Shown in pieces: positions 1 to 62,652 of a stretch of DNA of 62,652 nucleotides; positions within the stretch are counted from its first letter, which is position 1, and each line of letters opens with the position of its first letter. Source of the DNA: a virus. The DNA lies in IMG/VR virus record IMGVR_UViG_3300027754_004386, positions 1 through 62,652 of that record; one strand, given 5' to 3'. Below the pieces are notes generated by a model. It was not told the origin of the DNA. It did not search any database and saw only the letters and a list, made by a program, of their open reading frames with translations. Position numbers and translations under genes: made by a program.

Positions 1-496
1 AAAATGATGTTAATTGGTTATTATATAAAATTAAATAAGTTAAACTTGATAAATCAGTTCCATCAAATGAAGTTAATTGGTTGCTTTGGAGGTATAATTG
101 AGTCAAAGAGGATAAACCTGTTCCATCAAATGAAGTTAATTGGTTACCTTCTAATCCTAAAATAGATAAATCAGTTAAATCTGTTCCATCAAATGTAGTT
201 AAAAGGTTACCATATAGATTCAAATTAGTTAAAGCAGTTAAACCTGTTCCATCAAATGAGGTGATTTGTCTATTTGGTAATTCCAAACTAGTCATATCTC
301 CACTTGGAGTTCCATCGGAAAGACATGGAATAATTGTGAATTCACCGTTTGCGTTTGTTACAGTTGCAGTTGCTGATCCATCTGGGAATACAGATGAGTC
401 TGATCCATCATGGTTATATTTCCAATATGTGGTTGATGTAGTTACATAAATGTTAATATCATTTCCAACGGATTGTGCTGTTATGAATGTTGCCAT
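1..496 (-). CDS. Leucine-rich-repeat adhesin or tail-fibre protein (partial, C-terminus outside window)
   Basis: This frame is open from an ATG at 496 down to the window edge, giving about 165 residues with no stop. The start is MATFITAQSVG, close to the MATFTTAIPVG start of the next LRR gene, and both ATGs are preceded by the same A-rich leader (AAAAAATTTAAAAACT). Residues 1-75 form a small N-terminal domain. From about residue 76 there are leucine-rich repeats of roughly 23 residues with the signature LTSFDGTxL. Such BspA/internalin-like LRRs in a phage fibre region suggest binding to a host surface ligand. The role is inferred from repeat type and location. It is a paralogue of the neighbouring LRR gene and probably arose by tandem duplication. 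Confidence 0.8.
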   Translation of the reverse strand, partial: MATFITAQSVGNDINIYVTTSTTYWKYNHDGSDSSVFPDGSATATVTNANGEFTIIPCLSDGTPSGDMTSLELPNRQITSFDGTGLTALTNLNLYGNLLTTFDGTDLTDLSILGLEGNQLTSFDGTGLSSLTQLYLQSNQLTSFDGTDLSSLTYLILYNNQLTSF

Positions 497-529
497 AGTT
501 TTTAAATTTTTTAAGTTATTTTATTTTTA

Positions 530-2290
530 TTATAAAGTCCAATAAACATTAACATATCCACCAAATGGACCATAACCCGCTGGTGCATATTGGATACAAT
601 TCCAAGTTTGTCCTTCAAATGTTACAACAGCACCAATATTATAAATCGTTCCACCATCCCATAATGGAGGTGCAGTTGTTGTAGTTGTAGTTGTTCCTCC
701 ACCACTATTAACACCTTTTATTCTTAATTTACCATTTCCTGATGGTGGTGTGATTAAATTAAGACCATCAAAAAACCACCCTCTAGCAAATAATGAATCA
801 TAATAAGATGTTCCGGCCGATGTTCTACCATTAATTGAAGTAAACGTTCCGTAATCTATACTATGATTATCTAACTGAGATAGAATACTATCATTAGATT
901 CAGGAGTCATTGGGTTACCTGTTAAATCAAGTATTTGTAAATTAACTAAACTTGAAACGTCCAATGAATTTAATTGGTTAGATGATAACCTTAAATCCAC
1001 CAAGCTCGGTGTTAAAGTTATAGATGTTAATTGATTACCATCAACCCTTAAATTTTGTAAATTAACTAAAGTAGAAACATCAAGATACGTTAAATAATTG
1101 TCACCCGCTTTACCACTTTGTAATGATAGAGAAGTTAAACTGGTTGGGAGTACAAAATCTTCAATAGTGGTTAACTCACAACCATTTAATTCTAAAGTAG
1201 TTAAGTTTGTTAAATCCGAACCATCAAATGAACTAATTGGGTTACTACTTAATACCAACTGAATTAACGAGTATAAACCAGACCCACTAAATGAAGATAT
1301 TGAATTATTAAATAAATTTAAACCCTGTAAATTACTAAGACCTGTACCGTCAAATGAAGTTAATAAATTATCCCCTAAATCTAATTGAGCTAAACTTGTT
1401 AAATCTGAACCATCAAATGATGTTAATTGGTTTTCCCCTAAAAATAAGCTTACTAAACTTGTTAACCCAGTGCTGTTAAATGATGTTAAATTATTACTAG
1501 TTAAATTTAAAGTTTGTAAATTACTAAGACCTGTTCCGTCAAATGGAGTTAATAGGTTACCAAATAAATTTAACGATGTTAATCCCGTTAAATTAGAAAT
1601 ATTTATACCCGATGTTAGATTATTAGTTGAGTCTAATTGAATTAGATTAGGTAGTGATGTTTCACTAGTATCAATCGTTGACATTCCATTACTAGATATG
1701 TCTAACGTTTGTAGACTTGATGGTAACAACATATCTGAAAATGACTCTATTTGATTATTAAACAGTTGTAGATTTAACAAAGAAGTTGAATTTGATAAAT
1801 CTAATGATGTTAAAGTATTAGAATTAATTTCTAAATATGTTAAATTCGTTAAATCAGTACCATCAAATGAATTTATTTGATTGTTGGTTAAATATAAGTA
1901 ATTTAAATTAATCAATCCATTACCTGAAAATGAAGTTAATTGATTAACTTGTAAATATAAGGTTGTTAAACTTGTTAAATCAGTACCATCAAATGACGTT
2001 AATTGATTATTAACTAGATTTAAACTTGTTAATGATGACAACCCAGTACCATCAAATGATGTTATTTGACTGTCAGTTAAAGTCAATTCTAATATTTCAC
2101 CACTAGTATTACCATCAATATCACAAGGTATTAACGTAATCTCAGGATTATCAACTGTAATGTTTGTGGAATTTTCAATTATCCAAGTTAAGGTTTCTCC
2201 TTGTTGTATTCTGAAGTATCCATTGGTTGTAATACAACCTACGTTATACATCATCTCACCCACAGGTATTGCTGTTGTAAATGTTGCCAT
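530..2290 (-). CDS. Leucine-rich-repeat tail adhesin with C-terminal carbohydrate-binding-like module
   Basis: The protein has 586 residues: an N-terminal domain (about 1-75) shared with the downstream LRR gene, then about 18 LRRs of 20-23 residues (to about 490) dominated by the motif NxLTSFDGTxL. Next comes KLRIKGVNSGGG followed by a poly-Thr linker, and a C-terminal stretch of about 45 residues (WDGGTIYNIGAVVTFEGQ... ending VYWTL). That tail has the Trp/Tyr spacing of family 5/12 carbohydrate-binding modules. The KLRI(K/R)GVNSG plus poly-Thr block also begins the next gene. I infer a virion adhesin that binds surface glycan or protein. No Shine-Dalgarno is present. The CBM call is by motif resemblance only. 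Confidence 0.8.
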   Translation of the reverse strand: MATFTTAIPVGEMMYNVGCITTNGYFRIQQGETLTWIIENSTNITVDNPEITLIPCDIDGNTSGEILELTLTDSQITSFDGTGLSSLTSLNLVNNQLTSFDGTDLTSLTTLYLQVNQLTSFSGNGLINLNYLYLTNNQINSFDGTDLTNLTYLEINSNTLTSLDLSNSTSLLNLQLFNNQIESFSDMLLPSSLQTLDISSNGMSTIDTSETSLPNLIQLDSTNNLTSGINISNLTGLTSLNLFGNLLTPFDGTGLSNLQTLNLTSNNLTSFNSTGLTSLVSLFLGENQLTSFDGSDLTSLAQLDLGDNLLTSFDGTGLSNLQGLNLFNNSISSFSGSGLYSLIQLVLSSNPISSFDGSDLTNLTTLELNGCELTTIEDFVLPTSLTSLSLQSGKAGDNYLTYLDVSTLVNLQNLRVDGNQLTSITLTPSLVDLRLSSNQLNSLDVSSLVNLQILDLTGNPMTPESNDSILSQLDNHSIDYGTFTSINGRTSAGTSYYDSLFARGWFFDGLNLITPPSGNGKLRIKGVNSGGGTTTTTTTAPPLWDGGTIYNIGAVVTFEGQTWNCIQYAPAGYGPFGGYVNVYWTL

Positions 2291-2332
2291 AGTTTTTAAA
2301 TTTTTTAAACGTTTAATTTTTATTATAATTAT

Positions 2333-2365
2333 TTAAAAAACATCAAGGATCGTCCCCCTTGATGT
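2333..2365 (-). terminator. Rho-independent terminator (minus strand)
   Basis: Read on the minus strand, ACATCAAGG and CCTTGATGT form a 9-bp stem around an 8-nt loop, followed by a run of T. It lies downstream of the lectin-like gene that ends at 2436 and just before the LRR gene starting at 2290, so it separates two transcription units. Confidence 0.8.
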
Positions 2366-2378
2366 AATTTTATTTTAT

Positions 2379-2413
2379 GATATTGGGAGGAGTATTTCAT
2401 CCTCCCTTTATCT
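2379..2413 (-). repeat. Intergenic hairpin repeat, copy 1 (GGGAGGA...TCCTCCC)
   Basis: The stem GGGAGGA/TCCTCCC has an 8-nt loop and flanking complementary AGATA/TATCT-like ends. Nearly the same sequence occurs at 5839-5874 and 6289-6324, each just past the stop codon of a minus-strand fibre-region gene. No T-tract follows this copy directly; the true terminator lies about 15 nt further on. Confidence 0.75.
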
Positions 2414-2435
2414 TTAAATATTGATAATAATTAGT

Positions 2436-4574
2436 TTATGAGATTAATTCTCTAATGTAAGATAAACCTCCACCATTATTTCCACCAGTCCATTGTGTGA
2501 ATTTAACTTTGTAGAATTTACCATCAAGTACATCCAACATAATCGCTTCTTTATTTAACATATCAAGTGGTGTTCCATTATGTACTTGGTACCAAGGAAC
2601 CATTGGTTTTGAATTAAATTCACCACTAATTACCATACTACTAGAACTATAACCACTATAATATGAATGAAGTTCAGATATGTTAATATTATTAATATCA
2701 AATGTGCTCCATATGTTTTCTAAATGATAATTTCGTGAACTGCCAAGTTCAACATTAAAAAACGTACCTATAGGTTCTGAAGCCCAAAGATGATTCACAC
2801 CACCCATAAAGGTATTGGCGTATGTAGAACCTTCATTTGAGTTAAATAAACCTTGGGTGTTACCACGTTTCAATTTTAAATAAGATGATATAACATCAAC
2901 ATCGGTACCATAGTTAGCCTTTTTAAACACTTTAACAGTTTGAGGTTGGAATGGTGTTGTGTAAACGTAAGGTACTGTTCCATCTACCGCTGTTATAGAC
3001 CCATCATTAGCAAAACCACCACCAGGTATTAAACCATTAATAATGATTATGTTAGTGTCAGTACCACCAGTTCCGATAGCAACGTTTGGTGTCGTTATTA
3101 AATGTTTATCACCATCAGTTCCAAGATAATATGCTTTACTTCCAACACTAAGTGGACCTTCAACTATGATAGTTGTTGTTCCATCCCAATCAGTAGTGCC
3201 CGTTAATTTCTCGGTAAATTTTACACCATAAATAGGGTCATAAGAATACAAGTCATAAGGGTTTGTTGTTGTAGTTGTTGTAGTCGGTTCAACATAATCA
3301 TTAACATAAGTCAATGTAAACATACTACCAATGTTAGTGATAACACCGTCAGTAATAATAAACGAGTAATCAGGGTTACCCATTTCATCACCAACTAATG
3401 GAATATGTGTTGGTATGTTTAGGCTAATGTTTAATAATTGTTTAACACCATTAGTATCCAAGAAATAGATTTCTTTACCTACTACCATATCACCATTTAC
3501 GACAAAATTAGTCGTACTAACCCATGGGTTTTGATAAGTTAATGAATTCGCCGCGGCATATTGCCCAATCCACTGATTTATATAGTTACCTGACGTTGAT
3601 GGGTCATATCCCGATAGACTATAAATTTTATCAACAGGTGAAGTTGTGGTAGTTGTTGTTGGAGCTTCAGTAGTAGTTGTAGTTGTTGTTGGAACAACCA
3701 TTCCATTCATACACAATACACCAATTTCATACGGACTTAACACTTTATCAAATAGCTTAATACTGTTTAAGTAACCATTTAATAATCGGTCACCACCAAA
3801 TGGTTGATTACCGAACATTGTGTTATTACCATATCCATTATACGAACCATAACCTTGTACGTCTAGACCTCCATTAACATAGATTTGTTTTAATCCATTT
3901 TCTTTATTGAAACAATATGTGATGTTATACCACACACCATTAGAAAGTACTGAATTACCAACCAAATCGTCATTCCAAAACGCCATCACAGGATGTCCTT
4001 GTCTTTCACCAAGTTGTAGACCCATACCACTACCTGATTGACCGTGACCAACGACACCATTATCGTTATATAAAGGTCTGTCCACACCATTGAATTTAAC
4101 CCAAGCGGATACAGTCCAAGAACCACCATTCCAGAATGAATCAGGAATTGATGACATATTAACGTAATCATCAATATGGTCAAAAAGGAATACATTATCC
4201 GTGTAAGTTGGATTATTCATTAAAGTACCGTTATAGTTACCTTGTTCGTCAACCCAAGTGTCACCACCTGTGTGATTAGCACCTTCTAAATAAACAACAG
4301 GAATTGATGGAACGTATTCGGTAGTAGTTGTAGTTGTTGTAGGTGCTTCAGTGGTTGTTGTGGTAGTTGTTGGTTCTTCAGTCGTTGTTGTTGTAGTAGT
4401 TGTAGATCCACCACCAAGAACGTAAACACCCGAACCTTCAACAAGGTAATTATCATCCGTTAAATAACCACTAAACTCATCATCAGGTGATTGGGTAGTT
4501 GTTGTAGTTGTTGTAGTAATTGGTATACCACTTCCACTATTAACACCCCTAATTCTTAATTTTTTCTGTGTCAT
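2436..4574 (-). CDS. Poly-Thr-linked tail protein with LamG/ConA-like lectin domain
   Basis: The protein has 712 residues. It opens with MTQKKLRIRGVNSGSG, the motif also found near the C-terminus of the LRR adhesin, and then several linkers of seven or eight consecutive Thr separated by EEP, EAP or QSP. Residues about 93-297 look like a LamG/concanavalin jelly-roll domain (WTVSAWVKF, GLQLGER, IYVNGGLD, LNSIKLFDKVLSPYEI). Further poly-Thr linkers join two related 80-100-residue modules and a C-terminal domain (about 540-712). Poly-Thr linkers are plausible O-glycan acceptors, which matters given the glycosyltransferase island in this window. The role as a virion adhesin is inferred from architecture and position. 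Confidence 0.75.
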   Translation of the reverse strand: MTQKKLRIRGVNSGSGIPITTTTTTTTQSPDDEFSGYLTDDNYLVEGSGVYVLGGGSTTTTTTTTEEPTTTTTTTEAPTTTTTTTEYVPSIPVVYLEGANHTGGDTWVDEQGNYNGTLMNNPTYTDNVFLFDHIDDYVNMSSIPDSFWNGGSWTVSAWVKFNGVDRPLYNDNGVVGHGQSGSGMGLQLGERQGHPVMAFWNDDLVGNSVLSNGVWYNITYCFNKENGLKQIYVNGGLDVQGYGSYNGYGNNTMFGNQPFGGDRLLNGYLNSIKLFDKVLSPYEIGVLCMNGMVVPTTTTTTTEAPTTTTTTSPVDKIYSLSGYDPSTSGNYINQWIGQYAAANSLTYQNPWVSTTNFVVNGDMVVGKEIYFLDTNGVKQLLNISLNIPTHIPLVGDEMGNPDYSFIITDGVITNIGSMFTLTYVNDYVEPTTTTTTTNPYDLYSYDPIYGVKFTEKLTGTTDWDGTTTIIVEGPLSVGSKAYYLGTDGDKHLITTPNVAIGTGGTDTNIIIINGLIPGGGFANDGSITAVDGTVPYVYTTPFQPQTVKVFKKANYGTDVDVISSYLKLKRGNTQGLFNSNEGSTYANTFMGGVNHLWASEPIGTFFNVELGSSRNYHLENIWSTFDINNINISELHSYYSGYSSSSMVISGEFNSKPMVPWYQVHNGTPLDMLNKEAIMLDVLDGKFYKVKFTQWTGGNNGGGLSYIRELIS

Positions 4575-4611
4575 GTTTTTATTTTTTAAAGTTTAAATTT
4601 TTATTTTGTTA

Positions 4612-4638
4612 ATTGGGGGAATAATCATATCCCCCAAT
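4612..4638 (-). repeat. Intergenic hairpin (ATTGGGGGA...TCCCCCAAT)
   Basis: A perfect 9-bp stem with a 9-nt loop lies 24 nt past the stop of the gene ending at 4663. It occupies the same position as the GGGAGGA hairpins after neighbouring genes but has a different arm sequence. It is a likely transcript-end structure. Confidence 0.65.
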
Positions 4639-4662
4639 AATTAAATTAACAATAAAAGTTTT

Positions 4663-5811
4663 TTATGCCCCTGCTTTCGCCTGAGCCGAATTAGAAGTTG
4701 ACACATCACTTATTTTATATCCGAACACATAGATATCACAAGTTGCTGCAGAACCTTCAGATGTTTCCAATACAAAATACATCTCGTTAGAAACAAGAGT
4801 GTTCCCAAATAATTGAATTCCACCAGTTGTAGAAGTTGATTGACCAATTTGGTGAAAACCACCTAATCCTAATCCTAATCTACCACTATTACCAGCACCG
4901 ACCATAGTGTTAATAAAATTATTAGAGTTGGATAACATTTGAAGACTTGACCCATCCTCATCATTTGTTATAGCAATAATTGCACTTTCTAAATATGATG
5001 CAGGTTTTTTATCACCTTCAAAATCTTTTTCTTCCTCATCTTTGACCATAGAATTTGGGTCAATAGATAAGAACATGCCGTTTTCGGCGGTCTCAATAGA
5101 TGTTGAAGCATTTGTCATTAAGATATCTGTAATAACATAAACACCTGACTCATCAAATGTGATAGTTTGTATTGTACTAGGTACATAATCACCCATACTA
5201 ACAAAAGGAACAACAATTCCACTATCAAGTCCTGTGATTGTTACATTTGTCATATCCTCATCAGGGAACATAATTTGCATTTCAGGTAGATTTTCCCATA
5301 CTAAAGCTTTAACGTTAGATGTAAACATAGACTCTCCGCTACCACTAATACCATCACGAACCTCAACCAATCTTACTTGAGCCGTTACATCAGAAACAGG
5401 GAAATAAATTGATAATGTTTCTCCACTAATAAAATTAACGGTGTCACCATAACCACCAACTTCACCGATATTAACATTAATATATGGAAAACTTGTATGG
5501 TCTATATTTAAATCTGCACCTGTAAGTTTACCAATCATTTTAACAGCATTTGTTGCTGAACCTAAATTGTTAACTGTAAATGAAAGTTCATCAACCGCAG
5601 CCTTATTTTGTCTAGCTTGGTCAGCAATGAACGCAAAGTTACCTTCAAATTCACTAACAGTTAATGGAGCACCTTTTGTTGCTTTTCCATTATAAGAAAG
5701 GTCTTTAAGAACTAAAGAATACTGAGAATCATATTCAGTTGCGGATTTACCACCAAAATTAAGACCAGTTGATTCAACAGGAGATAATTGTTTTTGAAAT
5801 AAATAATTCAT
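4663..5811 (-). CDS. Putative virion structural protein, unknown function
   Basis: I do not recognise this 382-residue protein. It begins MNYLFQKQLSPVESTG, lacks a signal peptide and membrane segments, and has alternating beta-type sequence with Gly/Asp-rich turns. A Gly-rich stretch near residues 300-325 (GAGNSGRLGLGLGGFHQIG) and a hydrophobic, Ser/Thr-rich C-terminal third suggest a folded structural protein rather than an enzyme. It lies between a lectin-like tail protein and a SET protein, in its own unit bounded by hairpins, so a fibre- or capsid-decorating role is possible. That is inferred from neighbourhood only. Confidence 0.6.
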   Translation of the reverse strand: MNYLFQKQLSPVESTGLNFGGKSATEYDSQYSLVLKDLSYNGKATKGAPLTVSEFEGNFAFIADQARQNKAAVDELSFTVNNLGSATNAVKMIGKLTGADLNIDHTSFPYINVNIGEVGGYGDTVNFISGETLSIYFPVSDVTAQVRLVEVRDGISGSGESMFTSNVKALVWENLPEMQIMFPDEDMTNVTITGLDSGIVVPFVSMGDYVPSTIQTITFDESGVYVITDILMTNASTSIETAENGMFLSIDPNSMVKDEEEKDFEGDKKPASYLESAIIAITNDEDGSSLQMLSNSNNFINTMVGAGNSGRLGLGLGGFHQIGQSTSTTGGIQLFGNTLVSNEMYFVLETSEGSAATCDIYVFGYKISDVSTSNSAQAKAGA

Positions 5812-5838
5812 TTTTAATTTTTTTTTAAAATTTTTATA

Positions 5839-5874
5839 AGATATTGGGAGGAGTATTACATCCTCCCGTTATCT
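5839..5874 (-). repeat. Intergenic hairpin repeat, copy 2 (GGGAGGA...TCCTCCC)
   Basis: It is nearly identical to the copies at 2379-2413 and 6289-6324 and differs at single bases (TTACAT in the loop and CCCGTT after the stem). It lies just past the stop of the SET-domain gene. Confidence 0.75.
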
Positions 5875-5885
5875 TGTTTATTTTA

Positions 5886-6263
5886 TTATAACCAATTTAT
5901 TGGTCTTTGATTGAAGTATTCAGATCCGCCATATTTTAAATAAATTTCTTCACCGGGTTCAATATCCCTTAAAGCAAAGAATTCAAATATCATATCACCA
6001 CCGTCTCTCCAATCGGCATTGTTTTGATTGTTGTGATTATACAAAGATCCATATCCTAAAGCAACAACATATGTTTGAGTGTTACCTTGTCTTGGATAAT
6101 AGAATCTATAGTCAGATAAAACATCTGAGTTATGTTGTACCTTTAATTTAAGTAGAGGTGTTGTTTCAATGGTTTCACCACTGAATATTTTTTCTTTTGC
6201 AAAAACACCTAATCCTTTATTTGGACTTTCTTTAACTTCAATTTTTGTTGGTACTTGTATCAT
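5886..6263 (-). CDS. SET-domain protein (putative lysine methyltransferase)
   Basis: This is a compact 125-residue protein made almost entirely of a SET domain. Visible signatures are GLGVFAKEKIFSGE (residues 17-30, first SET motif), SLYNHNNQNNADW (73-85, the equivalent of the N-H-S-C-x-P-N S-adenosylmethionine-binding motif) and FFALRDIEPGEEIYLKYGG (95-113, the catalytic-region motif with Tyr). The family transfers methyl groups from S-adenosylmethionine to protein lysines; small free-standing versions are known from viruses and bacteria. The usual Cys of NHSC is replaced, as in some non-histone SET proteins. Position among fibre genes suggests a virion or host-surface protein substrate, but the substrate cannot be read from sequence. 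Confidence 0.8.
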   Translation of the reverse strand: MIQVPTKIEVKESPNKGLGVFAKEKIFSGETIETTPLLKLKVQHNSDVLSDYRFYYPRQGNTQTYVVALGYGSLYNHNNQNNADWRDGGDMIFEFFALRDIEPGEEIYLKYGGSEYFNQRPINWL

Positions 6264-6288
6264 TGTTTTTTATTTGACTTGTTTAATC

Positions 6289-6324
6289 AGATATTGGGAG
6301 GAGTATTTCATCCTCCCTTTATCT
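6289..6324 (-). repeat. Intergenic hairpin repeat, copy 3 (GGGAGGA...TCCTCCC)
   Basis: The same hairpin as at 2379-2413, here about 20 nt past the stop of the giant fibre gene and 25 nt before the start of the SET gene. No T-tract follows. Confidence 0.75.
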
Positions 6325-6344
6325 TGTGTTTTAACCTTTATGGA

Positions 6345-9300
6345 TTAGTTTACACCACCAAATGAAGTTCCAGAAGGAACACCATAGATATTGATTACAT
6401 CTGTCGCAGCAGGTGCATTATCAAATGTAACTGTAATACCACCATTTTGGGTGTATGCAAATGACATTCCTGATAATTGTACTAGACCGTTAATGAATAC
6501 AAGTTCAGTGTTTGGATGAACATAAGCCGTAAATGATGTAGCAATTCCATCAGGTGACTCATTGAATCCAACCATTGTAGGTCTGTTATCAATTACAAAG
6601 TTTCCAGTGTTATTTGACAAGTTGTTAACAGATGTTTCTACACTCATCACAGCATCAGATACTTCAGCAAATGAATCAATTGCTGTAAGGTCTGTGTTAG
6701 CGATTAAGTAAGATACTTCGTAAGACAACTCAGTTGCCAATGATGCTTCAGCAGCTTCTGCTCTTGAAATCTCAGAAGAAATCTCAGCCATCACGTCAAC
6801 TCCACCAACTTTCAAGATTGTCTCAACATCAACTTCACCTAAGAATGTACGGATACCAGATGCAGGAGCTGCAACTTCTTCTTTCAATTCAATTTGGTTA
6901 GTATCACCATTAAGAACGATAGTTGTTCCATCAACGTCAGCCAACGCTGCGATTTCAGTTGTTAAACTGTCAGCCAATGATTGGTCAGCAGCTAAACGAG
7001 CTGATTCTTCAGCAGATACTGCGTCAGATACCTCAGCGAATGAATCAATTGCTGTCAAGTCTGTGTTAGCTATCAAGTAAGAAACTTCGTAAGACAATTC
7101 TGTAGCTAAAGAAGCTTCAGCGTCTTGTGCTCTTGAAATTTCAGCTGATAGGTCAGCAGCCAATGATTGTTCAGCGATTTGTCTAGCATAATCAACCGCA
7201 TTTACTTGGTCAATTCTTGTAGATACCTCAGCAGACAAGTCAGATGACAATGATTGGTCAGCAGCTAAACGAATAGATGCTTCGTTATCAATTGCTACAA
7301 CTCTATCAGATACTTCTGTAGATAAATCAGCAGACAATACGGCTTCAACACTTGTTGCTCTTGCAACCTCTACAGACAATGAAGCAGCAGCTGCATCAGC
7401 CAATGTAGTGATAGCGTTGTTGATGTCTCCATCTGCACTTTGGAATGCACTAACGATTTCTGTCAATGAATCTAGAGCAGCTGGGTCAATGTTTGAAGTA
7501 ATGAAGTCGATTTGGTTCTGTAGAGACTGGTCACCTTCAACTCTCATAGATGATTCAGAATCTAAAGCGTTTGTCAATGACAAGTCAGCAGATACTCTTT
7601 CTATGATTTCTGTTTCCAAAGAAGATTCCAATGATTGGTCAGCAGCCAAACGAGTAGATGCTTCGTTATCAATTGCAACAACTCTGTCAGAGATTTCAGT
7701 AGATAATGAATTTTCTAATGAAACTTCAGCATCCATTGCACGAGATGTCTCATCAGCCAAATCAGAAGCTAATGAACCTTCAGCAGCCATTGCTCTTGAT
7801 TCTTCAGCGTCAACATCAGCGATTCTTGCAGATACTTCAGTAGAAAGTGCTGAGTCAATAGATGCGTTAGCCGCAGATAGATCAGTAGTGATTTTAGTTG
7901 ACAATGAACCTTCAGCAGCAATAGCACGAGACTCTTCAGCGTCAACGTCAGCAATACGAGCAGATACCTCATTTGACAATGATGTCGCTAATGAACCTTC
8001 AGCAACCATAGCTCTTGATTCTTCAGCGTCAACATCAGCGATTCTTGCAGATACTTCAGAAGACAAGTTAGATGCTAATGAACCATCAGCAGCAACTCTG
8101 TAAGAAGCTTCAGTAGATACATCAGACTCACGATGAGCAGTTTCAGCCGAAAGATCAGAAGACAATACAGCCTCAACAGACATTGCTCTTGTTTCTTCAG
8201 CGTTAACATCAGAGATACGAGCTTGAACTTCAGAAGACAAGTCTAAAGCTACAGATGCATCACCTGAGATACGTGCAACCTCTTCAGTAGAGATAGCAGC
8301 CTCACGGTCAGCAACTTCAGTGGATAAATCACCAGCTAATGATTGGTCAGCAGCCAAACGGATAGAAGCTTCGTTGTCAACAGCTAATGTCGCTGCACTT
8401 GCCAACGTTGTGATAGCGTTATTGATGTCACCATCCGCTGATTGGAATGCTCCAACGATTTCAGTTAATGAATCTAAAGCTGCTGGGTCTGTGTTAGAGA
8501 TTACGAAATCAACTTTAGTATTCAATGACAATTCAGCACTTGTAGCACGAGATGCTTCAGAAGCTAAATCAGAAGCCAATGAACCTTCAGCCGCGATAGC
8601 TCTTGATTCCTCAGCGTCAACATCAGCAACACGAAGAGATGCTTCAGCGTCAATGTTGTTTTGTAATGAAATCTCACCAACTACTCTTGTAGATGCTTCA
8701 GCAGAAATAGCTGAATCTACAGATGCATTAGCGTTTGATAAGTCAGTACCAATTTTAGTTTCCAATGAACCTTCAGCGGCTGTAGCACGAGATGCTTCAG
8801 AAGATAGGTCAGAAGCTAAAGATGCATCACCTACAACACGTAGAGAAGCTTCTGCTGAATCAGCAGCATTCATTGCATTCTCAAGAGATACGTCAGCTGA
8901 TATTCTTTCTGATGCTTCTTTGTTGATCGAATTGGTTCTAAGAGATACTTCTGTTGATAAATTAATTGATAATGAATTTTCAGCAGATTCTGCTCTACTT
9001 TGTTCTGAGTCAACATAATCTACTCTAGCTGCTATTTCTTCATATAATGCTGTAGCTAAAGAAGCGTCACCAGCAACTCTCATAGAAGCTTCAGCTGAAT
9101 CAGCTGCTTCCATTGCAGTTACGATAGACAATTCATTTGCGATGTGTTCACTATGTTCAGCAGCGATGTAGTTAGCTAATGAACCTTCAGCAGCGATTGC
9201 TCTTGATTCTTCAGCATCAACGTCAGCGATACGAGCAGATGTTTCAGAAGAAAGTCCTGAAGCTAATGAACCTTCAGCACTTGTTGCACGAGCAACCTCA

Positions 9301-10916
9301 ACTGAAAGACTAGCAGCAGCTGAATCAGCCAATGTAGTGATTGCGTTGTTGATATCACCGTCAGCTGATTGGAACGCTCCAACGATCTCAGTTAATGAGT
9401 CAATTGCCGCAGGGTCAACGTTAGATGTGATGAAATCAATTTGATTTTGTAGAGATAAATCTCCAGCAACTCTGAAAGATGCTTCAGCTGTATCAGCGTT
9501 GTTCATTGCAGTTTCTAAGCTGTTGTCAGCTGCCAAACGGATAGATGCTTCAGTTGAATCAGCATCAGCCATTGCTGTTGCCAATGAACCTTCAGCAGCC
9601 ATTGCTCTTGATTCTTCAGCGTCAACGTCTGAGATTCTTGCAGATACTTCAGAAGAAAGGTTGTTAGTCAATACTAACTCAGCAGCCATTGCTCTTGATT
9701 CCTCAGCATCAACGTCAGCGATACGAGCAGATACTTCAGAAGAAAGTCCTGAAGCTAAAGAAGCGTCACCTGATACTCTTGCAGATGCCTCAGCAGATAC
9801 TGCAGATGTTCTATTAACGATTTCAGAAGAAAGACCTGTAGCGATTGAAGCGTCAGCAGATGCACGAGCAACTTTTTCAGTTGACAATTCAGCGGCTCTA
9901 ACTGATGCTTCAGCTAAGATAGCTGCAGTTGCTGTAGATGTAGCGGAAGACAAATCAGATGCTAATGAGTTATCACCAGCAACACGAGCAGATGCTTCAG
10001 CAGATACTGCAGATGTTCTGTTAACAACTTCAGAAGATAAATCAGAAGTCAATGAACCTTCAGCAGCTGTAGCACGAGATGCTTCAGCAGATACTGCAGC
10101 TTCTCTGTTTGCTACTTCTGTAGACAAATCAGCGTTAACTGAAGCGTCACCTGAAATACGAGCAGCTTCTTCCAAAGATACTGCACCTTCACGGTCAGCG
10201 ATTTCTGAAGAAAGATCTCCAGCGATTGATTGGTCAGCAGCTAAACGAATAGATGCTTCGTTATCGACTGCTGTAGTTGCAGCTGTAGCTAATGATGTGA
10301 TAGCACCGTTTAGGTCACCATCAGCTGATTGGAACGCTCCAACGATTTCAGTCAATGAATCAATTGCAGCAGGATCTACGTTAGAGATAACGAATTCTAC
10401 TTTAGTGTCTAATGAAGCCTCAGCTGATTCAGCACGAGCGATTTCAGTTGACAATGCAGCATCGATTGAAGCATCAGCAACACTCATTGCAGCAGCTACT
10501 GACTCATCACCTACAACACGTAAAGATGCTTCAGCATCGATGTTGTTTTGTAATGAAGTTTCAGCAACCATTGCACGTGATTCCTCAGCGTCAACGTCTG
10601 CTTCACGGTTAGCAACTTCTGTAGAAAGGTCAACTGCAAGAGATGAATCACCAGCAACTCTTCTAGATTCTTCTATTGATATTGAATCTTCTAGTTTTGA
10701 TTTTGCTGCTGTTAAAGCAGTATCAACAGATGCATCACCAGAGATGCGGTTAGATACCTCAGTGGACATTACGTCAGATACGTTTGTATCAATGGATGTT
10801 ACAACGGATTGTAAACCATCAATATCCGCAACGACGATACCAACTGGGGCAGTAATTTGTGCGTTGTCCAATATTAAATCGGACTGTCTATTTAAGACTA
10901 TTTTAGTTTCTGCCAT
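6345..10916 (-). CDS. Giant repetitive coiled-coil long tail fibre
   Basis: The protein has 1523 residues, mostly degenerate Ala/Ser/Glu/Asp-rich repeats of the form (S/T)EVSARIADVDAEESRA and AAEGSLAS. These predict a long alpha-helical, probably trimeric coiled-coil rod. Four longer modules (FVISNxDPAAxDSLTEIV followed by GAFQSADG) interrupt the rod, encoded near 10310-10420, 9340-9440, 8415-8520 and 7400-7510. Two shorter YLIANTDLTAIDSFAEV modules lie near the C-terminus. The last 85 residues form a distinct beta-type tip (GFNESPDG, FINGLVQLSG) resembling the C-terminal domain of the 164-residue protein at 11434-11928. The architecture is typical of phage fibres. The long antisense reading frames here are by-products of the repeats. 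Confidence 0.85.
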   Translation of the reverse strand: MAETKIVLNRQSDLILDNAQITAPVGIVVADIDGLQSVVTSIDTNVSDVMSTEVSNRISGDASVDTALTAAKSKLEDSISIEESRRVAGDSSLAVDLSTEVANREADVDAEESRAMVAETSLQNNIDAEASLRVVGDESVAAAMSVADASIDAALSTEIARAESAEASLDTKVEFVISNVDPAAIDSLTEIVGAFQSADGDLNGAITSLATAATTAVDNEASIRLAADQSIAGDLSSEIADREGAVSLEEAARISGDASVNADLSTEVANREAAVSAEASRATAAEGSLTSDLSSEVVNRTSAVSAEASARVAGDNSLASDLSSATSTATAAILAEASVRAAELSTEKVARASADASIATGLSSEIVNRTSAVSAEASARVSGDASLASGLSSEVSARIADVDAEESRAMAAELVLTNNLSSEVSARISDVDAEESRAMAAEGSLATAMADADSTEASIRLAADNSLETAMNNADTAEASFRVAGDLSLQNQIDFITSNVDPAAIDSLTEIVGAFQSADGDINNAITTLADSAAASLSVEVARATSAEGSLASGLSSETSARIADVDAEESRAIAAEGSLANYIAAEHSEHIANELSIVTAMEAADSAEASMRVAGDASLATALYEEIAARVDYVDSEQSRAESAENSLSINLSTEVSLRTNSINKEASERISADVSLENAMNAADSAEASLRVVGDASLASDLSSEASRATAAEGSLETKIGTDLSNANASVDSAISAEASTRVVGEISLQNNIDAEASLRVADVDAEESRAIAAEGSLASDLASEASRATSAELSLNTKVDFVISNTDPAALDSLTEIVGAFQSADGDINNAITTLASAATLAVDNEASIRLAADQSLAGDLSTEVADREAAISTEEVARISGDASVALDLSSEVQARISDVNAEETRAMSVEAVLSSDLSAETAHRESDVSTEASYRVAADGSLASNLSSEVSARIADVDAEESRAMVAEGSLATSLSNEVSARIADVDAEESRAIAAEGSLSTKITTDLSAANASIDSALSTEVSARIADVDAEESRAMAAEGSLASDLADETSRAMDAEVSLENSLSTEISDRVVAIDNEASTRLAADQSLESSLETEIIERVSADLSLTNALDSESSMRVEGDQSLQNQIDFITSNIDPAALDSLTEIVSAFQSADGDINNAITTLADAAAASLSVEVARATSVEAVLSADLSTEVSDRVVAIDNEASIRLAADQSLSSDLSAEVSTRIDQVNAVDYARQIAEQSLAADLSAEISRAQDAEASLATELSYEVSYLIANTDLTAIDSFAEVSDAVSAEESARLAADQSLADSLTTEIAALADVDGTTIVLNGDTNQIELKEEVAAPASGIRTFLGEVDVETILKVGGVDVMAEISSEISRAEAAEASLATELSYEVSYLIANTDLTAIDSFAEVSDAVMSVETSVNNLSNNTGNFVIDNRPTMVGFNESPDGIATSFTAYVHPNTELVFINGLVQLSGMSFAYTQNGGITVTFDNAPAATDVINIYGVPSGTSFGGVN

Positions 10917-11155
10917 TTTTTTATATTTTAAAATTTATGGTTTTAATGTGATACTTTTTCACTAATAGGTATAAAAACCTCTTGACTGATAAATTTAAAT
11001 AGGAATACGTTGACTTGAGGGCATAAAAAAATATTCACGTCCAATCACTGAATACAAATAAGGGTTTTAAATAAGAGATATGAATAAGGAATATAAATAT
11101 TGTCAGATAACTGACTTTTTAATATAAATATCACGAACTTTAGCAAAAGTTCAAT
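10917..11155 (-). promoter_or_regulatory. Upstream region of the tail-fibre gene with two late-type promoter motifs and hairpins
   Basis: This 239-bp gap has no credible gene. On the minus strand it carries ATATTTATA twice (11131-11123 and 11100-11092). Between them lies a small hairpin (GTCAG/CTGAC, 11102-11115), which read on the plus strand is followed by five T. A second hairpin (GAACTTT/AAAGTTC, near 11135-11153) follows the stop of the 79-residue gene. Transcription from these motifs would give the fibre gene an unusually long leader of about 165-195 nt. The promoter call is inferred from motif matches elsewhere in the window. Confidence 0.4.
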
Positions 11156-11395
11156 TTAGGCTAAATTATATATTAAATTTTTTAAATTTTTAATTGAGTT
11201 AGCATATAACAAAGGTTCACAATTACCTTCACCATTTAAATAATCAACTATTAGGTCATTTAATAAGTTATCCACCCCAAAAATAAAGTTAGCTTTATTT
11301 CTATTTTTTTCTACGGACATTTTATAACCTTTTAATTTTAAAAATGCCGCCAAATAAAGGTCGGATGTTGAGTATGTTGAGTTTTCTTGTTCCAT
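11156..11395 (-). CDS. Small DUF5659-like protein
   Basis: A 79-residue protein containing YSTSDLYLAAFLKLKGYKM (residues 8-26), followed by a short beta segment (NKANFIFG) and a C-terminal helix. The T(S/T)DLYLAAFL pattern matches the DUF5659 family of small phage and bacterial proteins, whose function is unknown. An ATATTTATA motif lies 20 nt upstream of the start (11424-11416), so it may be transcribed as a late gene. The family assignment is from memory of the motif. Confidence 0.6.
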   Translation of the reverse strand: MEQENSTYSTSDLYLAAFLKLKGYKMSVEKNRNKANFIFGVDNLLNDLIVDYLNGEGNCEPLLYANSIKNLKNLIYNLA

Positions 11396-11415
11396 CTTTT
11401 GTTTCTAATTCTTTT

Positions 11416-11424
11416 TATAAATAT
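11416..11424 (-). promoter_or_regulatory. Candidate late promoter motif ATATTTATA
   Basis: An exact match to the motif found before several late genes, here 20 nt upstream of the 79-residue gene rather than the usual 12 nt. Confidence 0.4.
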
Positions 11425-11433
11425 GACACTATA

Positions 11434-11928
11434 TTAAAAAGTTCTGTAACTACATTTTAATTTCATACCTGGATAAGGTGGAATTAAAAATGTAATAAAC
11501 TTACCGTCTATTAAATAATCCCCATCCTCATCTGAATCCTGTAATAACCCATTTAAATATAAATGTTCTGAATTTGGTATCGGGTCATATAAAAGTTCAA
11601 ATGTTGTGTTTTCACCATCAATTAAACCCATAGGGATTTCTTTATCTACATGGGCAATTTTTGTAAAATCAATTTCAATCCAGTCATCAATTAAACCTAC
11701 CCATTCTACATCTTTTAATTTATAATAAATTGTACCACCACTAACACCAACGATCATCCCTGATCTTCTTCTATCTTCAGGAATGTCGTTTAGATCCTCT
11801 ATCGTCTCTACGTTTCTTAAACCATCAATACCATATAACGGGTCAATTACCGCATAGGTGTCTCTAGTATCCAATGGACTAATAAAGCCCATTACGCCTA
11901 TACCGCCGTTAGTGTCAAATTTTACCAT
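11434..11928 (-). CDS. Putative fibre or baseplate-associated protein
   Basis: This 164-residue protein has two parts. Residues 1-90 (VETIEDLNDIPEDRRRSGMI, GGTIYYKL) resemble short phage-fibre modules that often precede tip domains. Residues 95-164 (GENTTFELLYDPIPNSE, YLNGLLQDSDEDGDY) form a beta-type domain similar to the fibre tip at 6345-6600, sharing the pattern L(F/Y)xNGL(V/L)Q. It ends 15 nt after the stop of the gene upstream in transcription order (which ends at 11944), so it is probably cotranscribed with it. The function is inferred; it may link or cap a fibre. Confidence 0.6.
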   Translation of the reverse strand: MVKFDTNGGIGVMGFISPLDTRDTYAVIDPLYGIDGLRNVETIEDLNDIPEDRRRSGMIVGVSGGTIYYKLKDVEWVGLIDDWIEIDFTKIAHVDKEIPMGLIDGENTTFELLYDPIPNSEHLYLNGLLQDSDEDGDYLIDGKFITFLIPPYPGMKLKCSYRTF

Positions 11929-11943
11929 TTACATATAAATTTT

Positions 11944-14619
11944 TCAATCACAGACCCATACATCAACACTTGAATATGTTGATACAAATGATCTATATAC
12001 ATAATAAATAATCTCATTTCCAGATTCGTCTAAAATATTTAATGTTTCTGTATTAATAAATGGAATAATAAATCCATCACAACCCGCTTCACTATCCCTA
12101 AATGTCTCAGGTTGAGCGAATGATTCAGGTATTAATAAATAACAATATCCTTGCTCTGACCTATAATTTAAATAAGTTGATAATATATTAGAAGTCGTTA
12201 ACTCATCCAACAAATCAACGTAAGTATTATCAATAACTTTTTTATTAATTTTACCATAATATACTTTTGACTGTACAACTGTAGGTGTAGGTGTTGGTGT
12301 CGGAGTAGGTGTAGGTGTTATTGTTTCTGTTGGTGTCACGGTTTCTGTCGGTGTTGGCGTCGGAGTTGGAGTAACAGTAGGTGTTGGCGTCGGAGTTGGT
12401 AATACTGGTGTTTCATATATTACCATATCTTTTTCAATTACGTGATTTACTCTAATATTATTATTGCCCATTGTTACAAATGGTGGCCTTAGGATCGTAT
12501 TGTCAACTAATAAACCATAATCGTGATCTAATGTTAGTGTTTCAGATGCACTTATTTGTCCTTTAGGTATGACAATATCACCTATAAGGTTTATTGGGTC
12601 GCCACTTATAACATTAAGTGTTACGTTATACCCAACTGTCGTATCGGCAGGTACCACAACATCGTTATTTACGGTAACTTTAACCACTATACTACCTTGA
12701 GATATTTCAACAACCGTATGTATGTTAAGTAATATAAATGTTTCAGAGCAAGTAGGACAACTATAATCAAATAAGTCAAATTTATTTTTTAATATTCTTG
12801 TATTGTGTTGTATTTGTGTAAAATCTAATGGTTCGGTGTACATTCTAAATTGAGAAATACCTCCCATAAATGTTCCACCAAAGTTTTCTTCAAGTAAAAT
12901 ATTGGTAGAAAGACCACTTAATGTTGTTGCTGATAAAATATTATTCGGAAAAAGTTCAGGGTCTTGCATATATGGACCATAAGGTTCCGTACAAGATGAA
13001 AAAATTAAATGATCGTGAAGACCTTGAGTTCCTCCCCCAAATGAAACATTAAAAGGAACCCCAATTTGTTTTTCTTTTTCTGTGTTTAATTCTCTTGGTA
13101 TTATCTCTTCAAAATCATCAATTATCATAAAAAGATAACCATTAACAAAAAGTTTTAATGTTCCTAATCTATAATCAATCTGATCAAACCATTTTTTATT
13201 AAATCCTATTTTATGAATTTTTGGTTCAAGTACAGATCCAGGATGTGTTTCAGGTGGTCCAATAAGTTTATATGACTTTCCATCTATTGATGATTGAGTT
13301 GTTATTTTTCTTAAATCATTTAACCCACCCAAATTCTCTAAATCACAATTTTCAATATTTTTATATCTTTCAAAAACTGCACTTATCATAACCCATTTAT
13401 CGGGTATAATGTCTCCACATTCGGTATTACATATATCATATATTGGATTAGATGAGTAATCATTTATTGTATATCCCGTTTGATAAGTTAATCCACTTGT
13501 TTCACAAGATCCTGTTGTTACACAAGATCCGGTTATTTTTATATATCTTACAGCAATACTTGGATTTTCAGCACAACCCTCAAATCTAAATGAAAGTCCA
13601 TTTGATAAAACATCAAACTTTGGGTCAGTCTCTGGTAATGGTACTTTTTCAGTACTTGTACAACCACAATTACAATCTAAATTATGAATAGTAGTGTACC
13701 CACTATTTGGATAAACATTAACACAATCTGAATCTGTTACTCCGGTATTATAACATGCACAAGATTTTACACAAGATAGTTCACTTGTGTTTCTTGTATA
13801 TCCACTATCTGACAATGGTGAACCACCATAATTATGATAAAATTTGTTTTCAGCCCTTGTACCAAAATAGAAAAATGTACCAGCATTTTCGGGATACCTA
13901 TTATTAAGATATTCTTCAGTAGAGTTATCAATATAATATTCATCTTCAATTCTTGGCTTTAAAACCATTTCAACCGTCCACCCTTTATTTACTCTTTCGG
14001 GGAAAACTTCATAATCGTATCCGTTTAATTTATAAAATCCTTGATAAAACCCCCCATATAATTCTTGATAATACCCTGCGGTTGGATCATCCTTATAAAC
14101 TATATTATATATTGTTTGTTTTGGTCTTCCTGAAAAAACAACATTCGGTAAGTTTGTGTATCCCGTAACAGGATGCATTTTAAATCTTCTATCTCTATAA
14201 TGAGGATCAAACTTATGAGTATCATCTATACCCATTGTAAAATATAATGTTTGACCCGTTAAAGAATTATATAATCCGTTGTCAGTTCCAACAAGACCCA
14301 CATCACAGGTTTCAGTATATGATGTTAAACAAGATAAATCTAAATAATTTGGATTATAATAATTTTTTGATACTAAAGTATTTCCCGAAATATAATCACC
14401 AAAATTTATTGTTGGTTGGGTGTTTGTTAAATTATTATTTAAATCTATAAAAATTGGTAATCTATTACCATCATCTTCTCCAATTAGTTTTGTTGAAAAC
14501 ACAACTTCTTCGTCATATCCCCTTTCATCAGAAGATAAAGTTAAATCAAAATTACGGTTATAGTCTAACTTTAATGAATAATTTGGTCTATAAAAAGAAT
14601 TTAAATTTTGACTCGGCAT
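11944..14619 (-). CDS. Large tail protein with ConA-like lectin domain and Thr-Pro linker
   Basis: The protein has 891 residues. The N-terminal two thirds contain a split concanavalin/LamG-like fold (GWTVEMVLKPR near 225, DKWVMISAVFERY near 405, LFVNGYLFMIIDDF near 485, FMGGISQFRMYTEPLDF near 580). A Cys-rich loop at about 280-320 may bind metal or form disulphides. An Ig-like segment follows (about 620-720). Then come uninterrupted Thr-Pro repeats (PTPTPTPTVTPTPTPT) and a C-terminal domain of about 110 residues (GYCYLLIPESFAQP). Such PT linkers are common in secreted Bacteroidota proteins. A late-type motif (CTATTTATC) lies 12 nt before the ATG. A virion role is likely from position and size. 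Confidence 0.7.
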   Translation of the reverse strand: MPSQNLNSFYRPNYSLKLDYNRNFDLTLSSDERGYDEEVVFSTKLIGEDDGNRLPIFIDLNNNLTNTQPTINFGDYISGNTLVSKNYYNPNYLDLSCLTSYTETCDVGLVGTDNGLYNSLTGQTLYFTMGIDDTHKFDPHYRDRRFKMHPVTGYTNLPNVVFSGRPKQTIYNIVYKDDPTAGYYQELYGGFYQGFYKLNGYDYEVFPERVNKGWTVEMVLKPRIEDEYYIDNSTEEYLNNRYPENAGTFFYFGTRAENKFYHNYGGSPLSDSGYTRNTSELSCVKSCACYNTGVTDSDCVNVYPNSGYTTIHNLDCNCGCTSTEKVPLPETDPKFDVLSNGLSFRFEGCAENPSIAVRYIKITGSCVTTGSCETSGLTYQTGYTINDYSSNPIYDICNTECGDIIPDKWVMISAVFERYKNIENCDLENLGGLNDLRKITTQSSIDGKSYKLIGPPETHPGSVLEPKIHKIGFNKKWFDQIDYRLGTLKLFVNGYLFMIIDDFEEIIPRELNTEKEKQIGVPFNVSFGGGTQGLHDHLIFSSCTEPYGPYMQDPELFPNNILSATTLSGLSTNILLEENFGGTFMGGISQFRMYTEPLDFTQIQHNTRILKNKFDLFDYSCPTCSETFILLNIHTVVEISQGSIVVKVTVNNDVVVPADTTVGYNVTLNVISGDPINLIGDIVIPKGQISASETLTLDHDYGLLVDNTILRPPFVTMGNNNIRVNHVIEKDMVIYETPVLPTPTPTPTVTPTPTPTPTETVTPTETITPTPTPTPTPTPTVVQSKVYYGKINKKVIDNTYVDLLDELTTSNILSTYLNYRSEQGYCYLLIPESFAQPETFRDSEAGCDGFIIPFINTETLNILDESGNEIIYYVYRSFVSTYSSVDVWVCD

Positions 14620-14631
14620 TTCTTTTTTTAT

Positions 14632-14640
14632 GATAAATAG
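14632..14640 (-). promoter_or_regulatory. Candidate late promoter motif (CTATTTATC)
   Basis: A variant of ATATTTATA with the shared TATTTAT core, ending 12 nt before the start of the 891-residue tail gene, the same spacing as four exact copies elsewhere. Confidence 0.5.
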
Positions 14641-14650
14641 TTAGTGATAA

Positions 14651-14659
14651 GTATTTATA
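14651..14659 (+). promoter_or_regulatory. Candidate late promoter motif (GTATTTATA)
   Basis: The motif lies in the divergent gap and ends 13 nt before the plus-strand ATG at 14673. The two oppositely oriented motifs here could fire both transcription units. Confidence 0.5.
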
Positions 14660-14672
14660 GGTAAAACCCCTA

Positions 14673-15395
14673 ATGAAAACATATAAATATTCAACAAAAG
14701 AAAGAGCTGAAAGAGTTGCAAAATCTTTAGGATGTAGTGGTTCTCATACTCACAATGAGGATGAGAATAAAAAATACATGCCGTGTAAAGATATGAAAAC
14801 GTTTAAAGAAAAAACAAAAAAAGGTAAAGAAGAGGAGGTTACTGAACTTGTTGATGACGACGGGACAATGCTTACATCAAAAATTCCTATTACGGATCCT
14901 GCAAGTACGGGTACGGTTGGAAACCCAACAACAACCGACACCAAAGTTGGTATGCAAAGAGTACCTAGAGACCCACTTTTAAGGGGTGTTTATGGTTATT
15001 ATGGTGAATCACATATTAGAGAAGAAGATATGGAAGGGGCGTTTGGTTTTGAAGATACAAAATTTATGGACTATAAAGACACCGTAAAGTACTACCAAAA
15101 AGAGTTAGATATGGATAAAGATTCTGCAATTGAAAGAACGGTTCAACAAGGAAAAAAACCAAATCTTCAAAAAAGAGCACCAAAAAATATTAAAAAGAAA
15201 AAAAACTTTATTGATCGTTTAATATTAAAGGAAAAAGAAATAGAAGAAGATAAAATTGTAAATAAAACTTCAATATCTGATGTTGACTCTCCCGCGTCTA
15301 AAATATTAAAAAAGAATATTTCAGCATTAAAGAGTATGGCAGAAAAAGAAGGGTTAAGTTTAAATGATTTAATTAGATTTTTAAAAAATGAATAG
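14673..15395 (+). CDS. Conserved phage-type protein with CSGSHTH motif, unknown function
   Basis: A 240-residue protein that is hydrophilic and lysine-rich. The N-terminal 50 residues contain YSTKERAERVAKSLGCSGSH followed by TH, then YMPCKDMKTF. This Cys/His pattern (C21, H24, H26, C38) could bind a metal and recurs in large phages. The middle part is Gly/Asp-rich (YGYYGESHIREED) and the C-terminus is a charged helical stretch with many Lys and Ile. It opens a five-gene plus-strand cluster and overlaps the next gene by 8 nt. Function is unknown; a small internal or assembly protein is possible. Confidence 0.65.
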   Translation: MKTYKYSTKERAERVAKSLGCSGSHTHNEDENKKYMPCKDMKTFKEKTKKGKEEEVTELVDDDGTMLTSKIPITDPASTGTVGNPTTTDTKVGMQRVPRDPLLRGVYGYYGESHIREEDMEGAFGFEDTKFMDYKDTVKYYQKELDMDKDSAIERTVQQGKKPNLQKRAPKNIKKKKNFIDRLILKEKEIEEDKIVNKTSISDVDSPASKILKKNISALKSMAEKEGLSLNDLIRFLKNE

Positions 15396-15867
15396 TCAAC
15401 TTTATAATAGAAAGGCAAAACTTCCCGACTCTTTAGTTAAACATTTAGAGAAATCTTTTAATTCTATGGGGTCAGACACAAATGTTGAGGGTCATAATAG
15501 AAATAAAGAATTAAGGGAAACGGGAGTTGCAACTTATCAACAGATCAAAAGAATTAAAAATTGGTTTGATTCTTATAATGGAAATAAAGAAGATGTCCCT
15601 TTTATTTTAAATGGTGGTGATAGAATGAATACTTGGTGTGATGAAGTATTAAATGTTTGGAGAAATAGCACTGAAGGTGGAAAAGAAATTAAAAAAGACA
15701 CCGGAATGATGAATCAATATAATGATGAACACACAAGAGATAATTTAAATATTGCCGACACCCATTCATCTACCGTTGATAATTTAAAAATTGAATCAAT
15801 AAAAGAAGATATAAAAAGAATAAATAAACTAATAAAAAATACAAATTATGCCGGTACAAAGCGATAA
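15388..15867 (+). CDS. Hypothetical phage protein
   Basis: I do not recognise this 159-residue protein. It is soluble, with helical segments: KLPDSLVKHLEKSF near the start, TYQQIKRIKNWFDSYNG near 50-67 and a C-terminal charged helix (IKEDIKRINKLIKNT). The middle motif GGDRMNTWCDEVLNVWR is notable. It overlaps both neighbours (8 nt upstream, 20 nt downstream), so it is translated as part of the cluster. Confidence 0.6.
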   Translation: MNSQLYNRKAKLPDSLVKHLEKSFNSMGSDTNVEGHNRNKELRETGVATYQQIKRIKNWFDSYNGNKEDVPFILNGGDRMNTWCDEVLNVWRNSTEGGKEIKKDTGMMNQYNDEHTRDNLNIADTHSSTVDNLKIESIKEDIKRINKLIKNTNYAGTKR

Positions 15868-16144
15868 AATGGATTTTTCTCAACCAGAGAACGAATTATC
15901 AATGATAGCAGAACAGCAAAGAGCCAAACTTTTCCCTAAAAATGACTTTTCACCTGAAAGTGATAGTTATTCTTCGGTACATCCAGATGCATTAGCAACG
16001 GGAGACAATAAAGGTAGAGGAAACGGAATTGAATTAGACGTATATAGTGAAAACATAGGAACATCTAGTGATATTAATGCAAGAAAAGAAGAATTGAAAG
16101 TTAACAAATATTCACAAAATAACCCATACTACGTTGTTAAATAA
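15848..16144 (+). CDS. Hypothetical small phage protein
   Basis: A 98-residue protein, polar and low in hydrophobic residues, probably partly disordered. It contains QPENELSMIAEQQRAKLF and ends YSQNNPYYVVK. It starts inside the preceding gene, and its stop directly abuts the next start, consistent with translational coupling. No function can be assigned. Confidence 0.55.
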   Translation: MPVQSDKMDFSQPENELSMIAEQQRAKLFPKNDFSPESDSYSSVHPDALATGDNKGRGNGIELDVYSENIGTSSDINARKEELKVNKYSQNNPYYVVK

Positions 16145-16552
16145 ATGAAACTACTCGGATCGTTAAAAAGTTTAATTACTGAAATCGCAGCAATTGACGA
16201 TATGCAAAATGGTATTAAACAAAAAATGGTAATGATTATTAATTATAACGACGATAAACCTGAGGCGAGAGGTTATAGAACAATAGAGCCGGTTTGTTTA
16301 GGTTATAGTAAAGCAGGGAATTTAGTATTAAGGGCTTGGGAAAGAGAAGGTGCATCATATTCAGCAGCAAAAGAAGGTAACATTCTTCCTGGTTGGAGAT
16401 TGTTTAGAGTTGATAAAATATTGACTTTTAAACCGACTATGGATAACTTTATAGAGATGAGACCGAATTATAATCCAAATGGTGATAATTCTATGTCTAG
16501 TGTAATTGTAAATGCCACCTTTGGTGATGAACCTGAAGAAAACATAACGTAA
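16145..16552 (+). CDS. WYL-like domain protein
   Basis: A 135-residue protein. Residues 25-100 read as a small beta barrel of the WYL type: MVMIINYNDDK, RGYRTIEPVCLGYSKAGNLV, LRAWEREG and GWRLFRVDKI. WYL domains are Sm-like ligand-sensing modules usually attached to transcription regulators; here the domain is almost alone, as seen in some phages. The N-terminal LLGSLKSLITEIAAID is an amphipathic helix. There is no DNA-binding domain, so regulation by this protein is uncertain. It abuts both neighbours in the cluster. Confidence 0.6.
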   Translation: MKLLGSLKSLITEIAAIDDMQNGIKQKMVMIINYNDDKPEARGYRTIEPVCLGYSKAGNLVLRAWEREGASYSAAKEGNILPGWRLFRVDKILTFKPTMDNFIEMRPNYNPNGDNSMSSVIVNATFGDEPEENIT

Positions 16553-16553
16553 T

Positions 16554-17156
16554 ATGAGTAGTTTAATGGAAAAATTGGCCCTTTCTAAAAAGATAATGGA
16601 AAGAAGCGAGGAAATAAAAAGGGGTGAGGTTAGATCAACAACTCCTATGGTTGAAAATTTTGAGCCTGTAAATGCTGGGTACAATATTCCTGAAGAATAT
16701 TTAAGTGAAGCTCCGACACAAAGAATAACGGATACCACCGCATTACCAACACAGGATAGAATAATAAATTCTAAACTACCTGATGAAATTAAAAGGTTGA
16801 TGATTGAAAATCCAATTGAAAAACCATCATCAACTGGACCAACAATTTCAAACGAAGTCATTGAAGGGGCTCAAAGACTCATGAAAAAAGATAAAATATC
16901 AGATTTACCAACATCTCAAACACCAAAACAAAAAATATCAGAAAATCATTCATCGTCTAATTTTAATATGGGTGAATTAAAAACTATGATTAGAGATGTA
17001 GTGAGAGATACCGTAAGAGATGTTGTAAGAGAAGAACTAAAACAAGCAGGTATGATTGTTGAATCAACTCAAAACTCAAACGAATCTATACAATTTAAAG
17101 TAGGGCAACACCTATTTATTGGTAAGGTTACAAAAATCAAAAAGTTAGAAAAATAA
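16554..17156 (+). CDS. Hypothetical phage protein with helical C-terminal region
   Basis: A 200-residue protein of unknown function. It begins with a charged helix (MEKLALSKKIMERSEEIKRG), has a long Pro/Ser/Thr-rich, probably disordered middle, and a heptad-like helix RDVVRDTVRDVVREELKQAG at about 146-165. A short beta-type tail follows (IQFKVGQHLFIGKVTKIKKL). The helix may drive oligomerisation. It is the last gene of the cluster, followed by a clear terminator 20 nt past the stop. Confidence 0.6.
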   Translation: MSSLMEKLALSKKIMERSEEIKRGEVRSTTPMVENFEPVNAGYNIPEEYLSEAPTQRITDTTALPTQDRIINSKLPDEIKRLMIENPIEKPSSTGPTISNEVIEGAQRLMKKDKISDLPTSQTPKQKISENHSSSNFNMGELKTMIRDVVRDTVRDVVREELKQAGMIVESTQNSNESIQFKVGQHLFIGKVTKIKKLEK

Positions 17157-17175
17157 CATTAAAATTAAATTTTCC

Positions 17176-17206
17176 AATCCACCTCAAAAGGGTGGATTTT
17201 TTGTTT
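17176..17206 (+). terminator. Rho-independent terminator (plus strand)
   Basis: AATCCACC pairs with GGTGGATT across a 7-nt loop and is followed by a T-rich tract. It closes the 14673-17156 cluster and argues that the ATG at 17211, inside its tail, is not the start of the next gene. Confidence 0.85.
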
Positions 17207-17240
17207 TATAATGGTTATTATTTGTTTAAAAGAAAATATA

Positions 17241-18455
17241 ATGAGCAAAATTAGAGTATTATGTCTCCCCTCAGACCGTACGGGAGTTTTTAAATTTAGG
17301 TCGGGTGACCCTCACGTAATGTTACAAAATAATCACGGAGACGACTTTCACGTAGATATTGATTATGAACCAAGAATTAACGATCCAAACTATTGGAAAC
17401 AATATGATATTGTTCATTTTCATAGATCTATTGGTCAAGATTATAACCAATCTGAAAACATCATTAAATACCTTAATTCATTAGGTATTGTCACAATTAT
17501 GGATTTAGATGATTATTGGTTACCAACAAAAGAACACCCAGTACATCAATTGGTTGTTCAAAATAAATTACACGAAAAGATTATGGGTAATTTAAAGGTG
17601 GCTCAACACGTAACAACCACAACATCGGTATTTGCAACTGAAATTGCAAAACTAAACAAAAACGTTTATGTGTTACCAAACGCCATTAATCCAAAAGAAC
17701 CTCAATTTAATGCAGTTACAGAACCGTCAGAAAAACTTAGATTTGGCTGGCTTGGCGGTTCATCACATTTGCACGATTTAAAACTTCTTGATGGGTCAAT
17801 GAACAAATTGTCAGCATATAAAGATAAGTTTCATATGTTTTTATGTGGTTTTGACACAAGAGGAACCGTAACAGAAATAAATCCTCAAACAAACGAACAA
17901 AAACAAAGAGATATTAGACCCGAAGAAACCGTTTGGGCAAGATATGAGGAGATATTCACGGACAATTATAAAATGGTGGATCAAAAACATAAAGAATTTT
18001 TAATGACATTTAAAAATGAAGATTATGTTTCAGATGTAATACCTTTTTATAATAGAGTATGGACTAAACCTGTTACCAGTTATGCATCAAATTATAGATT
18101 ATTTGACGTATCTCTTGCACCAATTAAAAACCATATCTTTAATAGAGTAAAATCACAATTAAAAGTTATTGAGGCTGGATTTTACAAAAAGGCAATTATT
18201 GCATCAAATGTCGGTCCATACACAATTGACTTAAAACACGCACTTAAAAATGGTGAATTTACTGATGGTAATGCCCTTTTAGTTGATGAGGTAAGAAACC
18301 ATAGCGATTGGTCAAAATATATGAAAAAACTAATTGACAACCCTAACTTGGCATATGATCTTGGACAAAGACTATATGAAACGGTTAAAGACACGTATGA
18401 TCTAAATAAAGTCACAGCTGACAGAGCAGAACTATATAAAAGTTTAATAAAATGA
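17241..18455 (+). CDS. GT-B fold glycosyltransferase (GT4-like)
   Basis: About 404 residues from the preferred start MSKIRVLCLPSDRTG. An ATG 30 nt further upstream is in frame but sits against the preceding terminator. The two Rossmann-like halves of a GT-B enzyme are visible: the acceptor side (YDIVHFHRSIGQDY, IVTIMDLDDYWLP) and the donor side (RFGWLGGSSH near 180, KSQLKVIEAGFYKKAIIASN near 310, ALLVDEV). The family transfers sugar from a nucleotide-sugar donor. It overlaps the next gene by 4 nt (ATGA), so it is coupled to the exonuclease gene. The substrate is unknown. Confidence 0.8.
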   Translation: MSKIRVLCLPSDRTGVFKFRSGDPHVMLQNNHGDDFHVDIDYEPRINDPNYWKQYDIVHFHRSIGQDYNQSENIIKYLNSLGIVTIMDLDDYWLPTKEHPVHQLVVQNKLHEKIMGNLKVAQHVTTTTSVFATEIAKLNKNVYVLPNAINPKEPQFNAVTEPSEKLRFGWLGGSSHLHDLKLLDGSMNKLSAYKDKFHMFLCGFDTRGTVTEINPQTNEQKQRDIRPEETVWARYEEIFTDNYKMVDQKHKEFLMTFKNEDYVSDVIPFYNRVWTKPVTSYASNYRLFDVSLAPIKNHIFNRVKSQLKVIEAGFYKKAIIASNVGPYTIDLKHALKNGEFTDGNALLVDEVRNHSDWSKYMKKLIDNPNLAYDLGQRLYETVKDTYDLNKVTADRAELYKSLIK

Positions 18456-19168
18456 TAAACATTCCTATTTCTAAAATTTTATTCTTGGACATTGAAACCG
18501 TTGGTGGGTGTCCCGATTATGAATCTTGCACAAGATTTAATCCTGAACTTGCAGAACAATTTGAAAAATATTTTGATTGGTTTCTAAAACGTTTTCCTGA
18601 AGACGAAGGTCTTTGTCCTAGAACCGAACTTAGAGATTACGTCTTTAAAAAAAGATCGGCACTTGTTCCTGAATTTGCAAAAATTGTTTGTGTATCAATG
18701 GCATTTGTTATGGATAATGGTGAAGTTAAAAAACAAACATTCTCTGGGGATGATGAAAATGAATTATTAATACAAGTAAGGAATCTTTTAGACAGGTGTC
18801 ATAAATTAGATTTTTATCTATGTGGACACAATCTTAAAAATTTTGATATACCAATGTTGGCAAAAAGAATGATAATAAACGGAATTTTACCGTCTAAGAT
18901 ACTTCCAGATTACAACACAAAGCCTTGGGAAGTTAAAGCAATTGACACAAAAGAAATTTGGCAATATGGTGCATACACATCAATAGGGTCGTTGGATCTT
19001 GTTTGTTCAACAATGGGAATACCGACACCAAAGGATGGTGAGGTAACAGGAGATAAAGTACATCACGCATATTGGGTAGATCAAAAATTAAAAGAGATCT
19101 CAGAATACTGCGAAAAAGATGTTGATGTACTTATTGAGTTCATAAAAAAATTAAAAGAGTTAAAATAA
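18452..19168 (+). CDS. DnaQ-like 3'-5' exonuclease (PolB exonuclease type)
   Basis: A 238-residue protein. The exonuclease motifs are all present: FLDIETVGG (Exo I, D13 and E15), CGHNLKNFDIP (Exo II, D132) and EYCEKDVDVL (Exo III, D222), with SIGSLDLVCSTMGIPTPKDG between the last two. This is the arrangement of predicted 3'-5' exonucleases related to family B polymerase proofreading domains. It acts on DNA 3' ends, presumably in replication or repair. It overlaps the upstream GT gene by 4 nt and shares one base with dut, so replication-type genes are interleaved with glycan genes. Confidence 0.85.
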   Translation: MINIPISKILFLDIETVGGCPDYESCTRFNPELAEQFEKYFDWFLKRFPEDEGLCPRTELRDYVFKKRSALVPEFAKIVCVSMAFVMDNGEVKKQTFSGDDENELLIQVRNLLDRCHKLDFYLCGHNLKNFDIPMLAKRMIINGILPSKILPDYNTKPWEVKAIDTKEIWQYGAYTSIGSLDLVCSTMGIPTPKDGEVTGDKVHHAYWVDQKLKEISEYCEKDVDVLIEFIKKLKELK

Positions 19169-19776
19169 TGTTTGAAAATTTAAAAAACTTAAGAGAGGGG
19201 ATGAAGACAGTTAAAGATCTTCGTTCAAAATTAGAAAATGTTGATATGAACGACCCACAAAAAATGATGGAAGCGTTTGGTATAAACATTGACGAAATTG
19301 AAGATGCATATTTAAATATGAAACCTGAAAAACAAAAAATAGTTTTAGGTTTTTCTAGATCTAAAGACAATGCTGTCACACCAAGTTATGCTTACCCAAC
19401 GGACTCAGGGTTTGATTTATATTCCACAGAAGAAAAATATATTGAACCATTTGGTAGAGAGTTGATTCCAACAGGTCTTCATTTTGATATTCCTGAAAAC
19501 TATGAAATACAAGTAAGATCAAAAAGTGGATTGGCTCTTAAACAAGGTCTTATGGTTTTAAATTCACCAGGAACCGTAGATCAAGGATATACAGGGGAAG
19601 TCCAAGTTATTATGTTTAATACAACAAAAGAAAAAATTAAAATAGAAAAAGGTCAAAAAGTTGCACAAGCAGTTGTTTGTCCTATCTTAACAAGTAATTG
19701 GATTGATATTAGAGAATTGGAATCTGTCGAAAATAAAGATAGAGGTAGTAACGGATTTGGAAGTACGGGGATATGA
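19168..19776 (+). CDS. dut: dUTPase (dUTP diphosphatase) with N-terminal extension
   Basis: A 202-residue protein. All five trimeric dUTPase motifs are intact: TDSGFDLYS (78-86), RSKSGLALKQG (117-127), GTVDQGYTGEV (135-145), GQKVAQAVV (162-170) and RGSNGFGSTG (192-201). It hydrolyses dUTP to dUMP and pyrophosphate, limiting uracil in phage DNA and feeding dTMP synthesis. The first 57 residues are an extra charged helical extension not needed in the usual family of about 150 residues; its role is unknown. The stop overlaps the start of a small ORF. Confidence 0.95.
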   Translation: MFENLKNLREGMKTVKDLRSKLENVDMNDPQKMMEAFGINIDEIEDAYLNMKPEKQKIVLGFSRSKDNAVTPSYAYPTDSGFDLYSTEEKYIEPFGRELIPTGLHFDIPENYEIQVRSKSGLALKQGLMVLNSPGTVDQGYTGEVQVIMFNTTKEKIKIEKGQKVAQAVVCPILTSNWIDIRELESVENKDRGSNGFGSTGI

Positions 19777-19940
19777 AAAGTAGGAAAGAAATAGAACAGG
19801 AAATTAAAAAAACCGAAACTGAAATCACAATGTCAGATATGAATGATGGGTGGTGGAATAAATACATGGAAGAGAAATTAAAAAAATTAAAAAAACTTTT
19901 AGAGGATGATAACAGTAGGGTTTTCGACGAGGAAGATTGA
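19773..19940 (+). CDS. Small hypothetical protein (55 aa)
   Basis: A 55-residue frame starting ATGAAAAGTAGG, overlapping the dut stop by 4 nt (ATATGA) and overlapping the next gene by 35 nt. The protein is highly charged and helical (KSRKEIEQEIKKTETEITM, YMEEKLKKLKKLLEDD), resembling a short coiled coil. The ATG/TGA junction with dut supports real translation, and the small ORF fills what would otherwise be a 130-nt gap. No function can be assigned. Confidence 0.55.
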   Translation: MKSRKEIEQEIKKTETEITMSDMNDGWWNKYMEEKLKKLKKLLEDDNSRVFDEED

Positions 19941-21543
19941 TGACACCTTTGTTGAGATGTTAAAAAAAACATCGGGACTTTCAAAAATTGAAATTATCCC
20001 GTTTGAGAATAATGGGGAATTTTCATTAACTGAGGTTTATAATAAAATACTTGATCAATCATCAAATGATATTGTTGTACTTTGTCATGATGACATTTAT
20101 TTTGATTCAAAAAATTGGGGTTCAAAAATATTAAATTATTTTAAAAGAAACTCAGATTACGGTATTTTAGGTTTGGCAGGTACTACAAACATGCCAAAAT
20201 CAGGAAGATGGTGGGAAGATTTTTCTAAAATGAAAGGTATTGTAAATCACGAACACGAAGGAAAAAAATGGGAATCAAAATATTCTGCAAGTAAAGGAAA
20301 CCAACTTGACAATGTAGTTTTAGTTGATGGTCTTTTTATTGTAGTAAATAAAAAAAATATTAAAAAACCATTTAATGAAGAGATCGGAGGATTTCATTTT
20401 TATGACGTAGATTTTTCTTTTAGAAATTTTATTGAGGGCGTTAAAATTGGAGTTATGTATGACGTTAGAGTTACACATAAATCAATTGGTCAAACAAACG
20501 AACAATGGGAAAAAAATAGAGAAATTTTTGCAGAAAAATATAAAGATATATTACCAGTTAAAGTAAAAAGAAACTTAACGTTAGAATCACCAATTAAAGT
20601 ATTACTTTCTTGTTTATTTTTTAAAACATTTACAGGATCAGAAATGTATGTTTATGAATTAGCAAAAGGTTTAAAAAAGTTAAATTGTGATGTAACGATT
20701 TTATCAGATATAAACGGACCACTTTCATCAATTGCTAAAACGCAAGGTATAAAAGTTTTACCTTTTCACGAAGCGCCTGGTTATAAATTAGGTGATGGAA
20801 AATGGGGGATTAATACACCACAAGGTATTCAAGCATCACAGCCAAATATAATGTATAAAATTTCAGAGATTGATTATGACATTATTCATACCCAACACAC
20901 ACCAGTAACAAATCAAATGTGTCAAATGTATCCTAACATTGATAAAATTTCAACAATACACTCAGAAGTTATTGAACTTGAAAATCCTGTAATTGATGAA
21001 AAAATTAAAAAGTATATTTGCATAAGACCTGAAATACAAGACCATATTGTGTCAAAATTTGAAATTGATAAAACAAAAACCGAAGTAGTTTATAACCCTA
21101 TAGATATTAATCGTTTTAACACTAAAAACGTAAAAGATGATGGATACGTTTTATTTGTCGGGACAATTGATTATTTACGAGAAAACACAATAAAAGATCT
21201 TGTTGAATATACAAAAGAAATTGGAAAGGAATTGTGGTTAGTTGGGGAAAACAAATCAAACTATTTAGAGGATCTTTTAAAGAGTTCTCACGTTAAATAT
21301 TACAATGCAACAAGTAAAGTTGAGACGTTTGTTAAAAATTGTTCTGAAACTGCAGGAATACTTTTGGGTAGGACGACAATTGAAGGGTGGCTTTGTGGTA
21401 AACCCGGATGGATTTACAATGTGGATGAATCGGGTTATATTTTAAATAAAGAAAAACACGAAGTACCTGAAGATATTAATAAATTTAATTCTTTGGAAGT
21501 TGCAAAAAAAATAAAAGAAGAATATATTAAAATATGTCATTAA
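19906..21543 (+). CDS. Two-domain glycosyltransferase (GT-A N-terminal, GT-B C-terminal)
   Basis: A 545-residue protein. Residues 1-220 look like a GT-A domain of the StrF-like GT2 type: ITVGFSTRKIDDTF, IVVLCHDDIYFD (DD metal site), VDGLFIVVNKK and FHFYDVDFSFRN. Residues 230-545 form a GT-B domain: SPIKVLLSCLFFKTFTGSEM, DYDIIHTQHTPV, VVYNPIDINRFN, VLFVGTIDYL and LLGRTTIEGWLCGKPGW. It is therefore a bifunctional enzyme able to add two sugars in sequence, or a two-lobed fusion. The start overlaps the preceding small ORF and the end overlaps the following GT2 gene by 10 nt. Confidence 0.85.
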   Translation: MITVGFSTRKIDDTFVEMLKKTSGLSKIEIIPFENNGEFSLTEVYNKILDQSSNDIVVLCHDDIYFDSKNWGSKILNYFKRNSDYGILGLAGTTNMPKSGRWWEDFSKMKGIVNHEHEGKKWESKYSASKGNQLDNVVLVDGLFIVVNKKNIKKPFNEEIGGFHFYDVDFSFRNFIEGVKIGVMYDVRVTHKSIGQTNEQWEKNREIFAEKYKDILPVKVKRNLTLESPIKVLLSCLFFKTFTGSEMYVYELAKGLKKLNCDVTILSDINGPLSSIAKTQGIKVLPFHEAPGYKLGDGKWGINTPQGIQASQPNIMYKISEIDYDIIHTQHTPVTNQMCQMYPNIDKISTIHSEVIELENPVIDEKIKKYICIRPEIQDHIVSKFEIDKTKTEVVYNPIDINRFNTKNVKDDGYVLFVGTIDYLRENTIKDLVEYTKEIGKELWLVGENKSNYLEDLLKSSHVKYYNATSKVETFVKNCSETAGILLGRTTIEGWLCGKPGWIYNVDESGYILNKEKHEVPEDINKFNSLEVAKKIKEEYIKICH

Positions 21544-22253
21544 TAATATTAACAACTGCATATAATTGTGAAAACTACATTGAGAAATGTTTAACCACAA
21601 TAATGACTCAAAAGCATAACGATTTTAGGTGTTTTATTACGGATGATTTATCTACCGACAATACTTTAAGTAAGATAAAGAATTTAATACAAAACGATAA
21701 TAGGTTCACATTAATAGAAAATACTAAAAAAATGTACCAACCCGGTAATTACGATCAAATTATACGAGGAAATTACAACGTCAAGGATAATGATATATGT
21801 GTGGAAGTAGATGGTGATGATTGGTTGCCGGACTCAAATGTTTTTAGTAGAATCAACTCAACGTATTTAGATAGTAGTGTTTGGTTAGCTAATGGGTCTT
21901 TTAAATATCACGATGGTAGGTCAGGATTCTCATCACCCCATAGTACTTTTGAGGATATTAGAAATAAACCATTCACTCTTAGTCATATTAGGACTTGGAA
22001 ATCGTTTTTATGGAAAAATATAAAAGTTGACGATTTAAAAAATGAAAACGGGGAATACTGGGATGTTGCCGGTGACTTGGCGTTCATGTTCCCGATGGTA
22101 GAAATGTCAGGAATTGATCATTATAAATTTATGCCCGATGTTAATTATGTTTATAACGAAGAAAATCCATTAAATGACCATAAATTACATCTTTGGAGGG
22201 TTCAACGGGTCAATAATATTATCAGAAACTATAAACCGTACAATAGATTATAA
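21534..22253 (+). CDS. GT2-family glycosyltransferase
   Basis: A 239-residue protein with a typical GT-A start: LIILTTAYNCENYIEKCLTT (3-22), TDDLSTDNT (37-45), and the metal-binding DxD in VEVDGDDWLPD near 90-100. It transfers a sugar from a nucleotide donor, presumably in the cytoplasm. It overlaps the previous gene by 10 nt and abuts the next one with no gap. The sugar and acceptor cannot be read from the sequence. Confidence 0.85.
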   Translation: MSLIILTTAYNCENYIEKCLTTIMTQKHNDFRCFITDDLSTDNTLSKIKNLIQNDNRFTLIENTKKMYQPGNYDQIIRGNYNVKDNDICVEVDGDDWLPDSNVFSRINSTYLDSSVWLANGSFKYHDGRSGFSSPHSTFEDIRNKPFTLSHIRTWKSFLWKNIKVDDLKNENGEYWDVAGDLAFMFPMVEMSGIDHYKFMPDVNYVYNEENPLNDHKLHLWRVQRVNNIIRNYKPYNRL

Positions 22254-22871
22254 ATGATAAACGAGTTTTTTGATAAAATATATTGCATCAATTTAGAAGA
22301 AAGAGTTGACAGGTGGATGTCCGCAAAAAAAGAAATGGACGAAATGGGTATTCAAAATGTTAAAAGGTTTTCAGCAATAAAAAATAAAATAGGACATTTA
22401 GGTTGTAGAGATAGCCATATTGAAATAATAAAAGACGCAAAAAATAATGGATATAAAAGAATATTGATTCTTGAAGATGATTTTATTTTTATAAACAAAG
22501 ATAAAGATCAGATCAATGACATACTAAACCAATTAAATAATGTGGATTGGGAACTTTTTTATTTTGGAGCTACTGTTCATTTATATGACGGTAAATTAGT
22601 TAAGGTGGATAAAAATTTAGTCCAAACTAATTTTGCTTATACAACTCATTCATATGCGGTCAATTCCTCCATATATGATTTCATAATAGATAATGCAAAA
22701 AATTATGATATTATTGATATTTTTTATAACGATCATATTGTAAAAAATAATAAAACATATATTAGTAACCCAATGATATGTTTGCAAAGAGAAAGTTATT
22801 CAAACGTAGAAAATAAGTTTTCAAATTACGAATGGATGGTAGATTATTTTAATACTGCATTAAATAGGTAA
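22254..22871 (+). CDS. GT25-family (LPS-type) glycosyltransferase
   Basis: A 205-residue protein. The start FFDKIYCINLEERVDRWMSA, then VKRFSAIKNKIGHLGCRDSH and RILILEDDFIF, match family 25 glycosyltransferases of lipooligosaccharide biosynthesis (the LNLxxRxDR, GxxGCxxSH and LEDD motifs). The LEDD acidic cluster binds the metal. It is adjacent to the GT2 and GT11 genes with 0-1 nt gaps. Confidence 0.85.
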   Translation: MINEFFDKIYCINLEERVDRWMSAKKEMDEMGIQNVKRFSAIKNKIGHLGCRDSHIEIIKDAKNNGYKRILILEDDFIFINKDKDQINDILNQLNNVDWELFYFGATVHLYDGKLVKVDKNLVQTNFAYTTHSYAVNSSIYDFIIDNAKNYDIIDIFYNDHIVKNNKTYISNPMICLQRESYSNVENKFSNYEWMVDYFNTALNR

Positions 22872-22872
22872 T

Positions 22873-23670
22873 ATGATATATTGTAATTTAAAGGGAGGGT
22901 TGGGAAATATGTTATTTCAGATTGCAACTGCAATTTCTTTTTCCACTGATAGATCGGACGAATGTTTCTTTCCTAATCTATCAGACCAGATTAATTACCT
23001 TAACCGGGAGTCAACTCACAATCCAAATCTAAATTACGCAAATGAGTATTTGGAATTATTTAAAAATTTAAAAATAAAAAATATAGAGGGTAACCCATTT
23101 TATATAGAATACCCATTTCACTATGTTGAACATCAACTCCCTAATGGTGAAGTAATAATAGATGGGTTTTTTCAAAGTGAAAAATATTTTAAAAATAATA
23201 GAAAAGAAATTTTAGAAGTATTAGATTTTAGATTTATAGATCAAGACATTTTAAAATCAAAATACCCTTTTATTGGTAAAAAAACAACATCAATACACGT
23301 TAGAAGAGGTGATTATTTAAGTCACCCAAATCATCACCCAGTGCAATCAATAGAATATTACTATAAGGGTATTGAATTACTAAAAAATAATACTGAATTG
23401 TTTGTAATTTTTAGTGATGACATTGAATGGTGCAAAGAAAATCTAAAATTAGAAAATGTAGTTTACATTGAGGGGGAAAAAGATTATAATGAGTTATATT
23501 TAATGTCGTTATGTGACAATAATATAATATCAAATTCTTCATTTTCTTGGTGGGGAGCTTGGTTAAATGAGAACAAAAATAAAAAGGTAATTGGTCCAAA
23601 AATATGGTTTGGAAACAAAATAAACCATAATACGTCGGATATATTACCTGAAAGTTGGATTAAAATTTAA
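22873..23670 (+). CDS. GT11-family alpha-1,2-fucosyltransferase-like
   Basis: A 265-residue protein. The N-terminal LKGGLGNMLFQIATA (7-21), the donor motif HVRRGDY (142-148) and the C-terminal ISNSSFSWWGAWL are the hallmark motifs of family 11 fucosyltransferases. These use GDP-L-fucose and add it in alpha-1,2 linkage. GT11 members can also be L-galactosyltransferases, so the exact sugar is inferred. Gmd encoded downstream at 30732 makes the precursor of GDP-fucose, which supports the fucose reading. Confidence 0.9.
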   Translation: MIYCNLKGGLGNMLFQIATAISFSTDRSDECFFPNLSDQINYLNRESTHNPNLNYANEYLELFKNLKIKNIEGNPFYIEYPFHYVEHQLPNGEVIIDGFFQSEKYFKNNRKEILEVLDFRFIDQDILKSKYPFIGKKTTSIHVRRGDYLSHPNHHPVQSIEYYYKGIELLKNNTELFVIFSDDIEWCKENLKLENVVYIEGEKDYNELYLMSLCDNNIISNSSFSWWGAWLNENKNKKVIGPKIWFGNKINHNTSDILPESWIKI

Positions 23671-23673
23671 TAA

Positions 23674-24084
23674 ATGGAAAAAATATATTCAAAAGTAGAA
23701 GAAGGAAAATTATTACACATAATTAATAGATTAGATGAAATTACCGGAAGGTCAGAAGTCGTACCTGAAAATAATTTTATTCAATGTGCAACATTAAAAA
23801 TGGAAAATGGTAAAACATTTCCTCCTCACAAACACATCACTAAAGATAGACATTACGCCGAACAAATAGCCCAAGAATCTTGGGTCGTTATTAAAGGTAG
23901 TGTCAAATGTATTTTATTTGATATTGATGATCAAATAATTTCTACCCCTATATTATATCCTGGAGATGCCAGTTTTACACTTTATGGGGGACACACATAT
24001 GAGATTTTAGAGGAGGACACCATTGTTTATGAGTATAAAACAGGCCCTTACGAAGGTCAAAAATTAGATAAAACATTTTTATAA
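23674..24084 (+). CDS. Cupin-fold protein
   Basis: A 136-residue protein. The cupin metal-binding motifs are visible as PPHKHITKDRHYAEQIAQE (about 50-68) and LYPGDASFTLYGGHTYEI (about 91-108), with a C-terminal EYKTGPYEGQKLDKTF. Similar small cupins sit in O-antigen and capsule clusters. It is too short for a canonical sugar epimerase, so an isomerase, a sugar-binding or a regulatory role are all possible. Its tight spacing (3 nt and 1 nt to neighbours) places it in the glycan operon. Confidence 0.75.
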   Translation: MEKIYSKVEEGKLLHIINRLDEITGRSEVVPENNFIQCATLKMENGKTFPPHKHITKDRHYAEQIAQESWVVIKGSVKCILFDIDDQIISTPILYPGDASFTLYGGHTYEILEEDTIVYEYKTGPYEGQKLDKTFL

Positions 24085-24085
24085 A

Positions 24086-24949
24086 ATGAAATCGTATACA
24101 TTAATTACACCCACAAAACACGGTTGGTATTACGGATATGGGTTTTTTTCTAATTATAGAATATGTTTAGAAGAAATTATTAACCACCACGAAAATGGTG
24201 GTATTGAAATACCTTATATTACTTGGGCAAACACAACATGGGTGGAAGACATAAATCCATTTGAAAATAAAGTACCTCATTCGGATATTAACCCATTTGA
24301 TTATTGGTTTGATCAACCTAAAATAAATAATGGTGACACAATAACAACTAATACTTACCCACCATCTAAATATGGATCAATAATAGACCATGCACAACAT
24401 TATTTTGACAATAGTCGTGAATTAGAAAGGCAAAAAACCATAGATAAATTATACATTAAACCAAAACAATATATTTTAGATAAAATTGATGAAATATATG
24501 AAAAAGAATTTAAAGGTCACGTTGTTTTAGGTATTATGGCTAGGGGAACAGAATATAACCTACACCACCCAATGTATGGGGTTTTTAACGTATTTGATTA
24601 TATTAATGAAATTAAAAAAATATTATTAGAAAATCCAGAAATAACAAAATTATTTATTGTGAGTGAAGATCTAAATTATATTAACGAACTACATAGGGAG
24701 TTTCCATCTTCCTATTTTATTCCAAATGTTTTTAGAAGAACCGACGAAACAGATGAATATATAAATAGAGTTCATTGTTGGCCAAACGTAAGTACTAAAA
24801 GACCCGACCATTGTAAATTACTTGGTGAAGAAACAATTATACAAACAAAATTACTAGGTAAATGTGATTATCTTTTTGGTCGTTTATCCGGTGTTTTTGC
24901 AGGTGCGGTACTTTGGAATGAAAATATAAAAAAAGTTTTTAAAATTTAA
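24086..24949 (+). CDS. Putative fucosyltransferase (O-FucT/NodZ-like), paralogue A
   Basis: A 287-residue protein. Key segments are GYGFFSNYRICLEEIINHH (N-terminal), LGIMARGTEYNLHHP (about 151-165), KLFIVSEDLNYI and EETIIQTKLLGKCDYLFGRL. The pattern hGxxxRGT(D/E)Y...HP, (V/I)xSED and xQxxLLxxCDxLxGxxSG is that of the GT23/NodZ and protein-O-fucosyltransferase clan, with Arg binding the GDP-fucose diphosphate. It has a tandem paralogue immediately downstream and a more distant one at 26941. The assignment is by motif resemblance, so the donor sugar is inferred. Confidence 0.7.
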   Translation: MKSYTLITPTKHGWYYGYGFFSNYRICLEEIINHHENGGIEIPYITWANTTWVEDINPFENKVPHSDINPFDYWFDQPKINNGDTITTNTYPPSKYGSIIDHAQHYFDNSRELERQKTIDKLYIKPKQYILDKIDEIYEKEFKGHVVLGIMARGTEYNLHHPMYGVFNVFDYINEIKKILLENPEITKLFIVSEDLNYINELHREFPSSYFIPNVFRRTDETDEYINRVHCWPNVSTKRPDHCKLLGEETIIQTKLLGKCDYLFGRLSGVFAGAVLWNENIKKVFKI

Positions 24950-24952
24950 CAC

Positions 24953-25843
24953 ATGAAAAAATATTATAGTATTTCCCCAATATTTAACCCCGGTGGGATT
25001 GGTAGTGGATTTTTTTCAAATTATAGAATAGTTTTAGAAAAATTAATTAATTTTGATAAAAACCCGAATGGGATGGTTGCATATGTTAATTGGGCTAACA
25101 CGACATTTGTTGATGGATTTAATCCAATCATAGAAAATGGGTACGTTATTGGTGGTGATATGGTTATTGATGATACAAACAACCCATTTGACTTATGGTT
25201 TGACCAAGAAAATCCCTATAATTTAAATACACAGTTAGACAATATAATAATCTCGCCAATAGAAAGAACTATGAATATTGATCATACAAAACATTATTTT
25301 AACGATACGGAACTATTAAAACAACAAGAAGTTGATAGGAAATACATTAAACCAAAACAATATATTTTAGATAAAATTGATGAAATATATGAAAAAGAAT
25401 TTAAAGGTCACGTTGTTTTAGGTATTATGGCTAGAGGTTCTGAATATAATCATTGGCATGGTGATATATATGGTGTTTTTGGTACCGATGATTACATAAA
25501 AAAAATTAAAGAAATATTGGATAATAATCCAGAAATAACAAAATTATTTATTGTGAGTGATGAAACAGAATATGTAAATGCGATACATAAATCATTTCCA
25601 TCTTCCTATTTTATTCCAAATGTTTTTAGAAGAACCGACGAAACAGATGAGTATATAAATCGTGTGCCGTGTTGGATGAATGTTAGCACAAAAAGAAATG
25701 ATCATTGTAAATTATTAGGGGAAGAAACAATAATACAAACAAAATTACTAGGCAAATGTGATTATTTGTTTGGTAGAAAATGCGGTGTTTTATCAGGCGC
25801 AGTACTTTGGAATGAAAATATAAAAGAATTAATAACACTATAA
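24953..25843 (+). CDS. Putative fucosyltransferase (O-FucT/NodZ-like), paralogue B
   Basis: A 296-residue tandem paralogue of the preceding gene with the same motifs: GSGFFSNYRIVLEKLINF, LGIMARGSEYNHWHGDIYG, KLFIVSDETEYV and IIQTKLLGKCDYLFGRKCG. Two stretches are identical at DNA level to the first copy: 93 bp (24451-24543 against 25342-25434) and 56 bp (24701-24756 against 25595-25650). The intervening sequence has diverged strongly. That mosaic pattern suggests gene conversion or strong local constraint after an old duplication. Different acceptor-facing segments suggest different acceptor specificities. Confidence 0.7.
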   Translation: MKKYYSISPIFNPGGIGSGFFSNYRIVLEKLINFDKNPNGMVAYVNWANTTFVDGFNPIIENGYVIGGDMVIDDTNNPFDLWFDQENPYNLNTQLDNIIISPIERTMNIDHTKHYFNDTELLKQQEVDRKYIKPKQYILDKIDEIYEKEFKGHVVLGIMARGSEYNHWHGDIYGVFGTDDYIKKIKEILDNNPEITKLFIVSDETEYVNAIHKSFPSSYFIPNVFRRTDETDEYINRVPCWMNVSTKRNDHCKLLGEETIIQTKLLGKCDYLFGRKCGVLSGAVLWNENIKELITL

Positions 25844-25845
25844 AA

Positions 25846-26424
25846 ATGAAAAGGACAGAAATCATACAAAGACTTATAAATAAAATAGGTGCAAAAAAAT
25901 ACTTAGAGATTGGTATGGGGTGTGGAAATAATCATAATGCGATACAATGTGAATATAAATTAAGTGTAGACCCAATACCGACTGTACCAGTAACCCATTC
26001 AATGACATCTGATGAATTTTTTAAACAAAATAATGAAACATTTGATGTTATCTTCATTGACGGTTTACATTGGTCAGAGCAAGTTTATAAAGATATAAAA
26101 AATTCTTTAGACGTATTAAATGATGGAGGTTATATTGTGTGTCACGATATAAATCCACCTGACGAAGATCACCAATTATATCCACAACCTCAAACCCAAG
26201 ATAATTGGACTGGTGACTGTTGGAAGGCGTGGGTTAAATTAAAATCGGAAAGAGAAGATTTGGAGATGTTTGTTGTGGATACTGATTATGGGTGTGGTGT
26301 TATAAAATTAGGACATCAAGAATTAATATCATTTCCTGAAAAATTAGAATGGGAAACTTTAAATAATGATAGAAAAAATTTATTAAATTTAATATCGGTT
26401 GATGATTTTAAAATATTATTATGA
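25846..26424 (+). CDS. Class I SAM-dependent methyltransferase
   Basis: A 192-residue protein with the Rossmann-like S-adenosylmethionine site: KKYLEIGMGCGNNHNAI (motif I), KLSVDPIP (acidic residue after the second strand), FDVIFIDGLHWSEQVYKD (motif IV) and LNDGGYIVCHDINPP. This matches the Methyltransf_24 type, often found in glycan and secondary-metabolite clusters. The substrate could be a sugar hydroxyl or a lipid-linked glycan. It overlaps the acyltransferase gene by 4 nt, so the two are probably co-translated. Confidence 0.85.
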   Translation: MKRTEIIQRLINKIGAKKYLEIGMGCGNNHNAIQCEYKLSVDPIPTVPVTHSMTSDEFFKQNNETFDVIFIDGLHWSEQVYKDIKNSLDVLNDGGYIVCHDINPPDEDHQLYPQPQTQDNWTGDCWKAWVKLKSEREDLEMFVVDTDYGCGVIKLGHQELISFPEKLEWETLNNDRKNLLNLISVDDFKILL

Positions 26425-26951
26425 TTAATTATTTAGGTGATGACATATTAGTAGATAGTGATATTGTATCTAAACAATATGTTAATATTGTTGGGTCTCA
26501 CGTCGCAATAGACAAGGGATTTTATTGTACAGTAAATGTGACTATTGGTGACTACACACATATAAGTCCGTACGTAACAATAATTGGGGGTAAAGATGGT
26601 CACCTCACTATGAAAGGGTTTAATAATATAATGGCTGGTGCCAGAATAATTTGTGGATCAGATAGATTTGACGATAGTGGATTATTTGGTTCAATGATAC
26701 CCAAAGACTTAAAAGGAAAACAAGTTGTTTCTCCAATCATTATGGAAGAATTTTCTAATGTAGGATCAAACGCAATAGTATTACCCGGATCAATATTAAG
26801 AAAAGGAGTACTTTTAACTGCAGGTAGTTTACTTATGGGTGATACTGAGGAATGGGGGGTTTATAAAGGTAATCCCGCAGTGTTAGTAAAAAAAATAGAC
26901 GGAACAAAAATAATAAATAATGCAAAAAAATTAGGATATAATGGATTATAA
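26421..26951 (+). CDS. Left-handed beta-helix (hexapeptide) acyltransferase
   Basis: A 176-residue protein built of hexapeptide repeats: VNIVGSHVAIDKGFYCTVNV, IGDYTHISPYVTIIGG, SNVGSNAIVLPGSILRKGVL and the closing GVYKGNPAVLVKKIDG. The last motif (YxGNPAxxxKK) is typical of sugar O- or N-acetyltransferases. It probably acetylates a sugar of the island's product using acetyl-CoA. It overlaps both neighbours (4 and 11 nt). A His acting as base is likely in the THISP or KDGHLTM region but cannot be fixed by eye. Confidence 0.9.
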   Translation: MINYLGDDILVDSDIVSKQYVNIVGSHVAIDKGFYCTVNVTIGDYTHISPYVTIIGGKDGHLTMKGFNNIMAGARIICGSDRFDDSGLFGSMIPKDLKGKQVVSPIIMEEFSNVGSNAIVLPGSILRKGVLLTAGSLLMGDTEEWGVYKGNPAVLVKKIDGTKIINNAKKLGYNGL

Positions 26952-27768
26952 TTTAAAATTTATAAAAATTTCACCAGAACATCAATTTGCGGGTGTAGGA
27001 TTTGCGGGTAATATTTTTATTACACTAAACGCGCTAACACACATCAACATTAACGATAGAATGCGTGTTGATATGGAAACAAACGAATGTGTTTGTACCG
27101 AAAAAAATGTTAATTTACATAATACTAATAATTGTTGGGAATATTATTTTGACCAAACAGGGAAGCCGGATATGCATAACCCAACGGAGATGAATAGTTT
27201 GTTATCTGCAAATATAAATTATGAGGATAGGAATATGTTTATGTATCCTGAAAATTTTGTAGAACTAAAAAATAAATTTTATAAATCTTTTAAGATAAAA
27301 AATCATATAACTACCATATTAGATGATTTTTATAATGAAAAAATAAAAAATAAAATTACTTTAGGAGTTCAAATAAGATTAACTGATATGAAACATTACC
27401 ACAATGTATCATCAGTTGATTTATATATATCAAAAATAAATCAAATTCTTATTGATACCCCCGATATTGAACAGATTTTTTTAGCAACGGATGATGGTAC
27501 CATTATAAATAAAGTAAAAGATAATGTTGGTGTACCAGTGATTTATTATACAGGTATGTTTAGATCTGACGAAAATAATTCACATATACATCCATATGAC
27601 CGTTTTATCCCCGTAAGGGATAATCACAGATATTTGTTAGGTATTGAATGTATGCAAGAAATTTTTACATTATCTAAATGTGATTTTCTTTTAAAAGCTG
27701 ACGTTTCTTCAGTATCAATCGTTGCAATTATATTATCTGAAAACATAAAAAAAGTTTATAAGTTATGA
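26941..27768 (+). CDS. Putative fucosyltransferase-like protein, divergent paralogue C
   Basis: A 275-residue protein with the same layout as paralogues A and B but with diverged motifs: FAGVGFAGNIFITLNALTHI, LGVQIRLTDMKHYHN (donor motif with Arg and Asp), QIFLATDDGTII and CDFLLKADVSSVSIVAI. The (A/S)TDD, GVxxR.TD and SSxS elements fit the O-fucosyltransferase/NodZ clan. It overlaps the acyltransferase gene by 11 nt and the SGNH hydrolase gene by 4 nt. The sugar specificity is inferred. Confidence 0.65.
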   Translation: MDYNLKFIKISPEHQFAGVGFAGNIFITLNALTHININDRMRVDMETNECVCTEKNVNLHNTNNCWEYYFDQTGKPDMHNPTEMNSLLSANINYEDRNMFMYPENFVELKNKFYKSFKIKNHITTILDDFYNEKIKNKITLGVQIRLTDMKHYHNVSSVDLYISKINQILIDTPDIEQIFLATDDGTIINKVKDNVGVPVIYYTGMFRSDENNSHIHPYDRFIPVRDNHRYLLGIECMQEIFTLSKCDFLLKADVSSVSIVAIILSENIKKVYKL

Positions 27769-28463
27769 TATACATTATTGGTGATAGTCACGTTTCGGTT
27801 TTTTCAGGCACTGATAAAACACATGATGGTCTTAGACACATACAACCTGAGTTTGGTACTTGTTACACTTTAAGTCAAGGGCAATTAAGAACACACATTA
27901 ATAGATTTGAGCAAAAAATACCGTTTTTTTGTCCAATAAAAATTGGGTCTAACACTGCGTATAATTCTTTTAATAAAATACCAAGAATTGAACAAGTTAT
28001 ATTAGAATATAAAATTACTAACGATGATTACATATTTTTATGTTTTGGTGAAATTGACATAAGAAACCATATTGGATTCAATTCAGAAAAAAATGGTAAT
28101 AGTATATCCGAAAGTATTAAAATATGTGTCGATAGATATGTAAAAACTATTATTTACTTTAAAAATAAAGGATTAAATGTTGGGGTTTATGCTTCTCCAT
28201 GCTCATCAATTGGTAATCAGACACCCATAGATTATGGGGATGTTTTTTTAAGAAATAAAATGACATTAGAATTTAACGAATATTTAAAATCTGAATGTAA
28301 AAAAATAAATGTACCAGTTAAAGACATAACCAAATTGATGATTCTACCTGACGGTAGTACCGATCAAAAATTTATAATGGATGATATACATCTTTCACAA
28401 GAGGCGATGCCACTTTTAATTAATGAATTTTCAGATATAATAAATGAACAGACAAAAAATTAA
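27765..28463 (+). CDS. SGNH/GDSL hydrolase-like protein
   Basis: A 232-residue protein. Block I is IIGDSHVS (Ser8 nucleophile), block III resembles FLCFGEIDIRNHIG, and block V is MDDIHLSQEAM near 203-213 (Asp and His of the catalytic dyad). Such SGNH proteins in glycan clusters act as O-acetyl esterases or, in longer forms, acyltransferases. No signal peptide is visible, so it acts in the cytoplasm or stays with the phage. Opposing acetyltransferase and esterase genes three genes apart suggest tuning of sugar acetylation (inference). Confidence 0.8.
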   Translation: MIYIIGDSHVSVFSGTDKTHDGLRHIQPEFGTCYTLSQGQLRTHINRFEQKIPFFCPIKIGSNTAYNSFNKIPRIEQVILEYKITNDDYIFLCFGEIDIRNHIGFNSEKNGNSISESIKICVDRYVKTIIYFKNKGLNVGVYASPCSSIGNQTPIDYGDVFLRNKMTLEFNEYLKSECKKINVPVKDITKLMILPDGSTDQKFIMDDIHLSQEAMPLLINEFSDIINEQTKN

Positions 28464-29250
28464 TTTAGTTGGTGGTGGTTTTAGTCATAGCCCATCGACT
28501 TCAGGATACGAACCATTATATATTGAATGGGTAAAAAATATCCAAACATCCCCAATTTCTATTTACGTTGATTATGGGATAAAGACAAATATAAACCCTA
28601 ATACTAAAAATTATGCTTGGTTATGTGAATCAAAAACAATAATACCTGATTTATATGAATGGGCAAAAAATAATATAGATTATTTAAAAAATAATTTTAT
28701 TTCAGTTTTTACTCACGATGTTGGATTAACAACCTTATCAGACATTTTTAAATTAACTCAATGTAGTGGTAAGTCTTTTATTAAAGATGGTAATCTTTAC
28801 AACAAAACTAAATTAGTGTCAATGATTGCGTCAAATAAAGTCATGTGTGAAGAGCACTCATATAGACAAAGTATTATTAAAAAATTTTCAAGTAAGTGTG
28901 ATCACTACGGTAGGGGGTATAATGAAATAATTAACAAAGAAGATGGGTTAAAAGATTATTGTTTTTCGTTTGTTATTGAAAATGCCACTTATTCTAATAT
29001 GTTTACAGAAAAAATTACCGATTGTTTTATGACGGGAACTATACCAGTATACTATGGAATGAAGAATATTGGTGATTTTTTTAATGATGACGGTATAATA
29101 ATTTTAGATGATGATTTTAATATTAACGATTTAAATTTTGAATTATACCTATCAAAAATTGATTCGGTAAAGGATAACCTTAAAAGGTCATTAGATTTAT
29201 TAGTTGCTGAAGATTATATATATTTAAAATTTTTAAAAAATGAAATTTAA
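28444..29250 (+). CDS. GT10-family alpha-1,3-fucosyltransferase-like
   Basis: A 268-residue protein. The GT10 signature is clear at about 178-215: KDYCFSFVIENATYSNMFTE, then KITDCFMTGTIPVYYG, with the conserved FxxxxEN, (E/T)K and GxxPVY(Y/W)G elements. Family 10 enzymes transfer fucose from GDP-L-fucose in alpha-1,3/1,4 linkage (Lewis-type structures); some bacterial members use related deoxy-sugars. The gene overlaps both neighbours (20 and 11 nt). Confidence 0.9.
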   Translation: MNRQKINLVGGGFSHSPSTSGYEPLYIEWVKNIQTSPISIYVDYGIKTNINPNTKNYAWLCESKTIIPDLYEWAKNNIDYLKNNFISVFTHDVGLTTLSDIFKLTQCSGKSFIKDGNLYNKTKLVSMIASNKVMCEEHSYRQSIIKKFSSKCDHYGRGYNEIINKEDGLKDYCFSFVIENATYSNMFTEKITDCFMTGTIPVYYGMKNIGDFFNDDGIIILDDDFNINDLNFELYLSKIDSVKDNLKRSLDLLVAEDYIYLKFLKNEI

Positions 29251-29953
29251 AACAATACAAAGTTTAGGGAGCCGATGTCAAAATTCTGAAATATTAAAAC
29301 ATTATGGATATAGGGAGTTTTCTGGGTTTTTTGATTTTATGAATACATCTAAAGTTGATGTAATAAAACATATACTATCTGACAATTTTAATGAAATTCT
29401 TAAAGAAAGTAATAATTTTAGTTTAATTTGTAATCAACTGACAATTGACCCTGAAACGGGTAATGAGTTACCAACATCTATAAGAACAAATAACAAATTT
29501 TATAATCCCGATTATAACAATATTCACACATCATTATTTCCACATCATGACTTAAACAATGAAAAGGATAAAAACCACTTCATTAAATGTAAAGAAAGAT
29601 TTTTAAAATTAAAAAACTTCAACACATTATTTAATTATACTTACAACATTTGGGAAAATAACATAACAACTAAAGATATGGAATTTTTTGTTGATGTTTT
29701 ATCTAAAAATTATAATTTTAAAAACTTTAAAATATGTTTTATTGGTGTTAATATATCAAACAATAGTGGTTTTAAATTGGTTGACTCTACCGACTTTTAT
29801 GATGTTTGGTCATTAACCATTAATAATAGTTTTACCGGTGGATTATTTAATAATAATGATGACAATGAAAATTATATAAAAATAATTAAATCTTATGACC
29901 TTGACCAAAATAGATTAAGCAAAGATGAAATTGATAATTTAAATAATGATTGA
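29240..29953 (+). CDS. DUF1796 putative papain-like cysteine peptidase
   Basis: A 237-residue protein. The start TIQSLGSRCQNSEILKHYGY with FSGFFDFMNT matches the N-terminal signature of DUF1796 (a putative papain-like family), in which the first Cys (here C14) is the proposed nucleophile. HTSLFPHHDL near 90-100 would carry the His. The family often sits inside capsule or glycan loci and its true activity is not established. It is the last gene before a 40-nt gap without a clear terminator. Confidence 0.7.
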   Translation: MKFKTIQSLGSRCQNSEILKHYGYREFSGFFDFMNTSKVDVIKHILSDNFNEILKESNNFSLICNQLTIDPETGNELPTSIRTNNKFYNPDYNNIHTSLFPHHDLNNEKDKNHFIKCKERFLKLKNFNTLFNYTYNIWENNITTKDMEFFVDVLSKNYNFKNFKICFIGVNISNNSGFKLVDSTDFYDVWSLTINNSFTGGLFNNNDDNENYIKIIKSYDLDQNRLSKDEIDNLNND

Positions 29954-29993
29954 CTTAATTTCTTAATATAGTTAATATTATTAAAAAACCATT

Positions 29994-30713
29994 ATGTCAT
30001 TTGAAATAATTAAAGAATTTGAAAAGTCAGTTGCTGATTTTTTTGGATCCAAATATGCGGTAGCAGTGGATTCTTGTACTCACGGAGTTGAGTTGTGTTT
30101 AAGATATACTAAATCTGATAAAATCAAAGTCCCTAAACATACTTATTTATCTATTCCGTTTTTATCTGAAAAGTTAAAAATTAAAATGGACTGGTCAGAT
30201 GAGGAATGGGTTGACTATTATTATCTAACAGATAAAGTTATTGATGCTGCGGTTTTATGGGAGAAAGGATCATATGTAGAAAACACTATGATGTGCGTAT
30301 CTTTTCAATATCAAAAACATTTAAGTTTAGGTCGTGGAGGTATCATACTATTAGACAATGAAGAAGATGCGAAAACACTTAAAAAAATGTCATACGATGG
30401 TAGAATTCCAGATATTCCTTGGCGAGATCAAAACATAGATACGATTGGTTATCATTATTATATGACACCGGAAACTGCAATGTTAGGTTTAGAAAAATTA
30501 GAAAATGCAATAAACACTAAACCAAGAAAATGGACTATAAATGATTGGCCCGATCTAACCCAAATGGTTATCTTTAAAAAAGAAGAAAATAACGTTTATA
30601 TTTACGAATCCACAAATGATCCTAACATTATAAGAAGAAGGAAGTTCGGTGAATATGATTTTTATGAATATTGTGAAATAAATAAAATAGATCCCTACTT
30701 ACAAACAAAATAA
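29994..30713 (+). CDS. Shortened DegT/DnrJ/EryC1-type sugar aminotransferase
   Basis: A 239-residue protein against about 360-380 for the family. Present are the N-terminal helix and phosphate-binding region (FEKSVADFFGSKYAVAVDSC, THGVELCLR), VIDAAVLWEKG (Asp contacting the cofactor) and SFQYQKHLSLGRGG with the PLP-binding Lys at 108. Absent is most of the C-terminal small domain and the long middle segment. GDP-4-keto-6-deoxymannose made by the adjacent Gmd is the substrate of GDP-perosamine-type DegT enzymes, so a linked step is possible. The truncation may instead mean a binding or degenerate protein. Confidence 0.75.
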   Translation: MSFEIIKEFEKSVADFFGSKYAVAVDSCTHGVELCLRYTKSDKIKVPKHTYLSIPFLSEKLKIKMDWSDEEWVDYYYLTDKVIDAAVLWEKGSYVENTMMCVSFQYQKHLSLGRGGIILLDNEEDAKTLKKMSYDGRIPDIPWRDQNIDTIGYHYYMTPETAMLGLEKLENAINTKPRKWTINDWPDLTQMVIFKKEENNVYIYESTNDPNIIRRRKFGEYDFYEYCEINKIDPYLQTK

Positions 30714-30731
30714 AAAAATAAAATTTAAAAA

Positions 30732-31733
30732 ATGAGTGAAATTAAAAAAGCGTTTATTACGGGTATTAACGGACAAGACGGCTCTTATTTGGCCGAATAC
30801 CTATTAGAGTTAGGTTATGAAGTTCACGGTATTATCAGAAGAAATTCAACAGTAGAATCACAACAAAGTAGATTTAATGATGAAATAAGAAATAAATTGA
30901 ACATTCATTACGGAGATCTATTAGATCAAGGAGGTATTGAAAAATTACTAGATCAGATACAACCTGATGAAATTTATAATTTGGCGGCACAAAGTCACGT
31001 TAGAGTTAGTTTTGATATTCCTCAATTTACAGTACAAACAAATTCTTTAGGAGTTTTAAATATTTTAGAAGCTTATAGAAGATCATGCCCAACTGCCAAA
31101 TTTTACCAAGCAAGTTCATCTGAAATGTTTGGAAATTCAGTAGATGAGGATGGGTTCCAAAGAGAGACAACCCCGATGAATCCTGTTAGTCCTTATGGAT
31201 GTTCTAAAGTTTTTGGTTATAACATTGTAAGAAATTATAGAAACGCATACGGATTACATACAACTAATGGTATTTTATTTAATCACGAATCACCAAGAAG
31301 AGGATCTAATTTTGTAACTAACAAAGTTGTAAAAACTGCGGTTGAAATAAAATTAGGTTTAGCGGATAAGTTAGAATTAGGTAATATGGATTCTTACAGG
31401 GATTGGGGTCATTCTAAAGATTACGTAAGAGCAATGCATATGATAATCAATAATGAAACTCCAGACGATTTTGTAGTGTCAACAATGACCACACATTCCG
31501 TAAGGGAAATGGTTGAATATGTTTTTAATAGATTAGATTTAGATTATACAAAATACGTAACCCAAAATGAAAAATTTTTAAGGGCGGAAGAATTAAAATA
31601 TTTAAAGGGAGACTCAACAAAAATCAGAACTCAATTGGGGTGGAAACCTGAGTACACTTTTGAAACGTTGATGGATGATATGATCGATGGGTGGATGATT
31701 AAATTAAATTCACATAACACTATTACAGTTTAA
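30732..31733 (+). CDS. gmd: GDP-mannose 4,6-dehydratase
   Basis: A 333-residue protein. It has the NAD(P)-binding GINGQDG (11-17), HGIIRRNST, GDLLD, the strongly conserved YNLAAQSHVRVSF (82-94), SSSEMFG (128-134, catalytic Glu) and PYGCSKV with Tyr155 and Lys159. NHESPRRG and RDWGHSKDYV are further Gmd hallmarks. It converts GDP-D-mannose to GDP-4-keto-6-deoxy-D-mannose, the precursor of GDP-L-fucose, GDP-rhamnose and GDP-perosamine. No GDP-fucose synthase is visible in the window. It lies between the aminotransferase and phoH genes. Confidence 0.95.
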   Translation: MSEIKKAFITGINGQDGSYLAEYLLELGYEVHGIIRRNSTVESQQSRFNDEIRNKLNIHYGDLLDQGGIEKLLDQIQPDEIYNLAAQSHVRVSFDIPQFTVQTNSLGVLNILEAYRRSCPTAKFYQASSSEMFGNSVDEDGFQRETTPMNPVSPYGCSKVFGYNIVRNYRNAYGLHTTNGILFNHESPRRGSNFVTNKVVKTAVEIKLGLADKLELGNMDSYRDWGHSKDYVRAMHMIINNETPDDFVVSTMTTHSVREMVEYVFNRLDLDYTKYVTQNEKFLRAEELKYLKGDSTKIRTQLGWKPEYTFETLMDDMIDGWMIKLNSHNTITV

Positions 31734-31734
31734 T

Positions 31735-32475
31735 ATGACAAGTAGAAAAAAACCAGCACAACAAAACGAAGAACCTGAAGGTAAACCGTTTTCAAAAAAA
31801 GATTTTATTAACACAGTTATAAAGAAAAAACAAAAAAACAAATTTTTATCCCCAAATCAAGAAGAGTATTACAATATTCTAAAAGAAAGTCAAATAACGA
31901 TTTGTTCAGGTCCGGCAGGTGTTGGTAAATCATATATCGCAATGAAGGCCGCTGTAGATCTTTTAATGGACCCAAATAACGCTTATGAAAAAATTATTAT
32001 TGTAAGACCGGCAGTTGAAGCTGAAGAGAAGTTGGGTTCGCTTCCGGGAAATTTAGAAGAAAAATTAGATCCTTATATTTTTCCTTCTTATTACTTATTA
32101 AATAAAATTATCGGTAAAGATGCTAGAGAAAAATTAAAAGAGGCTGAGATTATTGAAGTATTTGCATTAGCATATATGAGGGGTATGAATATTGATAATT
32201 CTATTTTAATTTTTGAAGAGGCTCAAAACGCAACCCCAAATCAAATGAAATTACTTCTAACAAGAATTGGGTTCAATAGTAAATTTTTCATATCAGGAGA
32301 TTTAGAACAAACAGACCGTTATAAAGACAAAAAACAATCAGGACTTTATGACTCACTTCAAAGATTTAAAAACATTAACGACATTGGGGTTTATGATTTT
32401 AGAAACGCCAAAAATGTTAGAAACCCTTTAATCAGTAAAATTTTAGAAAAATATGATGAAGAAAATAGGGATTGA
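31735..32475 (+). CDS. phoH: PhoH-like ATPase
   Basis: A 246-residue protein with Walker A GPAGVGKS (59-66), the IIVRPAVEAEEKLGSLPGNL segment, Walker B-like ILIFEEAQNA (157-166) and FISGDLEQTDR. This is the compact PhoH form common in marine and T4-like phages. PhoH is a predicted ATPase of the RNA-helicase-like P-loop class; its phage role is not settled. The first 35 residues are a Lys-rich leader. It overlaps the next gene by 23 nt. Confidence 0.95.
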   Translation: MTSRKKPAQQNEEPEGKPFSKKDFINTVIKKKQKNKFLSPNQEEYYNILKESQITICSGPAGVGKSYIAMKAAVDLLMDPNNAYEKIIIVRPAVEAEEKLGSLPGNLEEKLDPYIFPSYYLLNKIIGKDAREKLKEAEIIEVFALAYMRGMNIDNSILIFEEAQNATPNQMKLLLTRIGFNSKFFISGDLEQTDRYKDKKQSGLYDSLQRFKNINDIGVYDFRNAKNVRNPLISKILEKYDEENRD

Positions 32476-33106
32476 GATTAACGGGGTATTAAGGGATACT
32501 ATAAGTAAATTCACTCAGTTGTATGAAAAACATATGATAGAAGAAGAGGATCACGACGGTCAATCGTTTGAGGTTGATATTTCAGGTAATACCGAATCCC
32601 TTGTTTCTTCTGAAAAGTTTGAGTACAAAATTTTAAGTGAAGTAACATCATTAAATTTAATGGATCATTTTAAATTTAATGATGAAGACGACTTGTATAA
32701 TTTTATGTATAAAGATTTTGCAATGCAGATTTTTGGACACGCAGGATCTACGGAAACTTTTACATTTAACGATCTAAATGATTTATATATGAAATATAGA
32801 GACGATTATGATCTTTTAATTGTTTCAGATGAGATGGGCAAATCAAAACCAGCATCTTTATTTTTTCTTTCAAAGTTTGGATGCCAATTAGAAAAAGTAA
32901 AATTTTATTCAAATTCAACAATAAATTCAATGTGGGATGAAGTAGACGTTTTACTTACAGCAAATCCCTCACTATTATTAAATAAACCAAATGGTAAAAC
33001 TGTAGTAAAATACAAAACCATTTATAATCAAGATATCAAATCTGAATACGAAATAGAAACGTTAAAAGAATTTGATGAAATTTTAAAAAATATATTGGTA
33101 TGTTAA
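32453..33106 (+). CDS. HAD-like fold protein with altered catalytic site
   Basis: A 217-residue protein (start at 32453 or the next ATG at 32456). The N-terminus IGIEINGVLRD aligns with the HAD motif DxDGVLxD, but the two catalytic Asp are replaced by Glu and Asn. Further on, LLIVSDEMGKSKPASLFFLS resembles motifs II and III, and WDEVDVLLTANPSLL resembles the motif IV strand with its acidic pair missing. This suggests a nucleotidase or phosphatase fold that has lost phosphatase activity. It is placed directly after phoH. The fold call is by eye and tentative. Confidence 0.5.
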   Translation: MMKKIGIEINGVLRDTISKFTQLYEKHMIEEEDHDGQSFEVDISGNTESLVSSEKFEYKILSEVTSLNLMDHFKFNDEDDLYNFMYKDFAMQIFGHAGSTETFTFNDLNDLYMKYRDDYDLLIVSDEMGKSKPASLFFLSKFGCQLEKVKFYSNSTINSMWDEVDVLLTANPSLLLNKPNGKTVVKYKTIYNQDIKSEYEIETLKEFDEILKNILVC

Positions 33107-33372
33107 CATTTTTAGGAGAAAACTATTTCATAGATTTAGAAGTATTAGAAAGTAAAGTAAACCTAAGCGGGGAATTTATTCCAACGGGTGAGTCCGAGCA
33201 ACAAATCAGTGTTGTTAAATATGATATTTACAAAAATTTAATAGAGGTTATTTTAACTGAAAGAGAAGAGATGGATGAAAATTTAGGAATTCACAATTCT
33301 AATAATTTAACAATACCGTTTAAAATTGCATTCAATACACTTTTAATAAACAACATAATTAAAAAATTTTAA
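33100..33372 (+). CDS. Hypothetical small phage protein
   Basis: A 90-residue protein I do not recognise. It starts MLTFLGENYFIDLEVLESKV, has a short beta-strand pattern (ISVVKYDIYKNLIEVILTER) and ends in a hydrophobic helix. It overlaps the HAD-like gene by 7 nt and is 3 nt before the next glycosyltransferase gene. Confidence 0.55.
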   Translation: MLTFLGENYFIDLEVLESKVNLSGEFIPTGESEQQISVVKYDIYKNLIEVILTEREEMDENLGIHNSNNLTIPFKIAFNTLLINNIIKKF

Positions 33373-33375
33373 AAA

Positions 33376-34440
33376 ATGGATTTAGAAAGACTAGAAAAGA
33401 TGGAACAGTCCATCAAAAATTTGGAGGAGAGAACCTCAAGGATTTACTTTTTGGTTCAAGACACAAAAGGTAATCCAAAGGCAGGTATTAGACACATTTA
33501 TCAAATTGCCCTCACATTAAAAAATAACGGTTTTAATCCGATTATTATTCACGAGTCAAAGGACTATAAAGGAGTCGGTGAATGGTTAGGTAATGAATAT
33601 ATGGAATTACCTCATCAGACAATTGAAGGTGAAAACTTACAGATCTCACCTGAAGATTTAATTGTCATTCCTGAACTTTATGGTCACGTTATGGATCAGT
33701 TAAAAAACTTCCCTTGTGGTAAAATTGTTTTGTGTCAAGCATATGATCATATGTTAGAAACATTGGCACCAGGAACAGATTGGACTACTTATGGTTTTTA
33801 TAAATGTATTACCACTTCTGAATTTCAAAAAAATTACATTACAGAAGTAATGAGAGGAGTGAGTATTGACGTTATACAACCATTGATTCCTAATGAATTC
33901 TCTAAAAAAGACAAACCGTCAAAACCTATTATCTCAATTCACACTAGAGATCCAAGAGACACTTCAAAAATAATTAAAACGTTTTATTTAAAATATCCTC
34001 AGTTTAGATGGGTAACATTTAGAGATCTTAGAGGTATAAACCAAAATGATTTTGCAAAATTCCTTAAAGAATCGTTTGTTTCTGTTTGGGTTGATGTTGA
34101 ATCAGGGTTCGGTACATTTCCTTTAGAGTCAATGGCATCGGGTACACCAGTAATTGGAAAAGTACCAAATTTAAAACCTGACTGGATGACCGAAATGAAT
34201 GGTATTTGGACACACAACACAAACGAAATCGTTGATATTCTTTCAAACTACCTACAAAATTGGTTGGAAGATAATATTTCTGAAAATTTATATGTTAATA
34301 TGTCGGAAACCTCAAAAACATATCAAAATGAAGAAGAATTTAATGGAACAATTTTAAAATTATTTGGTGAATACTTTGATGGTAGAAAAACATCTTTCAG
34401 TGACCAAATTGAAAAACTAAAAATTACAGAAGAAAATTAA
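33376..34440 (+). CDS. GT-B glycosyltransferase-like protein
   Basis: A 354-residue protein. After a charged N-terminal helix comes a Rossmann lobe (RIYFLVQDTKGNPKAGIRHI, FNPIIIHESKDYKG, DLIVIPELYGHV) and a second lobe with PIISIHTRDPRDTSKII, VSVWVDVESGFGTFPLESMA and SGTPVIGKVPNL. The E(S/G)FGxxPLExMAxGxPVI block is the family 4 donor-binding motif. It uses a nucleotide sugar, with substrate unknown. The DUF-like small genes around it separate it from the main island, but direction and spacing (6 nt to the next GT) keep it in the same transcription unit. Confidence 0.8.
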   Translation: MDLERLEKMEQSIKNLEERTSRIYFLVQDTKGNPKAGIRHIYQIALTLKNNGFNPIIIHESKDYKGVGEWLGNEYMELPHQTIEGENLQISPEDLIVIPELYGHVMDQLKNFPCGKIVLCQAYDHMLETLAPGTDWTTYGFYKCITTSEFQKNYITEVMRGVSIDVIQPLIPNEFSKKDKPSKPIISIHTRDPRDTSKIIKTFYLKYPQFRWVTFRDLRGINQNDFAKFLKESFVSVWVDVESGFGTFPLESMASGTPVIGKVPNLKPDWMTEMNGIWTHNTNEIVDILSNYLQNWLEDNISENLYVNMSETSKTYQNEEEFNGTILKLFGEYFDGRKTSFSDQIEKLKITEEN

Positions 34441-34446
34441 TTTATT

Positions 34447-35259
34447 ATGGAAGAAAAAGTATTATTTGATGTATCGGTAGTATTACCAATCGAGTCGGCT
34501 AAATATAAAGATTTTAGTGACCTTTTTAATAGATCGGTGGAATCTATTAAAAATCAATCCGTTGATATAAAAGAACTTATTGTGGTACATTCTAAAGAAG
34601 AAGGTTTAGTGAACTACCTTAATGGGTACGATTTTAAAGGAATTAACACCGTTTTAGTTTTAAATGAAGGAACTACAGATTTTTCATCTCAAGTAAATTT
34701 AGGAGTTGAAAAAGCAACATCTACGTGGGTATCTATTTTAGAATTTGATGACGAGTATTCATCCATTTGGTTTAAAAACGCAAAACGTTATTCTGAATCA
34801 TATACCGATGTTGATTGTTTTTTACCTTTGGTGGTTGACACAGATGAAAAGGGGGCATTTGCTGGGTTTACAAATGAGGCGACGTTCGCCGTTAGTTTGA
34901 CAACAGAAATGGGTTATTTAACAAATGACGTTTTATTAACTTATCAAAACTTCCAAACAAGTGGAATGGTTGTTAAAAGAGACACTTTAATCAATAATGG
35001 AGGATTTAAACCATCATTTAAATTAACATTTGTTTATGAATTACTTTTAAGATTAACATATAATTCTGTAAAAATTATGTCAGTACCTCGTATTGGGTAC
35101 AAACATACGAATATGAGAGAAGGGTCAATTTTTTGGAACTACAAGTTTGGGGAAAGTAAGATCACAGACGATGAGGTTAAATTTTGGTTGGATTCGGCGA
35201 AAAAAGAACATTTCTTCACTAATGATAGAAATATAAAATATGAACCACAAAATGTTTAA
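34447..35259 (+). CDS. GT2-like (GT-A fold) glycosyltransferase
   Basis: A 270-residue protein. It has a GT-A start (FDVSVVLPIESAKYKDFSDL, RSVESIKNQSVDIKELIVVH), a putative metal site WVSILEFDDEYS near 95-106, and GMVVKRDTLINNGGFKPSF near 180-198, which matches the family 2 region where many members read hxRxxhxxxGGF. The DxD here is FDD. The stop overlaps the start of the sigma factor gene by one base, linking glycan genes to late regulation. Confidence 0.75.
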   Translation: MEEKVLFDVSVVLPIESAKYKDFSDLFNRSVESIKNQSVDIKELIVVHSKEEGLVNYLNGYDFKGINTVLVLNEGTTDFSSQVNLGVEKATSTWVSILEFDDEYSSIWFKNAKRYSESYTDVDCFLPLVVDTDEKGAFAGFTNEATFAVSLTTEMGYLTNDVLLTYQNFQTSGMVVKRDTLINNGGFKPSFKLTFVYELLLRLTYNSVKIMSVPRIGYKHTNMREGSIFWNYKFGESKITDDEVKFWLDSAKKEHFFTNDRNIKYEPQNV

Positions 35260-36005
35260 TGTTTTTATCCGAAAATTATGATCAAAATCAAGAGATAGTT
35301 AAGAATAAGACGAAGAAATCAAGTAAAAATTATTTTGATGTTCGTGAAGAAGATGCAGTCAAACAATACATATTGTCTGACTGCAAAGAAGAAAAAGAGG
35401 AAATCTATAACACGTTTTTAAAGGATCCCCTTGATAAAATGATTGAGTCAATCATAAGGAGATATAAACTTTATAGAAAAGATATGAACTATGAAGAAAT
35501 TCATCAGGATACTCATTCTTTTTTAATCACTAAAGTTGATAAGTTTAAACCCGCAAAAAACAAAAAAGCATATTCCTATTTTGGGACTATTTGTAAAAAT
35601 TATCTTATGGGTCAAATCCAAAAAGACCAAAAAGATATGAATAGAAAAATTTCCTATGAGGACATCTCAACAACTTTAGAGAATAGACCTGATATGGTTT
35701 ATTATTTAGAGTTTGAAAAAATAGAAGCGGACAAAATAATTGATATATTTTTATCTGATCTTAATGTCTACATCACTAAAGAAAATTTATCTGAAAATGA
35801 ATTAAAGTTAGGTTACGCATTAATTGATTTGTTTGATGACTATGGCAATATTTTTATTGGGAACAATAACAACAAGTTCAATAAAAATATTGTCTTACTT
35901 TCTTTAAGAGAAATGACTAATTTAAATACAAAAGAAATAAGAGTTTGTTTAAAAAAATACAAACAACTTTATCTTTCTACCTTGAAAAAGATACATAGCC
36001 AATAA
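35259..36005 (+). CDS. gp55: Late-transcription sigma factor, T4 gp55-like
   Basis: A 248-residue protein. It shows sigma-70 region 2: DPLDKMIESIIRRYKLYRKD, HQDTHSFLITKVDKFKPAKN, then KKAYSYFGTICKNYLMGQIQ followed by KDQKDMNRK. The FxPxKxxxAYSYFxTIxxNYxxxxIxK block is the core-binding and -10 recognition helix pair seen in gp55 proteins. A charged C-terminus ends in CLKKYKQLYLSTLKKIHSQ. In T4, gp55 replaces host sigma on RNA polymerase to read late promoters. Here it is the likely reader of the ATATTTATA motif described separately (inference). Confidence 0.8.
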   Translation: MFLSENYDQNQEIVKNKTKKSSKNYFDVREEDAVKQYILSDCKEEKEEIYNTFLKDPLDKMIESIIRRYKLYRKDMNYEEIHQDTHSFLITKVDKFKPAKNKKAYSYFGTICKNYLMGQIQKDQKDMNRKISYEDISTTLENRPDMVYYLEFEKIEADKIIDIFLSDLNVYITKENLSENELKLGYALIDLFDDYGNIFIGNNNNKFNKNIVLLSLREMTNLNTKEIRVCLKKYKQLYLSTLKKIHSQ

Positions 36006-36031
36006 AATATAAAAATTAAATATTTATTGTT

Positions 36032-36406
36032 ATGAACAATAGAGGCAAAAAAAAGGAAATATCATTAAATAAAGATTCCGTACTTGCACTTATGCAAGAA
36101 ATCTATAATGAGTTAGTTGAACAAAGATCAACCGCAATTAGAATCCAAAATAAAATGTTGGCACTTTTAAAAGACGCTGAAGATATGACTGTCATTGGTC
36201 CGGTCATTAAAGAACAACAAAAAATAATTAATGACACCATTGAGAAAAAGTTAAGTTTATCTAAACTACAATCCACAATTTGGGAAAAAACATCTTCGGT
36301 TAAAGAGGATAATTTTACTTTGTCAGATATGGATGATGATGTATTACAAAGTTTAATTAAAAAAGATGTGGATTCAAATAAAAATAACAACTACACATTG
36401 GAATAA
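36032..36406 (+). CDS. Hypothetical helical phage protein
   Basis: A 124-residue, almost wholly helical protein (DSVLALMQEIYNELVEQRST, IQNKMLALLKDAEDM) with an acidic C-terminus (LSDMDDDVLQSLIKKDVDSN). It lies right after the sigma factor gene and its last base overlaps the next start. A late co-activator like T4 gp33 would fit in size and place, but no sequence similarity can be claimed. A chaperone or small structural protein is equally possible. Confidence 0.55.
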   Translation: MNNRGKKKEISLNKDSVLALMQEIYNELVEQRSTAIRIQNKMLALLKDAEDMTVIGPVIKEQQKIINDTIEKKLSLSKLQSTIWEKTSSVKEDNFTLSDMDDDVLQSLIKKDVDSNKNNNYTLE

Positions 36407-38397
36407 TGGGTCAAGATTTAAATAATGATTATAGTAACGCCAATAGTAAAATTGAGGCGTTTAAAACGGTTATTGAAAACAAAAAAAATCAAGCGACACA
36501 AAAAAAAGAAAAAGTAACCGATAGTGTAGATAAGGCAAAAAAAGACGTTGTTAAACAAATTAATGAAATAAAAAATGAATTAAAAGAAGGAAAAAATAAA
36601 ATAAAATCCGAAATAAAAAGTCAACTTGAAGAACTTTTAGGGATGTATAAACAAAGCGTCCCTAAAGAAGTGGATCAATCTTTAGGTTTATTAGTTTCAT
36701 TTTTTATTCAAGCGGCGGTAAATACAAAAGAAAAAATAAAATTCATTATTATAGATGAATTAATTTCAACTTTAGGGTGTTCTGAAGAGCAATCATATAG
36801 TAACGTTGTTAATCAAAAAATTTATATTAAAGTTAAGCATGTTGATCTTTATAAAAGATTAATATATAGCCCTGAGGATGAAAACGCAAAATATTTTTAT
36901 GAAAATACGGTAACGCCTAATGGGCAAATTCCCTTTTCTATGAATAGAGAATTATATCATAGGTTACAGAGTAATCAGTCATTTTTTGAGGAATATGGTC
37001 AATCATATATCGCAGCGTCAGGCAATGAACTTTTTAATATAAAATTTGTAGATAGTTATGTAGATCCAGTTACAAATGTCACAATAAACGGAGATTACTT
37101 TGAAGTTGAACTTAATCCCCAACCAAGTAATTTAACTAGTGTTTCTGATTTTTTATATGATTATTATAACTCAATAGATATAATTAGTTTTGATTTATTG
37201 TCTGCCGAAATATTTAATACTCTGTTTGGGGTTTTTGATTTTAGTTTAGGCATCTCAAGTGATGAGTTAAGAGAACAGACAAAATTTGAAATGATTATAA
37301 AAAGAATGATGGGTATTTGTTCTGACCCAACAAAATCAATAGACGTTGCGGGAACTGCAAAATTAAGTGATTTAGATTTTATTGATGATTCTTTTTTTGA
37401 AGTTTCAAATCAAGAATTAAGACAAATTGAGGAAATTATTGCAAATATCCAAAGTGGAGTTGTAAAATTTCAAGACTGTAATGACCTTGCATTACCAATT
37501 AATGTTAATTTAATCTATGGTGAATTAGATGAGATTATATCACTAAATAGTGATTCTAAAAAATCGGATCAATTACAACAATCATTAACCGATATTGCGA
37601 ATGATCCTAAATGGAAAACTTTAGTTCCAAATTTAGGGTTAGATATTAATCTATTTGGTGCAATACAAAGTGACTTTTTATTGAAATTACCAAGAGCAGT
37701 TTTTAAGTCTATTTTAACACCAAAAGTTATGTTAGGTTTTATGATTATGGTAAAAGCAATAAAAAATGAAATTTCGGAGCAATTAGAATTAAATTTTGAC
37801 AATTTAAATGATTTTTTAAAGATTTTTAAAAAGTTTTCATTAAACGTGATGAGAAGAATCACCGCCATTTTTGTTGAGGAGTTATTTAAAATTCTTAAAA
37901 AGAATTTATTACTTTTAGTGGAGACAATTTTGTTTGAAATTGCAACCGAAGCCAAAAATAAACAATTATCAATGTTTGCATCAATTGCCTATATTTTACT
38001 AGTCATCGGGGAGGCGGTAGTGGATTATGCTAATTGTAAAAGTGTTATAGATGAAATATTAAAGTTACTAAATTTAGGATTAGCAAAATTAAATGTGGGA
38101 TTACCTCAATTCGCATTAACAGGTGCGAGGTTTCTTGGTGGAGTATCAAATATTAGGTCATTGGCCAACACGATTGAAAACCTTCAAAAGAATGGATTAC
38201 CGACGGGAGACGCGCCTGATGGGGGTCCAAATTTAATGAATATAGCGATGAAATCAATGATAGACGGGATGAATAAAGAGCAGGCGGAAAATGGTAAAAC
38301 TGAAATTGCTATACCTCCTTTACAAGTTTTCGTACCTCCATTAGGTGCTGGCCCTGGATTCACTAAACCAGTAAAGGGATATGGAAAATCATACTAA
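36406..38397 (+). CDS. Putative structural protein of the baseplate region
   Basis: A 663-residue protein not recognised as a named family. It begins with a long Lys/Glu-rich coiled coil (about 1-75), then a helical and mixed domain (KTKEKIKFIIIDELISTLGC). The C-terminal third has hydrophobic helices (MLGFMIMVKAIKN, LLLLVETILFEIA, SIAYILLVIGEAVV). It ends with a Pro/Gly-rich tail (IPPLQVFVPPLGAGPGF). Its position directly before an OB-fold baseplate protein suggests it belongs to the baseplate or tail. Membrane-active segments could alternatively indicate a role at DNA injection. Confidence 0.6.
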   Translation: MGQDLNNDYSNANSKIEAFKTVIENKKNQATQKKEKVTDSVDKAKKDVVKQINEIKNELKEGKNKIKSEIKSQLEELLGMYKQSVPKEVDQSLGLLVSFFIQAAVNTKEKIKFIIIDELISTLGCSEEQSYSNVVNQKIYIKVKHVDLYKRLIYSPEDENAKYFYENTVTPNGQIPFSMNRELYHRLQSNQSFFEEYGQSYIAASGNELFNIKFVDSYVDPVTNVTINGDYFEVELNPQPSNLTSVSDFLYDYYNSIDIISFDLLSAEIFNTLFGVFDFSLGISSDELREQTKFEMIIKRMMGICSDPTKSIDVAGTAKLSDLDFIDDSFFEVSNQELRQIEEIIANIQSGVVKFQDCNDLALPINVNLIYGELDEIISLNSDSKKSDQLQQSLTDIANDPKWKTLVPNLGLDINLFGAIQSDFLLKLPRAVFKSILTPKVMLGFMIMVKAIKNEISEQLELNFDNLNDFLKIFKKFSLNVMRRITAIFVEELFKILKKNLLLLVETILFEIATEAKNKQLSMFASIAYILLVIGEAVVDYANCKSVIDEILKLLNLGLAKLNVGLPQFALTGARFLGGVSNIRSLANTIENLQKNGLPTGDAPDGGPNLMNIAMKSMIDGMNKEQAENGKTEIAIPPLQVFVPPLGAGPGFTKPVKGYGKSY

Positions 38398-38602
38398 AAT
38401 GGAACATAAAGAAATTGTAGAGATATTAAAAAACTATAAAAACAAATCAAATAAAGATTTGAAAACCGCTATGGATTTTCTTCATAACGATTTTGAGGAA
38501 ACAAAAAAATTAATTTTAAAATTAGTTAACCATTTAGATAGTTCTGAAAAATCTTATAATAAATTATTAGAAGAATTTAACAAAAGATTAAATGGCAAGT
38601 GA
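38381..38602 (+). CDS. Small coiled-coil hypothetical protein
   Basis: A 73-residue protein, or 67 if started at the second ATG (38399), which lies just past the preceding stop and may be the true start. It is fully helical and charged (EIVEILKNYKNKSNKDLKTA, LLEEFNKRLNG). It overlaps both neighbours, consistent with a coupled structural operon. No function can be assigned. Confidence 0.6.
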   Translation: MENHTKMEHKEIVEILKNYKNKSNKDLKTAMDFLHNDFEETKKLILKLVNHLDSSEKSYNKLLEEFNKRLNGK

Positions 38603-40145
38603 CGACAGACCTTTAAGTGATTATCAAAACATTTTTTATGGTATTTGCATTGATAACCAAGATCCTATGATGCTTGGTAGAATCCGCGTATTTGACCAAA
38701 CAGATAATTATGAAGCAAGGGAAAATTCTTCAAACGACTTTGAACCAGAAAATATCAATAATAATGGTCCCTGGTCAGAAAAAGATCCATTTGTTTTTTT
38801 ACCCCTACTTCCCCTCTATGTAAATCAAATCCCAAATAATGACCAACAGGTTATCTTGTTTTACTTTAATAATAAAATTAAAGGGATTAGAGATAAATAC
38901 TATATTATTGCTCCGTTTTCTTCGGCATACAATTCAGATAATGAATCTGCAAAAACTTCACAAACATTTTTAAATCAAGGAACACTTTATTCTAAAGAAA
39001 GTTTACCAAACATTTTAGATCCTGATGGGAAAGTTCCGGAAAAAAGCAAAGGAGTTTTTGCTGAACCTATGGACATATCATTTCAAGGAAGAGATACGTC
39101 TGATATTATACTTAAAAAAAATGATGTCTTATTAAGAGCCGGAAAACATAAAAAATTTAGAAGAGGTGAAATACCAGAATCCGATACAAAAAGAGCATTT
39201 TTACAATTATCAAAATTTGATAAAAAGATCACTCTTTTGGATCCGGAAATACGTTACAAATTAGAAAAAACAGACCCTCTTATCACATATTTAGTTGAAT
39301 ATGACATTGTAAATGCGGAAAACACTCAAGACTCGTTTACCGGAGATATTACAATATATAATCTATCAAATATTATTGGTGAGACAACAAAAGTATCGTT
39401 TTTTGATGTAGATACCGATTTGTCGGGTGTTACCCTAACAAAGTCGTATTACGAAAATTTTATAGGACTTTCAATGGACAATTTAATTTCAAAAATTAAT
39501 GAAATTTTAAGAACCTTTTTAAAGGTACCCAATGAATTATTGGTGGTTGAGATACCTCAAAATTCAAACTTTCCATTTTATTATAGACCGTCTAAAAATA
39601 CCTTATCTAAAATAACAAATTTTGAAGACTCCGGCAATGTTATAGAAGCGGCAAATGTGGGAATACTTATGAACGGTATCGGCATAATACCAGATGATGT
39701 TACTGCAGGTTATGGTTTAGTAATGGATCGGAAATTAACTCCATATTCCCCATTTACACCAAGAAAAGAAATAGTTATTAACCAAAACGTTGAGTCATTA
39801 GATACGACCGTTGGTGTTTTAGGTGCGTCTGATCTATATTTAATTTCTCACGACTCCACAATACCGGGAAAATCAAAAATAGAATTGGGTGTAGATACAC
39901 TTTATGGTCTTGACCCTAATAAAATCTATACCGATTTAACCGTCAACACCTCATCCACTGTCAGAGGAGAGGAACTTTTAGAGTTACTTGATGTTATTGT
40001 AAACTTTTTAATAACTCACGTTCACCCATACCCATTACTTCCACCATCGTCAGTTTCAACCGACGGAACATCTACGGATGACATACTTAAAAAAATGTTA
40101 GAAGCATACGAAAAAGTTTTAAATAAGAAAATTCGTATTAACTAA
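38592..40145 (+). CDS. Baseplate hub-like protein with gp5/VgrG-type OB-fold
   Basis: A 517-residue protein. The N-terminal 120 residues read as a gp5-type OB domain: FYGICIDNQDPMMLGRIRVF, then PWSEKDPFVFLPLLPLYV, QQVILFYFNN and KYYIIAPFSSAY. The C-terminal region has RGEELLELLDVIVNFLITHV followed by HPYPLLPP, a motif common near the end of T4-like baseplate proteins. No lysozyme domain, as found in T4 gp5, is seen. It is likely part of the central baseplate spike or hub. It follows a coupled small coiled-coil gene, and a late-type motif lies immediately after its stop for the next gene. Confidence 0.7.
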   Translation: MASDDRPLSDYQNIFYGICIDNQDPMMLGRIRVFDQTDNYEARENSSNDFEPENINNNGPWSEKDPFVFLPLLPLYVNQIPNNDQQVILFYFNNKIKGIRDKYYIIAPFSSAYNSDNESAKTSQTFLNQGTLYSKESLPNILDPDGKVPEKSKGVFAEPMDISFQGRDTSDIILKKNDVLLRAGKHKKFRRGEIPESDTKRAFLQLSKFDKKITLLDPEIRYKLEKTDPLITYLVEYDIVNAENTQDSFTGDITIYNLSNIIGETTKVSFFDVDTDLSGVTLTKSYYENFIGLSMDNLISKINEILRTFLKVPNELLVVEIPQNSNFPFYYRPSKNTLSKITNFEDSGNVIEAANVGILMNGIGIIPDDVTAGYGLVMDRKLTPYSPFTPRKEIVINQNVESLDTTVGVLGASDLYLISHDSTIPGKSKIELGVDTLYGLDPNKIYTDLTVNTSSTVRGEELLELLDVIVNFLITHVHPYPLLPPSSVSTDGTSTDDILKKMLEAYEKVLNKKIRIN

Positions 40146-40153
40146 TATTTATA
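40145..40153 (+). promoter_or_regulatory. Candidate late promoter motif ATATTTATA
   Basis: An exact copy, followed by an A-rich stretch (TAAAAAAGAAAA) and an ATG after exactly 12 nt, for the 491-residue structural gene. The spacing and context match the copies at 48898-48906, 55076-55084 and 62185-62193. Confidence 0.6.
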
Positions 40154-40165
40154 TAAAAAAGAAAA

Positions 40166-41641
40166 ATGTCAATTTACCGATCTTATTTTAGTAAATCAAA
40201 TACTATTACATCGGATTCATACACTAACACGGCAAGAAATCCAATTGTTGAGTTATTTTATGGCCGAGTAGATAATATTTTATTACCTATTGGTTTTAGC
40301 CGTTATATCTTTGATATTAATTTATCAGGTCTTACGGACCTTTACGATGAAAAAGTTATATCAACAGATTGTAACCAATCAATAAGTCATATTTTAAAAA
40401 TGACTAACACCTCAGCTTTTGATAAAGAGCTTATCAATGACACAACTTCACAAGGTAGAAGAAGGGCGACATCATTTGATTTAGTACTTTTTAGAATACC
40501 AAAAACTTCAGGAAGTACAGGATCCCCTCAATTATGGGATAGTGGTGTTGGTTATGATTATTACGATGTTGGAGCAAATTATGAAACCGATAAATCATTT
40601 TCAGAAAGACCATCAAATTGGTTTCAAAGGACAACGGTTAACTCTTGGTCAGAGCCGGGACTTTATAATAATACAAATTCTTTATCAGGTAATACAGGTC
40701 TAAATTTTAGTGGTCTTACAATTATTGGAACCCAACATTTTGAATTTGGAAATGAAGATATTGAGTTTGATATGACAAATGAAATAAATGGAATTATTGA
40801 TGGATCAATAACAGGGGTAACAGGATGGGGCGTTGCATTTTATCCAAATCTTGAAAACATAACAGGAATGACTGAAAATTATTCTGTTGGGTTTTTCTCC
40901 CCTTATACTCAAACATTTTATGAACCATTTTTACAAACAACTTACGATGATTTAATTATTGACAATAGAAATAGTTTTTATGCAGGAAATGACAATTCCC
41001 TTTATCTTTACTCATATGTTAATGGAAACCCAATAAATTTTGATTCAAACCCATCGGTCAATATATTAGATAAAAATGGAGATCCTGTTTCGGGATACAC
41101 TAATTTAACATCTTGTCTTGTAACAAAAGGAGTTTATAAAGTGGACGTTGATGGATTAATACCATCAACAGTTCCTTGTTTATATTATGATGTTTGGTCA
41201 GGACTTTCAGTTAATGGGGTTCTTATTTCAAGTGTTGAAAATGAGTTTGCAATTTTTAGTAGTGACAATTATTATCAAATAGGAACAACAACACAAAGAC
41301 CAAAACTATATGGGTTTGATTTTGACGGTATAAAACAAGATGAAAAAATACTTAATACTGACATTAGAAAAGTTAATGTAACGATAAAACAAGCATATAC
41401 CACAAACACTTCATTAAAAAATGTAGAAGCGTATTACAGAATATATGTTAGAGAAGGCAAAACCGAAGTTCAAGTACAAGATTGGACAAGGATAAATCAA
41501 ACTCCAGATGGGTTTTACTTTATTTTTGATACCAGAGATAAAATACCAAACGAGTATTTTGTTGATATAAAAGTAAATTCAGATAGAAACGTAGATACTT
41601 ATAAAAGGGAATTACAATTCCAAATAGTAAACAAAAAATAA
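40166..41641 (+). CDS. Putative virion structural protein, unknown function
   Basis: A 491-residue protein, rich in Asn, Ser, Thr, Tyr and Gly with little charge, the composition of beta-rich tail or baseplate proteins. Notable parts are the N-terminal NPIVELFYGRVDNILLPIGF, a central Gly/Asn-rich segment (NNTNSLSGNTGLNFSGLTII) and a C-terminal Ig-like module (VNVTIKQAYTTNTSLKNVEA). It has its own late-type promoter motif 12 nt upstream of the ATG. The role as a baseplate or tail component is inferred from neighbours. Confidence 0.65.
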   Translation: MSIYRSYFSKSNTITSDSYTNTARNPIVELFYGRVDNILLPIGFSRYIFDINLSGLTDLYDEKVISTDCNQSISHILKMTNTSAFDKELINDTTSQGRRRATSFDLVLFRIPKTSGSTGSPQLWDSGVGYDYYDVGANYETDKSFSERPSNWFQRTTVNSWSEPGLYNNTNSLSGNTGLNFSGLTIIGTQHFEFGNEDIEFDMTNEINGIIDGSITGVTGWGVAFYPNLENITGMTENYSVGFFSPYTQTFYEPFLQTTYDDLIIDNRNSFYAGNDNSLYLYSYVNGNPINFDSNPSVNILDKNGDPVSGYTNLTSCLVTKGVYKVDVDGLIPSTVPCLYYDVWSGLSVNGVLISSVENEFAIFSSDNYYQIGTTTQRPKLYGFDFDGIKQDEKILNTDIRKVNVTIKQAYTTNTSLKNVEAYYRIYVREGKTEVQVQDWTRINQTPDGFYFIFDTRDKIPNEYFVDIKVNSDRNVDTYKRELQFQIVNKK

Positions 41642-41642
41642 T

Positions 41643-42086
41643 ATGGATAATTTATCAAAAGTTATTAGAAAAGTTTTAAAAGAAACTGAAGAAAAAAATA
41701 CAAGATATATGTTTTTTTCTAATTTAGAGCAAATGAAAAGACAATGTGAAATGTTACTTGATATGGATCAATCAACAATTGAGGAAATATTAGAAAACGG
41801 TCATGATTGGGCTCAAGATCACATCTCGGAAGCAAAAAATAATATGGATCAGGTGTTTGATTTTTTGATGAATGAAATTAAAGGATCCGACTACGAAGAT
41901 GATGATATGATGATGGAGGGTAGAAAAAAAACAGGGACAAAACTTTGTGCTCGTGGTATTGCTTCAGCTAAAGCCAAATACGACGTTCACCCTTCTGCAT
42001 ATTCAAATGGACATGCGGTTCAAGTTTGTAAGGGTAAAATCAAAGGTCTTGACGGAAAAAAACGTTGTTCAGGAGCATATTGTTAA
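41643..42086 (+). CDS. Phage protein with KLCARGIASAKAKY motif, possible internal head protein
   Basis: A 147-residue protein. Residues 1-14 (MDNLSKVIRKVLKE) form an amphipathic helix ending in LxE. This resembles the capsid-targeting peptides of T4 internal proteins, which the gp21 protease removes. A helical middle and an acidic Asp/Met stretch (EDDDMMMEG) follow. The C-terminal 55 residues (GTKLCARGIASAKAKYDVHP, HAVQVCKGKIKG, KRCSGAYC) are a Cys-containing motif widespread in large phages, function unknown. Capsid targeting is an inference. Confidence 0.65.
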   Translation: MDNLSKVIRKVLKETEEKNTRYMFFSNLEQMKRQCEMLLDMDQSTIEEILENGHDWAQDHISEAKNNMDQVFDFLMNEIKGSDYEDDDMMMEGRKKTGTKLCARGIASAKAKYDVHPSAYSNGHAVQVCKGKIKGLDGKKRCSGAYC

Positions 42087-42092
42087 AATTAA

Positions 42093-42124
42093 TTTTGTCA
42101 ATTAGAAAAAAAGTATTATATTTG
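42093..42124 (+). promoter_or_regulatory. Bacteroidetes-type promoter
   Basis: TTTTG (42093-42097), a 19-bp spacer and TATATTTG (42117-42124) match the -33 TTTG and -7 TAnnTTTG consensus of Bacteroidota primary-sigma promoters. The start point would fall near 42130, about 20 nt before the ATG of the secreted-protein gene. It is the clearest host-type promoter in the window. Confidence 0.85.
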
Positions 42125-42152
42125 TAGAAATAAATCTTTTAAACGTATCATT

Positions 42153-42575
42153 ATGAAAAATCTAATTACCTCAGTTTTGTTTGTTATTGTTTCTGTTTTT
42201 GGTTTTTCACAAAACATAGTAGATACTGTTAACACCAAATCAGATGATTTGTGGTATGTTGTACTTACACCACTAAAAACAAAAAGTAATCATAAAACAA
42301 AAGAATATAAAGAACATTACATTTTTCAAGTGAGCCATAATTTTATTTATGTTATAAATAAAAATTATAACATTAAATACACAATGGAAATCACTAATAT
42401 TGTGAAATTTGAAGACCACATTGAATTAACTGCCAAACAGTACAACAGTAAAAAAGGTGAAGTATCTTTTTCTGTTCCATTAAAAAATGGGGTAATGTTT
42501 GTCACTTCAAATGAAAAAACCAATTTATCTTTTTCAACATACGACCTTGAAGTTTATACTGAAAAAGATTTATAA
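42153..42575 (+). CDS. Small secreted or periplasmic protein, moron-like
   Basis: A 140-residue protein. Residues 1-20 (MKNLITSVLFVIVSVFGFSQ) are a classic signal peptide, with the FSQ ending common in Flavobacteriia. The mature part is a small mixed alpha/beta domain (YIFQVSHNFIYVINKNYNIK, GEVSFSVPLKNGVMFVTSNE) of unknown family. The gene has its own host-type promoter and its own terminator and lies between structural modules, the textbook layout of a moron. It could alter the host envelope, for instance to block superinfection. That role is inferred from context only. Confidence 0.75.
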   Translation: MKNLITSVLFVIVSVFGFSQNIVDTVNTKSDDLWYVVLTPLKTKSNHKTKEYKEHYIFQVSHNFIYVINKNYNIKYTMEITNIVKFEDHIELTAKQYNSKKGEVSFSVPLKNGVMFVTSNEKTNLSFSTYDLEVYTEKDL

Positions 42576-42578
42576 AAT

Positions 42579-42606
42579 AAAAAAGGACCTTTAAAGTCCT
42601 TTTTTT
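42579..42606. terminator. Bidirectional terminator
   Basis: AAAAAAGGAC and GTCCTTTTTT form a 10-bp stem over a 7-nt loop, with T-runs on both strands. It lies between convergent genes, and the minus-strand gene's stop codon falls within the loop. Confidence 0.85.
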
Positions 42607-43697
42607 CTTTCTTTCCATTTTATTTGACTACATAAAGGTCTTAACCATTTTCTATCTAAAACTTTTTGATTGGTCTGATTTATACCATATTTTTCATATG
42701 GATCTCCATACCCTAAGTTAGCCGTTAAAAAATCAAATTCAACATCTCTTGGTGGGGTTGAGTCACAGTAATATCTTACAGAACCAAATCTTTGGTTTCC
42801 TCCTGCCGCTATGGTTTTTCTTGATAATTTATCATAACCATAATAAACTTCAGGATAATCTTCATTTTTTAAATTAGTGTCATTACTATCCATAACCCTT
42901 ACAGGTAAAGTCCCTTTATATTTTCTCCAATTACCTTTTCTTTTTAAAAAATCAAAAAAATTAGACTCTTCGTTTAAAACCTTATTTACAATTCTACTAA
43001 TGTCATTTTCAGTTAATCTAACTATTCTTTTCATATCTTCATTTGTTTTTTTCTTTTTATAACTTGTCATAATTGGTTTTTGACCTTTACCTGTTTGTGT
43101 GTCTTTTTTTTCTGCTGATCTTTTTTGTTGACATGCTGATTTTTTTTCAGAGTCAGACATTTTACCCGCAACACCCGCAGCTCTACATTTAGGGTATCCC
43201 CCTTTATCTGTATTAGTTCTACCACAAGGAGGATGTTTACCATCAACCTTTTTACAAATGTTAACCCAAGGCCCTTTTGGTTGTTTAGATCCTTTAGGTT
43301 TCTTTTTAGTACCAAACCAAACGGCTAAATCTTCGTTTAGATTGATTTTATCAAGTTCAATCCATTCTTTAATGGGTACAATTTTTTTACCTTTTCCTGG
43401 TGTTTGATTTATAACATTACCATCCTCGTCACTAAAAGTTGCGTACGGATTATTTTTTATTTTATTATAAATTTTAACTGCCATTGTTTCTTCTTTTTTT
43501 CTTTGTTTTTTTGTTCTTTCCATTTTACCATCATATGAATCATATTCCAAATCAGGACTTTTGTAATTAGAAACAGGTTCAGTAAATGGCCCCATTACGT
43601 CTTTTTTAAAGAATCTAACTCCCGCCTGTAAAGGTGCAACATATGATCCTCTAGATCCCGTGGAGGTAGATGTTACCTCATTTAATGGCTTTTTCAT
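42591..43697 (-). CDS. Phage protein with DUF5872-like Cys domain fused to a second module
   Basis: A 368-residue protein. Residues about 120-195 hold a Cys-rich segment: GPWVNICKKVDGKHPPCGR, GGYPKCRAAG and KKSACQQKR, matching the WVxIC...PCGR...YPxCR pattern of DUF5872-like proteins of large viruses and phages. From Met222 a new unit begins, MKRIVRLTENDISRIVNKVL followed by NEES. This looks like an independent protein start with an LxE-ending amphipathic helix, and then a basic C-terminal domain. An ATG at 43034 could give a second product. This may be a natural fusion. Function is unknown; the basic and Cys content suggest nucleic-acid or head association. Confidence 0.65.
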   Translation of the reverse strand: MKKPLNEVTSTSTGSRGSYVAPLQAGVRFFKKDVMGPFTEPVSNYKSPDLEYDSYDGKMERTKKQRKKEETMAVKIYNKIKNNPYATFSDEDGNVINQTPGKGKKIVPIKEWIELDKINLNEDLAVWFGTKKKPKGSKQPKGPWVNICKKVDGKHPPCGRTNTDKGGYPKCRAAGVAGKMSDSEKKSACQQKRSAEKKDTQTGKGQKPIMTSYKKKKTNEDMKRIVRLTENDISRIVNKVLNEESNFFDFLKRKGNWRKYKGTLPVRVMDSNDTNLKNEDYPEVYYGYDKLSRKTIAAGGNQRFGSVRYYCDSTPPRDVEFDFLTANLGYGDPYEKYGINQTNQKVLDRKWLRPLCSQIKWKERKKGL

Positions 43698-43701
43698 ATA
43701 T

Positions 43702-43710
43702 TATAAATAC
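43702..43710 (-). promoter_or_regulatory. Weak late promoter motif (GTATTTATA)
   Basis: A near-copy of ATATTTATA only 4 nt before the ATG of the DUF5872-like gene. The short spacing would imply an almost leaderless transcript, so this is a weaker candidate. Confidence 0.3.
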
Positions 43711-43711
43711 T

Positions 43712-44170
43712 TTAATGTCTTAAAAAATATGTATGTACCATCAAATGTATATGATAAAAACAAAGTGTTGCGATTCCCCAAGTCTCCATCCAATAAAGAC
43801 CATCAAAATATAAAAACAATAAAGACAATAAATAAATCGGCATGTAAAATCTAAACCTTTTTATTGACCATAAAGGAAATGTTGATGTAACAAAAAATGA
43901 TATTGCTAAAATATTGTGTAACAACATATAACTTTCAACAGAAAACACAGTTAAAAGTAATATCAAAACCGCAGAAATTCTCCATTTAGGAAGATCAAAA
44001 AAGAAATAACTAACAAGTGCATTTGTAAAAATAAAAAGTGGTTGTAAAGGGGTATTCCAAGATTGAGAAATAGAATCTAAATGTCCACAAGTTAAATAAA
44101 TAATAAAAGGTTGTAACAAAGCAATTACTGCCGTGAACAACCTTTTATAAAATTCAAATTTAGTTATCAT
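43712..44170 (-). CDS. Polytopic inner-membrane protein
   Basis: A 152-residue protein with about five or six hydrophobic segments: RLFTAVIALLQPFIIYLTCG, LQPLFIFTNALVSYFFFDLP, ISAVLILLLTVFSVESYM, LHNILAISFFVTSTFPLW, MPIYLLSLLFLYFDGLYW and IATLCFYHIHLMVHTYFL. It overlaps the stop of the T9SS-cargo-like gene by 4 nt (ATGA), so the two are translationally coupled. No holin or transporter family is recognised. A joint envelope function with the secreted partner is an inference from coupling. Confidence 0.75.
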   Translation of the reverse strand: MITKFEFYKRLFTAVIALLQPFIIYLTCGHLDSISQSWNTPLQPLFIFTNALVSYFFFDLPKWRISAVLILLLTVFSVESYMLLHNILAISFFVTSTFPLWSIKRFRFYMPIYLLSLLFLYFDGLYWMETWGIATLCFYHIHLMVHTYFLRH

Positions 44171-47037
44171 TTAATCACTTTTCTCATAGTTCCGTCGTCG
44201 TAGACCTCAATGTAAACATCCATTAAATTAAGTCTGTTAGGATCTATTTCTTGTCCGTTTAAGTTAATATATTTAACGATTGTTTTTTGATTACCCAAAT
44301 CCGTATTATTGATTGATATTGGACCAAAAGTTTCATAAACCCCATCGTTATCATATTGTTGTAATCTATAGTAATTAATAATTGGTTCCACTTTATAATC
44401 AACAACATCATAATCAATTTGTGTGTTTGAATTACCAGCAGCATTTAGTGTGACCACAGTTTCCCAAGTTTCACCATCTCTACTTTTTTGTAGATTAAAA
44501 TGACTAGTGTTTTGTTCTGATGAGGTCACCCAAAAAATATAATTATTCTCACCCTTATTAATACCATCAAATGATGTTAATTCAATTGGAAGTCCACTTT
44601 GGATAGACACTCTATATTCCTCTATTTCACCATATGTATACCCTGCCGAGTTATATGCGTCTGTTGTTGGTGTTCCTGACCATTTAGACAATACTCTCAT
44701 TTTAACACTTGTGGCTACCGCTGTGGTTGGAACAGTAAATGATTGTGATTGTGTCGTTCCATATGTTGTTTGCATTATGTTTTCTGTTGTTTGAAATATC
44801 CCATCGTTATTATAATCAATCCAAGCAGCATATCCTGAAGGGTATCCTAAAAATGTTGCTGGGCTAGAAACATATATTGTGTAGGTTGATCCTTTAACCA
44901 AATTCGTTGAAATTGATGTAAAATCTTGATATGAATCACCTAATGGTGAGTCATATGTTGAAGTGTTATTTATTGTGTTTAATGTTACATTTGATATATA
45001 ATCACCACCACCTGTTCCTGTACTATATGGAGGGGCTGATTGTAGAGTAACAGACACAGGTGAAGTAACACCCGCAGGACAACCCCCACTAACAGAAGTG
45101 GTTCTAAAATACATTGTGGGTTGCTGTACGTTTAATATAAGAGTGTATGGATTTGCTGGGTTGTTTATTGTTCCCGCCACTGTTGAAAAGTTATCATATG
45201 AAAATTCAAACTTTGTTGTAGTACCACCATTTCCTGTTGTAGTGAATACCACGGCATCATTTACAGTTGTTGATGTTTTATTTGCAGCTAAAGTACCCGC
45301 CGCAGTAGGTGTAGTACAAGGAGCAACACAAGTTCTAGATATAGTAAATGTACCTGTAATTACTGATACCCCATAATATGCAACATACACATAATATACA
45401 GTTCCGTTTACTGTTGTAAAGGTAGCACTTTCCGTACCACCGGCGAGTGCTGCATCAACGGCTGCGACTTGAGTTCTACTAGCGCATGTACCATACCCAA
45501 TATACATTCCTATATCAATGGATGAGGTTACAGATATGGTTGTTTGCCCACCATCTCCTGTAAATGTATACCACACACCATAACCACCAACATACAAACT
45601 ATTTGGAGATGTTTCAACAACAGAGTTTACTGTCGTTCCGGCTAAAGAAGAGGTTGCACATGGTAAAGAAGTTGCTGCTGAGCATGCATCGTTTGTTGGT
45701 GGAGTAGGCGCTGCAGTACAAGTTCTTGATATTGTAAAAGTACCTGTTGCGGTAGATGTTGTGCTATAATGAGCAATAAAGACATAATACTGTTGACTGT
45801 TTGTCGTTGTAAATGTATATGATTCCGCAGAGTTTGATAAGGCATTATCTTGTGAAGCTACAACAGAAAAAGAACCGCAACTTGTACCTGTAAGTATAAC
45901 CATTTCATGGTCAAATACTGCAGTTGATGATATTGTTGTTTGTTGACCATCTCCTGTAAATGAATACCATACCCCATAATTTGAAACTGATGCGCTTGCT
46001 GGAGGCACCTCAGAAACTGAGTTGACTGTTGTTCCTGCCAAATTAGACGTAGCGCAAGGTAAACTAGTAGCCCCTGAACACGCATCATTTGATGGAGGAC
46101 TTAAAGTAGTAAAAGACCATGTTGAACATCCTGTTGCGGGTCCAACAGAATTTCGTGGAACAATTTTATGATAATAAGTTGTATTGGAGCTTAATGTTCC
46201 TGGATTGTAAGTAGTGCCAGCTTGATTTGAGGATACTAACGGAGGTGTTGCTGAGGTTCCGAAATAAACATCATAACCTGTTGCTGTTGCTGTAGCAGCC
46301 CAATTAATTGTTTGTGTTAAAGAAACATTTGTTGCACCATTAGATGGTGAAGAAAGGCTCGCACAGGTTGGTACTGTAGATGTAACATTATAAACAATAG
46401 ATACATTGTCAATAGCTGCGGGTGGGTTTGTCCCTACAGATCCATCATTTCTCCATTCAAATGTTAATCTATAAGCTGTGTTTGTAAAGTACGAAGCTGG
46501 TATTGTAATAGTTATCAGTTGTGAGGTAGTATAACCAGCAAATGAAGCATTATATATTGTTCGCGTAGTGTTTGCAGTAGCGGCATTTATAATACCCGTA
46601 GGTGCAGTTCCACTTAAAGTTTTTTGTGTACCATAAACAGGTGCGGCATTTGCAGCGGGTTCAAAATAAACACTCATATAATCACAACAACTTTCACCCG
46701 TTCCTTTCCAATAAAAAGATAAAGTTGCGGTTGCTGTGTTTGTTGGTAAGGTAAAATTTCTATATAGATGAGATACCCTTGCAGCACTATTTGTATATGA
46801 ATTTGGAGCAGTACTTGTTGCGTTTGTAATATATGCACCTCTTGATCCACCATATGCATAGGCACTACCTACTATCCATTGATTTTGAGTTGCAGTACCG
46901 ACTGTAGCTGTCCATCCGTTTGCTGTGGCAGTAGTACCCGTTTCAAATCCACCATCACCTGTTGGGGACAATAATGTTGTTTGACTATATGATAACAAGT
47001 TTACTAATAAACTTAAAATAAAAATTAACTTTTTCAT
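44167..47037 (-). CDS. Secreted multidomain surface protein with T9SS-type C-terminal domain
   Basis: A 956-residue protein. Residues 1-19 (MKKLIFILSLLVNLLSYSQ) are a signal peptide. Then follow a MAM/jelly-roll-like domain (25-217), a fibronectin III-like domain (223-313), two repeats of about 125 residues starting NDACS(G/A)ATSLPCATS (316-440 and 447-571), an Ig-like part, and a GEVED-type domain (675-812, ending YGEIEEYRVSI). The LPIELTSF module (816-910) and a short final domain (918-956, NLNGQEI... MRKVIK) match the tail of flavobacterial type IX secretion cargo. It would be exported by the host T9SS and held on or released from the cell surface. It looks acquired from a host-type genome. 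Confidence 0.85.
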   Translation of the reverse strand: MKKLIFILSLLVNLLSYSQTTLLSPTGDGGFETGTTATANGWTATVGTATQNQWIVGSAYAYGGSRGAYITNATSTAPNSYTNSAARVSHLYRNFTLPTNTATATLSFYWKGTGESCCDYMSVYFEPAANAAPVYGTQKTLSGTAPTGIINAATANTTRTIYNASFAGYTTSQLITITIPASYFTNTAYRLTFEWRNDGSVGTNPPAAIDNVSIVYNVTSTVPTCASLSSPSNGATNVSLTQTINWAATATATGYDVYFGTSATPPLVSSNQAGTTYNPGTLSSNTTYYHKIVPRNSVGPATGCSTWSFTTLSPPSNDACSGATSLPCATSNLAGTTVNSVSEVPPASASVSNYGVWYSFTGDGQQTTISSTAVFDHEMVILTGTSCGSFSVVASQDNALSNSAESYTFTTTNSQQYYVFIAHYSTTSTATGTFTISRTCTAAPTPPTNDACSAATSLPCATSSLAGTTVNSVVETSPNSLYVGGYGVWYTFTGDGGQTTISVTSSIDIGMYIGYGTCASRTQVAAVDAALAGGTESATFTTVNGTVYYVYVAYYGVSVITGTFTISRTCVAPCTTPTAAGTLAANKTSTTVNDAVVFTTTGNGGTTTKFEFSYDNFSTVAGTINNPANPYTLILNVQQPTMYFRTTSVSGGCPAGVTSPVSVTLQSAPPYSTGTGGGDYISNVTLNTINNTSTYDSPLGDSYQDFTSISTNLVKGSTYTIYVSSPATFLGYPSGYAAWIDYNNDGIFQTTENIMQTTYGTTQSQSFTVPTTAVATSVKMRVLSKWSGTPTTDAYNSAGYTYGEIEEYRVSIQSGLPIELTSFDGINKGENNYIFWVTSSEQNTSHFNLQKSRDGETWETVVTLNAAGNSNTQIDYDVVDYKVEPIINYYRLQQYDNDGVYETFGPISINNTDLGNQKTIVKYINLNGQEIDPNRLNLMDVYIEVYDDGTMRKVIK

Positions 47038-47069
47038 TTTTTATATTTTTTTAATTAATAATAATATTA

Positions 47070-47078
47070 TATAAATAT
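47070..47078 (-). promoter_or_regulatory. Candidate late promoter motif ATATTTATA
   Basis: An exact copy, 32 nt before the ATG of the T9SS-cargo-like gene. A similar longer spacing is seen before the scaffold gene (52231-52239). Confidence 0.4.
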
Positions 47079-47175
47079 CTTATTTAAAAATAAAAATAAT
47101 CGTAAATACTTAATAAAACAATAAAGAAGAACTTAAATTTTATTTTTCTTTCAAAATGGTATTATGAATGAGCAA

Positions 47176-48885
47176 TTAAAGGATTAATTCATATTTAAAA
47201 AGTCCACAGTCCCATATTTTATTAAAACCTAATTCAGTAGTTAACTCCTTTTCCGTTTTTGATAGGTTAATATTTGGATATCTTTTTTTTAAATTATTTT
47301 TACCAAAAGAAAATTTGTGGTACCTCTTATATCTACCCACTTTAGAATTATAATAGTAATAAGTTGGTTTAACTATTGACGTAAGTTTAAACCCTAAATT
47401 ACTATATAAATTATTATCGGGATCTATAGTCCATCTTCTATCTGCAAAACTAATAATACTATTTGGTGAATATTCTTTAATAAAAAATTTTATGAATTTA
47501 GATGCCAAACCTCTTATTACATAATTTTGTTTAGTTGCGTATCTACTTAATTCATATTCTCCATTTTTATTTTTGGTCATATTTCTTTTTTCATTGAATG
47601 ACATAACTCCAACTAATTCATTCTCATAATAAGCACCATAACATATAGTAGATTTATCTGTCCCTTGAATGTGATTATTATTTAAAAATATTTTCTTATC
47701 TTCATTATTTAGATTTTTTATTATAACATTTCTACCTCCGATCTTAATTCCATTATTAATTTTTAACAAATGTTTAAGTTTTGTTTTGACCAAATCTTTT
47801 TTAGTCATCCATTCGTCCTCAAAAATTTGTATGAGATTATAACCAAGTTGCTTACATTCAATTGTTTTATTTAAATGATAGTTAGAATTCTTACCCATCT
47901 TTTCTGTATGGTAATAAAGACCATTATACTCAATAAGAATGTTCGTATCTTTAATAATTATGTCTATTTCTTTACCATTAAGTAATTTACGATTTTTACC
48001 TTTTTCTGTTTCAAATCCTAAACTTTCAATAAATTCTTTAATTTCAATTTCCCCTTTAGATGTCCAAGTCGGTGTTGCATTTATGTTTGTTTCTATAGCC
48101 TTTGCACTCAAAATTTTTGAAATAGTATTTGAAACTATTTTATGATTTGGGAAATTGAGTTTATAATCCTCTAATGTTGTGTTATGTTTGTGTTTTAAAT
48201 GTGTATTTGAAATTGATTTCATTTTTTCACCACATAGATTACATATGACAAAATTATCTTCATTATTTAATTCATTATTCCTTTCTATTTTTTTTAATAA
48301 TTTTGAATGTAAATGAACATCTTCAGGAAATTTATCTATATATTCATTAATGGTGGTATTATGGACTTTTCGAATGTGTTGTTCAAAACAACCCGTTTTA
48401 TTTAAAGTATCTGATGTTTCCCAATCACACAACCTACATTTTCTACTTGATTTTATTTCTAATTCGATAATGTCAAAATAATTCTCAAACCATTTTTTAT
48501 TATGTTCTGATTCATATTTTTTTCTTTGGTAATTATTTTTTGGGATATTAACGTCACCATATAAATTAATTATGTGTTTGGTTAGCATTCCTGATAAATT
48601 ATTTGGGTCATTAATAATAATCTCAGTTTTTTTACACTTAGCAACTAATTCATAATTGTTTTTTGGGGTATATAATTTGGTTTTACTTGATCCTATATTA
48701 GAACTATTACCTATTTTTATTTGACCTCCTTTTTTATTTATGTCTATATTGTTGTCCTTTAAAATTTGTGATATTTTTTTGTGACCAACTTTAAAACGTT
48801 CAGCTAATTTATGAGTACTCGGTATTTCTGTTTTATATAGATCAATAATTTTTATAATATCGTCATTTGTTAACTTTGTTTTCAT
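47176..48885 (-). CDS. Free-standing homing endonuclease (Vsr/EDxHD-like) with zinc fingers and GNAT-like domain
   Basis: A 569-residue protein. The order is an N-terminal helix-turn-helix (about 8-52), two Zn-finger-like units (C150/C153/H170/H175 and C215/C218 with His near 229-234), and a PD-(D/E)XK/Vsr-like nuclease core at about 278-375 (EIKEFIESLGFE, GKEIDIIIKDTNILIEYNGL, YYHTEKM, LGYNLIQIFEDEW). A GNAT-like domain follows at about 384-530 (GAYYENELVGVMSFNEKRN, SRYATKQNYVIRGLASKFI). This layout is that of phage-borne free-standing homing endonucleases. It sits just downstream of the capsid gene, between terminator and promoter, as an insertion would. Confidence 0.8.
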   Translation of the reverse strand: MKTKLTNDDIIKIIDLYKTEIPSTHKLAERFKVGHKKISQILKDNNIDINKKGGQIKIGNSSNIGSSKTKLYTPKNNYELVAKCKKTEIIINDPNNLSGMLTKHIINLYGDVNIPKNNYQRKKYESEHNKKWFENYFDIIELEIKSSRKCRLCDWETSDTLNKTGCFEQHIRKVHNTTINEYIDKFPEDVHLHSKLLKKIERNNELNNEDNFVICNLCGEKMKSISNTHLKHKHNTTLEDYKLNFPNHKIVSNTISKILSAKAIETNINATPTWTSKGEIEIKEFIESLGFETEKGKNRKLLNGKEIDIIIKDTNILIEYNGLYYHTEKMGKNSNYHLNKTIECKQLGYNLIQIFEDEWMTKKDLVKTKLKHLLKINNGIKIGGRNVIIKNLNNEDKKIFLNNNHIQGTDKSTICYGAYYENELVGVMSFNEKRNMTKNKNGEYELSRYATKQNYVIRGLASKFIKFFIKEYSPNSIISFADRRWTIDPDNNLYSNLGFKLTSIVKPTYYYYNSKVGRYKRYHKFSFGKNNLKKRYPNINLSKTEKELTTELGFNKIWDCGLFKYELIL

Positions 48886-48897
48886 AAATTATTTTTA

Positions 48898-48906
48898 TAT
48901 AAATAT
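48898..48906 (-). promoter_or_regulatory. Candidate late promoter motif ATATTTATA
   Basis: An exact copy followed by TAAAAATAATTT and the ATG of the homing endonuclease gene after exactly 12 nt. Confidence 0.6.
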
Positions 48907-48956
48907 AATAAAAATAAAATTATAGTCCATTCATTTTTACACCTATCATAAAATAA

Positions 48957-48989
48957 AAAAAGGGTGATAAATAAATACCACCCTTTTTT
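48957..48989 (-). terminator. Terminator downstream of the major capsid gene
   Basis: AAAAAGGGTG and CACCCTTTTT form a 10-bp stem over a 12-nt loop, with T-runs on both strands. It lies 20 nt past the stop of the capsid gene and separates it from the homing endonuclease. Confidence 0.85.
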
Positions 48990-49008
48990 ATGTTCTATAG
49001 ATGAACGA

Positions 49009-50814
49009 TTATCTCAATTCTCTAAGATCAAATGTACGTACTCCATCAACAGTGATACGTCCGTAGAAACGGTTATTCACCATTTTCTTCGCGTATCTCG
49101 TCATTATTCCTTTTATTGGAGTGAAGTTAAATGGGTTGTACATTGTAGGTGTCAATTGTAGAGGTACGTACGGTGCGTAAACGTATCCTGTGTCTAACAA
49201 TGATGTTCCTTTGTGACCCAACAAGATTGTGTTTGGTGGGAAGTAAGGATCACGATAAACTTGGTAACGTCCTGCAAGAGTACCAACTCTTTCAATACCC
49301 ATGTTATACTGATCTTGCTCAGGAGAAGCGTTAGATACGTGGAAGTATTCTAAATCATCAAAAATAGCTGAGATTTCAGAAGATACAACGATCCAGTTAG
49401 CTCCACCTCTAAGTGTAGATTTGTGAATTTGTGCTGAAATTTGGTTGATAGCTGTGATCAACGTTTGATTCCAGTCTTTTTGAGTGTACTGAGTCAACGG
49501 ATTCGCTGAAGTACCTCTTTTCCATCCGTTGTAATCCCAACGTAATGTCCAAGCCGCACCTTTTCTCAAGTCACGAAGAATTTCACGGTCAATTTCTGCC
49601 GCCACTTGCTCAGACAATAAAGCTGTTAATTCAGCCTCAGCGTCGATGTTATGGAATGCAGAAACGTCTTGTGCCAATTCAGGAGACCATTGTGCTCTTA
49701 GTTTTCTTTCTGTAACAGATACAGTAACTGACTCAAGGTCAAAAGAAACTTCACCAATTTGATCTTCAAATTCCAATTCTTTGTAAACTCTATATGATGC
49801 AGTAAATGCAGATCCGGCAACCGCACTACCAGCTATATCAGTTGTTAAACCAGAGTATCCATCAAGTGAATCAACACCAATAGAACATGGAACTTGTAAA
49901 TCAACTTCTAAGTAGATAAGTCCGTTAGGTGTACAAAGATTGTCATATGAACCACCATTTCCATCAGTAGGGAATGTAGTTGAAGTTTGTACACCATATT
50001 GTACGATTCCTTTACCATATTTTTGAGTAACTACTCTAAATAATAGGTTTCCTGAACCTGCTCCTGAGAATGCACCACCCGCAGTTGTAACAGCATTTAC
50101 GTGTAAATCAGAAAGGAATGCTTCATTATCCATTTCTTGACCATCAGGACCGATAAGTTTTCCTGCACCTGCGTTAGAGAATCCAGAAAGTACAAGTAAT
50201 ACTTTTCTGTACTCATCTGCCGTATAAGCAGAAGGGATTAATTGACCATTAGACCAAGCTACTGTACTTACCGCACTTGAAGTGATTGCCGAGAATGTAC
50301 CTTTAGAATAATCAAAAAGTCCTGGTGGATCTAATGCTGGTTCAGCACCTTCATAAAATCTATCATAAAGGTTTTTGTCACCTGTTGAATATCCAGCACC
50401 TTGAGCTGCAGGACCATTAGGCGCTCCAAGTGGAGAGTAGTGAGTACCACCAGCTGTAGGGTCTTGACCATTTTGGTAAGCTTGGATTTTAGGTACGAAG
50501 TAGAACAATTTACCGATAGGCAAGTTCATTGCTTGTACAGATACTAAATCGTTAGCCAACAATTTAGAGAATACGCGTCTTACGATAGGGAAAACTACAG
50601 TTTCAAATGAACCTGAACTATCTGTTGATGCCGCTTCGTTGATTAGGTGAGATGCTTGGTTTTCATAAAGTTGTGCCATGTTCTCTTTAATGTGTCCTTT
50701 TAGACCGTCTAGGAATCCTAATTTATCCCATTTGCTAATTGTATCTTCTTTGATAACTTTAAGGTGCTTAAGACCGATGTTACCAACAAGACCTGATTCT
50801 AATAATGCTCCCAT
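49009..50814 (-). CDS. gp23: Major capsid protein, T4 gp23-like
   Basis: A 601-residue protein. The N-terminal region KWDKLGFLDGLKGHIKENMA, then QLYENQASHLINE, and the core FETVVFPIVRRVFSKLLAND followed by LVSVQAMNLPIGKLFYFVPK are the most conserved gp23 sequences. The prohead protease site is predicted after Glu60 (HLINE/AAST), fitting the (L/I)xE rule and close to T4's Glu65. The C-terminal NRFYGRITVDGVRTFDLREL is also gp23-like. The mature protein of about 541 residues would form the capsid lattice. The gene follows the scaffold gene with a 30-nt gap and ends at a strong terminator. Confidence 0.95.
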   Translation of the reverse strand: MGALLESGLVGNIGLKHLKVIKEDTISKWDKLGFLDGLKGHIKENMAQLYENQASHLINEAASTDSSGSFETVVFPIVRRVFSKLLANDLVSVQAMNLPIGKLFYFVPKIQAYQNGQDPTAGGTHYSPLGAPNGPAAQGAGYSTGDKNLYDRFYEGAEPALDPPGLFDYSKGTFSAITSSAVSTVAWSNGQLIPSAYTADEYRKVLLVLSGFSNAGAGKLIGPDGQEMDNEAFLSDLHVNAVTTAGGAFSGAGSGNLLFRVVTQKYGKGIVQYGVQTSTTFPTDGNGGSYDNLCTPNGLIYLEVDLQVPCSIGVDSLDGYSGLTTDIAGSAVAGSAFTASYRVYKELEFEDQIGEVSFDLESVTVSVTERKLRAQWSPELAQDVSAFHNIDAEAELTALLSEQVAAEIDREILRDLRKGAAWTLRWDYNGWKRGTSANPLTQYTQKDWNQTLITAINQISAQIHKSTLRGGANWIVVSSEISAIFDDLEYFHVSNASPEQDQYNMGIERVGTLAGRYQVYRDPYFPPNTILLGHKGTSLLDTGYVYAPYVPLQLTPTMYNPFNFTPIKGIMTRYAKKMVNNRFYGRITVDGVRTFDLRELR

Positions 50815-50844
50815 TTTTTTATTTTTTAAAATTGAGTTTATTGT

Positions 50845-52197
50845 TTATTTTATTTTATTCATTAAATCCTTCATTCTTAAGAATTGTGGATTTTCATAAG
50901 TTTTACTTTCGATCAAATTAGAAGACCCTGTTGTTGGAGTTTTAATAACTTTAGATGCTACAGATTCTGTAACTACGTTAGTGATTCCATCAAGTTCTTC
51001 TTTGATTGATTTGTAAAGACCTTTAGATTCTTTGATTGATTCAACATTATCAAATCTTCTAAGGATATTAATTTTTTCTTGTTTAGTTGTTGTATGTTCA
51101 GTAAACAAACGAGTAGCGTATGCCAAATTAGAGTTGAATACCGCAACTTCGTTTAACTTAGTTCTAAAGAAATCCAAAGCTTTTTTGTATTCTTCATTTT
51201 TTTCTCTAAGTACGTCGATTTCTTTATTCAAAGATTCTTTTCTTAACTGGCTTGGAGCGGCAACTCTATTTCTTTCAGCTCTTCGCTTATAAGTTATAGT
51301 TCTTGACGCTTCTGTAGTTTCCGCCTCTTTTCTCATTTTTGGTTTTTTCAAGAAAAGACTTGATGCCTCTTCCATTTCTTCTTCCCACTCAGATTCATTT
51401 TCTTCATCAGATGTTTCGGTTACTCCGTGTTTCATATTAGGATATTTGAATTGTTTCATTTTACCTACTTTACCTTTTGGTTTCATAGATTCATAAACCT
51501 CGTCAAGATCTTCCTCTTCTTCCTCATCGGATTCTTCTTCTTCTTCTTCATCCATTTCTAATTCGTAAATGGTCTCATTTTCTTCCTCTTCTTCTTCGTC
51601 CATTTCAAGTTCATACACAACTTCTTCATCTTCTTCGTATGCTTCCATTGTTTCGTCTTCATAACTATTATCAGACTCGTTTTGGATTAAGTATTCAACG
51701 TCCTCATTGTCATCAGACAAATGAATATAATCATCGTCTTTTGAAATAATAATTCCGTCATCTTCTCCCATAGCTTTAAAAACTTTTGCTAATTCTTCAG
51801 GAGAAGCTCCTCTCATGTCCAATGGAGCCATTTCATTTTCGTCTTCCATATCGTCAAATCCCATCATAGTCATATCAAACTCTTGATCGTCTCCTTCGTC
51901 ATCAGACATTTCAAAATCAATATCTTCTTCCTCATCATCACCAGTCGGCTCATTTTCGTATTCAACGTCTTCAATATCTTCAACGTCTTCAACGTCTTCA
52001 ATATCTTCGTCCTCTTGTTCTGAGATTCTTGATTTTGGTTTTTTTGTACCACTAAGTGATTCCTTTACTAATTCACTGATTTCTTCCTTCATAGTAGAAG
52101 CAAGTATTCCTTTTGCATTTTCAGTTACTGCTTCTTCAAGGGCTTTCATTTGTAATAAAGCTTCCTCTACTAAAGAGTTTTTGGTTTCGTTTGCCAT
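50845..52197 (-). CDS. gp22: Prohead core scaffold protein, gp22-like
   Basis: A 450-residue protein. The first 60 residues are helical (EEALLQMKALEEAVTENAKG). Residues about 65-235 are extremely acidic, with long Asp/Glu runs (EEDIDFEMSDDEGDDQEFDM, YELEMDEEEEEEN twice). The C-terminal half is a coiled coil (SLNKEIDVLREKNEEYKKAL, FFRTKLNEVAVFNSNLAYAT), the part most like T4 gp22. Position between protease and capsid genes matches the T4 order 21-22-23. It forms the assembly core around which gp23 assembles and is then degraded. The acidic insertion is much longer than in T4 (about 269 residues in total there). Confidence 0.8.
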   Translation of the reverse strand: MANETKNSLVEEALLQMKALEEAVTENAKGILASTMKEEISELVKESLSGTKKPKSRISEQEDEDIEDVEDVEDIEDVEYENEPTGDDEEEDIDFEMSDDEGDDQEFDMTMMGFDDMEDENEMAPLDMRGASPEELAKVFKAMGEDDGIIISKDDDYIHLSDDNEDVEYLIQNESDNSYEDETMEAYEEDEEVVYELEMDEEEEEENETIYELEMDEEEEEESDEEEEEDLDEVYESMKPKGKVGKMKQFKYPNMKHGVTETSDEENESEWEEEMEEASSLFLKKPKMRKEAETTEASRTITYKRRAERNRVAAPSQLRKESLNKEIDVLREKNEEYKKALDFFRTKLNEVAVFNSNLAYATRLFTEHTTTKQEKINILRRFDNVESIKESKGLYKSIKEELDGITNVVTESVASKVIKTPTTGSSNLIESKTYENPQFLRMKDLMNKIK

Positions 52198-52230
52198 TTT
52201 TAATGCGTGCGTAAAATTGTTTATTTATCA

Positions 52231-52239
52231 AATAAATAT
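52231..52239 (-). promoter_or_regulatory. Candidate late promoter motif (ATATTTATT)
   Basis: A near-copy 33 nt before the scaffold gene ATG and after the terminator that follows the 69-residue gene, a sensible place for a promoter serving scaffold and capsid. Confidence 0.4.
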
Positions 52240-52301
52240 ATCCTTATTTTAAAAAATTCGTTATTTTATGTATTTCTGATAAAAAAAATTAAAAAGCACA
52301 A

Positions 52302-52332
52302 AAAAAGGGAACACATAAAATGATCCCTTTTT
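52302..52332 (-). terminator. Rho-independent terminator
   Basis: AAAAAGGGA and TCCCTTTTT form a stem over a 13-nt loop, with T-runs on either side. It lies 20 nt past the stop of the 69-residue gene and before the scaffold gene promoter region. Confidence 0.75.
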
Positions 52333-52352
52333 AAAAAATTTAATAAGTTTAT

Positions 52353-52562
52353 TTATTCAATTACCTCATCAATTTTACTCTCAACAATTGCGGTTATTCT
52401 CCAATCCATCGTGTAAGACTCGTAAGCTTTGGTTACTTTCGCCTCAACATCGGTGGGAGAAAACCCCCTAACCAATTTTTCTTCTTTAATTTTTTTTACT
52501 TTTCCTGAGTTCTCATCAACCATATCGGTTGTAACTCTTGCTACAAAATACTTTTCATCCAT
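52353..52562 (-). CDS. Small DUF4494-like protein
   Basis: A 69-residue protein. The pattern KYFVARVTTDMVDENSGKVK, then KIKEEKLVRGFSPTDVEAKV, matches the start of DUF4494, a family common in Bacteroidota and their phages (WFxxKVxYxKxxExGxxKKVxExYLVxAxSFTEAE). The function is unknown. It is 12 nt downstream of the protease gene. The family resemblance is itself a Bacteroidota host clue. Confidence 0.7.
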   Translation of the reverse strand: MDEKYFVARVTTDMVDENSGKVKKIKEEKLVRGFSPTDVEAKVTKAYESYTMDWRITAIVESKIDEVIE

Positions 52563-52573
52563 GTCTTAAATTT

Positions 52574-53287
52574 TTACTTACCCAAATAATCGGATAATCT
52601 TTTCATTAAGTCAACAGATTTACCTAAACCATTACTAGAAATTATTTCATTTTCTTTTTTCTGTTCAATATTTTCATCGTATCTTGATCTATCTTCTTTA
52701 TTTATGTATAGATATGCTCCCGGTGTGGATGGAGAAGATACAAGGTCAAAACATATTAATTCAAAGTCATCTTGTACTTCATTTTGATCTCCTTTTTTAA
52801 CTAAAGACCCAACCCCTCTTGAGGATACTCCCATAGTAACTCCTTGTCTCATCATATTTGCGGCAACATCTCCTTTTGAAGATACTACCCCTCTTTCGTG
52901 AAAACCTGGTGTTGTAAGAAGTCTAATTTTTCCAACAAGTACATTGTCTTCCCACCATATTTTTGTAATAAGGTGTGATACACGATCCAAGTCAATTAAA
53001 GAAGATTCAGGGTGATTCAACTCTGAAATAGATAAACCTTTATTTATCATTTCATTATATCTGTCAGATTCTCTTCTTAATATTTTTTCAGGATAAATTC
53101 TACCATTTCTATTTGGTACACCGTACTTTTGTAAAGTCGCATAAAATTCAAATGGTTTTGAATGATCTAATTGTCCGTAAGATTCTTCAATAACGCTAAA
53201 ATTTCTTTTATCATTTGGATTTATTATTCCGGCGTCATGTTCAATAAGAATCCCCTTACCAAATTCATTAGGTCCTAGTATTTTCAT
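52574..53287 (-). CDS. gp21: Prohead core protease, T4 gp21-like
   Basis: A 237-residue protein. The segments KYGVPNRNGRIYPEKILRRE, ELNHPESSLIDLDRVSHLI (His92) and GVTMGVSSRGVGSLVKKG (Ser155/Ser156) carry the His and Ser of the S77-type serine protease fold, and FELICFDLVSSPSTPGAYL follows, as in T4-like phages. It cleaves capsid, scaffold and internal proteins after (L/I)xE during maturation. A candidate late motif (ATATTTATC) ends 11 nt before its ATG. It stands upstream of gp22 and gp23 as in T4. Confidence 0.9.
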   Translation of the reverse strand: MKILGPNEFGKGILIEHDAGIINPNDKRNFSVIEESYGQLDHSKPFEFYATLQKYGVPNRNGRIYPEKILRRESDRYNEMINKGLSISELNHPESSLIDLDRVSHLITKIWWEDNVLVGKIRLLTTPGFHERGVVSSKGDVAANMMRQGVTMGVSSRGVGSLVKKGDQNEVQDDFELICFDLVSSPSTPGAYLYINKEDRSRYDENIEQKKENEIISSNGLGKSVDLMKRLSDYLGK

Positions 53288-53298
53288 AATCTTTTTAA

Positions 53299-53307
53299 GA
53301 TAAATAT
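53299..53307 (-). promoter_or_regulatory. Candidate late promoter motif (ATATTTATC)
   Basis: A one-base variant of the motif, ending 11 nt before the prohead protease ATG and followed by an A-rich leader (TTAAAAAGATT). Confidence 0.5.
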
Positions 53308-53756
53308 CACATTAGTACCAATTCTTTATCTTTTGTTTTGCTTAATGTAAAATACTTTGAATTTTTTAAGTCGTCTGTGTAAATACTATTTATCATTAAC
53401 TTAATTTTTTCCCTTAAATAAATTGATTTAAAATCTAAGTTTTCTTTGTTTAAAAATAGGGTGATTTCAAGATTTAAAAAACTTCTTTTATTTTTTTGGA
53501 TTCCACTTGTTCTTAGATCTAAATCAACTATTTGTTTTTTATCAAATAATGAGTTATCCGTAACCTCAAGCAGTGTGTGTTGTATTTGTCTTTTTATTTG
53601 TCCTGTGATTCTATTCCAATTTTCATATTCATCTTTTGGTTCAACCCACGTTTGAATTACAATGTAGAGTGATTTAAAATCTTTGGAATCTACTGTTCCA
53701 TAATGACATTTTGCATCTTTCAAGATGTTTAATTTTGACGTTTTTCCTTTTTTCAT
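53307..53756 (-). CDS. Hypothetical head-region protein
   Basis: A 149-residue protein of unknown function between the portal block and the protease. It is basic at the N-terminus (MKKGKTSKLNILKD) and has an alternating beta pattern (SLYIVIQTWVEP, FLNLEITLFLNKENLDFKSI). The size and place suggest a neck or completion protein, but nothing in the sequence proves it. Confidence 0.6.
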   Translation of the reverse strand: MKKGKTSKLNILKDAKCHYGTVDSKDFKSLYIVIQTWVEPKDEYENWNRITGQIKRQIQHTLLEVTDNSLFDKKQIVDLDLRTSGIQKNKRSFLNLEITLFLNKENLDFKSIYLREKIKLMINSIYTDDLKNSKYFTLSKTKDKELVLM

Positions 53757-53824
53757 TTTTCATACCTTTCAGGTTTATTTTAATTAAAATATAAAAAAAA
53801 ATTACGACTTGTCAAAAAAATAAG

Positions 53825-53858
53825 TATTTTTGCAGGTATGTTGATATATTTATATCAA
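53825..53858 (+). promoter_or_regulatory. Upstream control region of phage rpsU
   Basis: TATTTTTG (53825-53832) matches the Bacteroidetes -7 element, but no TTTG lies at the right distance upstream. A perfect 18-bp palindrome, TTGATATA-TT-TATATCAA (53841-53858), follows. It contains an exact ATATTTATA (53846-53854), 20 nt before the ATG. It could be a promoter, an operator, or a hairpin at the start of the transcript. Confidence 0.45.
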
Positions 53859-53874
53859 TAATTTCCTTAAATTT

Positions 53875-54057
53875 ATGATTATAGTAGAAGTAAAAAATGC
53901 AAACTCTCTGGAGTCGGCCCTTAAAACTTATAAATTCAAAGTTTATAAGTCAAAACAAAATGAGATTTTAAGAAATCGTCAGGAGTTTAAAAAGCCATCA
54001 GTTAAGAAAAGAGCTCAGGTTAAAAAGGCTAAGTATTTACAAAAAGTTAGAAGTTAA
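53875..54057 (+). CDS. rpsU: Ribosomal protein bS21 homologue
   Basis: A 60-residue protein. MIIVEVKNANSLESALKTYK, a basic middle (KVYKSKQNEILRNRQEFKKP) and SVKKRAQVKKAKYLQKVRS follow the bS21 family along its whole length, and the EFKKPSVKKRA block is typical of Bacteroidota. Tyr54 is present, the residue position implicated in covering the anti-Shine-Dalgarno of flavobacterial 16S rRNA. bS21 sits on the 30S platform by the mRNA exit. The gene is on the opposite strand to the head genes around it and has its own control region and terminator. No Shine-Dalgarno is visible. Confidence 0.9.
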   Translation: MIIVEVKNANSLESALKTYKFKVYKSKQNEILRNRQEFKKPSVKKRAQVKKAKYLQKVRS

Positions 54058-54077
54058 TTTTATTAAACTTCTTTTTT
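54049..54077 (+). terminator. Terminator of phage rpsU
   Basis: AGAAGTT pairs with AACTTCT across a 10-nt loop, followed by a T-run on the plus strand. It overlaps the rpsU stop and the end of the convergent membrane-protein gene. Confidence 0.6.
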
Positions 54078-54335
54078 CTCTTTTTGAATTTGGTGGACCA
54101 TATATCCAGCAATAGCCATTTCCACTGCAACCCACATAACAAAATCTGTCATAGAAAATGTATTGTATTTTTTAAGTAAAAAAAAGATCATCCCCCATTG
54201 TCCTATGATAAAAGCAAAACCTGACTCTAATCTCTTTTTAGAAAAATATGATTTTGTCGGAGAATACATATTAAGTACTTCCTTTAAAAACCATTTAATA
54301 TTTTCCCAACCAAAAAAGTATTTTTTCTTTTTCAT
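54063..54335 (-). CDS. Small membrane protein with two predicted transmembrane segments
   Basis: A 90-residue protein with hydrophobic segments at about 39-54 (FAFIIGQWGMIFFLLK) and 62-80 (DFVMWVAVEMAIAGYMVHQ), a basic N-terminus and a charged C-terminus (QKEKKEV). Such small two-segment proteins include phage holins, but the site beside the portal gene is equally compatible with other roles. Its start overlaps the preceding gene's stop by 4 nt (ATGA). Confidence 0.65.
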   Translation of the reverse strand: MKKKKYFFGWENIKWFLKEVLNMYSPTKSYFSKKRLESGFAFIIGQWGMIFFLLKKYNTFSMTDFVMWVAVEMAIAGYMVHQIQKEKKEV

Positions 54336-55063
54336 AGTCCTTGATTTAATTCTTGCAATTTAAACAAATTGTAAAGATCCGATTTTGAGGAATTAATTTT
54401 TTCAATTGTTTTTGATAGTGTATTTTTTAAATCAGTATCAGTAGATTCATTTAATGACTTATTTAATTTTGAATTAATTTCTTCTTTTAAAGATTCTATT
54501 TTTTCTTTAACATCATCCTGAGATAATGATATTAGTTCTTTTAATTTTGATTTATCTTCTTCACTAATATTTTCATATTTTTTATTAAATGTTGTTGTTG
54601 CAATTTTTACCATAGATGAAAGTGGTAAATTAACAGATTCCTTAACTACTTCAGTTTTTGAAGATGTTTTAATGACAGATTTAATATTATTTTTTGATTC
54701 TAAAACATTCTTTAATGATTTAATAGATTTTTCATATACGGTTGTATCAATATCTTTATAGTTGTTAGATTTTGATTCAGTATAGTTTGAAACCCAACGA
54801 TCAATTAAATTTATTTTTTTATCATTTGATTCAATTAAAACTTGCAAATATTCAATTGATTCATTTACATAATCTTCAGCTATATCATTGTTTAAACCTT
54901 TATTTGTTGAAAGATCATCATATAGGTAATATATTTCACTCATATCTTTGTTTTCCAAAATATGAGATTTTAATTCTTTCATAAATGTTTTAAACTGATT
55001 AGTATTATACACCTCAGCAGAAGCATTTTCTATTTTTGTTTTAATTGTTCCAAAAGTATTCAT
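54332..55063 (-). CDS. Hypothetical helical protein downstream of the portal gene
   Basis: A 243-residue, soluble, strongly helical protein rich in Lys, Ser, Asn and Glu (QFKTFMKELKSHILENKD, LKNVLESKNNIKSVIKTSSK, LKELISLSQDDVKEKIESLK). In T4, small core and scaffold-associated proteins (gp67, gp68) lie between portal and protease, and this gene occupies that interval. No sequence identity can be claimed. An exact late motif lies 12 nt before the ATG. Confidence 0.6.
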   Translation of the reverse strand: MNTFGTIKTKIENASAEVYNTNQFKTFMKELKSHILENKDMSEIYYLYDDLSTNKGLNNDIAEDYVNESIEYLQVLIESNDKKINLIDRWVSNYTESKSNNYKDIDTTVYEKSIKSLKNVLESKNNIKSVIKTSSKTEVVKESVNLPLSSMVKIATTTFNKKYENISEEDKSKLKELISLSQDDVKEKIESLKEEINSKLNKSLNESTDTDLKNTLSKTIEKINSSKSDLYNLFKLQELNQGL

Positions 55064-55075
55064 ATCTTTTTTTTA

Positions 55076-55084
55076 TATAAATAT
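55076..55084 (-). promoter_or_regulatory. Candidate late promoter motif ATATTTATA
   Basis: An exact copy followed by TAAAAAAAAGAT and the ATG after exactly 12 nt. It lies between the portal gene stop and the helical protein start. Confidence 0.6.
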
Positions 55085-55087
55085 CTC

Positions 55088-57856
55088 TTATTTTAAAAAC
55101 TCTTTAATTCTATCATCAATTTCAACTAAAGCGTTTTTTCCTTTTGACAAATCCATCACGTCTAACTCGGTAAATAATTTGTCTTCTAATATTAAATTCA
55201 AATCATTTTTATTAAAAGATTCAGGAGTTACTCCAGGTTCTCCTCCTGCTGGTGGGGGTGGTGGTGCTCCTCCGCCCATATCACCTAAACCTCCCATATC
55301 AGGTGGTCCTCCGCCAGCCTCTTCACCACCTGCAGGTGCCGGTTCCCCTTCTTTTTTACCGTAAAGTTTATCTACAGTGTCAAATATCCCCGTTGAGACA
55401 ATCACTTGAGCAGTGTTTGTTAGTTCAGATGCTACCGCTCTTTCAATCCTTTGTTGTTGTAGATCTAATCTAATCTCTTCGTCTGAGAACCCTAAAATGT
55501 GTTTTTTAGCCCAAGATGCAGAAACCGGCGCAACACTATCTTGAATTGCCGCAACCGCATCTTTATAAAGAAGTATTTTTTCTTTCCATACCTCAACCGA
55601 AAGAAGATCCGCTTGTTTAGACGGGTTTGTAAGTCCTAATGTGAAATTTTGTAACTCATCCTCAAAACCTAATAAAAATAAATGGATAATCGCAATTTTA
55701 TTTAATTCTGCTATCATACATTTTTGAATTCTATTTATTGTTCTTGCAAAACGAATATCTAAAAGTGATAAATTTTTACCATCACCAACAGCCTCTTCAA
55801 ACCCAAGATATGCTTTTGGAATTCTAAGTGCGGTGACTAGTTTCTTTTGTATATACTCAATATCCGCAATTTCAGATAGGTTTTGAGCTCCTGCTAATGT
55901 TTCAATTGGCATTGTTGCGGCAGGATCCCTAACAGGAATAAAGTAATCTTGGTCTACCGCCATTTGGTTATATCTCATATCTACATTACCTGTTTTTCCG
56001 TCAACAATTTGATCTCTTTTAAATTTACTTGCTACTCTTTGTACGTACGCATCAACATCCTTATCATCCATATTACCCACAAATACTTTAAACACCCTTC
56101 TTTCAGGTGCTCTTGATGTTCTGTAGATCAACATTGCGTCTTCACATAAAAGAAGTTGTTTCCATATACGTCTCGCCTTTTCAAGCATTGATGTACCATA
56201 AGGTAGTTTTCTATCGTCACCTAATAATCTAAAGTGAGCAATTTCCCAAGTATTAAATTCAATATTTTTTTCTTTCCAAGTGAATTTTAACGCATCGTTT
56301 TCCATTTCTTGGGAATACTTGTCAGGTTGGAATTTCATCCCCTTTTCTAATCTTTCAATTTGAATATTTGGTAATTGTTGGCAACCAACAATCCCTTTTT
56401 CAGGATCTAATTTTAAATAAAGAAAATTGTCACCATACTTACAAGTATTTCTTGTCCACATAGGTAAGTTAGAATTAATATCTAACTTATTATTAAAAAG
56501 ATCGGCCAATACCGATTTTATTCTTTTTGACTCTGAATAAATTTGTAAAATATATCCATCTTCATTTGGTGTTGTTGATTCTTCGGCATAAATGTCTAAG
56601 GACGCCGAAATTTCGGGTGTGTTATGTGAGAATATAGTATCAGTTGCAAAGTTTTTATAACCCGGAACAGTTAAATCATATACAGGTATTACACCATATG
56701 GTTCTATTGATACTATTTTATGGTTTAAAACAATTTTATCTCCCTTAGCCGTTGCAGTTGAGAGTGGGGATTTTTTAATTCCGTACGCATCCAAAAATGT
56801 TGACCAATCTTTATAACCAGAACTGGTGATTTCTCGCTGTAATTTACGATAAGAAACATTTAAAGAACTTGCAGTTTTCTTTAAAGTTTTATATTTTCTA
56901 GCGTTTTCAATAATATTATCAAATGGTAATTTAATGTACGCCGGGTTATTTACTCCACTTCTTTTACCGTCCCATTTATACTTACCTTTTCTTTTTGCAA
57001 CTAAAGACATCTTTTCTCTAAATTCAGGATTAGACCAAAGTTTTTCATTATTTAATTTTGCGTGGTAAGAACGATGTTCAGAAATGTTCATTATTTGTAA
57101 ATTTTCAGGTAAATTATTTTTACCATTAAAATCAATATGATGAACTTCTTCGTCTTTATTTATTTTTCTATTATAAAACCATTCGGCAATTATATTATGT
57201 TCAGAAATCCAACCATTATGCCCTTCATTAGAATTACACGTATATACCCAATTATATTTTTCATTATTGTAAAATGATTTTCTATAAAACGGCATCATAG
57301 AATCCCCAGATTTAAGATTCATTACCCTTTCAAATGAACCGTCTCGTTTCATTAATTGGTGTTCCCATGTGGCAATAATGTGAGTTCCATCGTCAAAAGT
57401 AATTTTATATGTCATCTCATCACGAGTATAATGAGCATTTCTTGCCATCGCAGGTACTACCTTTTTTTGATTATGGTCATAAGCATAAGTTATAAATTCG
57501 TATTCTCTACCCTTATCAGCTAACTCTTTAATGGTGATAAAACCATTTGGAGTGGCAATTTTAGTGTCTCCCGCAATGCAATATTCCATCGATTCGTAAT
57601 CATAATATGACGCCAATCTTGTTGGTTCATAATAAACTGCTTGTTGATATAGATTGCTTTCTACTTTTTGCCATTGTTTTCCAAGATACATTGTTTGTTG
57701 AGCTTCCAACTTTTCTCTTTCGTATTCTTGCTTATCAGGGGTTTTTAATAATTCTTGCTTATCAAATTTAAATACAGGTGATTGTTGGTCCAAAGTAGAA
57801 TTTGGTCCAAATACTTTACTTATCCTCTGCCATACTGTTAGTTTTTCTTGTGACAT
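55088..57856 (-). CDS. gp20: Portal protein (T4 gp20-like) interrupted by an intein
   Basis: The precursor has 922 residues. The flanking exteins (1-92 and 413-922, about 602 residues together) read as gp20: LASYYDYESMEY joined to TPEISASLDIYAEESTTPNE, then RILGDDRKLPYG-like segments (FRLLGDDRKLPYGTSMLEKA), RAPERRVFKVFVGNMDDKDV, YFIPVRDPAATMPIETLAGA and AVGDGKNLSLLDIRFARTI. The C-terminal part has a Gly/Pro-rich stretch. The portal forms the dodecameric vertex for packaging and tail joining. The intein must be spliced out for function. The gene lies 44 nt downstream of the terminase gene. Confidence 0.92.
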   Translation of the reverse strand: MSQEKLTVWQRISKVFGPNSTLDQQSPVFKFDKQELLKTPDKQEYEREKLEAQQTMYLGKQWQKVESNLYQQAVYYEPTRLASYYDYESMEYCIAGDTKIATPNGFITIKELADKGREYEFITYAYDHNQKKVVPAMARNAHYTRDEMTYKITFDDGTHIIATWEHQLMKRDGSFERVMNLKSGDSMMPFYRKSFYNNEKYNWVYTCNSNEGHNGWISEHNIIAEWFYNRKINKDEEVHHIDFNGKNNLPENLQIMNISEHRSYHAKLNNEKLWSNPEFREKMSLVAKRKGKYKWDGKRSGVNNPAYIKLPFDNIIENARKYKTLKKTASSLNVSYRKLQREITSSGYKDWSTFLDAYGIKKSPLSTATAKGDKIVLNHKIVSIEPYGVIPVYDLTVPGYKNFATDTIFSHNTPEISASLDIYAEESTTPNEDGYILQIYSESKRIKSVLADLFNNKLDINSNLPMWTRNTCKYGDNFLYLKLDPEKGIVGCQQLPNIQIERLEKGMKFQPDKYSQEMENDALKFTWKEKNIEFNTWEIAHFRLLGDDRKLPYGTSMLEKARRIWKQLLLCEDAMLIYRTSRAPERRVFKVFVGNMDDKDVDAYVQRVASKFKRDQIVDGKTGNVDMRYNQMAVDQDYFIPVRDPAATMPIETLAGAQNLSEIADIEYIQKKLVTALRIPKAYLGFEEAVGDGKNLSLLDIRFARTINRIQKCMIAELNKIAIIHLFLLGFEDELQNFTLGLTNPSKQADLLSVEVWKEKILLYKDAVAAIQDSVAPVSASWAKKHILGFSDEEIRLDLQQQRIERAVASELTNTAQVIVSTGIFDTVDKLYGKKEGEPAPAGGEEAGGGPPDMGGLGDMGGGAPPPPPAGGEPGVTPESFNKNDLNLILEDKLFTELDVMDLSKGKNALVEIDDRIKEFLK
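56621..57580 (-). mobile_element. Intein with HNH endonuclease domain in the portal gene
   Basis: The intein is 320 residues (precursor C93 to N412), 960 nt. It starts CIAGDTKIATPNGFITIKEL (block A) and continues with DGTHIIATWEHQLMKRDG (block B). It ends with KIVSIEPYGVIPVYDLTVPG (block F) and NFATDTIFSHN (block G), with Thr as the +1 extein residue. In the middle lies a homing HNH nuclease: DEEVHHIDFNGKNNLPENLQ, then HRSYHAKLN. Cys1, the penultimate His and the terminal Asn are intact, so splicing should be active. The insertion site is inside the conserved Y/TPEISASLDIYA motif of the portal. Confidence 0.93.
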
Positions 57857-57900
57857 TTCTTTTTCTTTTAAAAATAATTTGTTTTTGGCAAAATTAAATA

Positions 57901-59676
57901 TTACCTTTTACTTTTACCGAATAACCATAAATAGTTTTCATAATCACTTTTGGTTGGTGTGTGCAATCCCAAACTTTGATTTAAATGATCCATATTTGGA
58001 ATTCCCGGATTATAATTAGTTGATATTGACCTATGTTCCGTTGTTTGAACCTCCCAAGCATTTAACATTGCCTTTGTTTGTTCTGTAACCTTTTCAAGTT
58101 TCGCAAAAGAAGTCTCACCAACATAAATAGCCATTGCCATAGCCATAATCAAATCATCGTGTTGTCCTTTTTGGTGATCTGGTCTTCCATTAACATAAAC
58201 AAAAGTGTTTAATTCGTTAAATAATCTTTGTGATCTAACTTTAAAATTATGTCTTAATGCTTCTTCAAATGATGCAACTATTTGAACCCTTTTAGAGTTA
58301 AAGTTAATACCCGGAATTTTCTCATTTATTTTGGGATCCCATTTCCATTTATCACCAGGATTCACCCCATCAACATATAAGTTTTTATACCCAAGTTCTT
58401 GAAGTTTTCTTGATGTGGCAACTCCCATACCTCCGGTAATATCCGTGATTATAAGGGCATTATACATAGTTCCCCATTTATAAGCGATTTCTGCAACAAC
58501 ATCTGGCGGAACCTTTGCAATGTACTCTAATACTTGTTCTCTTTCATCAAAATCAATTATAGTAAAGGTCGTAAAATCCTCACTATCACCTCTTGAAACG
58601 TCCATACCCAAAATATATTTGTGATCCATTACAGGTTCTTTCCATTGCCATAATACACCACCCATAAATTTATTTTCGGGTTCTTTCAAGTCATTATCTT
58701 TAATTCTTTTCATTGTTTCAGGTGGAATGACGTTATCCCCCGAACCTAAAAAGTTACATTCAAGTTCTTGTGATATTTTTCTTTTATCAAATTTTAGTTT
58801 TTTAGCCATTGCCTCAAACCAAGAACTATATGCTTTGTAACCTGTTTCTAATTTTACTTTAAGATCTTCAAAATCACGGTCTTTTACTTTGACTTCTGAA
58901 TAGTCAAGTGTGATCTCATCGTCTTTATAATCAGATCTATTAAGCATGTAATGAACTATATCATTACATTTAATTAGTTTTAAGTCTTTTGAATATCTTG
59001 GATCTCTCCACCAATACATTTCAGTAATGGTAAAGTCATTCATCCCTTTTATTGATTGGCTATATATTGAATAATAAATTGGATCAAATCCGTTTGGTGT
59101 TGAAATAACAATTACTTTACCTCCTGTTGAAAGGGACGCCATACATGCTGACCAAAAATCTTCGTCAGCATCAATATATGCCGCCTCATCAAAAATAAGA
59201 ATAGTTGGGGTATATCCACGAAGTGCATCTTTTGATGTTGCAACAGCCTTTACTTCACACCCATTAGTTAATTTAAAGTGTCTTTGTGAGTTTTTTTCAT
59301 TTGAAAACTTAACCCCAAGCCAAGAAGGCCATTGATCTACAAACGCCCTTACTTTATTTGCCATCTCCATGGCAGTGTCAAGTTTGTTTGCAATGATTAG
59401 AATTTTTTCAGGTTTTTCTTTACGGGCAAATACCAATCTTTTAGAAGCCCAAGCAGAAGTTACAGTAGAAACCCCGGCCTGACGATATTTTAATGCAATA
59501 TTTTCTTCAGATACGTCATAATCTTTTACTAACGTAACCTGATCATTAAATAACTCTAAAGGGACGTATTTTGATTGTGTGTTGTCGTAGGTTTGTAAAT
59601 ATGTTTTAAGTGCGTATGGTGTGTCATTTACGCATTTAGCATACTCTAGTAAAACCTGTTCTCTTGTTAACGACAT
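57901..59676 (-). CDS. gp17: Terminase large subunit, T4 gp17-like
   Basis: A 591-residue protein. The ATPase half has an adenine-motif region (FNDQVTLV), the Walker A-type KYRQAGVST (63-71) and the Walker B ILIFDEAAYID (D163, E164), with VISTPNG as coupling motif. The nuclease half has LGMDVSRGDSEDFTTFTIID, ALIITDITGGMG and HDDLIMAMAMA, carrying the acidic RNase H-like site. It packages DNA through the portal, which is encoded immediately after it. The usual Lys-Thr of Walker A is replaced by V-S-T with upstream Arg/Gln, as in many T4-type terminases with a deviant P-loop. Confidence 0.93.
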   Translation of the reverse strand: MSLTREQVLLEYAKCVNDTPYALKTYLQTYDNTQSKYVPLELFNDQVTLVKDYDVSEENIALKYRQAGVSTVTSAWASKRLVFARKEKPEKILIIANKLDTAMEMANKVRAFVDQWPSWLGVKFSNEKNSQRHFKLTNGCEVKAVATSKDALRGYTPTILIFDEAAYIDADEDFWSACMASLSTGGKVIVISTPNGFDPIYYSIYSQSIKGMNDFTITEMYWWRDPRYSKDLKLIKCNDIVHYMLNRSDYKDDEITLDYSEVKVKDRDFEDLKVKLETGYKAYSSWFEAMAKKLKFDKRKISQELECNFLGSGDNVIPPETMKRIKDNDLKEPENKFMGGVLWQWKEPVMDHKYILGMDVSRGDSEDFTTFTIIDFDEREQVLEYIAKVPPDVVAEIAYKWGTMYNALIITDITGGMGVATSRKLQELGYKNLYVDGVNPGDKWKWDPKINEKIPGINFNSKRVQIVASFEEALRHNFKVRSQRLFNELNTFVYVNGRPDHQKGQHDDLIMAMAMAIYVGETSFAKLEKVTEQTKAMLNAWEVQTTEHRSISTNYNPGIPNMDHLNQSLGLHTPTKSDYENYLWLFGKSKR

Positions 59677-59686
59677 TCACTATGAG

Positions 59687-60262
59687 TTATTTTTTTGAAA
59701 TTAATTTTATAAGTTCAGATTTAGTTAAAGTAGGAGGGGTGTGTTTTTGAACTAATCGTAAAATACTTTCCTCAAGTTTTTTCACATCATCAGCATCTTT
59801 AGCCTCAACTTTTTCAGGTAATTTACTTGTTTTAGTTTTAGCGAAATCCTTTACTTGTTTTTTAGACATTGAATCAACAACTTTTTTAACTTTGTTTCTA
59901 TAACTTTTAGGGATATCTTTTAATTCTTTTTCTCCTTTTTCAACTGAGTAAGAAGCACCCATTAAACCGTGTTGTTTTTTAGAAACAGATTTTTCCGTTA
60001 CTTCACCTTCAGTTTTTATAGTTGCCTTTTTATTGGTAGTGTCAATATCCATTTGTTCAGGTTTTTTACCTTGTGAATCTTTTTTAAACTCTTCTTCATC
60101 GGATTGATTTGTTAGATCATATTCAAAACTAGTTTTACTAGTTTTTTCGTTAATAATTCTTTTATAAAGTGCAGAAATCTGACTTTCATCTAGTTTTTTA
60201 ATTGTTTCAAAACTAATACCTTCTTTTAGAAGACCAATTACTTTAAAATTATTCTTTTCCAT
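59687..60262 (-). CDS. Protein with DUF3008-like domain
   Basis: A 191-residue, Lys-rich protein. Residues about 94-155 contain KKQHGLMGASYSVEKGEKEL followed by KKVVDSMSKKQVKDFAKTKT and LPEKV, which matches the DUF3008 pattern (QQxxMGxAxxxKxG...VKxxAxSMSxxxxxDFAxTKxxxLPEKV) found in many T4-like and large phages. The function is unknown. It lies 11 nt upstream of the terminase gene, where a small terminase subunit could be expected. The sequence does not show a clear helix-turn-helix, so I do not assign that. Confidence 0.7.
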   Translation of the reverse strand: MEKNNFKVIGLLKEGISFETIKKLDESQISALYKRIINEKTSKTSFEYDLTNQSDEEEFKKDSQGKKPEQMDIDTTNKKATIKTEGEVTEKSVSKKQHGLMGASYSVEKGEKELKDIPKSYRNKVKKVVDSMSKKQVKDFAKTKTSKLPEKVEAKDADDVKKLEESILRLVQKHTPPTLTKSELIKLISKK

Positions 60263-60662
60263 CTAACACTAAATTTTTTTCCCAGTTTAATACGATATCT
60301 CTTTCGTATAATTTATCTTCAACACTTTGAATTGTATCTCCGTATTGAAAAACCAATCTTTTATATTTCATGTCAATTACAAACTCAGAATTTGAATCTT
60401 CCCATGCTAATGACACAACACCATCAGTTGCATCATATACAGAGAAAAAATCAGAATTTTGAACTAATATTAACCCTATATCTGAAGTTTTTAATATTCC
60501 AACTTTTTTTATGTATTCAATATTTGGTGGTAGTGGTTTTCCCGCTGCCGGTTCCGAATCCCATTCTTCCCCCCAAACATCATCCAAATCAGAGAAAATA
60601 AATTCATATATGTTATCTCCTTTATAATTTGGACCTAATTCGTTTACATAAACAAGTTTCAT
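60249..60662 (-). CDS. Hypothetical protein of the packaging region
   Basis: A 137-residue acidic, mostly beta protein: MKLVYVNELGPNYKGDNIYE, VWGEEWDSEPAAGKPLPPN, VGILKTSDIGLILVQNSDFF. It overlaps its neighbours by 14 nt downstream and 4 nt upstream in transcription order. I do not recognise the family. The N-terminal strand-rich part resembles small phage assembly proteins only in general character. Confidence 0.6.
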   Translation of the reverse strand: MKLVYVNELGPNYKGDNIYEFIFSDLDDVWGEEWDSEPAAGKPLPPNIEYIKKVGILKTSDIGLILVQNSDFFSVYDATDGVVSLAWEDSNSEFVIDMKYKRLVFQYGDTIQSVEDKLYERDIVLNWEKNLVLDGKE

Positions 60663-61963
60663 ACAATCTTTCCTCTTGGTGTTACTTTAACTTGTTTACC
60701 ATCAACTGTAAATACTAAATTTTCTTTATTAGTTTTACCAATAAACTTAGCTCCTTTATTTTCGTTTAATACATAAAGTGCTGTTACTTTTTGTTCTAAA
60801 GATTCACTCATAGAAATGATCTCTTCTTTTACGTTAAGTTTTCTAACTTTTTCTTTAAGAAAATTTCTTTTTCTTTTTTCTTCTAAAATTGTTTTTTCTT
60901 TTTCGTCAATTTTGAAATATTTTGATAAAACTTTTTCTACTTTTGATTCTCCAAAAACAGAATCCATCATATGGTGGTATCCTTCTTTTTCTTCTGCTGG
61001 TTTTGGTTCAGATTCATCACCCATATCCATTTCATCAGATGGTAAATCCATATCTTCATCACCAAAACTAGTTTCAAACTCATCTTCTGATGACATATCA
61101 ACATCATCACCCATTCCGTAATCACCTTCTTCAGTAGAATCTAATTTATCTAAAATATCTTCCTTATCTTCCTCATCAAGATTTGATAAATCAATTGCAG
61201 AAATAATAGAATTTAAAACGTATTTAATGTCTTGAGAATCCATACCTTGATCTTTATCAAAAGATCTAATTTTTTGACTTAATTTACCTGTAAGTTTTTG
61301 AATTGACTTAAGACCCATTGGACCTTCTTCCTCATCACCTTCATCATCTTCAGGCATTTCTTCGTCATCCATACCCATATCATCAGATGGTAAATCCATT
61401 CCTCCTTCTTCTGTACCCATATCATCAGATGGTAATCCTGCATCATCCATACCCATATCATCAGATGGTGGTGTTGGCATATCTGTAAGTTCATCAGAGG
61501 CAGGTGGAAGGTCAGTCGCTTCAGGTGCCGGTGGAGGTGTTGGGAGTTCTGCAACTGGTTCAGGTGCAGGAGTCTCTTTTTTAGGTCCTTTTAGTACAAA
61601 TCTTTTTTTTTGTTCACCAATTAAAGGAATCTCTTCATTGTTTTCGTGAAGTCGGTTCATTTCTGACGCAATTAGATTTAATTTTTTCATTGCTTCTGAA
61701 TACGAACGATAATATTTTCTTTGTTTCATTGGTTCGCTGTAGTCCAAAGAGGACTCATTCAAACCTTTTTTAATGATATAACCATTTCTTTCTTTAACAA
61801 TACCATAAGCATTACCATCCGCCAATCTAATAGTATAATCTAATGTTTCTAGATTATTATTTTCGTGTTTTGGTGTTTCTTTATATTGTGCAATTTCAAG
61901 GATCCTTTTTATTTTATCCATTCCTTGTAATTTTTCACTTCCTAAAGGTCTCAAATCTCCCAT
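60659..61963 (-). CDS. Acidic repeat phage protein upstream of the terminase
   Basis: A 434-residue protein. The N-terminal domain (about 15-125) is mixed (DYTIRLADGNAYGIVKERNG). A Pro-rich linker (TPAPEPVAELPTPPPAPEA) and an acidic, Met-rich repeat block follow, with LPSDDMG(M/T)(D/E) repeated about five times between residues 160 and 320. The C-terminus is a coiled coil plus a small beta domain (ENKGAKFIGKTNKENLVFTV). Acidic disordered repeats also occur in the gp22-like scaffold of this phage, so a core or scaffold-associated role is possible. No family is recognised. Confidence 0.65.
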   Translation of the reverse strand: MGDLRPLGSEKLQGMDKIKRILEIAQYKETPKHENNNLETLDYTIRLADGNAYGIVKERNGYIIKKGLNESSLDYSEPMKQRKYYRSYSEAMKKLNLIASEMNRLHENNEEIPLIGEQKKRFVLKGPKKETPAPEPVAELPTPPPAPEATDLPPASDELTDMPTPPSDDMGMDDAGLPSDDMGTEEGGMDLPSDDMGMDDEEMPEDDEGDEEEGPMGLKSIQKLTGKLSQKIRSFDKDQGMDSQDIKYVLNSIISAIDLSNLDEEDKEDILDKLDSTEEGDYGMGDDVDMSSEDEFETSFGDEDMDLPSDEMDMGDESEPKPAEEKEGYHHMMDSVFGESKVEKVLSKYFKIDEKEKTILEEKRKRNFLKEKVRKLNVKEEIISMSESLEQKVTALYVLNENKGAKFIGKTNKENLVFTVDGKQVKVTPRGKIV

Positions 61964-61980
61964 TTTATTTATTTTTATTT

Positions 61981-62172
61981 TTAACTGTTTAGTCCTTTAA
62001 ATCCCCCAAGTTCAACCGTATTACACTGTTTTGCTTGGTTTAGATTACTATCCGTCCATTCTGCTGGAGGTGTATAAAATATCACAACATTACCTACGGT
62101 GCTACCTGATCCAGGAACGTATCCTTTAACCTCCGTAGTGTAAAAATTATCTGTACAAGCTGAAGTTGGCAT
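61981..62172 (-). CDS. Small hypothetical protein (63 aa)
   Basis: A 63-residue, uncharged, beta-type protein (FYTTEVKGYVPGSGSTVGNV, VIFYTPPAEWTD) with two Cys. It has an exact late motif 12 nt before the ATG, which supports it being a real late gene, perhaps a minor capsid or decoration protein. The role cannot be shown from sequence. Confidence 0.6.
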   Translation of the reverse strand: MPTSACTDNFYTTEVKGYVPGSGSTVGNVVIFYTPPAEWTDSNLNQAKQCNTVELGGFKGLNS

Positions 62173-62184
62173 AATTTTTTTCTA

Positions 62185-62193
62185 TATAAATAT
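62185..62193 (-). promoter_or_regulatory. Candidate late promoter motif ATATTTATA
   Basis: An exact copy followed by TAGAAAAAAATT and the ATG of the 63-residue gene after exactly 12 nt. Confidence 0.6.
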
Positions 62194-62216
62194 ATTGTTA
62201 GTTTGTATTTTTCAAA

Positions 62217-62652
62217 TTATTCATTATTTTCTTGTTCTAATGAAAGATTTTTATCCATATAATCATTTTTAAAATCCATCAACTTACCTAAATAACCATT
62301 TCTTCTCAATACCTTAAATACCATATTTTCGTATGAGTACTCTCCTCCAGATTCTAAACCACAGATCCTATATTTTTTTAATTTATTTTTATATTTTGAG
62401 ATCAATTCCATTGCATCTTCAAAAGGTTCGTCTTTAGCATTTTCAATCGCCCCATCAATAATGTCCATCCATTGCTTAGATTTTTCTTTTATTTTTTTTT
62501 CATCTAATTCAAAAGATTCCTCTTTCGGGATTCTATTCCATTTATTATTCATAATAGAAAACTCTCCAGCAGAATTATTTCCGGATTTTTGATCCTCAAC
62601 AAAAAGTTCAACATCAAAACCTTTTATCGTTATATCATGTTGAGAATTAAAT
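62217..62652 (-). CDS. Hypothetical phage protein (partial, N-terminus outside window)
   Basis: An ATG at 62552 would give 111 residues, but the same frame stays open up to the window edge and reads like coding sequence (QHDITIKGFDVELFVEDQKS), so the true start probably lies outside. The visible part is helical and charged (KKIKEKSKQWMDIIDGAIEN, AMELISKYKNKLKKYRICGL) and ends with EQENNE. The family is not recognised. It belongs to the head and packaging strand and may be a small structural or assembly protein. Confidence 0.6.
   Translation of the reverse strand, partial: FNSQHDITIKGFDVELFVEDQKSGNNSAGEFSIMNNKWNRIPKEESFELDEKKIKEKSKQWMDIIDGAIENAKDEPFEDAMELISKYKNKLKKYRICGLESGGEYSYENMVFKVLRRNGYLGKLMDFKNDYMDKNLSLEQENNE

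Follow-up and report, generated by a model that had tools for sequence, protein, structure and literature searches.

It has been reported that the SET protein vSET of a chlorella virus methylates host histone H3, and that in infected cells H3K27 methylation goes up and host transcription is repressed (PMC3089700). For the archaeal Go1-SET, the substrate is a chromosomal protein that binds DNA (PMC3980110). In tailed phages, SET-domain proteins have been annotated in Menderavirus (PMC9025141). We found no dedicated study of phage SETs or of phage lysine methylation in the open literature, outside which most subscription papers lie, and no biochemistry on the phage SET family in the same literature. 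The "set domain" of PMC3220722 is an Ig I-set domain and was rejected as a SET.

In this study, we analyzed a SET gene in a stretch of viral DNA of 62,652 nucleotides (the window). The record, a virus fragment of 62.65 kb, encodes a gp23 major capsid protein, a head protease, a portal and a terminase, all of T4-like type. Matches of gp23, portal and terminase place the phage only as T4-like, and the first 25 kb had no close match among isolated phages. As shown in Table 1, the SET gene lies on the minus strand in the order fibre-like, SET, 382-aa, lectin-like and LRR gene. This agrees with the sequence-only reading, which had placed it between the giant fibre and other virion genes and had described shared hairpins as its bounds. 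The 1523-aa ORF had no informative family match, and the 382-aa ORF had no family match.

Table 1. Coordinates of the SET gene, its neighbours and the hairpins in the window
Feature	Position	Strand	Basis or remark
Predicted protein-lysine methyltransferase with a SET domain, 125 aa	5886..6263	minus	Pfam SET, AlphaFold2 model, vSET match, conserved residues
Repetitive giant protein of tail-fibre type, 1523 aa with 11 lysines	6345..10916	minus	"Fibre" inferred from repeats and context
382-aa protein downstream of SET	4663..5811	minus	ORF
712-aa protein, concanavalin-A-like lectin domain and TTT linkers	2436..4574	minus	Pfam Laminin_G_3, E 1.9e-13
586-aa leucine-rich-repeat adhesin-like protein	530..2290	minus	Pfam LRR_4, E 5.5e-40
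Hairpin A, fibre stop to SET start, AGATA-AA-GGGAGGA-(8 nt)-TCCTCCC-AA-TATCT	6289..6324	minus	SET-less relatives have the same element after their fibre gene
Hairpin B, immediately behind the SET stop, a near-identical copy of hairpin A	5839..5874	minus	
Hairpin C, in the gap separating the 712-aa gene from the LRR gene	2379..2412	minus	Its right flank directly follows the fibre-end hairpin in relatives

The SET ORF starts with ATG and encodes a complete SET-domain protein. A Pfam search matched PF00856 over the whole profile (1-105/105) with 48.6 bits (E=1.2e-12), where the curated cut-off is 22.4. Because the full profile is covered at this score, the match is not a chance one, and it was recovered again in a genome-level search. 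GroES matches in NCBIfam lay far below the cut-off and were disregarded. With the SET protein sequence as query, the closest solved proteins were S. pombe Set7 and PBCV-1 vSET (E 1e-12 to 1e-11), and with a profile of phage relatives as query these matches rose to E 1e-24 to 1e-22. Structure prediction, which had been proposed as a check, was run with an input alignment of 43 sequences from the window and the related loci. The AlphaFold2 model had a mean pLDDT of 88.5 and a pTM of 0.81, with low confidence in the last ~13 residues (block means 53-60). In SET enzymes, it is this C-terminal part that lies against the active site. The top structural match of the model was vSET (Z 15.5; 103 residues superposed with an rmsd of 2.3), followed by Set7 and PFL0690c. 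There were 379 PDB matches at E<=0.001, and those listed are SET/PR-domain proteins, so the SET fold is present in the model. The model superposes on vSET from residue 4 to residue 111, a stretch that covers both the NH-motif strand and the EEI..YG segment, which would be threaded together in a C-terminal pseudoknot. These results bear out the view that the ORF encodes a minimal SET protein resembling viral SETs.

We then compared the protein with described SETs. PBCV-1 vSET (A612L; PDB 1n3j, 3kma) is likewise a single-domain viral SET of ~120 aa. It is 30% identical to the window protein and has matching positions for Y52 (in DY.F), GYG/GFG, NH and the KYG/SYG tyrosine, but it belongs to a virus of a eukaryotic alga and has histone H3 as its substrate. 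Among solved cellular SETs, Set7 (5h6z) and P. falciparum PFL0690c (4rz0) were the best sequence and structural matches; unlike the window protein, they are eukaryotic (putative) histone methyltransferases. Closer in identity is A0A6J5L8Y2 from an uncultured Caudovirales phage, which a viral protein structure library lists as a "SET domain containing protein"; it is 45% identical over the fold alignment. The Menderavirus SETs (Moby, Ps15) are also annotated tailed-phage SET-domain proteins, but they are 31-35% identical to the window SET and lack both the His of NH and the C-terminal end. Chromosomal SETs of SAR116 and gammaproteobacteria are small SET proteins as well (about 33-43% identical), but they fall outside the phage group in the tree.

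Conservation was examined in an alignment of 44 phage SET sequences. N76, H77, Y111, E106, F95, G70 and Y75 were invariant and Y52 nearly so, and G17, G19, F21, E33, F54, N82, W85 and I101 were invariant or near-invariant. From general knowledge of SET enzymes, we take N76-H77..N82 to be the AdoMet motif and Y111 to be the candidate catalytic tyrosine, while Y52, F95 and E106 are presumably AdoMet- or catalysis-associated positions. The window motif reads NHNNQNNADW, as the sequence-only reading had given it. Its departure from NHSxxPN is minor, since NH and the last N are retained and other members share the changes: N78 and N81 stand for the common S and P, with N in place of S at position 78 in 8/84 sequences and in place of P at position 81 in 14/84. 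The dN/dS was 0.22 between the window and L017, its nearest relative, and mostly 0.03-0.3 in other close pairs; judged from these comparisons, selection on the phage SET gene is purifying. As the AdoMet- and catalysis-associated residues are conserved and selection is purifying, the window SET is most likely an active protein-lysine methyltransferase.

A single-sequence search of viral contigs returned no relative of the window SET, and a four-sequence alignment was needed. With this alignment, one scan gave 238 viral relatives, of which 80 were kept. Isolated or published phages have SETs as well, namely Menderavirus phages, an uncultured phage of 735 kb and, as a weak match, cyanophage P-RSM6. 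The protein had been called unusual in a tailed phage. This does not hold: given the many viral relatives, the SETs of published phages and the annotated Caudovirales protein, sequence comparison makes the window SET a member of a large phage SET family and not a rarity. Some relatives carry two adjacent SET genes (L049, L075 and L087), and L036 has an apparent second, divergent SET gene upstream (3174-3557). In a tree that is weakly resolved with only 131 columns, the phage SETs form a cluster of their own, separate from the chromosomal SETs that were sampled, those of SAR116 among them (SH-aLRT 88). Two contigs from Bacteroidota MAGs, L096 (Winogradskyella) and L097 (Fluviicola), sit within the phage group. 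We rejected them as cellular SETs, as gene neighbours and tree position indicate phage contigs. Such MAG-binned relatives hint at bacterial, Bacteroidota hosts for SET phages, in which histone H3 is not expected.

The neighbourhoods of SET in relatives were varied. In 44 of the 80 viral loci, SET adjoins a gene for an SNF2/UvsW-like helicase and heads that operon. In this commonest arrangement, superoxide-dismutase-like and neck-like proteins often follow, and SET is divergent from a tail-sheath module. From its sequence, the 511-aa protein at L030:7195-8727 and its equivalents appear to open with an Fe/Mn superoxide dismutase region. SET stands immediately behind the fibre gene in L016/L017, as in the window, and directly after a tail-fibre gene in the L018-L026 group, where the fibre differs from that of the window. 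In L028, L066 and L074 a long gene rich in repeats and a gene of glycosyltransferase type precede it, and the remaining loci have it among genes for sugar modification, genes of the queuosine pathway or unknown genes. Tail or virion genes are thus frequent next to SET but do not adjoin it in every locus. A specific tie to fibres as a general rule was rejected, since the neighbourhoods vary and most lack a fibre gene.

Elsewhere in the window, a long plus-strand block (14673-41641) has several glycosyltransferase matches, and loci related to the window also carry sulfotransferase and nucleotide-sugar genes. A homing-endonuclease-like gene (47176-48885, minus) adjoins the gp23 gene. The portal ORF (55088-57856, minus, 922 aa) has an in-frame insertion with an HNH endonuclease, which starts with CIAGDTKIATPNG and ends ..HN before T, in the manner of an intein.

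The hairpins were then compared with those of related phages. The hairpin core, GGGAGGAGTATT[A/T]CATCCTCCC, occurs 3 times against 0 expected, and near-identical copies bound the SET gene on both sides (Table 1). In L008 and L013, the same fibre gene and the same hairpin are followed at once by the LRR gene. The left flank of this junction is the fibre end of the window and its right flank is the flank of hairpin C, so SET and two further genes fill exactly the interval between two hairpin copies. Exchange of late genes at gene-end hairpins would give this pattern. Intrinsic termination of the minus-strand genes was rejected as the only role of the hairpins, because the coding-strand tail is AAUAUCU and not a U run; a gene-end role fits. 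These results suggest that the hairpins are gene-end elements and that SET lies within an exchangeable late-gene block. Five related phage records, which are fragments, gave no SET match. A lysine-containing peptide like KLRIKGVNSGG recurs in different adhesin-like proteins of the locus, at 530-4574 and in L008, L009 and L013.

The position of the gene raised the question of whether SET methylates the giant fibre, its tip or another adhesin from its own operon, and in this way tunes adsorption or shields these proteins from proteases. The fibre-adjacent loci described above speak for this, and the 382- and 712-aa neighbours contain 15 and 24 lysines. In addition, the giant fibre is a mosaic, as seen by comparing L008, L013 and L016. 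Its first 100 aa are closest to L008, which lacks SET (75 of 100, against 44), while its C-terminal 250 aa are 63% identical to those of L016, in which SET is also present, against 49-56% for the main fibres of SET-less phages. The C-terminal region thus co-varies with SET and the N-terminus does not. However, tip and SET may be exchanged jointly because they are adjacent, and travel by adjacency is the simplest reading. The 11 lysines of the window fibre are spread over 1523 residues with none in the last 154 (beyond residue 1369), the sole obviously conserved one, K5, is also present in SET-less phages, and SET more often heads an operon with a helicase. Fibre methylation, as earlier proposed, is thus disfavoured, and we regard the fibre or a same-operon adhesin as an unlikely substrate. 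Methylation of a host protein or of another virion protein by the window SET is possible.

It has also to be considered that SET has little effect on the phage, as a neutral passenger of hairpin-mediated exchange of late-gene cassettes. The lack of a SET match in the five related, fragmentary records and the junction hairpins on its flanks would agree with this, but a dN/dS well below 1 and catalytic residues that are invariant across a large divergence make it very improbable. We give equally little credence to a degenerate, non-catalytic SET fold serving as a binding domain. The NHSxxPN motif of the window is altered and the Menderavirus copies are incomplete, but the window protein retains NH, Y52, Y111, F95 and E106 together with a full-length predicted fold. 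More weight belongs to modification of host nucleoid, transcription or translation proteins for takeover, as by vSET on H3, which is a narrower form of the explanation that we favour. The closest solved structural match is vSET, whose virus represses host transcription; Go1-SET acts on a chromosomal protein; and the many unrelated neighbourhoods suggest that the substrate is not encoded next door. On the other hand, bacteria lack histones, and a late or virion gene position is atypical of an early takeover gene. Host takeover is a serious candidate, though somewhat short of probable.

The explanation that we favour, and consider rather probable, is an active SET methyltransferase that is accessory in an exchangeable adhesin block and acts in trans on a lysine-containing protein other than the fibre. 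The protein would be a single-domain SET fold with S-adenosylmethionine-dependent protein-lysine methyltransferase activity. The substrate lysine would enter a channel beside the invariant Y111, with AdoMet held over the N76-H77 motif, and the methyl group would be transferred. SET would be an accessory gene that follows the tail-fibre gene in a T4-like phage, with gene-end hairpins as its bounds. From the gene order, it is presumably transcribed with the neighbouring late genes. The substrate would most likely be a host protein or a non-fibre virion protein.

Phage SETs have been annotated singly and apparently not studied as a family, and they form a coherent, conserved group with many members. 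We propose, as a tentative idea that may well prove wrong, that this phage-specific family of minimal SETs methylates a conserved lysine, either in the virion or in the nucleoid, transcription or translation machinery of the bacterial host. If true, the family would be the first phage counterpart of the chlorella virus vSET. Since the group is coherent, conserved and many-membered, phage infection may include a conserved step of lysine methylation that has so far gone unnoticed.

Follow-up and report, generated by a model that had tools for sequence, protein, structure and literature searches.

An exchangeable locus of predicted sugar-making and sugar-attaching genes in uncultured T4-like phages

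A tight run of glycan-building genes in a T4-like phage contig

The window, that is, the whole stretch of DNA analysed (62,652 nt; IMG/VR record IMGVR_UViG_3300027754_004386, positions 1 to 62,652), is probably a fragment. Its phage is T4-like, with a gp23-type major head protein (phrog_138, 8.9e-66) and a gp20-type portal (phrog_213, 1.1e-60). In phage records, proteins 35-42% identical to the head protein come from, among others, a Microcystis phage, a Flavobacterium phage and Rhodothermus phage RM378; these do not settle the host. The protein at 44167-47037 has a signal-like start and a GEVED domain (3.6e-15), and its end resembles by eye a type IX secretion C-terminal domain; the Bacteroidota host guessed from it was dropped, as no such domain appeared among its NCBIfam matches.

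Between positions 17211 and 35259, 23 ORFs were accepted as genes, all on the + strand, near-contiguous and with many overlaps of 1-23 nt (Table 1; genes are named below by their first position). An earlier note on this DNA had listed about eleven glycosyltransferases of named classes, together with Gmd and accessory enzymes. Pfam, PHROG, profile and model evidence confirmed both the inventory (11 glycosyltransferase-type proteins in a single run) and the classes; the start given for the first GT4-like gene, 17241, is an internal ATG of the ORF beginning at 17211. Related contigs carry many of these genes in the same order, so the island is neither a chance arrangement nor an assembly artefact. 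A comparison with related phages, as the note had suggested, showed constant flanks and variable content in the slot between them. That the island is integral to the phage genome was supported by the PHROG matches of dut and phoH, but the late sigma factor cited for the same purpose is only weakly recognizable, and no PHROG match was obtained for 35259..36005.

Table 1. Genes of the island and its flanks, with the evidence for each assignment
Feature	Position	Strand	Evidence
Constant-flank GT4-like glycosyltransferase	17211..18455	+	PHROG 7162 'glycosyltransferase' 1.3e-44; Pfam only 0.011
Flank 3'-5' exonuclease (DNA_pol_B_exo2)	18452..19168	+	Pfam 4.4e-14; PHROG 25228 1.8e-36
Flank dUTPase (dut)	19168..19776	+	PHROG 135 8e-52
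Left slot border, GT2_5 + GT4 fusion	19906..21543	+	Pfam PF13712 3.6e-30, PF13439 6.4e-12
GT2	21534..22253	+	Pfam PF00535 3.4e-14
GT25	22254..22871	+	Pfam PF01755 1e-7
GT11, lineage tied to amino-sugar cassette	22873..23670	+	Pfam PF01531 4.2e-27; tree
WbuC-like cupin	23674..24084	+	TIGR04366 7.8e-10, 38.7 bits, just below cut-off 42
NodZ/O-FucT-fold glycosyltransferase 1	24086..24949	+	Pfam NodZ 1.1e-5, under cut-off; AF2 pLDDT 88.5
NodZ/O-FucT-like 2, tandem paralogue	24953..25843	+	63% identical to NodZ/O-FucT-like 1 (24086)
Methyltransferase	25846..26424	+	Pfam Methyltransf_24 5.6e-12
Hexapeptide acyltransferase (NeuD/PglB/VioB-like)	26421..26951	+	TIGR03570 1.1e-9, far under cut-off; PF00132 4.3e-5, under cut-off
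NodZ/O-FucT-like 3	26941..27768	+	hhalign to 24086 alignment 99.9%, 7e-32; profile to NodZ 0.0025
SGNH hydrolase-like	27765..28463	+	Pfam 0.0019, under cut-off; GDSH near start, DDIH near end
GT10	28444..29250	+	Pfam PF00852 2.5e-9, 37.5 bits vs cut-off 23.9
DUF1796 (putative papain-like peptidase fold)	29240..29953	+	Pfam 2.4e-9
Half-size DegT/PLP sugar aminotransferase	29994..30713	+	Pfam PF01041 9.8e-17, 61.6 bits vs 19.8; AF2 pLDDT 89
GDP-mannose 4,6-dehydratase (Gmd)	30732..31733	+	Pfam PF16363 8.5e-117, 390.7 vs 27 bits; solved Gmd 5.9e-92
Right slot border, PhoH-like	31735..32475	+	PHROG 170 5.4e-69
Constant-flank GT4-like	33376..34440	+	Profile of 20 sequences vs solved glycosyltransferase 6.1e-16; under Pfam cut-off
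Constant-flank GT2	34447..35259	+	Pfam 2e-6, over cut-off
Flank sigma-factor-like protein (weak)	35259..36005	+	TIGR02937 6.4e-4, 19.4 bits vs cut-off 42.9

Enzymes of the flanks and of the slot

The 17211 protein is 63-85% identical to 19 aligned relatives; its profile matched none of the solved structures. For the fusion protein 19906, tblastn found no match among 50,697 phage records. Genes 33376 and 34447 were both present in 79/79 phoH-anchored loci examined (80 in total, one being too short and omitted from this count); the solved structure 8xsg is listed as a glucosyltransferase (PMC12159676). The proteins that fell under the Pfam cut-off were the three NodZ-like ones, the GT4-like 17211 and 33376, and the SGNH and hexapeptide proteins.

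Several fucosyltransferase-fold families do occur in the slot, as had been claimed. GT10 and GT11 exceeded the curated Pfam cut-offs (95.6 bits for GT11 against 23.9 for PF01531), and the GT11 protein contains HVRRGDY, an instance of HxRRGDY, which we take to be the GT11 (alpha-1,2-fucosyltransferase) motif. A single-sequence search of solved structures with GT11 returned three chance matches only, all of them designed repeat proteins. Assignment by HMM was less successful for the NodZ-like proteins 24086, 24953 and 26941, which scored 24.9, 25.5 and 14.4 bits, respectively, against the 28.3-bit cut-off of PF05830 (NodZ / GT23); the first was rescued by its AF2 model. This protein, the one on which the O-FucT clan fold was tested by structure, adopts a NodZ/FUT8/POFUT/FUT1 fold (NodZ 3siw: Z 17.3, rmsd 3.1, 216 aligned; FUT8 6vld: Z 17.7, rmsd 3.4, 237 aligned), and the best 43 of the 50 matches listed were fucosyltransferases.

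Among the accessory enzymes, cupin 23674 is strongly conserved across 33 sequences and has no meaningful match in Pfam; Gmd scored 389.1 bits against the NCBIfam equivalog TIGR01472, just short of its cut-off of 415. The GDSH start and DDIH end of 27765 are presumably SGNH hydrolase motifs. The short DegT protein keeps the PLP residues D84 and K108, invariant in 22 sequences, and its catalytic residues are conserved over 34 divergent DegT proteins. At 239 aa it is missing the C-terminal domain that its full-length kin possess, most structural alignments stopping near residue 196, and it might catalyse another reaction. The nearest solved fold by Foldseek was GDP-perosamine synthase (3.3e-8); by VIA-align, many DegT sugar aminotransferases tied (Z 15.8-17.6 in the best 50 listed matches), so perosamine is not singled out by the fold.

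Gene cassettes are exchanged at a fixed slot

Between the GT2/GT4 fusion gene and phoH, 0 to 17 genes were found across 56 complete slots (a non-redundant set that includes the window), five of which were empty. The window-type cassette is over-represented, since the first 87 loci were retrieved with the window's GT11 and NodZ-like proteins as queries. The cupin+Gmd data rejected the phoH clade of 13 (AU p 4e-45). Of the cassette clades, one was rejected by the phoH data (p 4e-6) and another, of 6, was not (p 0.36). The conflict between flank and cassette trees indicates that cassettes move between phages. The GT11 lineage follows cassette type (5 changes vs 15.3 when shuffled), as does that of GT10 (2 vs 7.2), although this link may reflect mere physical linkage. 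A Wilcoxon test of cassette against flank identity was set aside as evidence because many loci had been retrieved with cassette genes. Judged by gene content and phylogeny, the group of uncultured T4-like phages has a fixed genomic slot at which entire sets of genes predicted to make and attach sugars replace one another.

The donor cassette of the window

Gmd had been read as a source of GDP-fucose precursor. The enzyme is present, but the pathway is incomplete, with no GDP-fucose synthase match in the window. Among contigs carrying the window-type cassette, 10/15 (window included) lacked such a match, even those of 362, 233 and 144 kb, and the remaining five gave weak partial matches (G006, G008, G017 and G019 among the weak ones), yet the synthase was present in 5/5 searched contigs of the alternative cassette; all contigs searched were classed 'linear' and were often fragments. 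The same division was seen in 28 Gmd-bearing slots: 17 had the short DegT, all 17 with a cupin and none with a fucose synthase, while eight of the 11 without it had a fucose synthase, four of these eight also having ColD. In the one slot where a cupin occurs without a separate DegT ORF, DegT follows DUF1796 in a fusion, and the short DegT and fucose synthase occurred together in only 1/80 phoH-anchored loci. The alternative-cassette enzymes were identified as GDP-fucose synthase (5e-58) and ColD (4.5e-57); Gmd, ColD and a fucose-synthase-type reductase, a predicted GDP-colitose set, stand together in 4/28 Gmd-bearing slots, all of relatives and not of the window. Weak fucose-synthase-like SDRs (23-27% identity) lie near 5/16 bacterial loci. 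Two extra SDR proteins of locus L034 were rejected as fucose synthases, their best matches being UDP-glucose 4-epimerases (1.5e-56 and 1.6e-41); fucose synthases were lower among the matches of the second (best 2.2e-13).

From the neighbours of Gmd (half-size DegT, WbuC-like cupin and hexapeptide acyltransferase) we infer a GDP-linked, N-acylated 4-amino-4,6-dideoxy sugar, and the window cassette therefore seems built for this rare amino sugar rather than for plain fucose. The invariant PLP residues, the GDP-perosamine synthase fold as nearest match and the formyltransferase encoded between cupin and DegT in two bacterial copies favour such a sugar; the methyltransferase-like gene at that place in most bacterial copies speaks against it.

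Proposed model and alternatives

With a probability of about one half, the full explanation is an exchangeable glycan locus of T4-like phages (gp23-type capsid) whose local content, the island, is an amino-sugar cassette. The constant glycosyltransferases 17211, 19906, 33376 and 34447 would assemble the core of a glycan on an acceptor in the cytoplasm, and the slot between 19906 and phoH would hold a replaceable decoration set. Gmd would convert GDP-mannose to GDP-4-keto-6-deoxymannose, the half-size DegT would aminate C4 to yield a GDP-perosamine-like sugar, and the hexapeptide enzyme would acylate its amine; the product may be modified again by the methyltransferase and the cupin. The amino sugar and/or host-made GDP-fucose would be the substrate that GT11, GT10 and the NodZ-fold enzymes transfer. 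More tentatively, and with considerable doubt, the locus may amount to a phage serotype-like system, in which donor cassettes and donor-matched GT10/GT11 are exchanged between distant phages at a fixed locus and virions are re-coated with rare sugars (e.g. an N-acylated GDP-perosamine-type sugar made via the half-size aminotransferase), one GT10/GT11 lineage having switched to a non-fucose donor.

A cytoplasmic acceptor is favoured because Bac_transf and Polysacc_synt_3 (the lipid-carrier initiating transferase and flippase families) were absent from 16 related contigs; a virion protein would be the first choice and the host surface the second. The Thr-rich fibre linkers earlier suggested as acceptors were rejected as a group-wide target, since a 7-Thr-codon pattern occurred in 8/25 contigs against 11/25 for the backward control. 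The pattern has nine sites in the window, and is also found in four contigs with empty slots; for the window phage itself such a linker is a possible acceptor. The earlier interpretation as a whole is partly supported.

The enzyme classes of the island are typical of O-antigen loci, which agrees with a glycan that is added to the surface of infected host cells, changing serotype and excluding competing phages. Hypervariable glycosyltransferase regions of pelagimyophages have been read in this way (extracts of PMC7029224). Against it stand the missing Bac_transf and Polysacc_synt_3 families, although the host could supply both functions, and a simple hydropathy scan in which no slot protein showed a clear membrane helix (the highest mean over 19 residues was 1.74, in 26941); a host-surface target is possible, but we think it the less probable one. 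An island for GDP-fucose proper, in which a host GDP-fucose synthase complements Gmd while GT10, GT11 and the NodZ-like enzymes build fucosylated Lewis-/H-like glycans, and the DegT, cupin and hexapeptide proteins are there for a minor sugar, would fit the family scores of GT10 and GT11, the fold of 24086 with its fucosyltransferase matches, and the existence of cyanophages with full GDP-fucose sets (extracts of PMC9602691). It is unlikely given the distribution of the synthase over the two cassette types and its near mutual exclusion with the short DegT.

That the glycosyltransferases decorate phage DNA as an anti-restriction hypermodification is improbable: GT10, GT11, GT25 and NodZ-fold enzymes are of glycan type and, to our knowledge, not of DNA type. 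A thymidylate-synthase-family gene was found in 4/16 contigs, but not in the other 12, including the window (many contigs being fragments); glycosylation of phage DNA is itself known (cited in the extracts of PMC12619734). About as improbable is stuffer or transit DNA, mobile cargo with no role for the phage, as raised for cyanophage LPS genes by the authors of PMC3037559 (in extracts). The empty slots would suit it, but the conserved DegT catalytic residues, the intact frames in the window, the conserved partner sets and the donor-matched transferase lineages all argue against it.

If the exchangeable amino-sugar locus is real, phages diversify their glycan by cassette exchange, like bacterial O-antigens and Megavirinae fibril sugars, and the sugar coats of bacterial viruses may change in much the same way as those of bacteria. 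If active, the half-size aminotransferase would be smaller than any functional member of its class known to us, and GT10/GT11 enzymes that accept a donor other than fucose would extend what these families do in glycan synthesis. Because phages that are otherwise alike naturally differ in having an empty, a colitose-type or an amino-sugar-type slot, the role of phage LPS-type genes can be tested directly.

Comparison with known systems

Host-style fucosylation had been called new for a phage, which is wrong as stated; both fucosyltransferases and glycan islands have been described in phages before. Cyanophage S-SCSM1 is likewise reported to combine Gmd, O-fucosyltransferase, alpha-1,2-fucosyltransferase and NodZ, but it has a GDP-fucose synthase where the window has the short DegT, cupin and hexapeptide set (extracts of PMC9602691). 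LPS-type clusters of T4-like cyanophages were described in 2010 (extracts of PMC3037559); these phages and pelagimyophages also have a variable region that encodes glycosyltransferases and enzymes of sugar-nucleotide synthesis, near phoH in P-SSM2 too (extracts of PMC3037559 and PMC7029224). In pelagimyophages this region is located between VrlC and gp14 and includes tail fibres (extracts of PMC7029224), whereas the slot described here is bordered by two constant genes (the GT2/GT4 fusion and phoH), can be empty, and accommodates alternative donor cassettes to which the GT10/GT11 lineages correspond. Both the compact aminotransferase module and the donor-matched exchange of cassettes appear to be new, as no description of donor-cassette exchange in phages or of the short DegT was found in the portions of the open-licence literature consulted.

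The short DegT resembles GDP-perosamine synthase (3bn1, 3dr4, 3dr7) and ColD (2gms) in fold and PLP motif region, and would use the same Gmd-derived precursor, but these two have about 370-390 residues and a C-terminal domain. The half-size form is shared with Prochlorococcus, Marinimicrobia and other bacteria, and bacterial cupin-X-short DegT-Gmd modules (L171-L185; short DegT of 195-201 aa) have the same gene order. In most bacterial copies X is methyltransferase-like and not N-acylating, and in two it is a formyltransferase, whereas in phages X is a hexapeptide, GNAT or methyltransferase-like protein, and additional genes often intervene. Megavirinae giant viruses also have clade-specific clusters for rare bacterial amino sugars on the particle, such as 4-N-acetyl-viosamine with its acetylating enzyme (PMC10117803); those are viruses of amoebae that use UDP sugars on a target proven by chemistry, while here the virus is a phage and the GDP sugars are predicted.

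Phage identity and composition of the island

The window spans an entire IMG/VR viral contig (62,652 bases), which is classed as linear and is therefore probably a genome fragment. Its head protein and portal belong to the T4-like families phrog_138 (8.9e-66) and phrog_213 (1.1e-60), respectively. The best matches of the head protein among phage records (35–46% identity across little over half of the protein) were from an unannotated uncultured phage, Microcystis phage Mel-JY01, Flavobacterium phage immuto and Rhodothermus phage RM378. When 50,697 phage records, from which very near records may have been omitted, were searched, no match was found either to the island (megablast) or to the GT2/GT4 fusion and the GT4 protein encoded at 33376 (tblastn).

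Of the proteins listed in the earlier note, those assigned to GT10, GT11, GT25, GT2, the GT2/GT4 fusion, Gmd, DegT, DUF1796 and the methyltransferase scored above the Pfam curated cut-offs. The three proteins it called NodZ-like, of the O-FucT clan, missed the Pfam cut-off, but their assignment to this clan stands as a prediction, through fold in the first case and homology in the other two. An AlphaFold2 model of the first (gene start 24086), built from 16 sequences, reached a pLDDT of 88.5 and matched NodZ (3six, 1.9e-8); among its best 50 VIA-align rows, the top 43 were all NodZ, FUT8, POFUT or plant FUT1 (Z 12.2 to 17.7), with row 44 falling to Z 9.0. The second protein shares 63% identity with the first, and the third matched the profile of the first with 99.9% probability.

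Coordinates of the island and of other features in the window and in related loci (L-numbers)
Source	Coordinates	Strand	Length	Feature
Window	530-2290	-		Leucine-rich-repeat phage protein (LRR_4 5.5e-40, 9 stretches); contains a poly-Thr linker; weak CBM_5_12 match near the end, under cut-off
Window	2436-4574	-		Fibre-like protein with Laminin_G_3/lectin-type domain (1.9e-13); 6-8-Thr runs at several places, resembling mucin linkers
Window	17211-35259	+		Island; one gene run with short overlaps
Window	44167-47037	-	956 aa	Thr-rich protein, GEVED domain (3.6e-15), start resembling a signal peptide by eye; looks like a secreted bacterial protein
Window	47176-48885	-	569 aa	Homing/HNH endonuclease family (phrog_3339, 2.5e-91); adjoins the head protein gene
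Window	55088-57856	-	922 aa	Portal gene; portal domain at residues 412-805, preceded by HNH-endonuclease matches inside 37-349 that resemble an endonuclease or intein-like insertion
L009	~16000-16950			Short DegT fused in frame behind DUF1796
L011	3290-4234			Ketoacyl-synthase-III-like protein (family by eye) beside an SDR protein; also in L019 and L021
L088	14173-24989			Glycan cluster of Flavobacterium phage immuto, with a short DegT (31% identity) adjoining a gene annotated as pilin glycosylation

A slot of variable content between constant neighbours

The slot is the gene stretch between the GT2/GT4 fusion (19906) and phoH, and a cassette is a replaceable gene set inside it. phoH was chosen as the anchor for collecting relatives because it is independent of the cassette; the phoH-anchored set comprised the best 80 of at least 259 confirmed relatives, each at least 70% identical. 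Three genes outside the slot (GT4 at 33376, GT2 at 34447 and the sigma-like gene) were present in 79/79 of these best 80 loci, the 1.4-kb locus L164 being excluded. When the phoH-anchored loci, those collected earlier and the window were pooled, 68 slots had both borders, 56 of them non-redundant (at least two near-copy pairs still being included). Counted as ORFs of 75 aa or more from the fusion to phoH, these 56 slots contained 0 to 17 genes; five were empty, with their borders −26 to 89 bp apart (n = 5). The phoH-anchored loci alone (best 80 of at least 259) provided 32 complete slots of 0–13 genes, five of them empty.

Slot contents differed widely among phages with similar phoH: a colitose-type set was found in L096 (phoH identity 88%), RmlC- and RmlD-like proteins in L095 (92%), and nothing in L093 (89%). 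Of the 215 ORFs in slots that bore neither a window-gene nor a named-alternative label, 100 were picked at random and scanned with Pfam; 72 families were found in total, the commonest being GT2 (8), epimerase (6), FkbM (5), TylF (4) and RmlD (3). Glycan genes thus abound in the slots, though a large share of the slot content is unassigned.

Donor cassettes that almost exclude each other

The earlier note had proposed that at least five enzymes of the island would use GDP-fucose or a related deoxy-sugar, with Gmd making the precursor. Synthesis of GDP-fucose requires Gmd plus GDP-fucose synthase. The synthase of a relative (L043; solved kin 5e-58) was used as the query against 20 contigs. It matched strongly (E 7.5e-45 or better) in all five contigs with the alternative cassette, which encodes fucose synthase. 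Among the 15 contigs bearing the predicted amino-sugar cassette of the window (Gmd, short DegT and cupin), the query found no match in 10, including the window and contigs of 362, 233 and 144 kb; the remaining five gave partial matches that were weak (6.4e-4 to 2.8e-11). The two weak matches in one contig (G007), traced on locus L034, had UDP-glucose 4-epimerases as their nearest solved kin.

The genes accompanying Gmd were counted with script thresholds on related, non-independent loci. Among 28 Gmd-bearing slots (window included), short DegT was present in 17, accompanied by the cupin in 17/17 and by fucose synthase in 0/17. The other 11 comprised eight with fucose synthase, four of which also had ColD (solved kin 4.5e-57, and His at the Lys position, which we take to be the mark of ColD), one with a cupin but no separate DegT ORF (L009), and two with none of these. 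Since related loci are not independent, Fisher values on these 28 slots are descriptive only. In the phoH-anchored loci (best 80 of at least 259, near copies included), Gmd was found in 26: 15 had the synthase without short DegT, five short DegT and cupin without the synthase, one short DegT alone, one cupin alone and three none; a single exception combined short DegT with the synthase. Gene content thus suggests that short DegT and fucose synthase cassettes almost exclude each other.

The short DegT and its neighbours

The short DegT accompanying Gmd in the window has 239 residues, and 21 of 34 different family members have just 195–210. D84 and K108, presumably the PLP Asp and Lys, were invariant in 22 aligned sequences. 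The model (pLDDT 89) was nearest to GDP-perosamine synthase by Foldseek (3.3e-8), but in VIA-align many sugar aminotransferases tied (Z 15.8–17.6, 181–208 residues aligned, rmsd 2.5–3.5); the predicted class, sugar aminotransferase, is therefore firm, while GDP-perosamine synthase as the substrate-level identity is not. The in-frame fusion in L009 hints that DUF1796 works with the aminotransferase.

One genome scan found the short DegT in 16 bacterial loci, from Marinimicrobia, Prochlorococcus, Alphaproteobacteria, Bacteroidota and one planctomycete. The order cupin-X-short DegT was seen in 13/16, with Gmd immediately 3′ of DegT in 12/16. Two Prochlorococcus loci had a formyltransferase as X (PF00551, 1.7e-13 and 1.5e-14); in one of them, L177, the best NCBIfam match of X was ArnA formyltransferase, a 4-amino-sugar formyltransferase also matching, all under cut-off. 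X was a methyltransferase in L171, the other ten looking similar by eye. In phage loci the cupin-DegT interval, which often holds additional genes, contained a hexapeptide enzyme, a methyltransferase-like protein (e.g. L115, L122) or a GNAT (L039). If the product were an amine, alternative N-acylating enzymes would be expected at one site, and their variety there would fit; the numerous methyltransferases at X would fit less directly. The ketoacyl-synthase-III-like and SDR pair may furnish the predicted amino sugar with an unusual acyl group. Flavobacterium phage immuto, which is in culture and whose head protein is related, is a possible laboratory model.

Exchange of cassettes between phages

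Trees of phoH and of cupin plus Gmd were compared for 21 phages with the amino-sugar cassette. A phoH clade of 13 was rejected by the cupin and Gmd data (log-likelihood difference 181.5, AU p 4e-45), and the phoH data rejected a cassette clade consisting of L021, L017, L027, L014 and L002 (p 4e-6); with the same data, a six-member cassette clade was not rejected (p 0.36). Between the window and a 362-kb phage (L001, retrieved through a slot gene), four flank proteins had a mean identity of 38%, whereas for 12 of 14 slot proteins the mean was 69%.

Of the 83 sequences in the GT11 tree, 36 came from amino-sugar loci, 17 from fucose-synthase loci and one from a locus with both, and 29 were unlabelled. 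This tree required five label changes, compared with 15.3 when labels were shuffled; its starred clade of 32 comprised 31 amino-sugar sequences and one unlabelled. In the GT10 tree (37 sequences: 23 amino-sugar, eight fucose-synthase and six unlabelled) two changes were required, compared with 7.2. In neither case did any of 500 shuffles give so low a value; both trees are quick ones with long-branch warnings, from a sample biased to the window's cassette.

Possible acceptors of the glycan

A simple hydropathy scan revealed no clear membrane helix in the slot proteins, and neither PF02397 (lipid-carrier initiating) nor PF13440 (flippase) was matched in 16 contigs, while they were found in 9/14 and 14/14 control genomes, respectively. 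Together these results argue mildly for a soluble candidate acceptor, such as a virion protein, and mildly against export by machinery of the phage's own making. A thymidylate-synthase-family gene, used as a proxy for base hydroxymethylation, was present in 4/16 contigs, a count that says little about DNA as the glycan target.

Comparison with known systems

In the open-licence literature, no precedent was found for a fixed slot whose donor cassettes can be exchanged, for GT10/GT11 lineages matched to the donor, or for the half-size DegT module. The available text of the report on Far-T4 phages does not contain 'glycosyl' (PMC4360716), and Megavirinae provide a further comparison system (PMC10117803). 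Phage fucosyltransferases and glycan islands are themselves already known: cyanophage S-SCSM1 is a precedent for fucosyltransferases and glycan genes (PMC9602691), LPS clusters have been described in cyanophages (PMC3037559), pelagimyophages carry glycosyltransferases in hypervariable regions (PMC7029224), and in moraphages glycosyltransferases belong to the core genes (PMC12619734).
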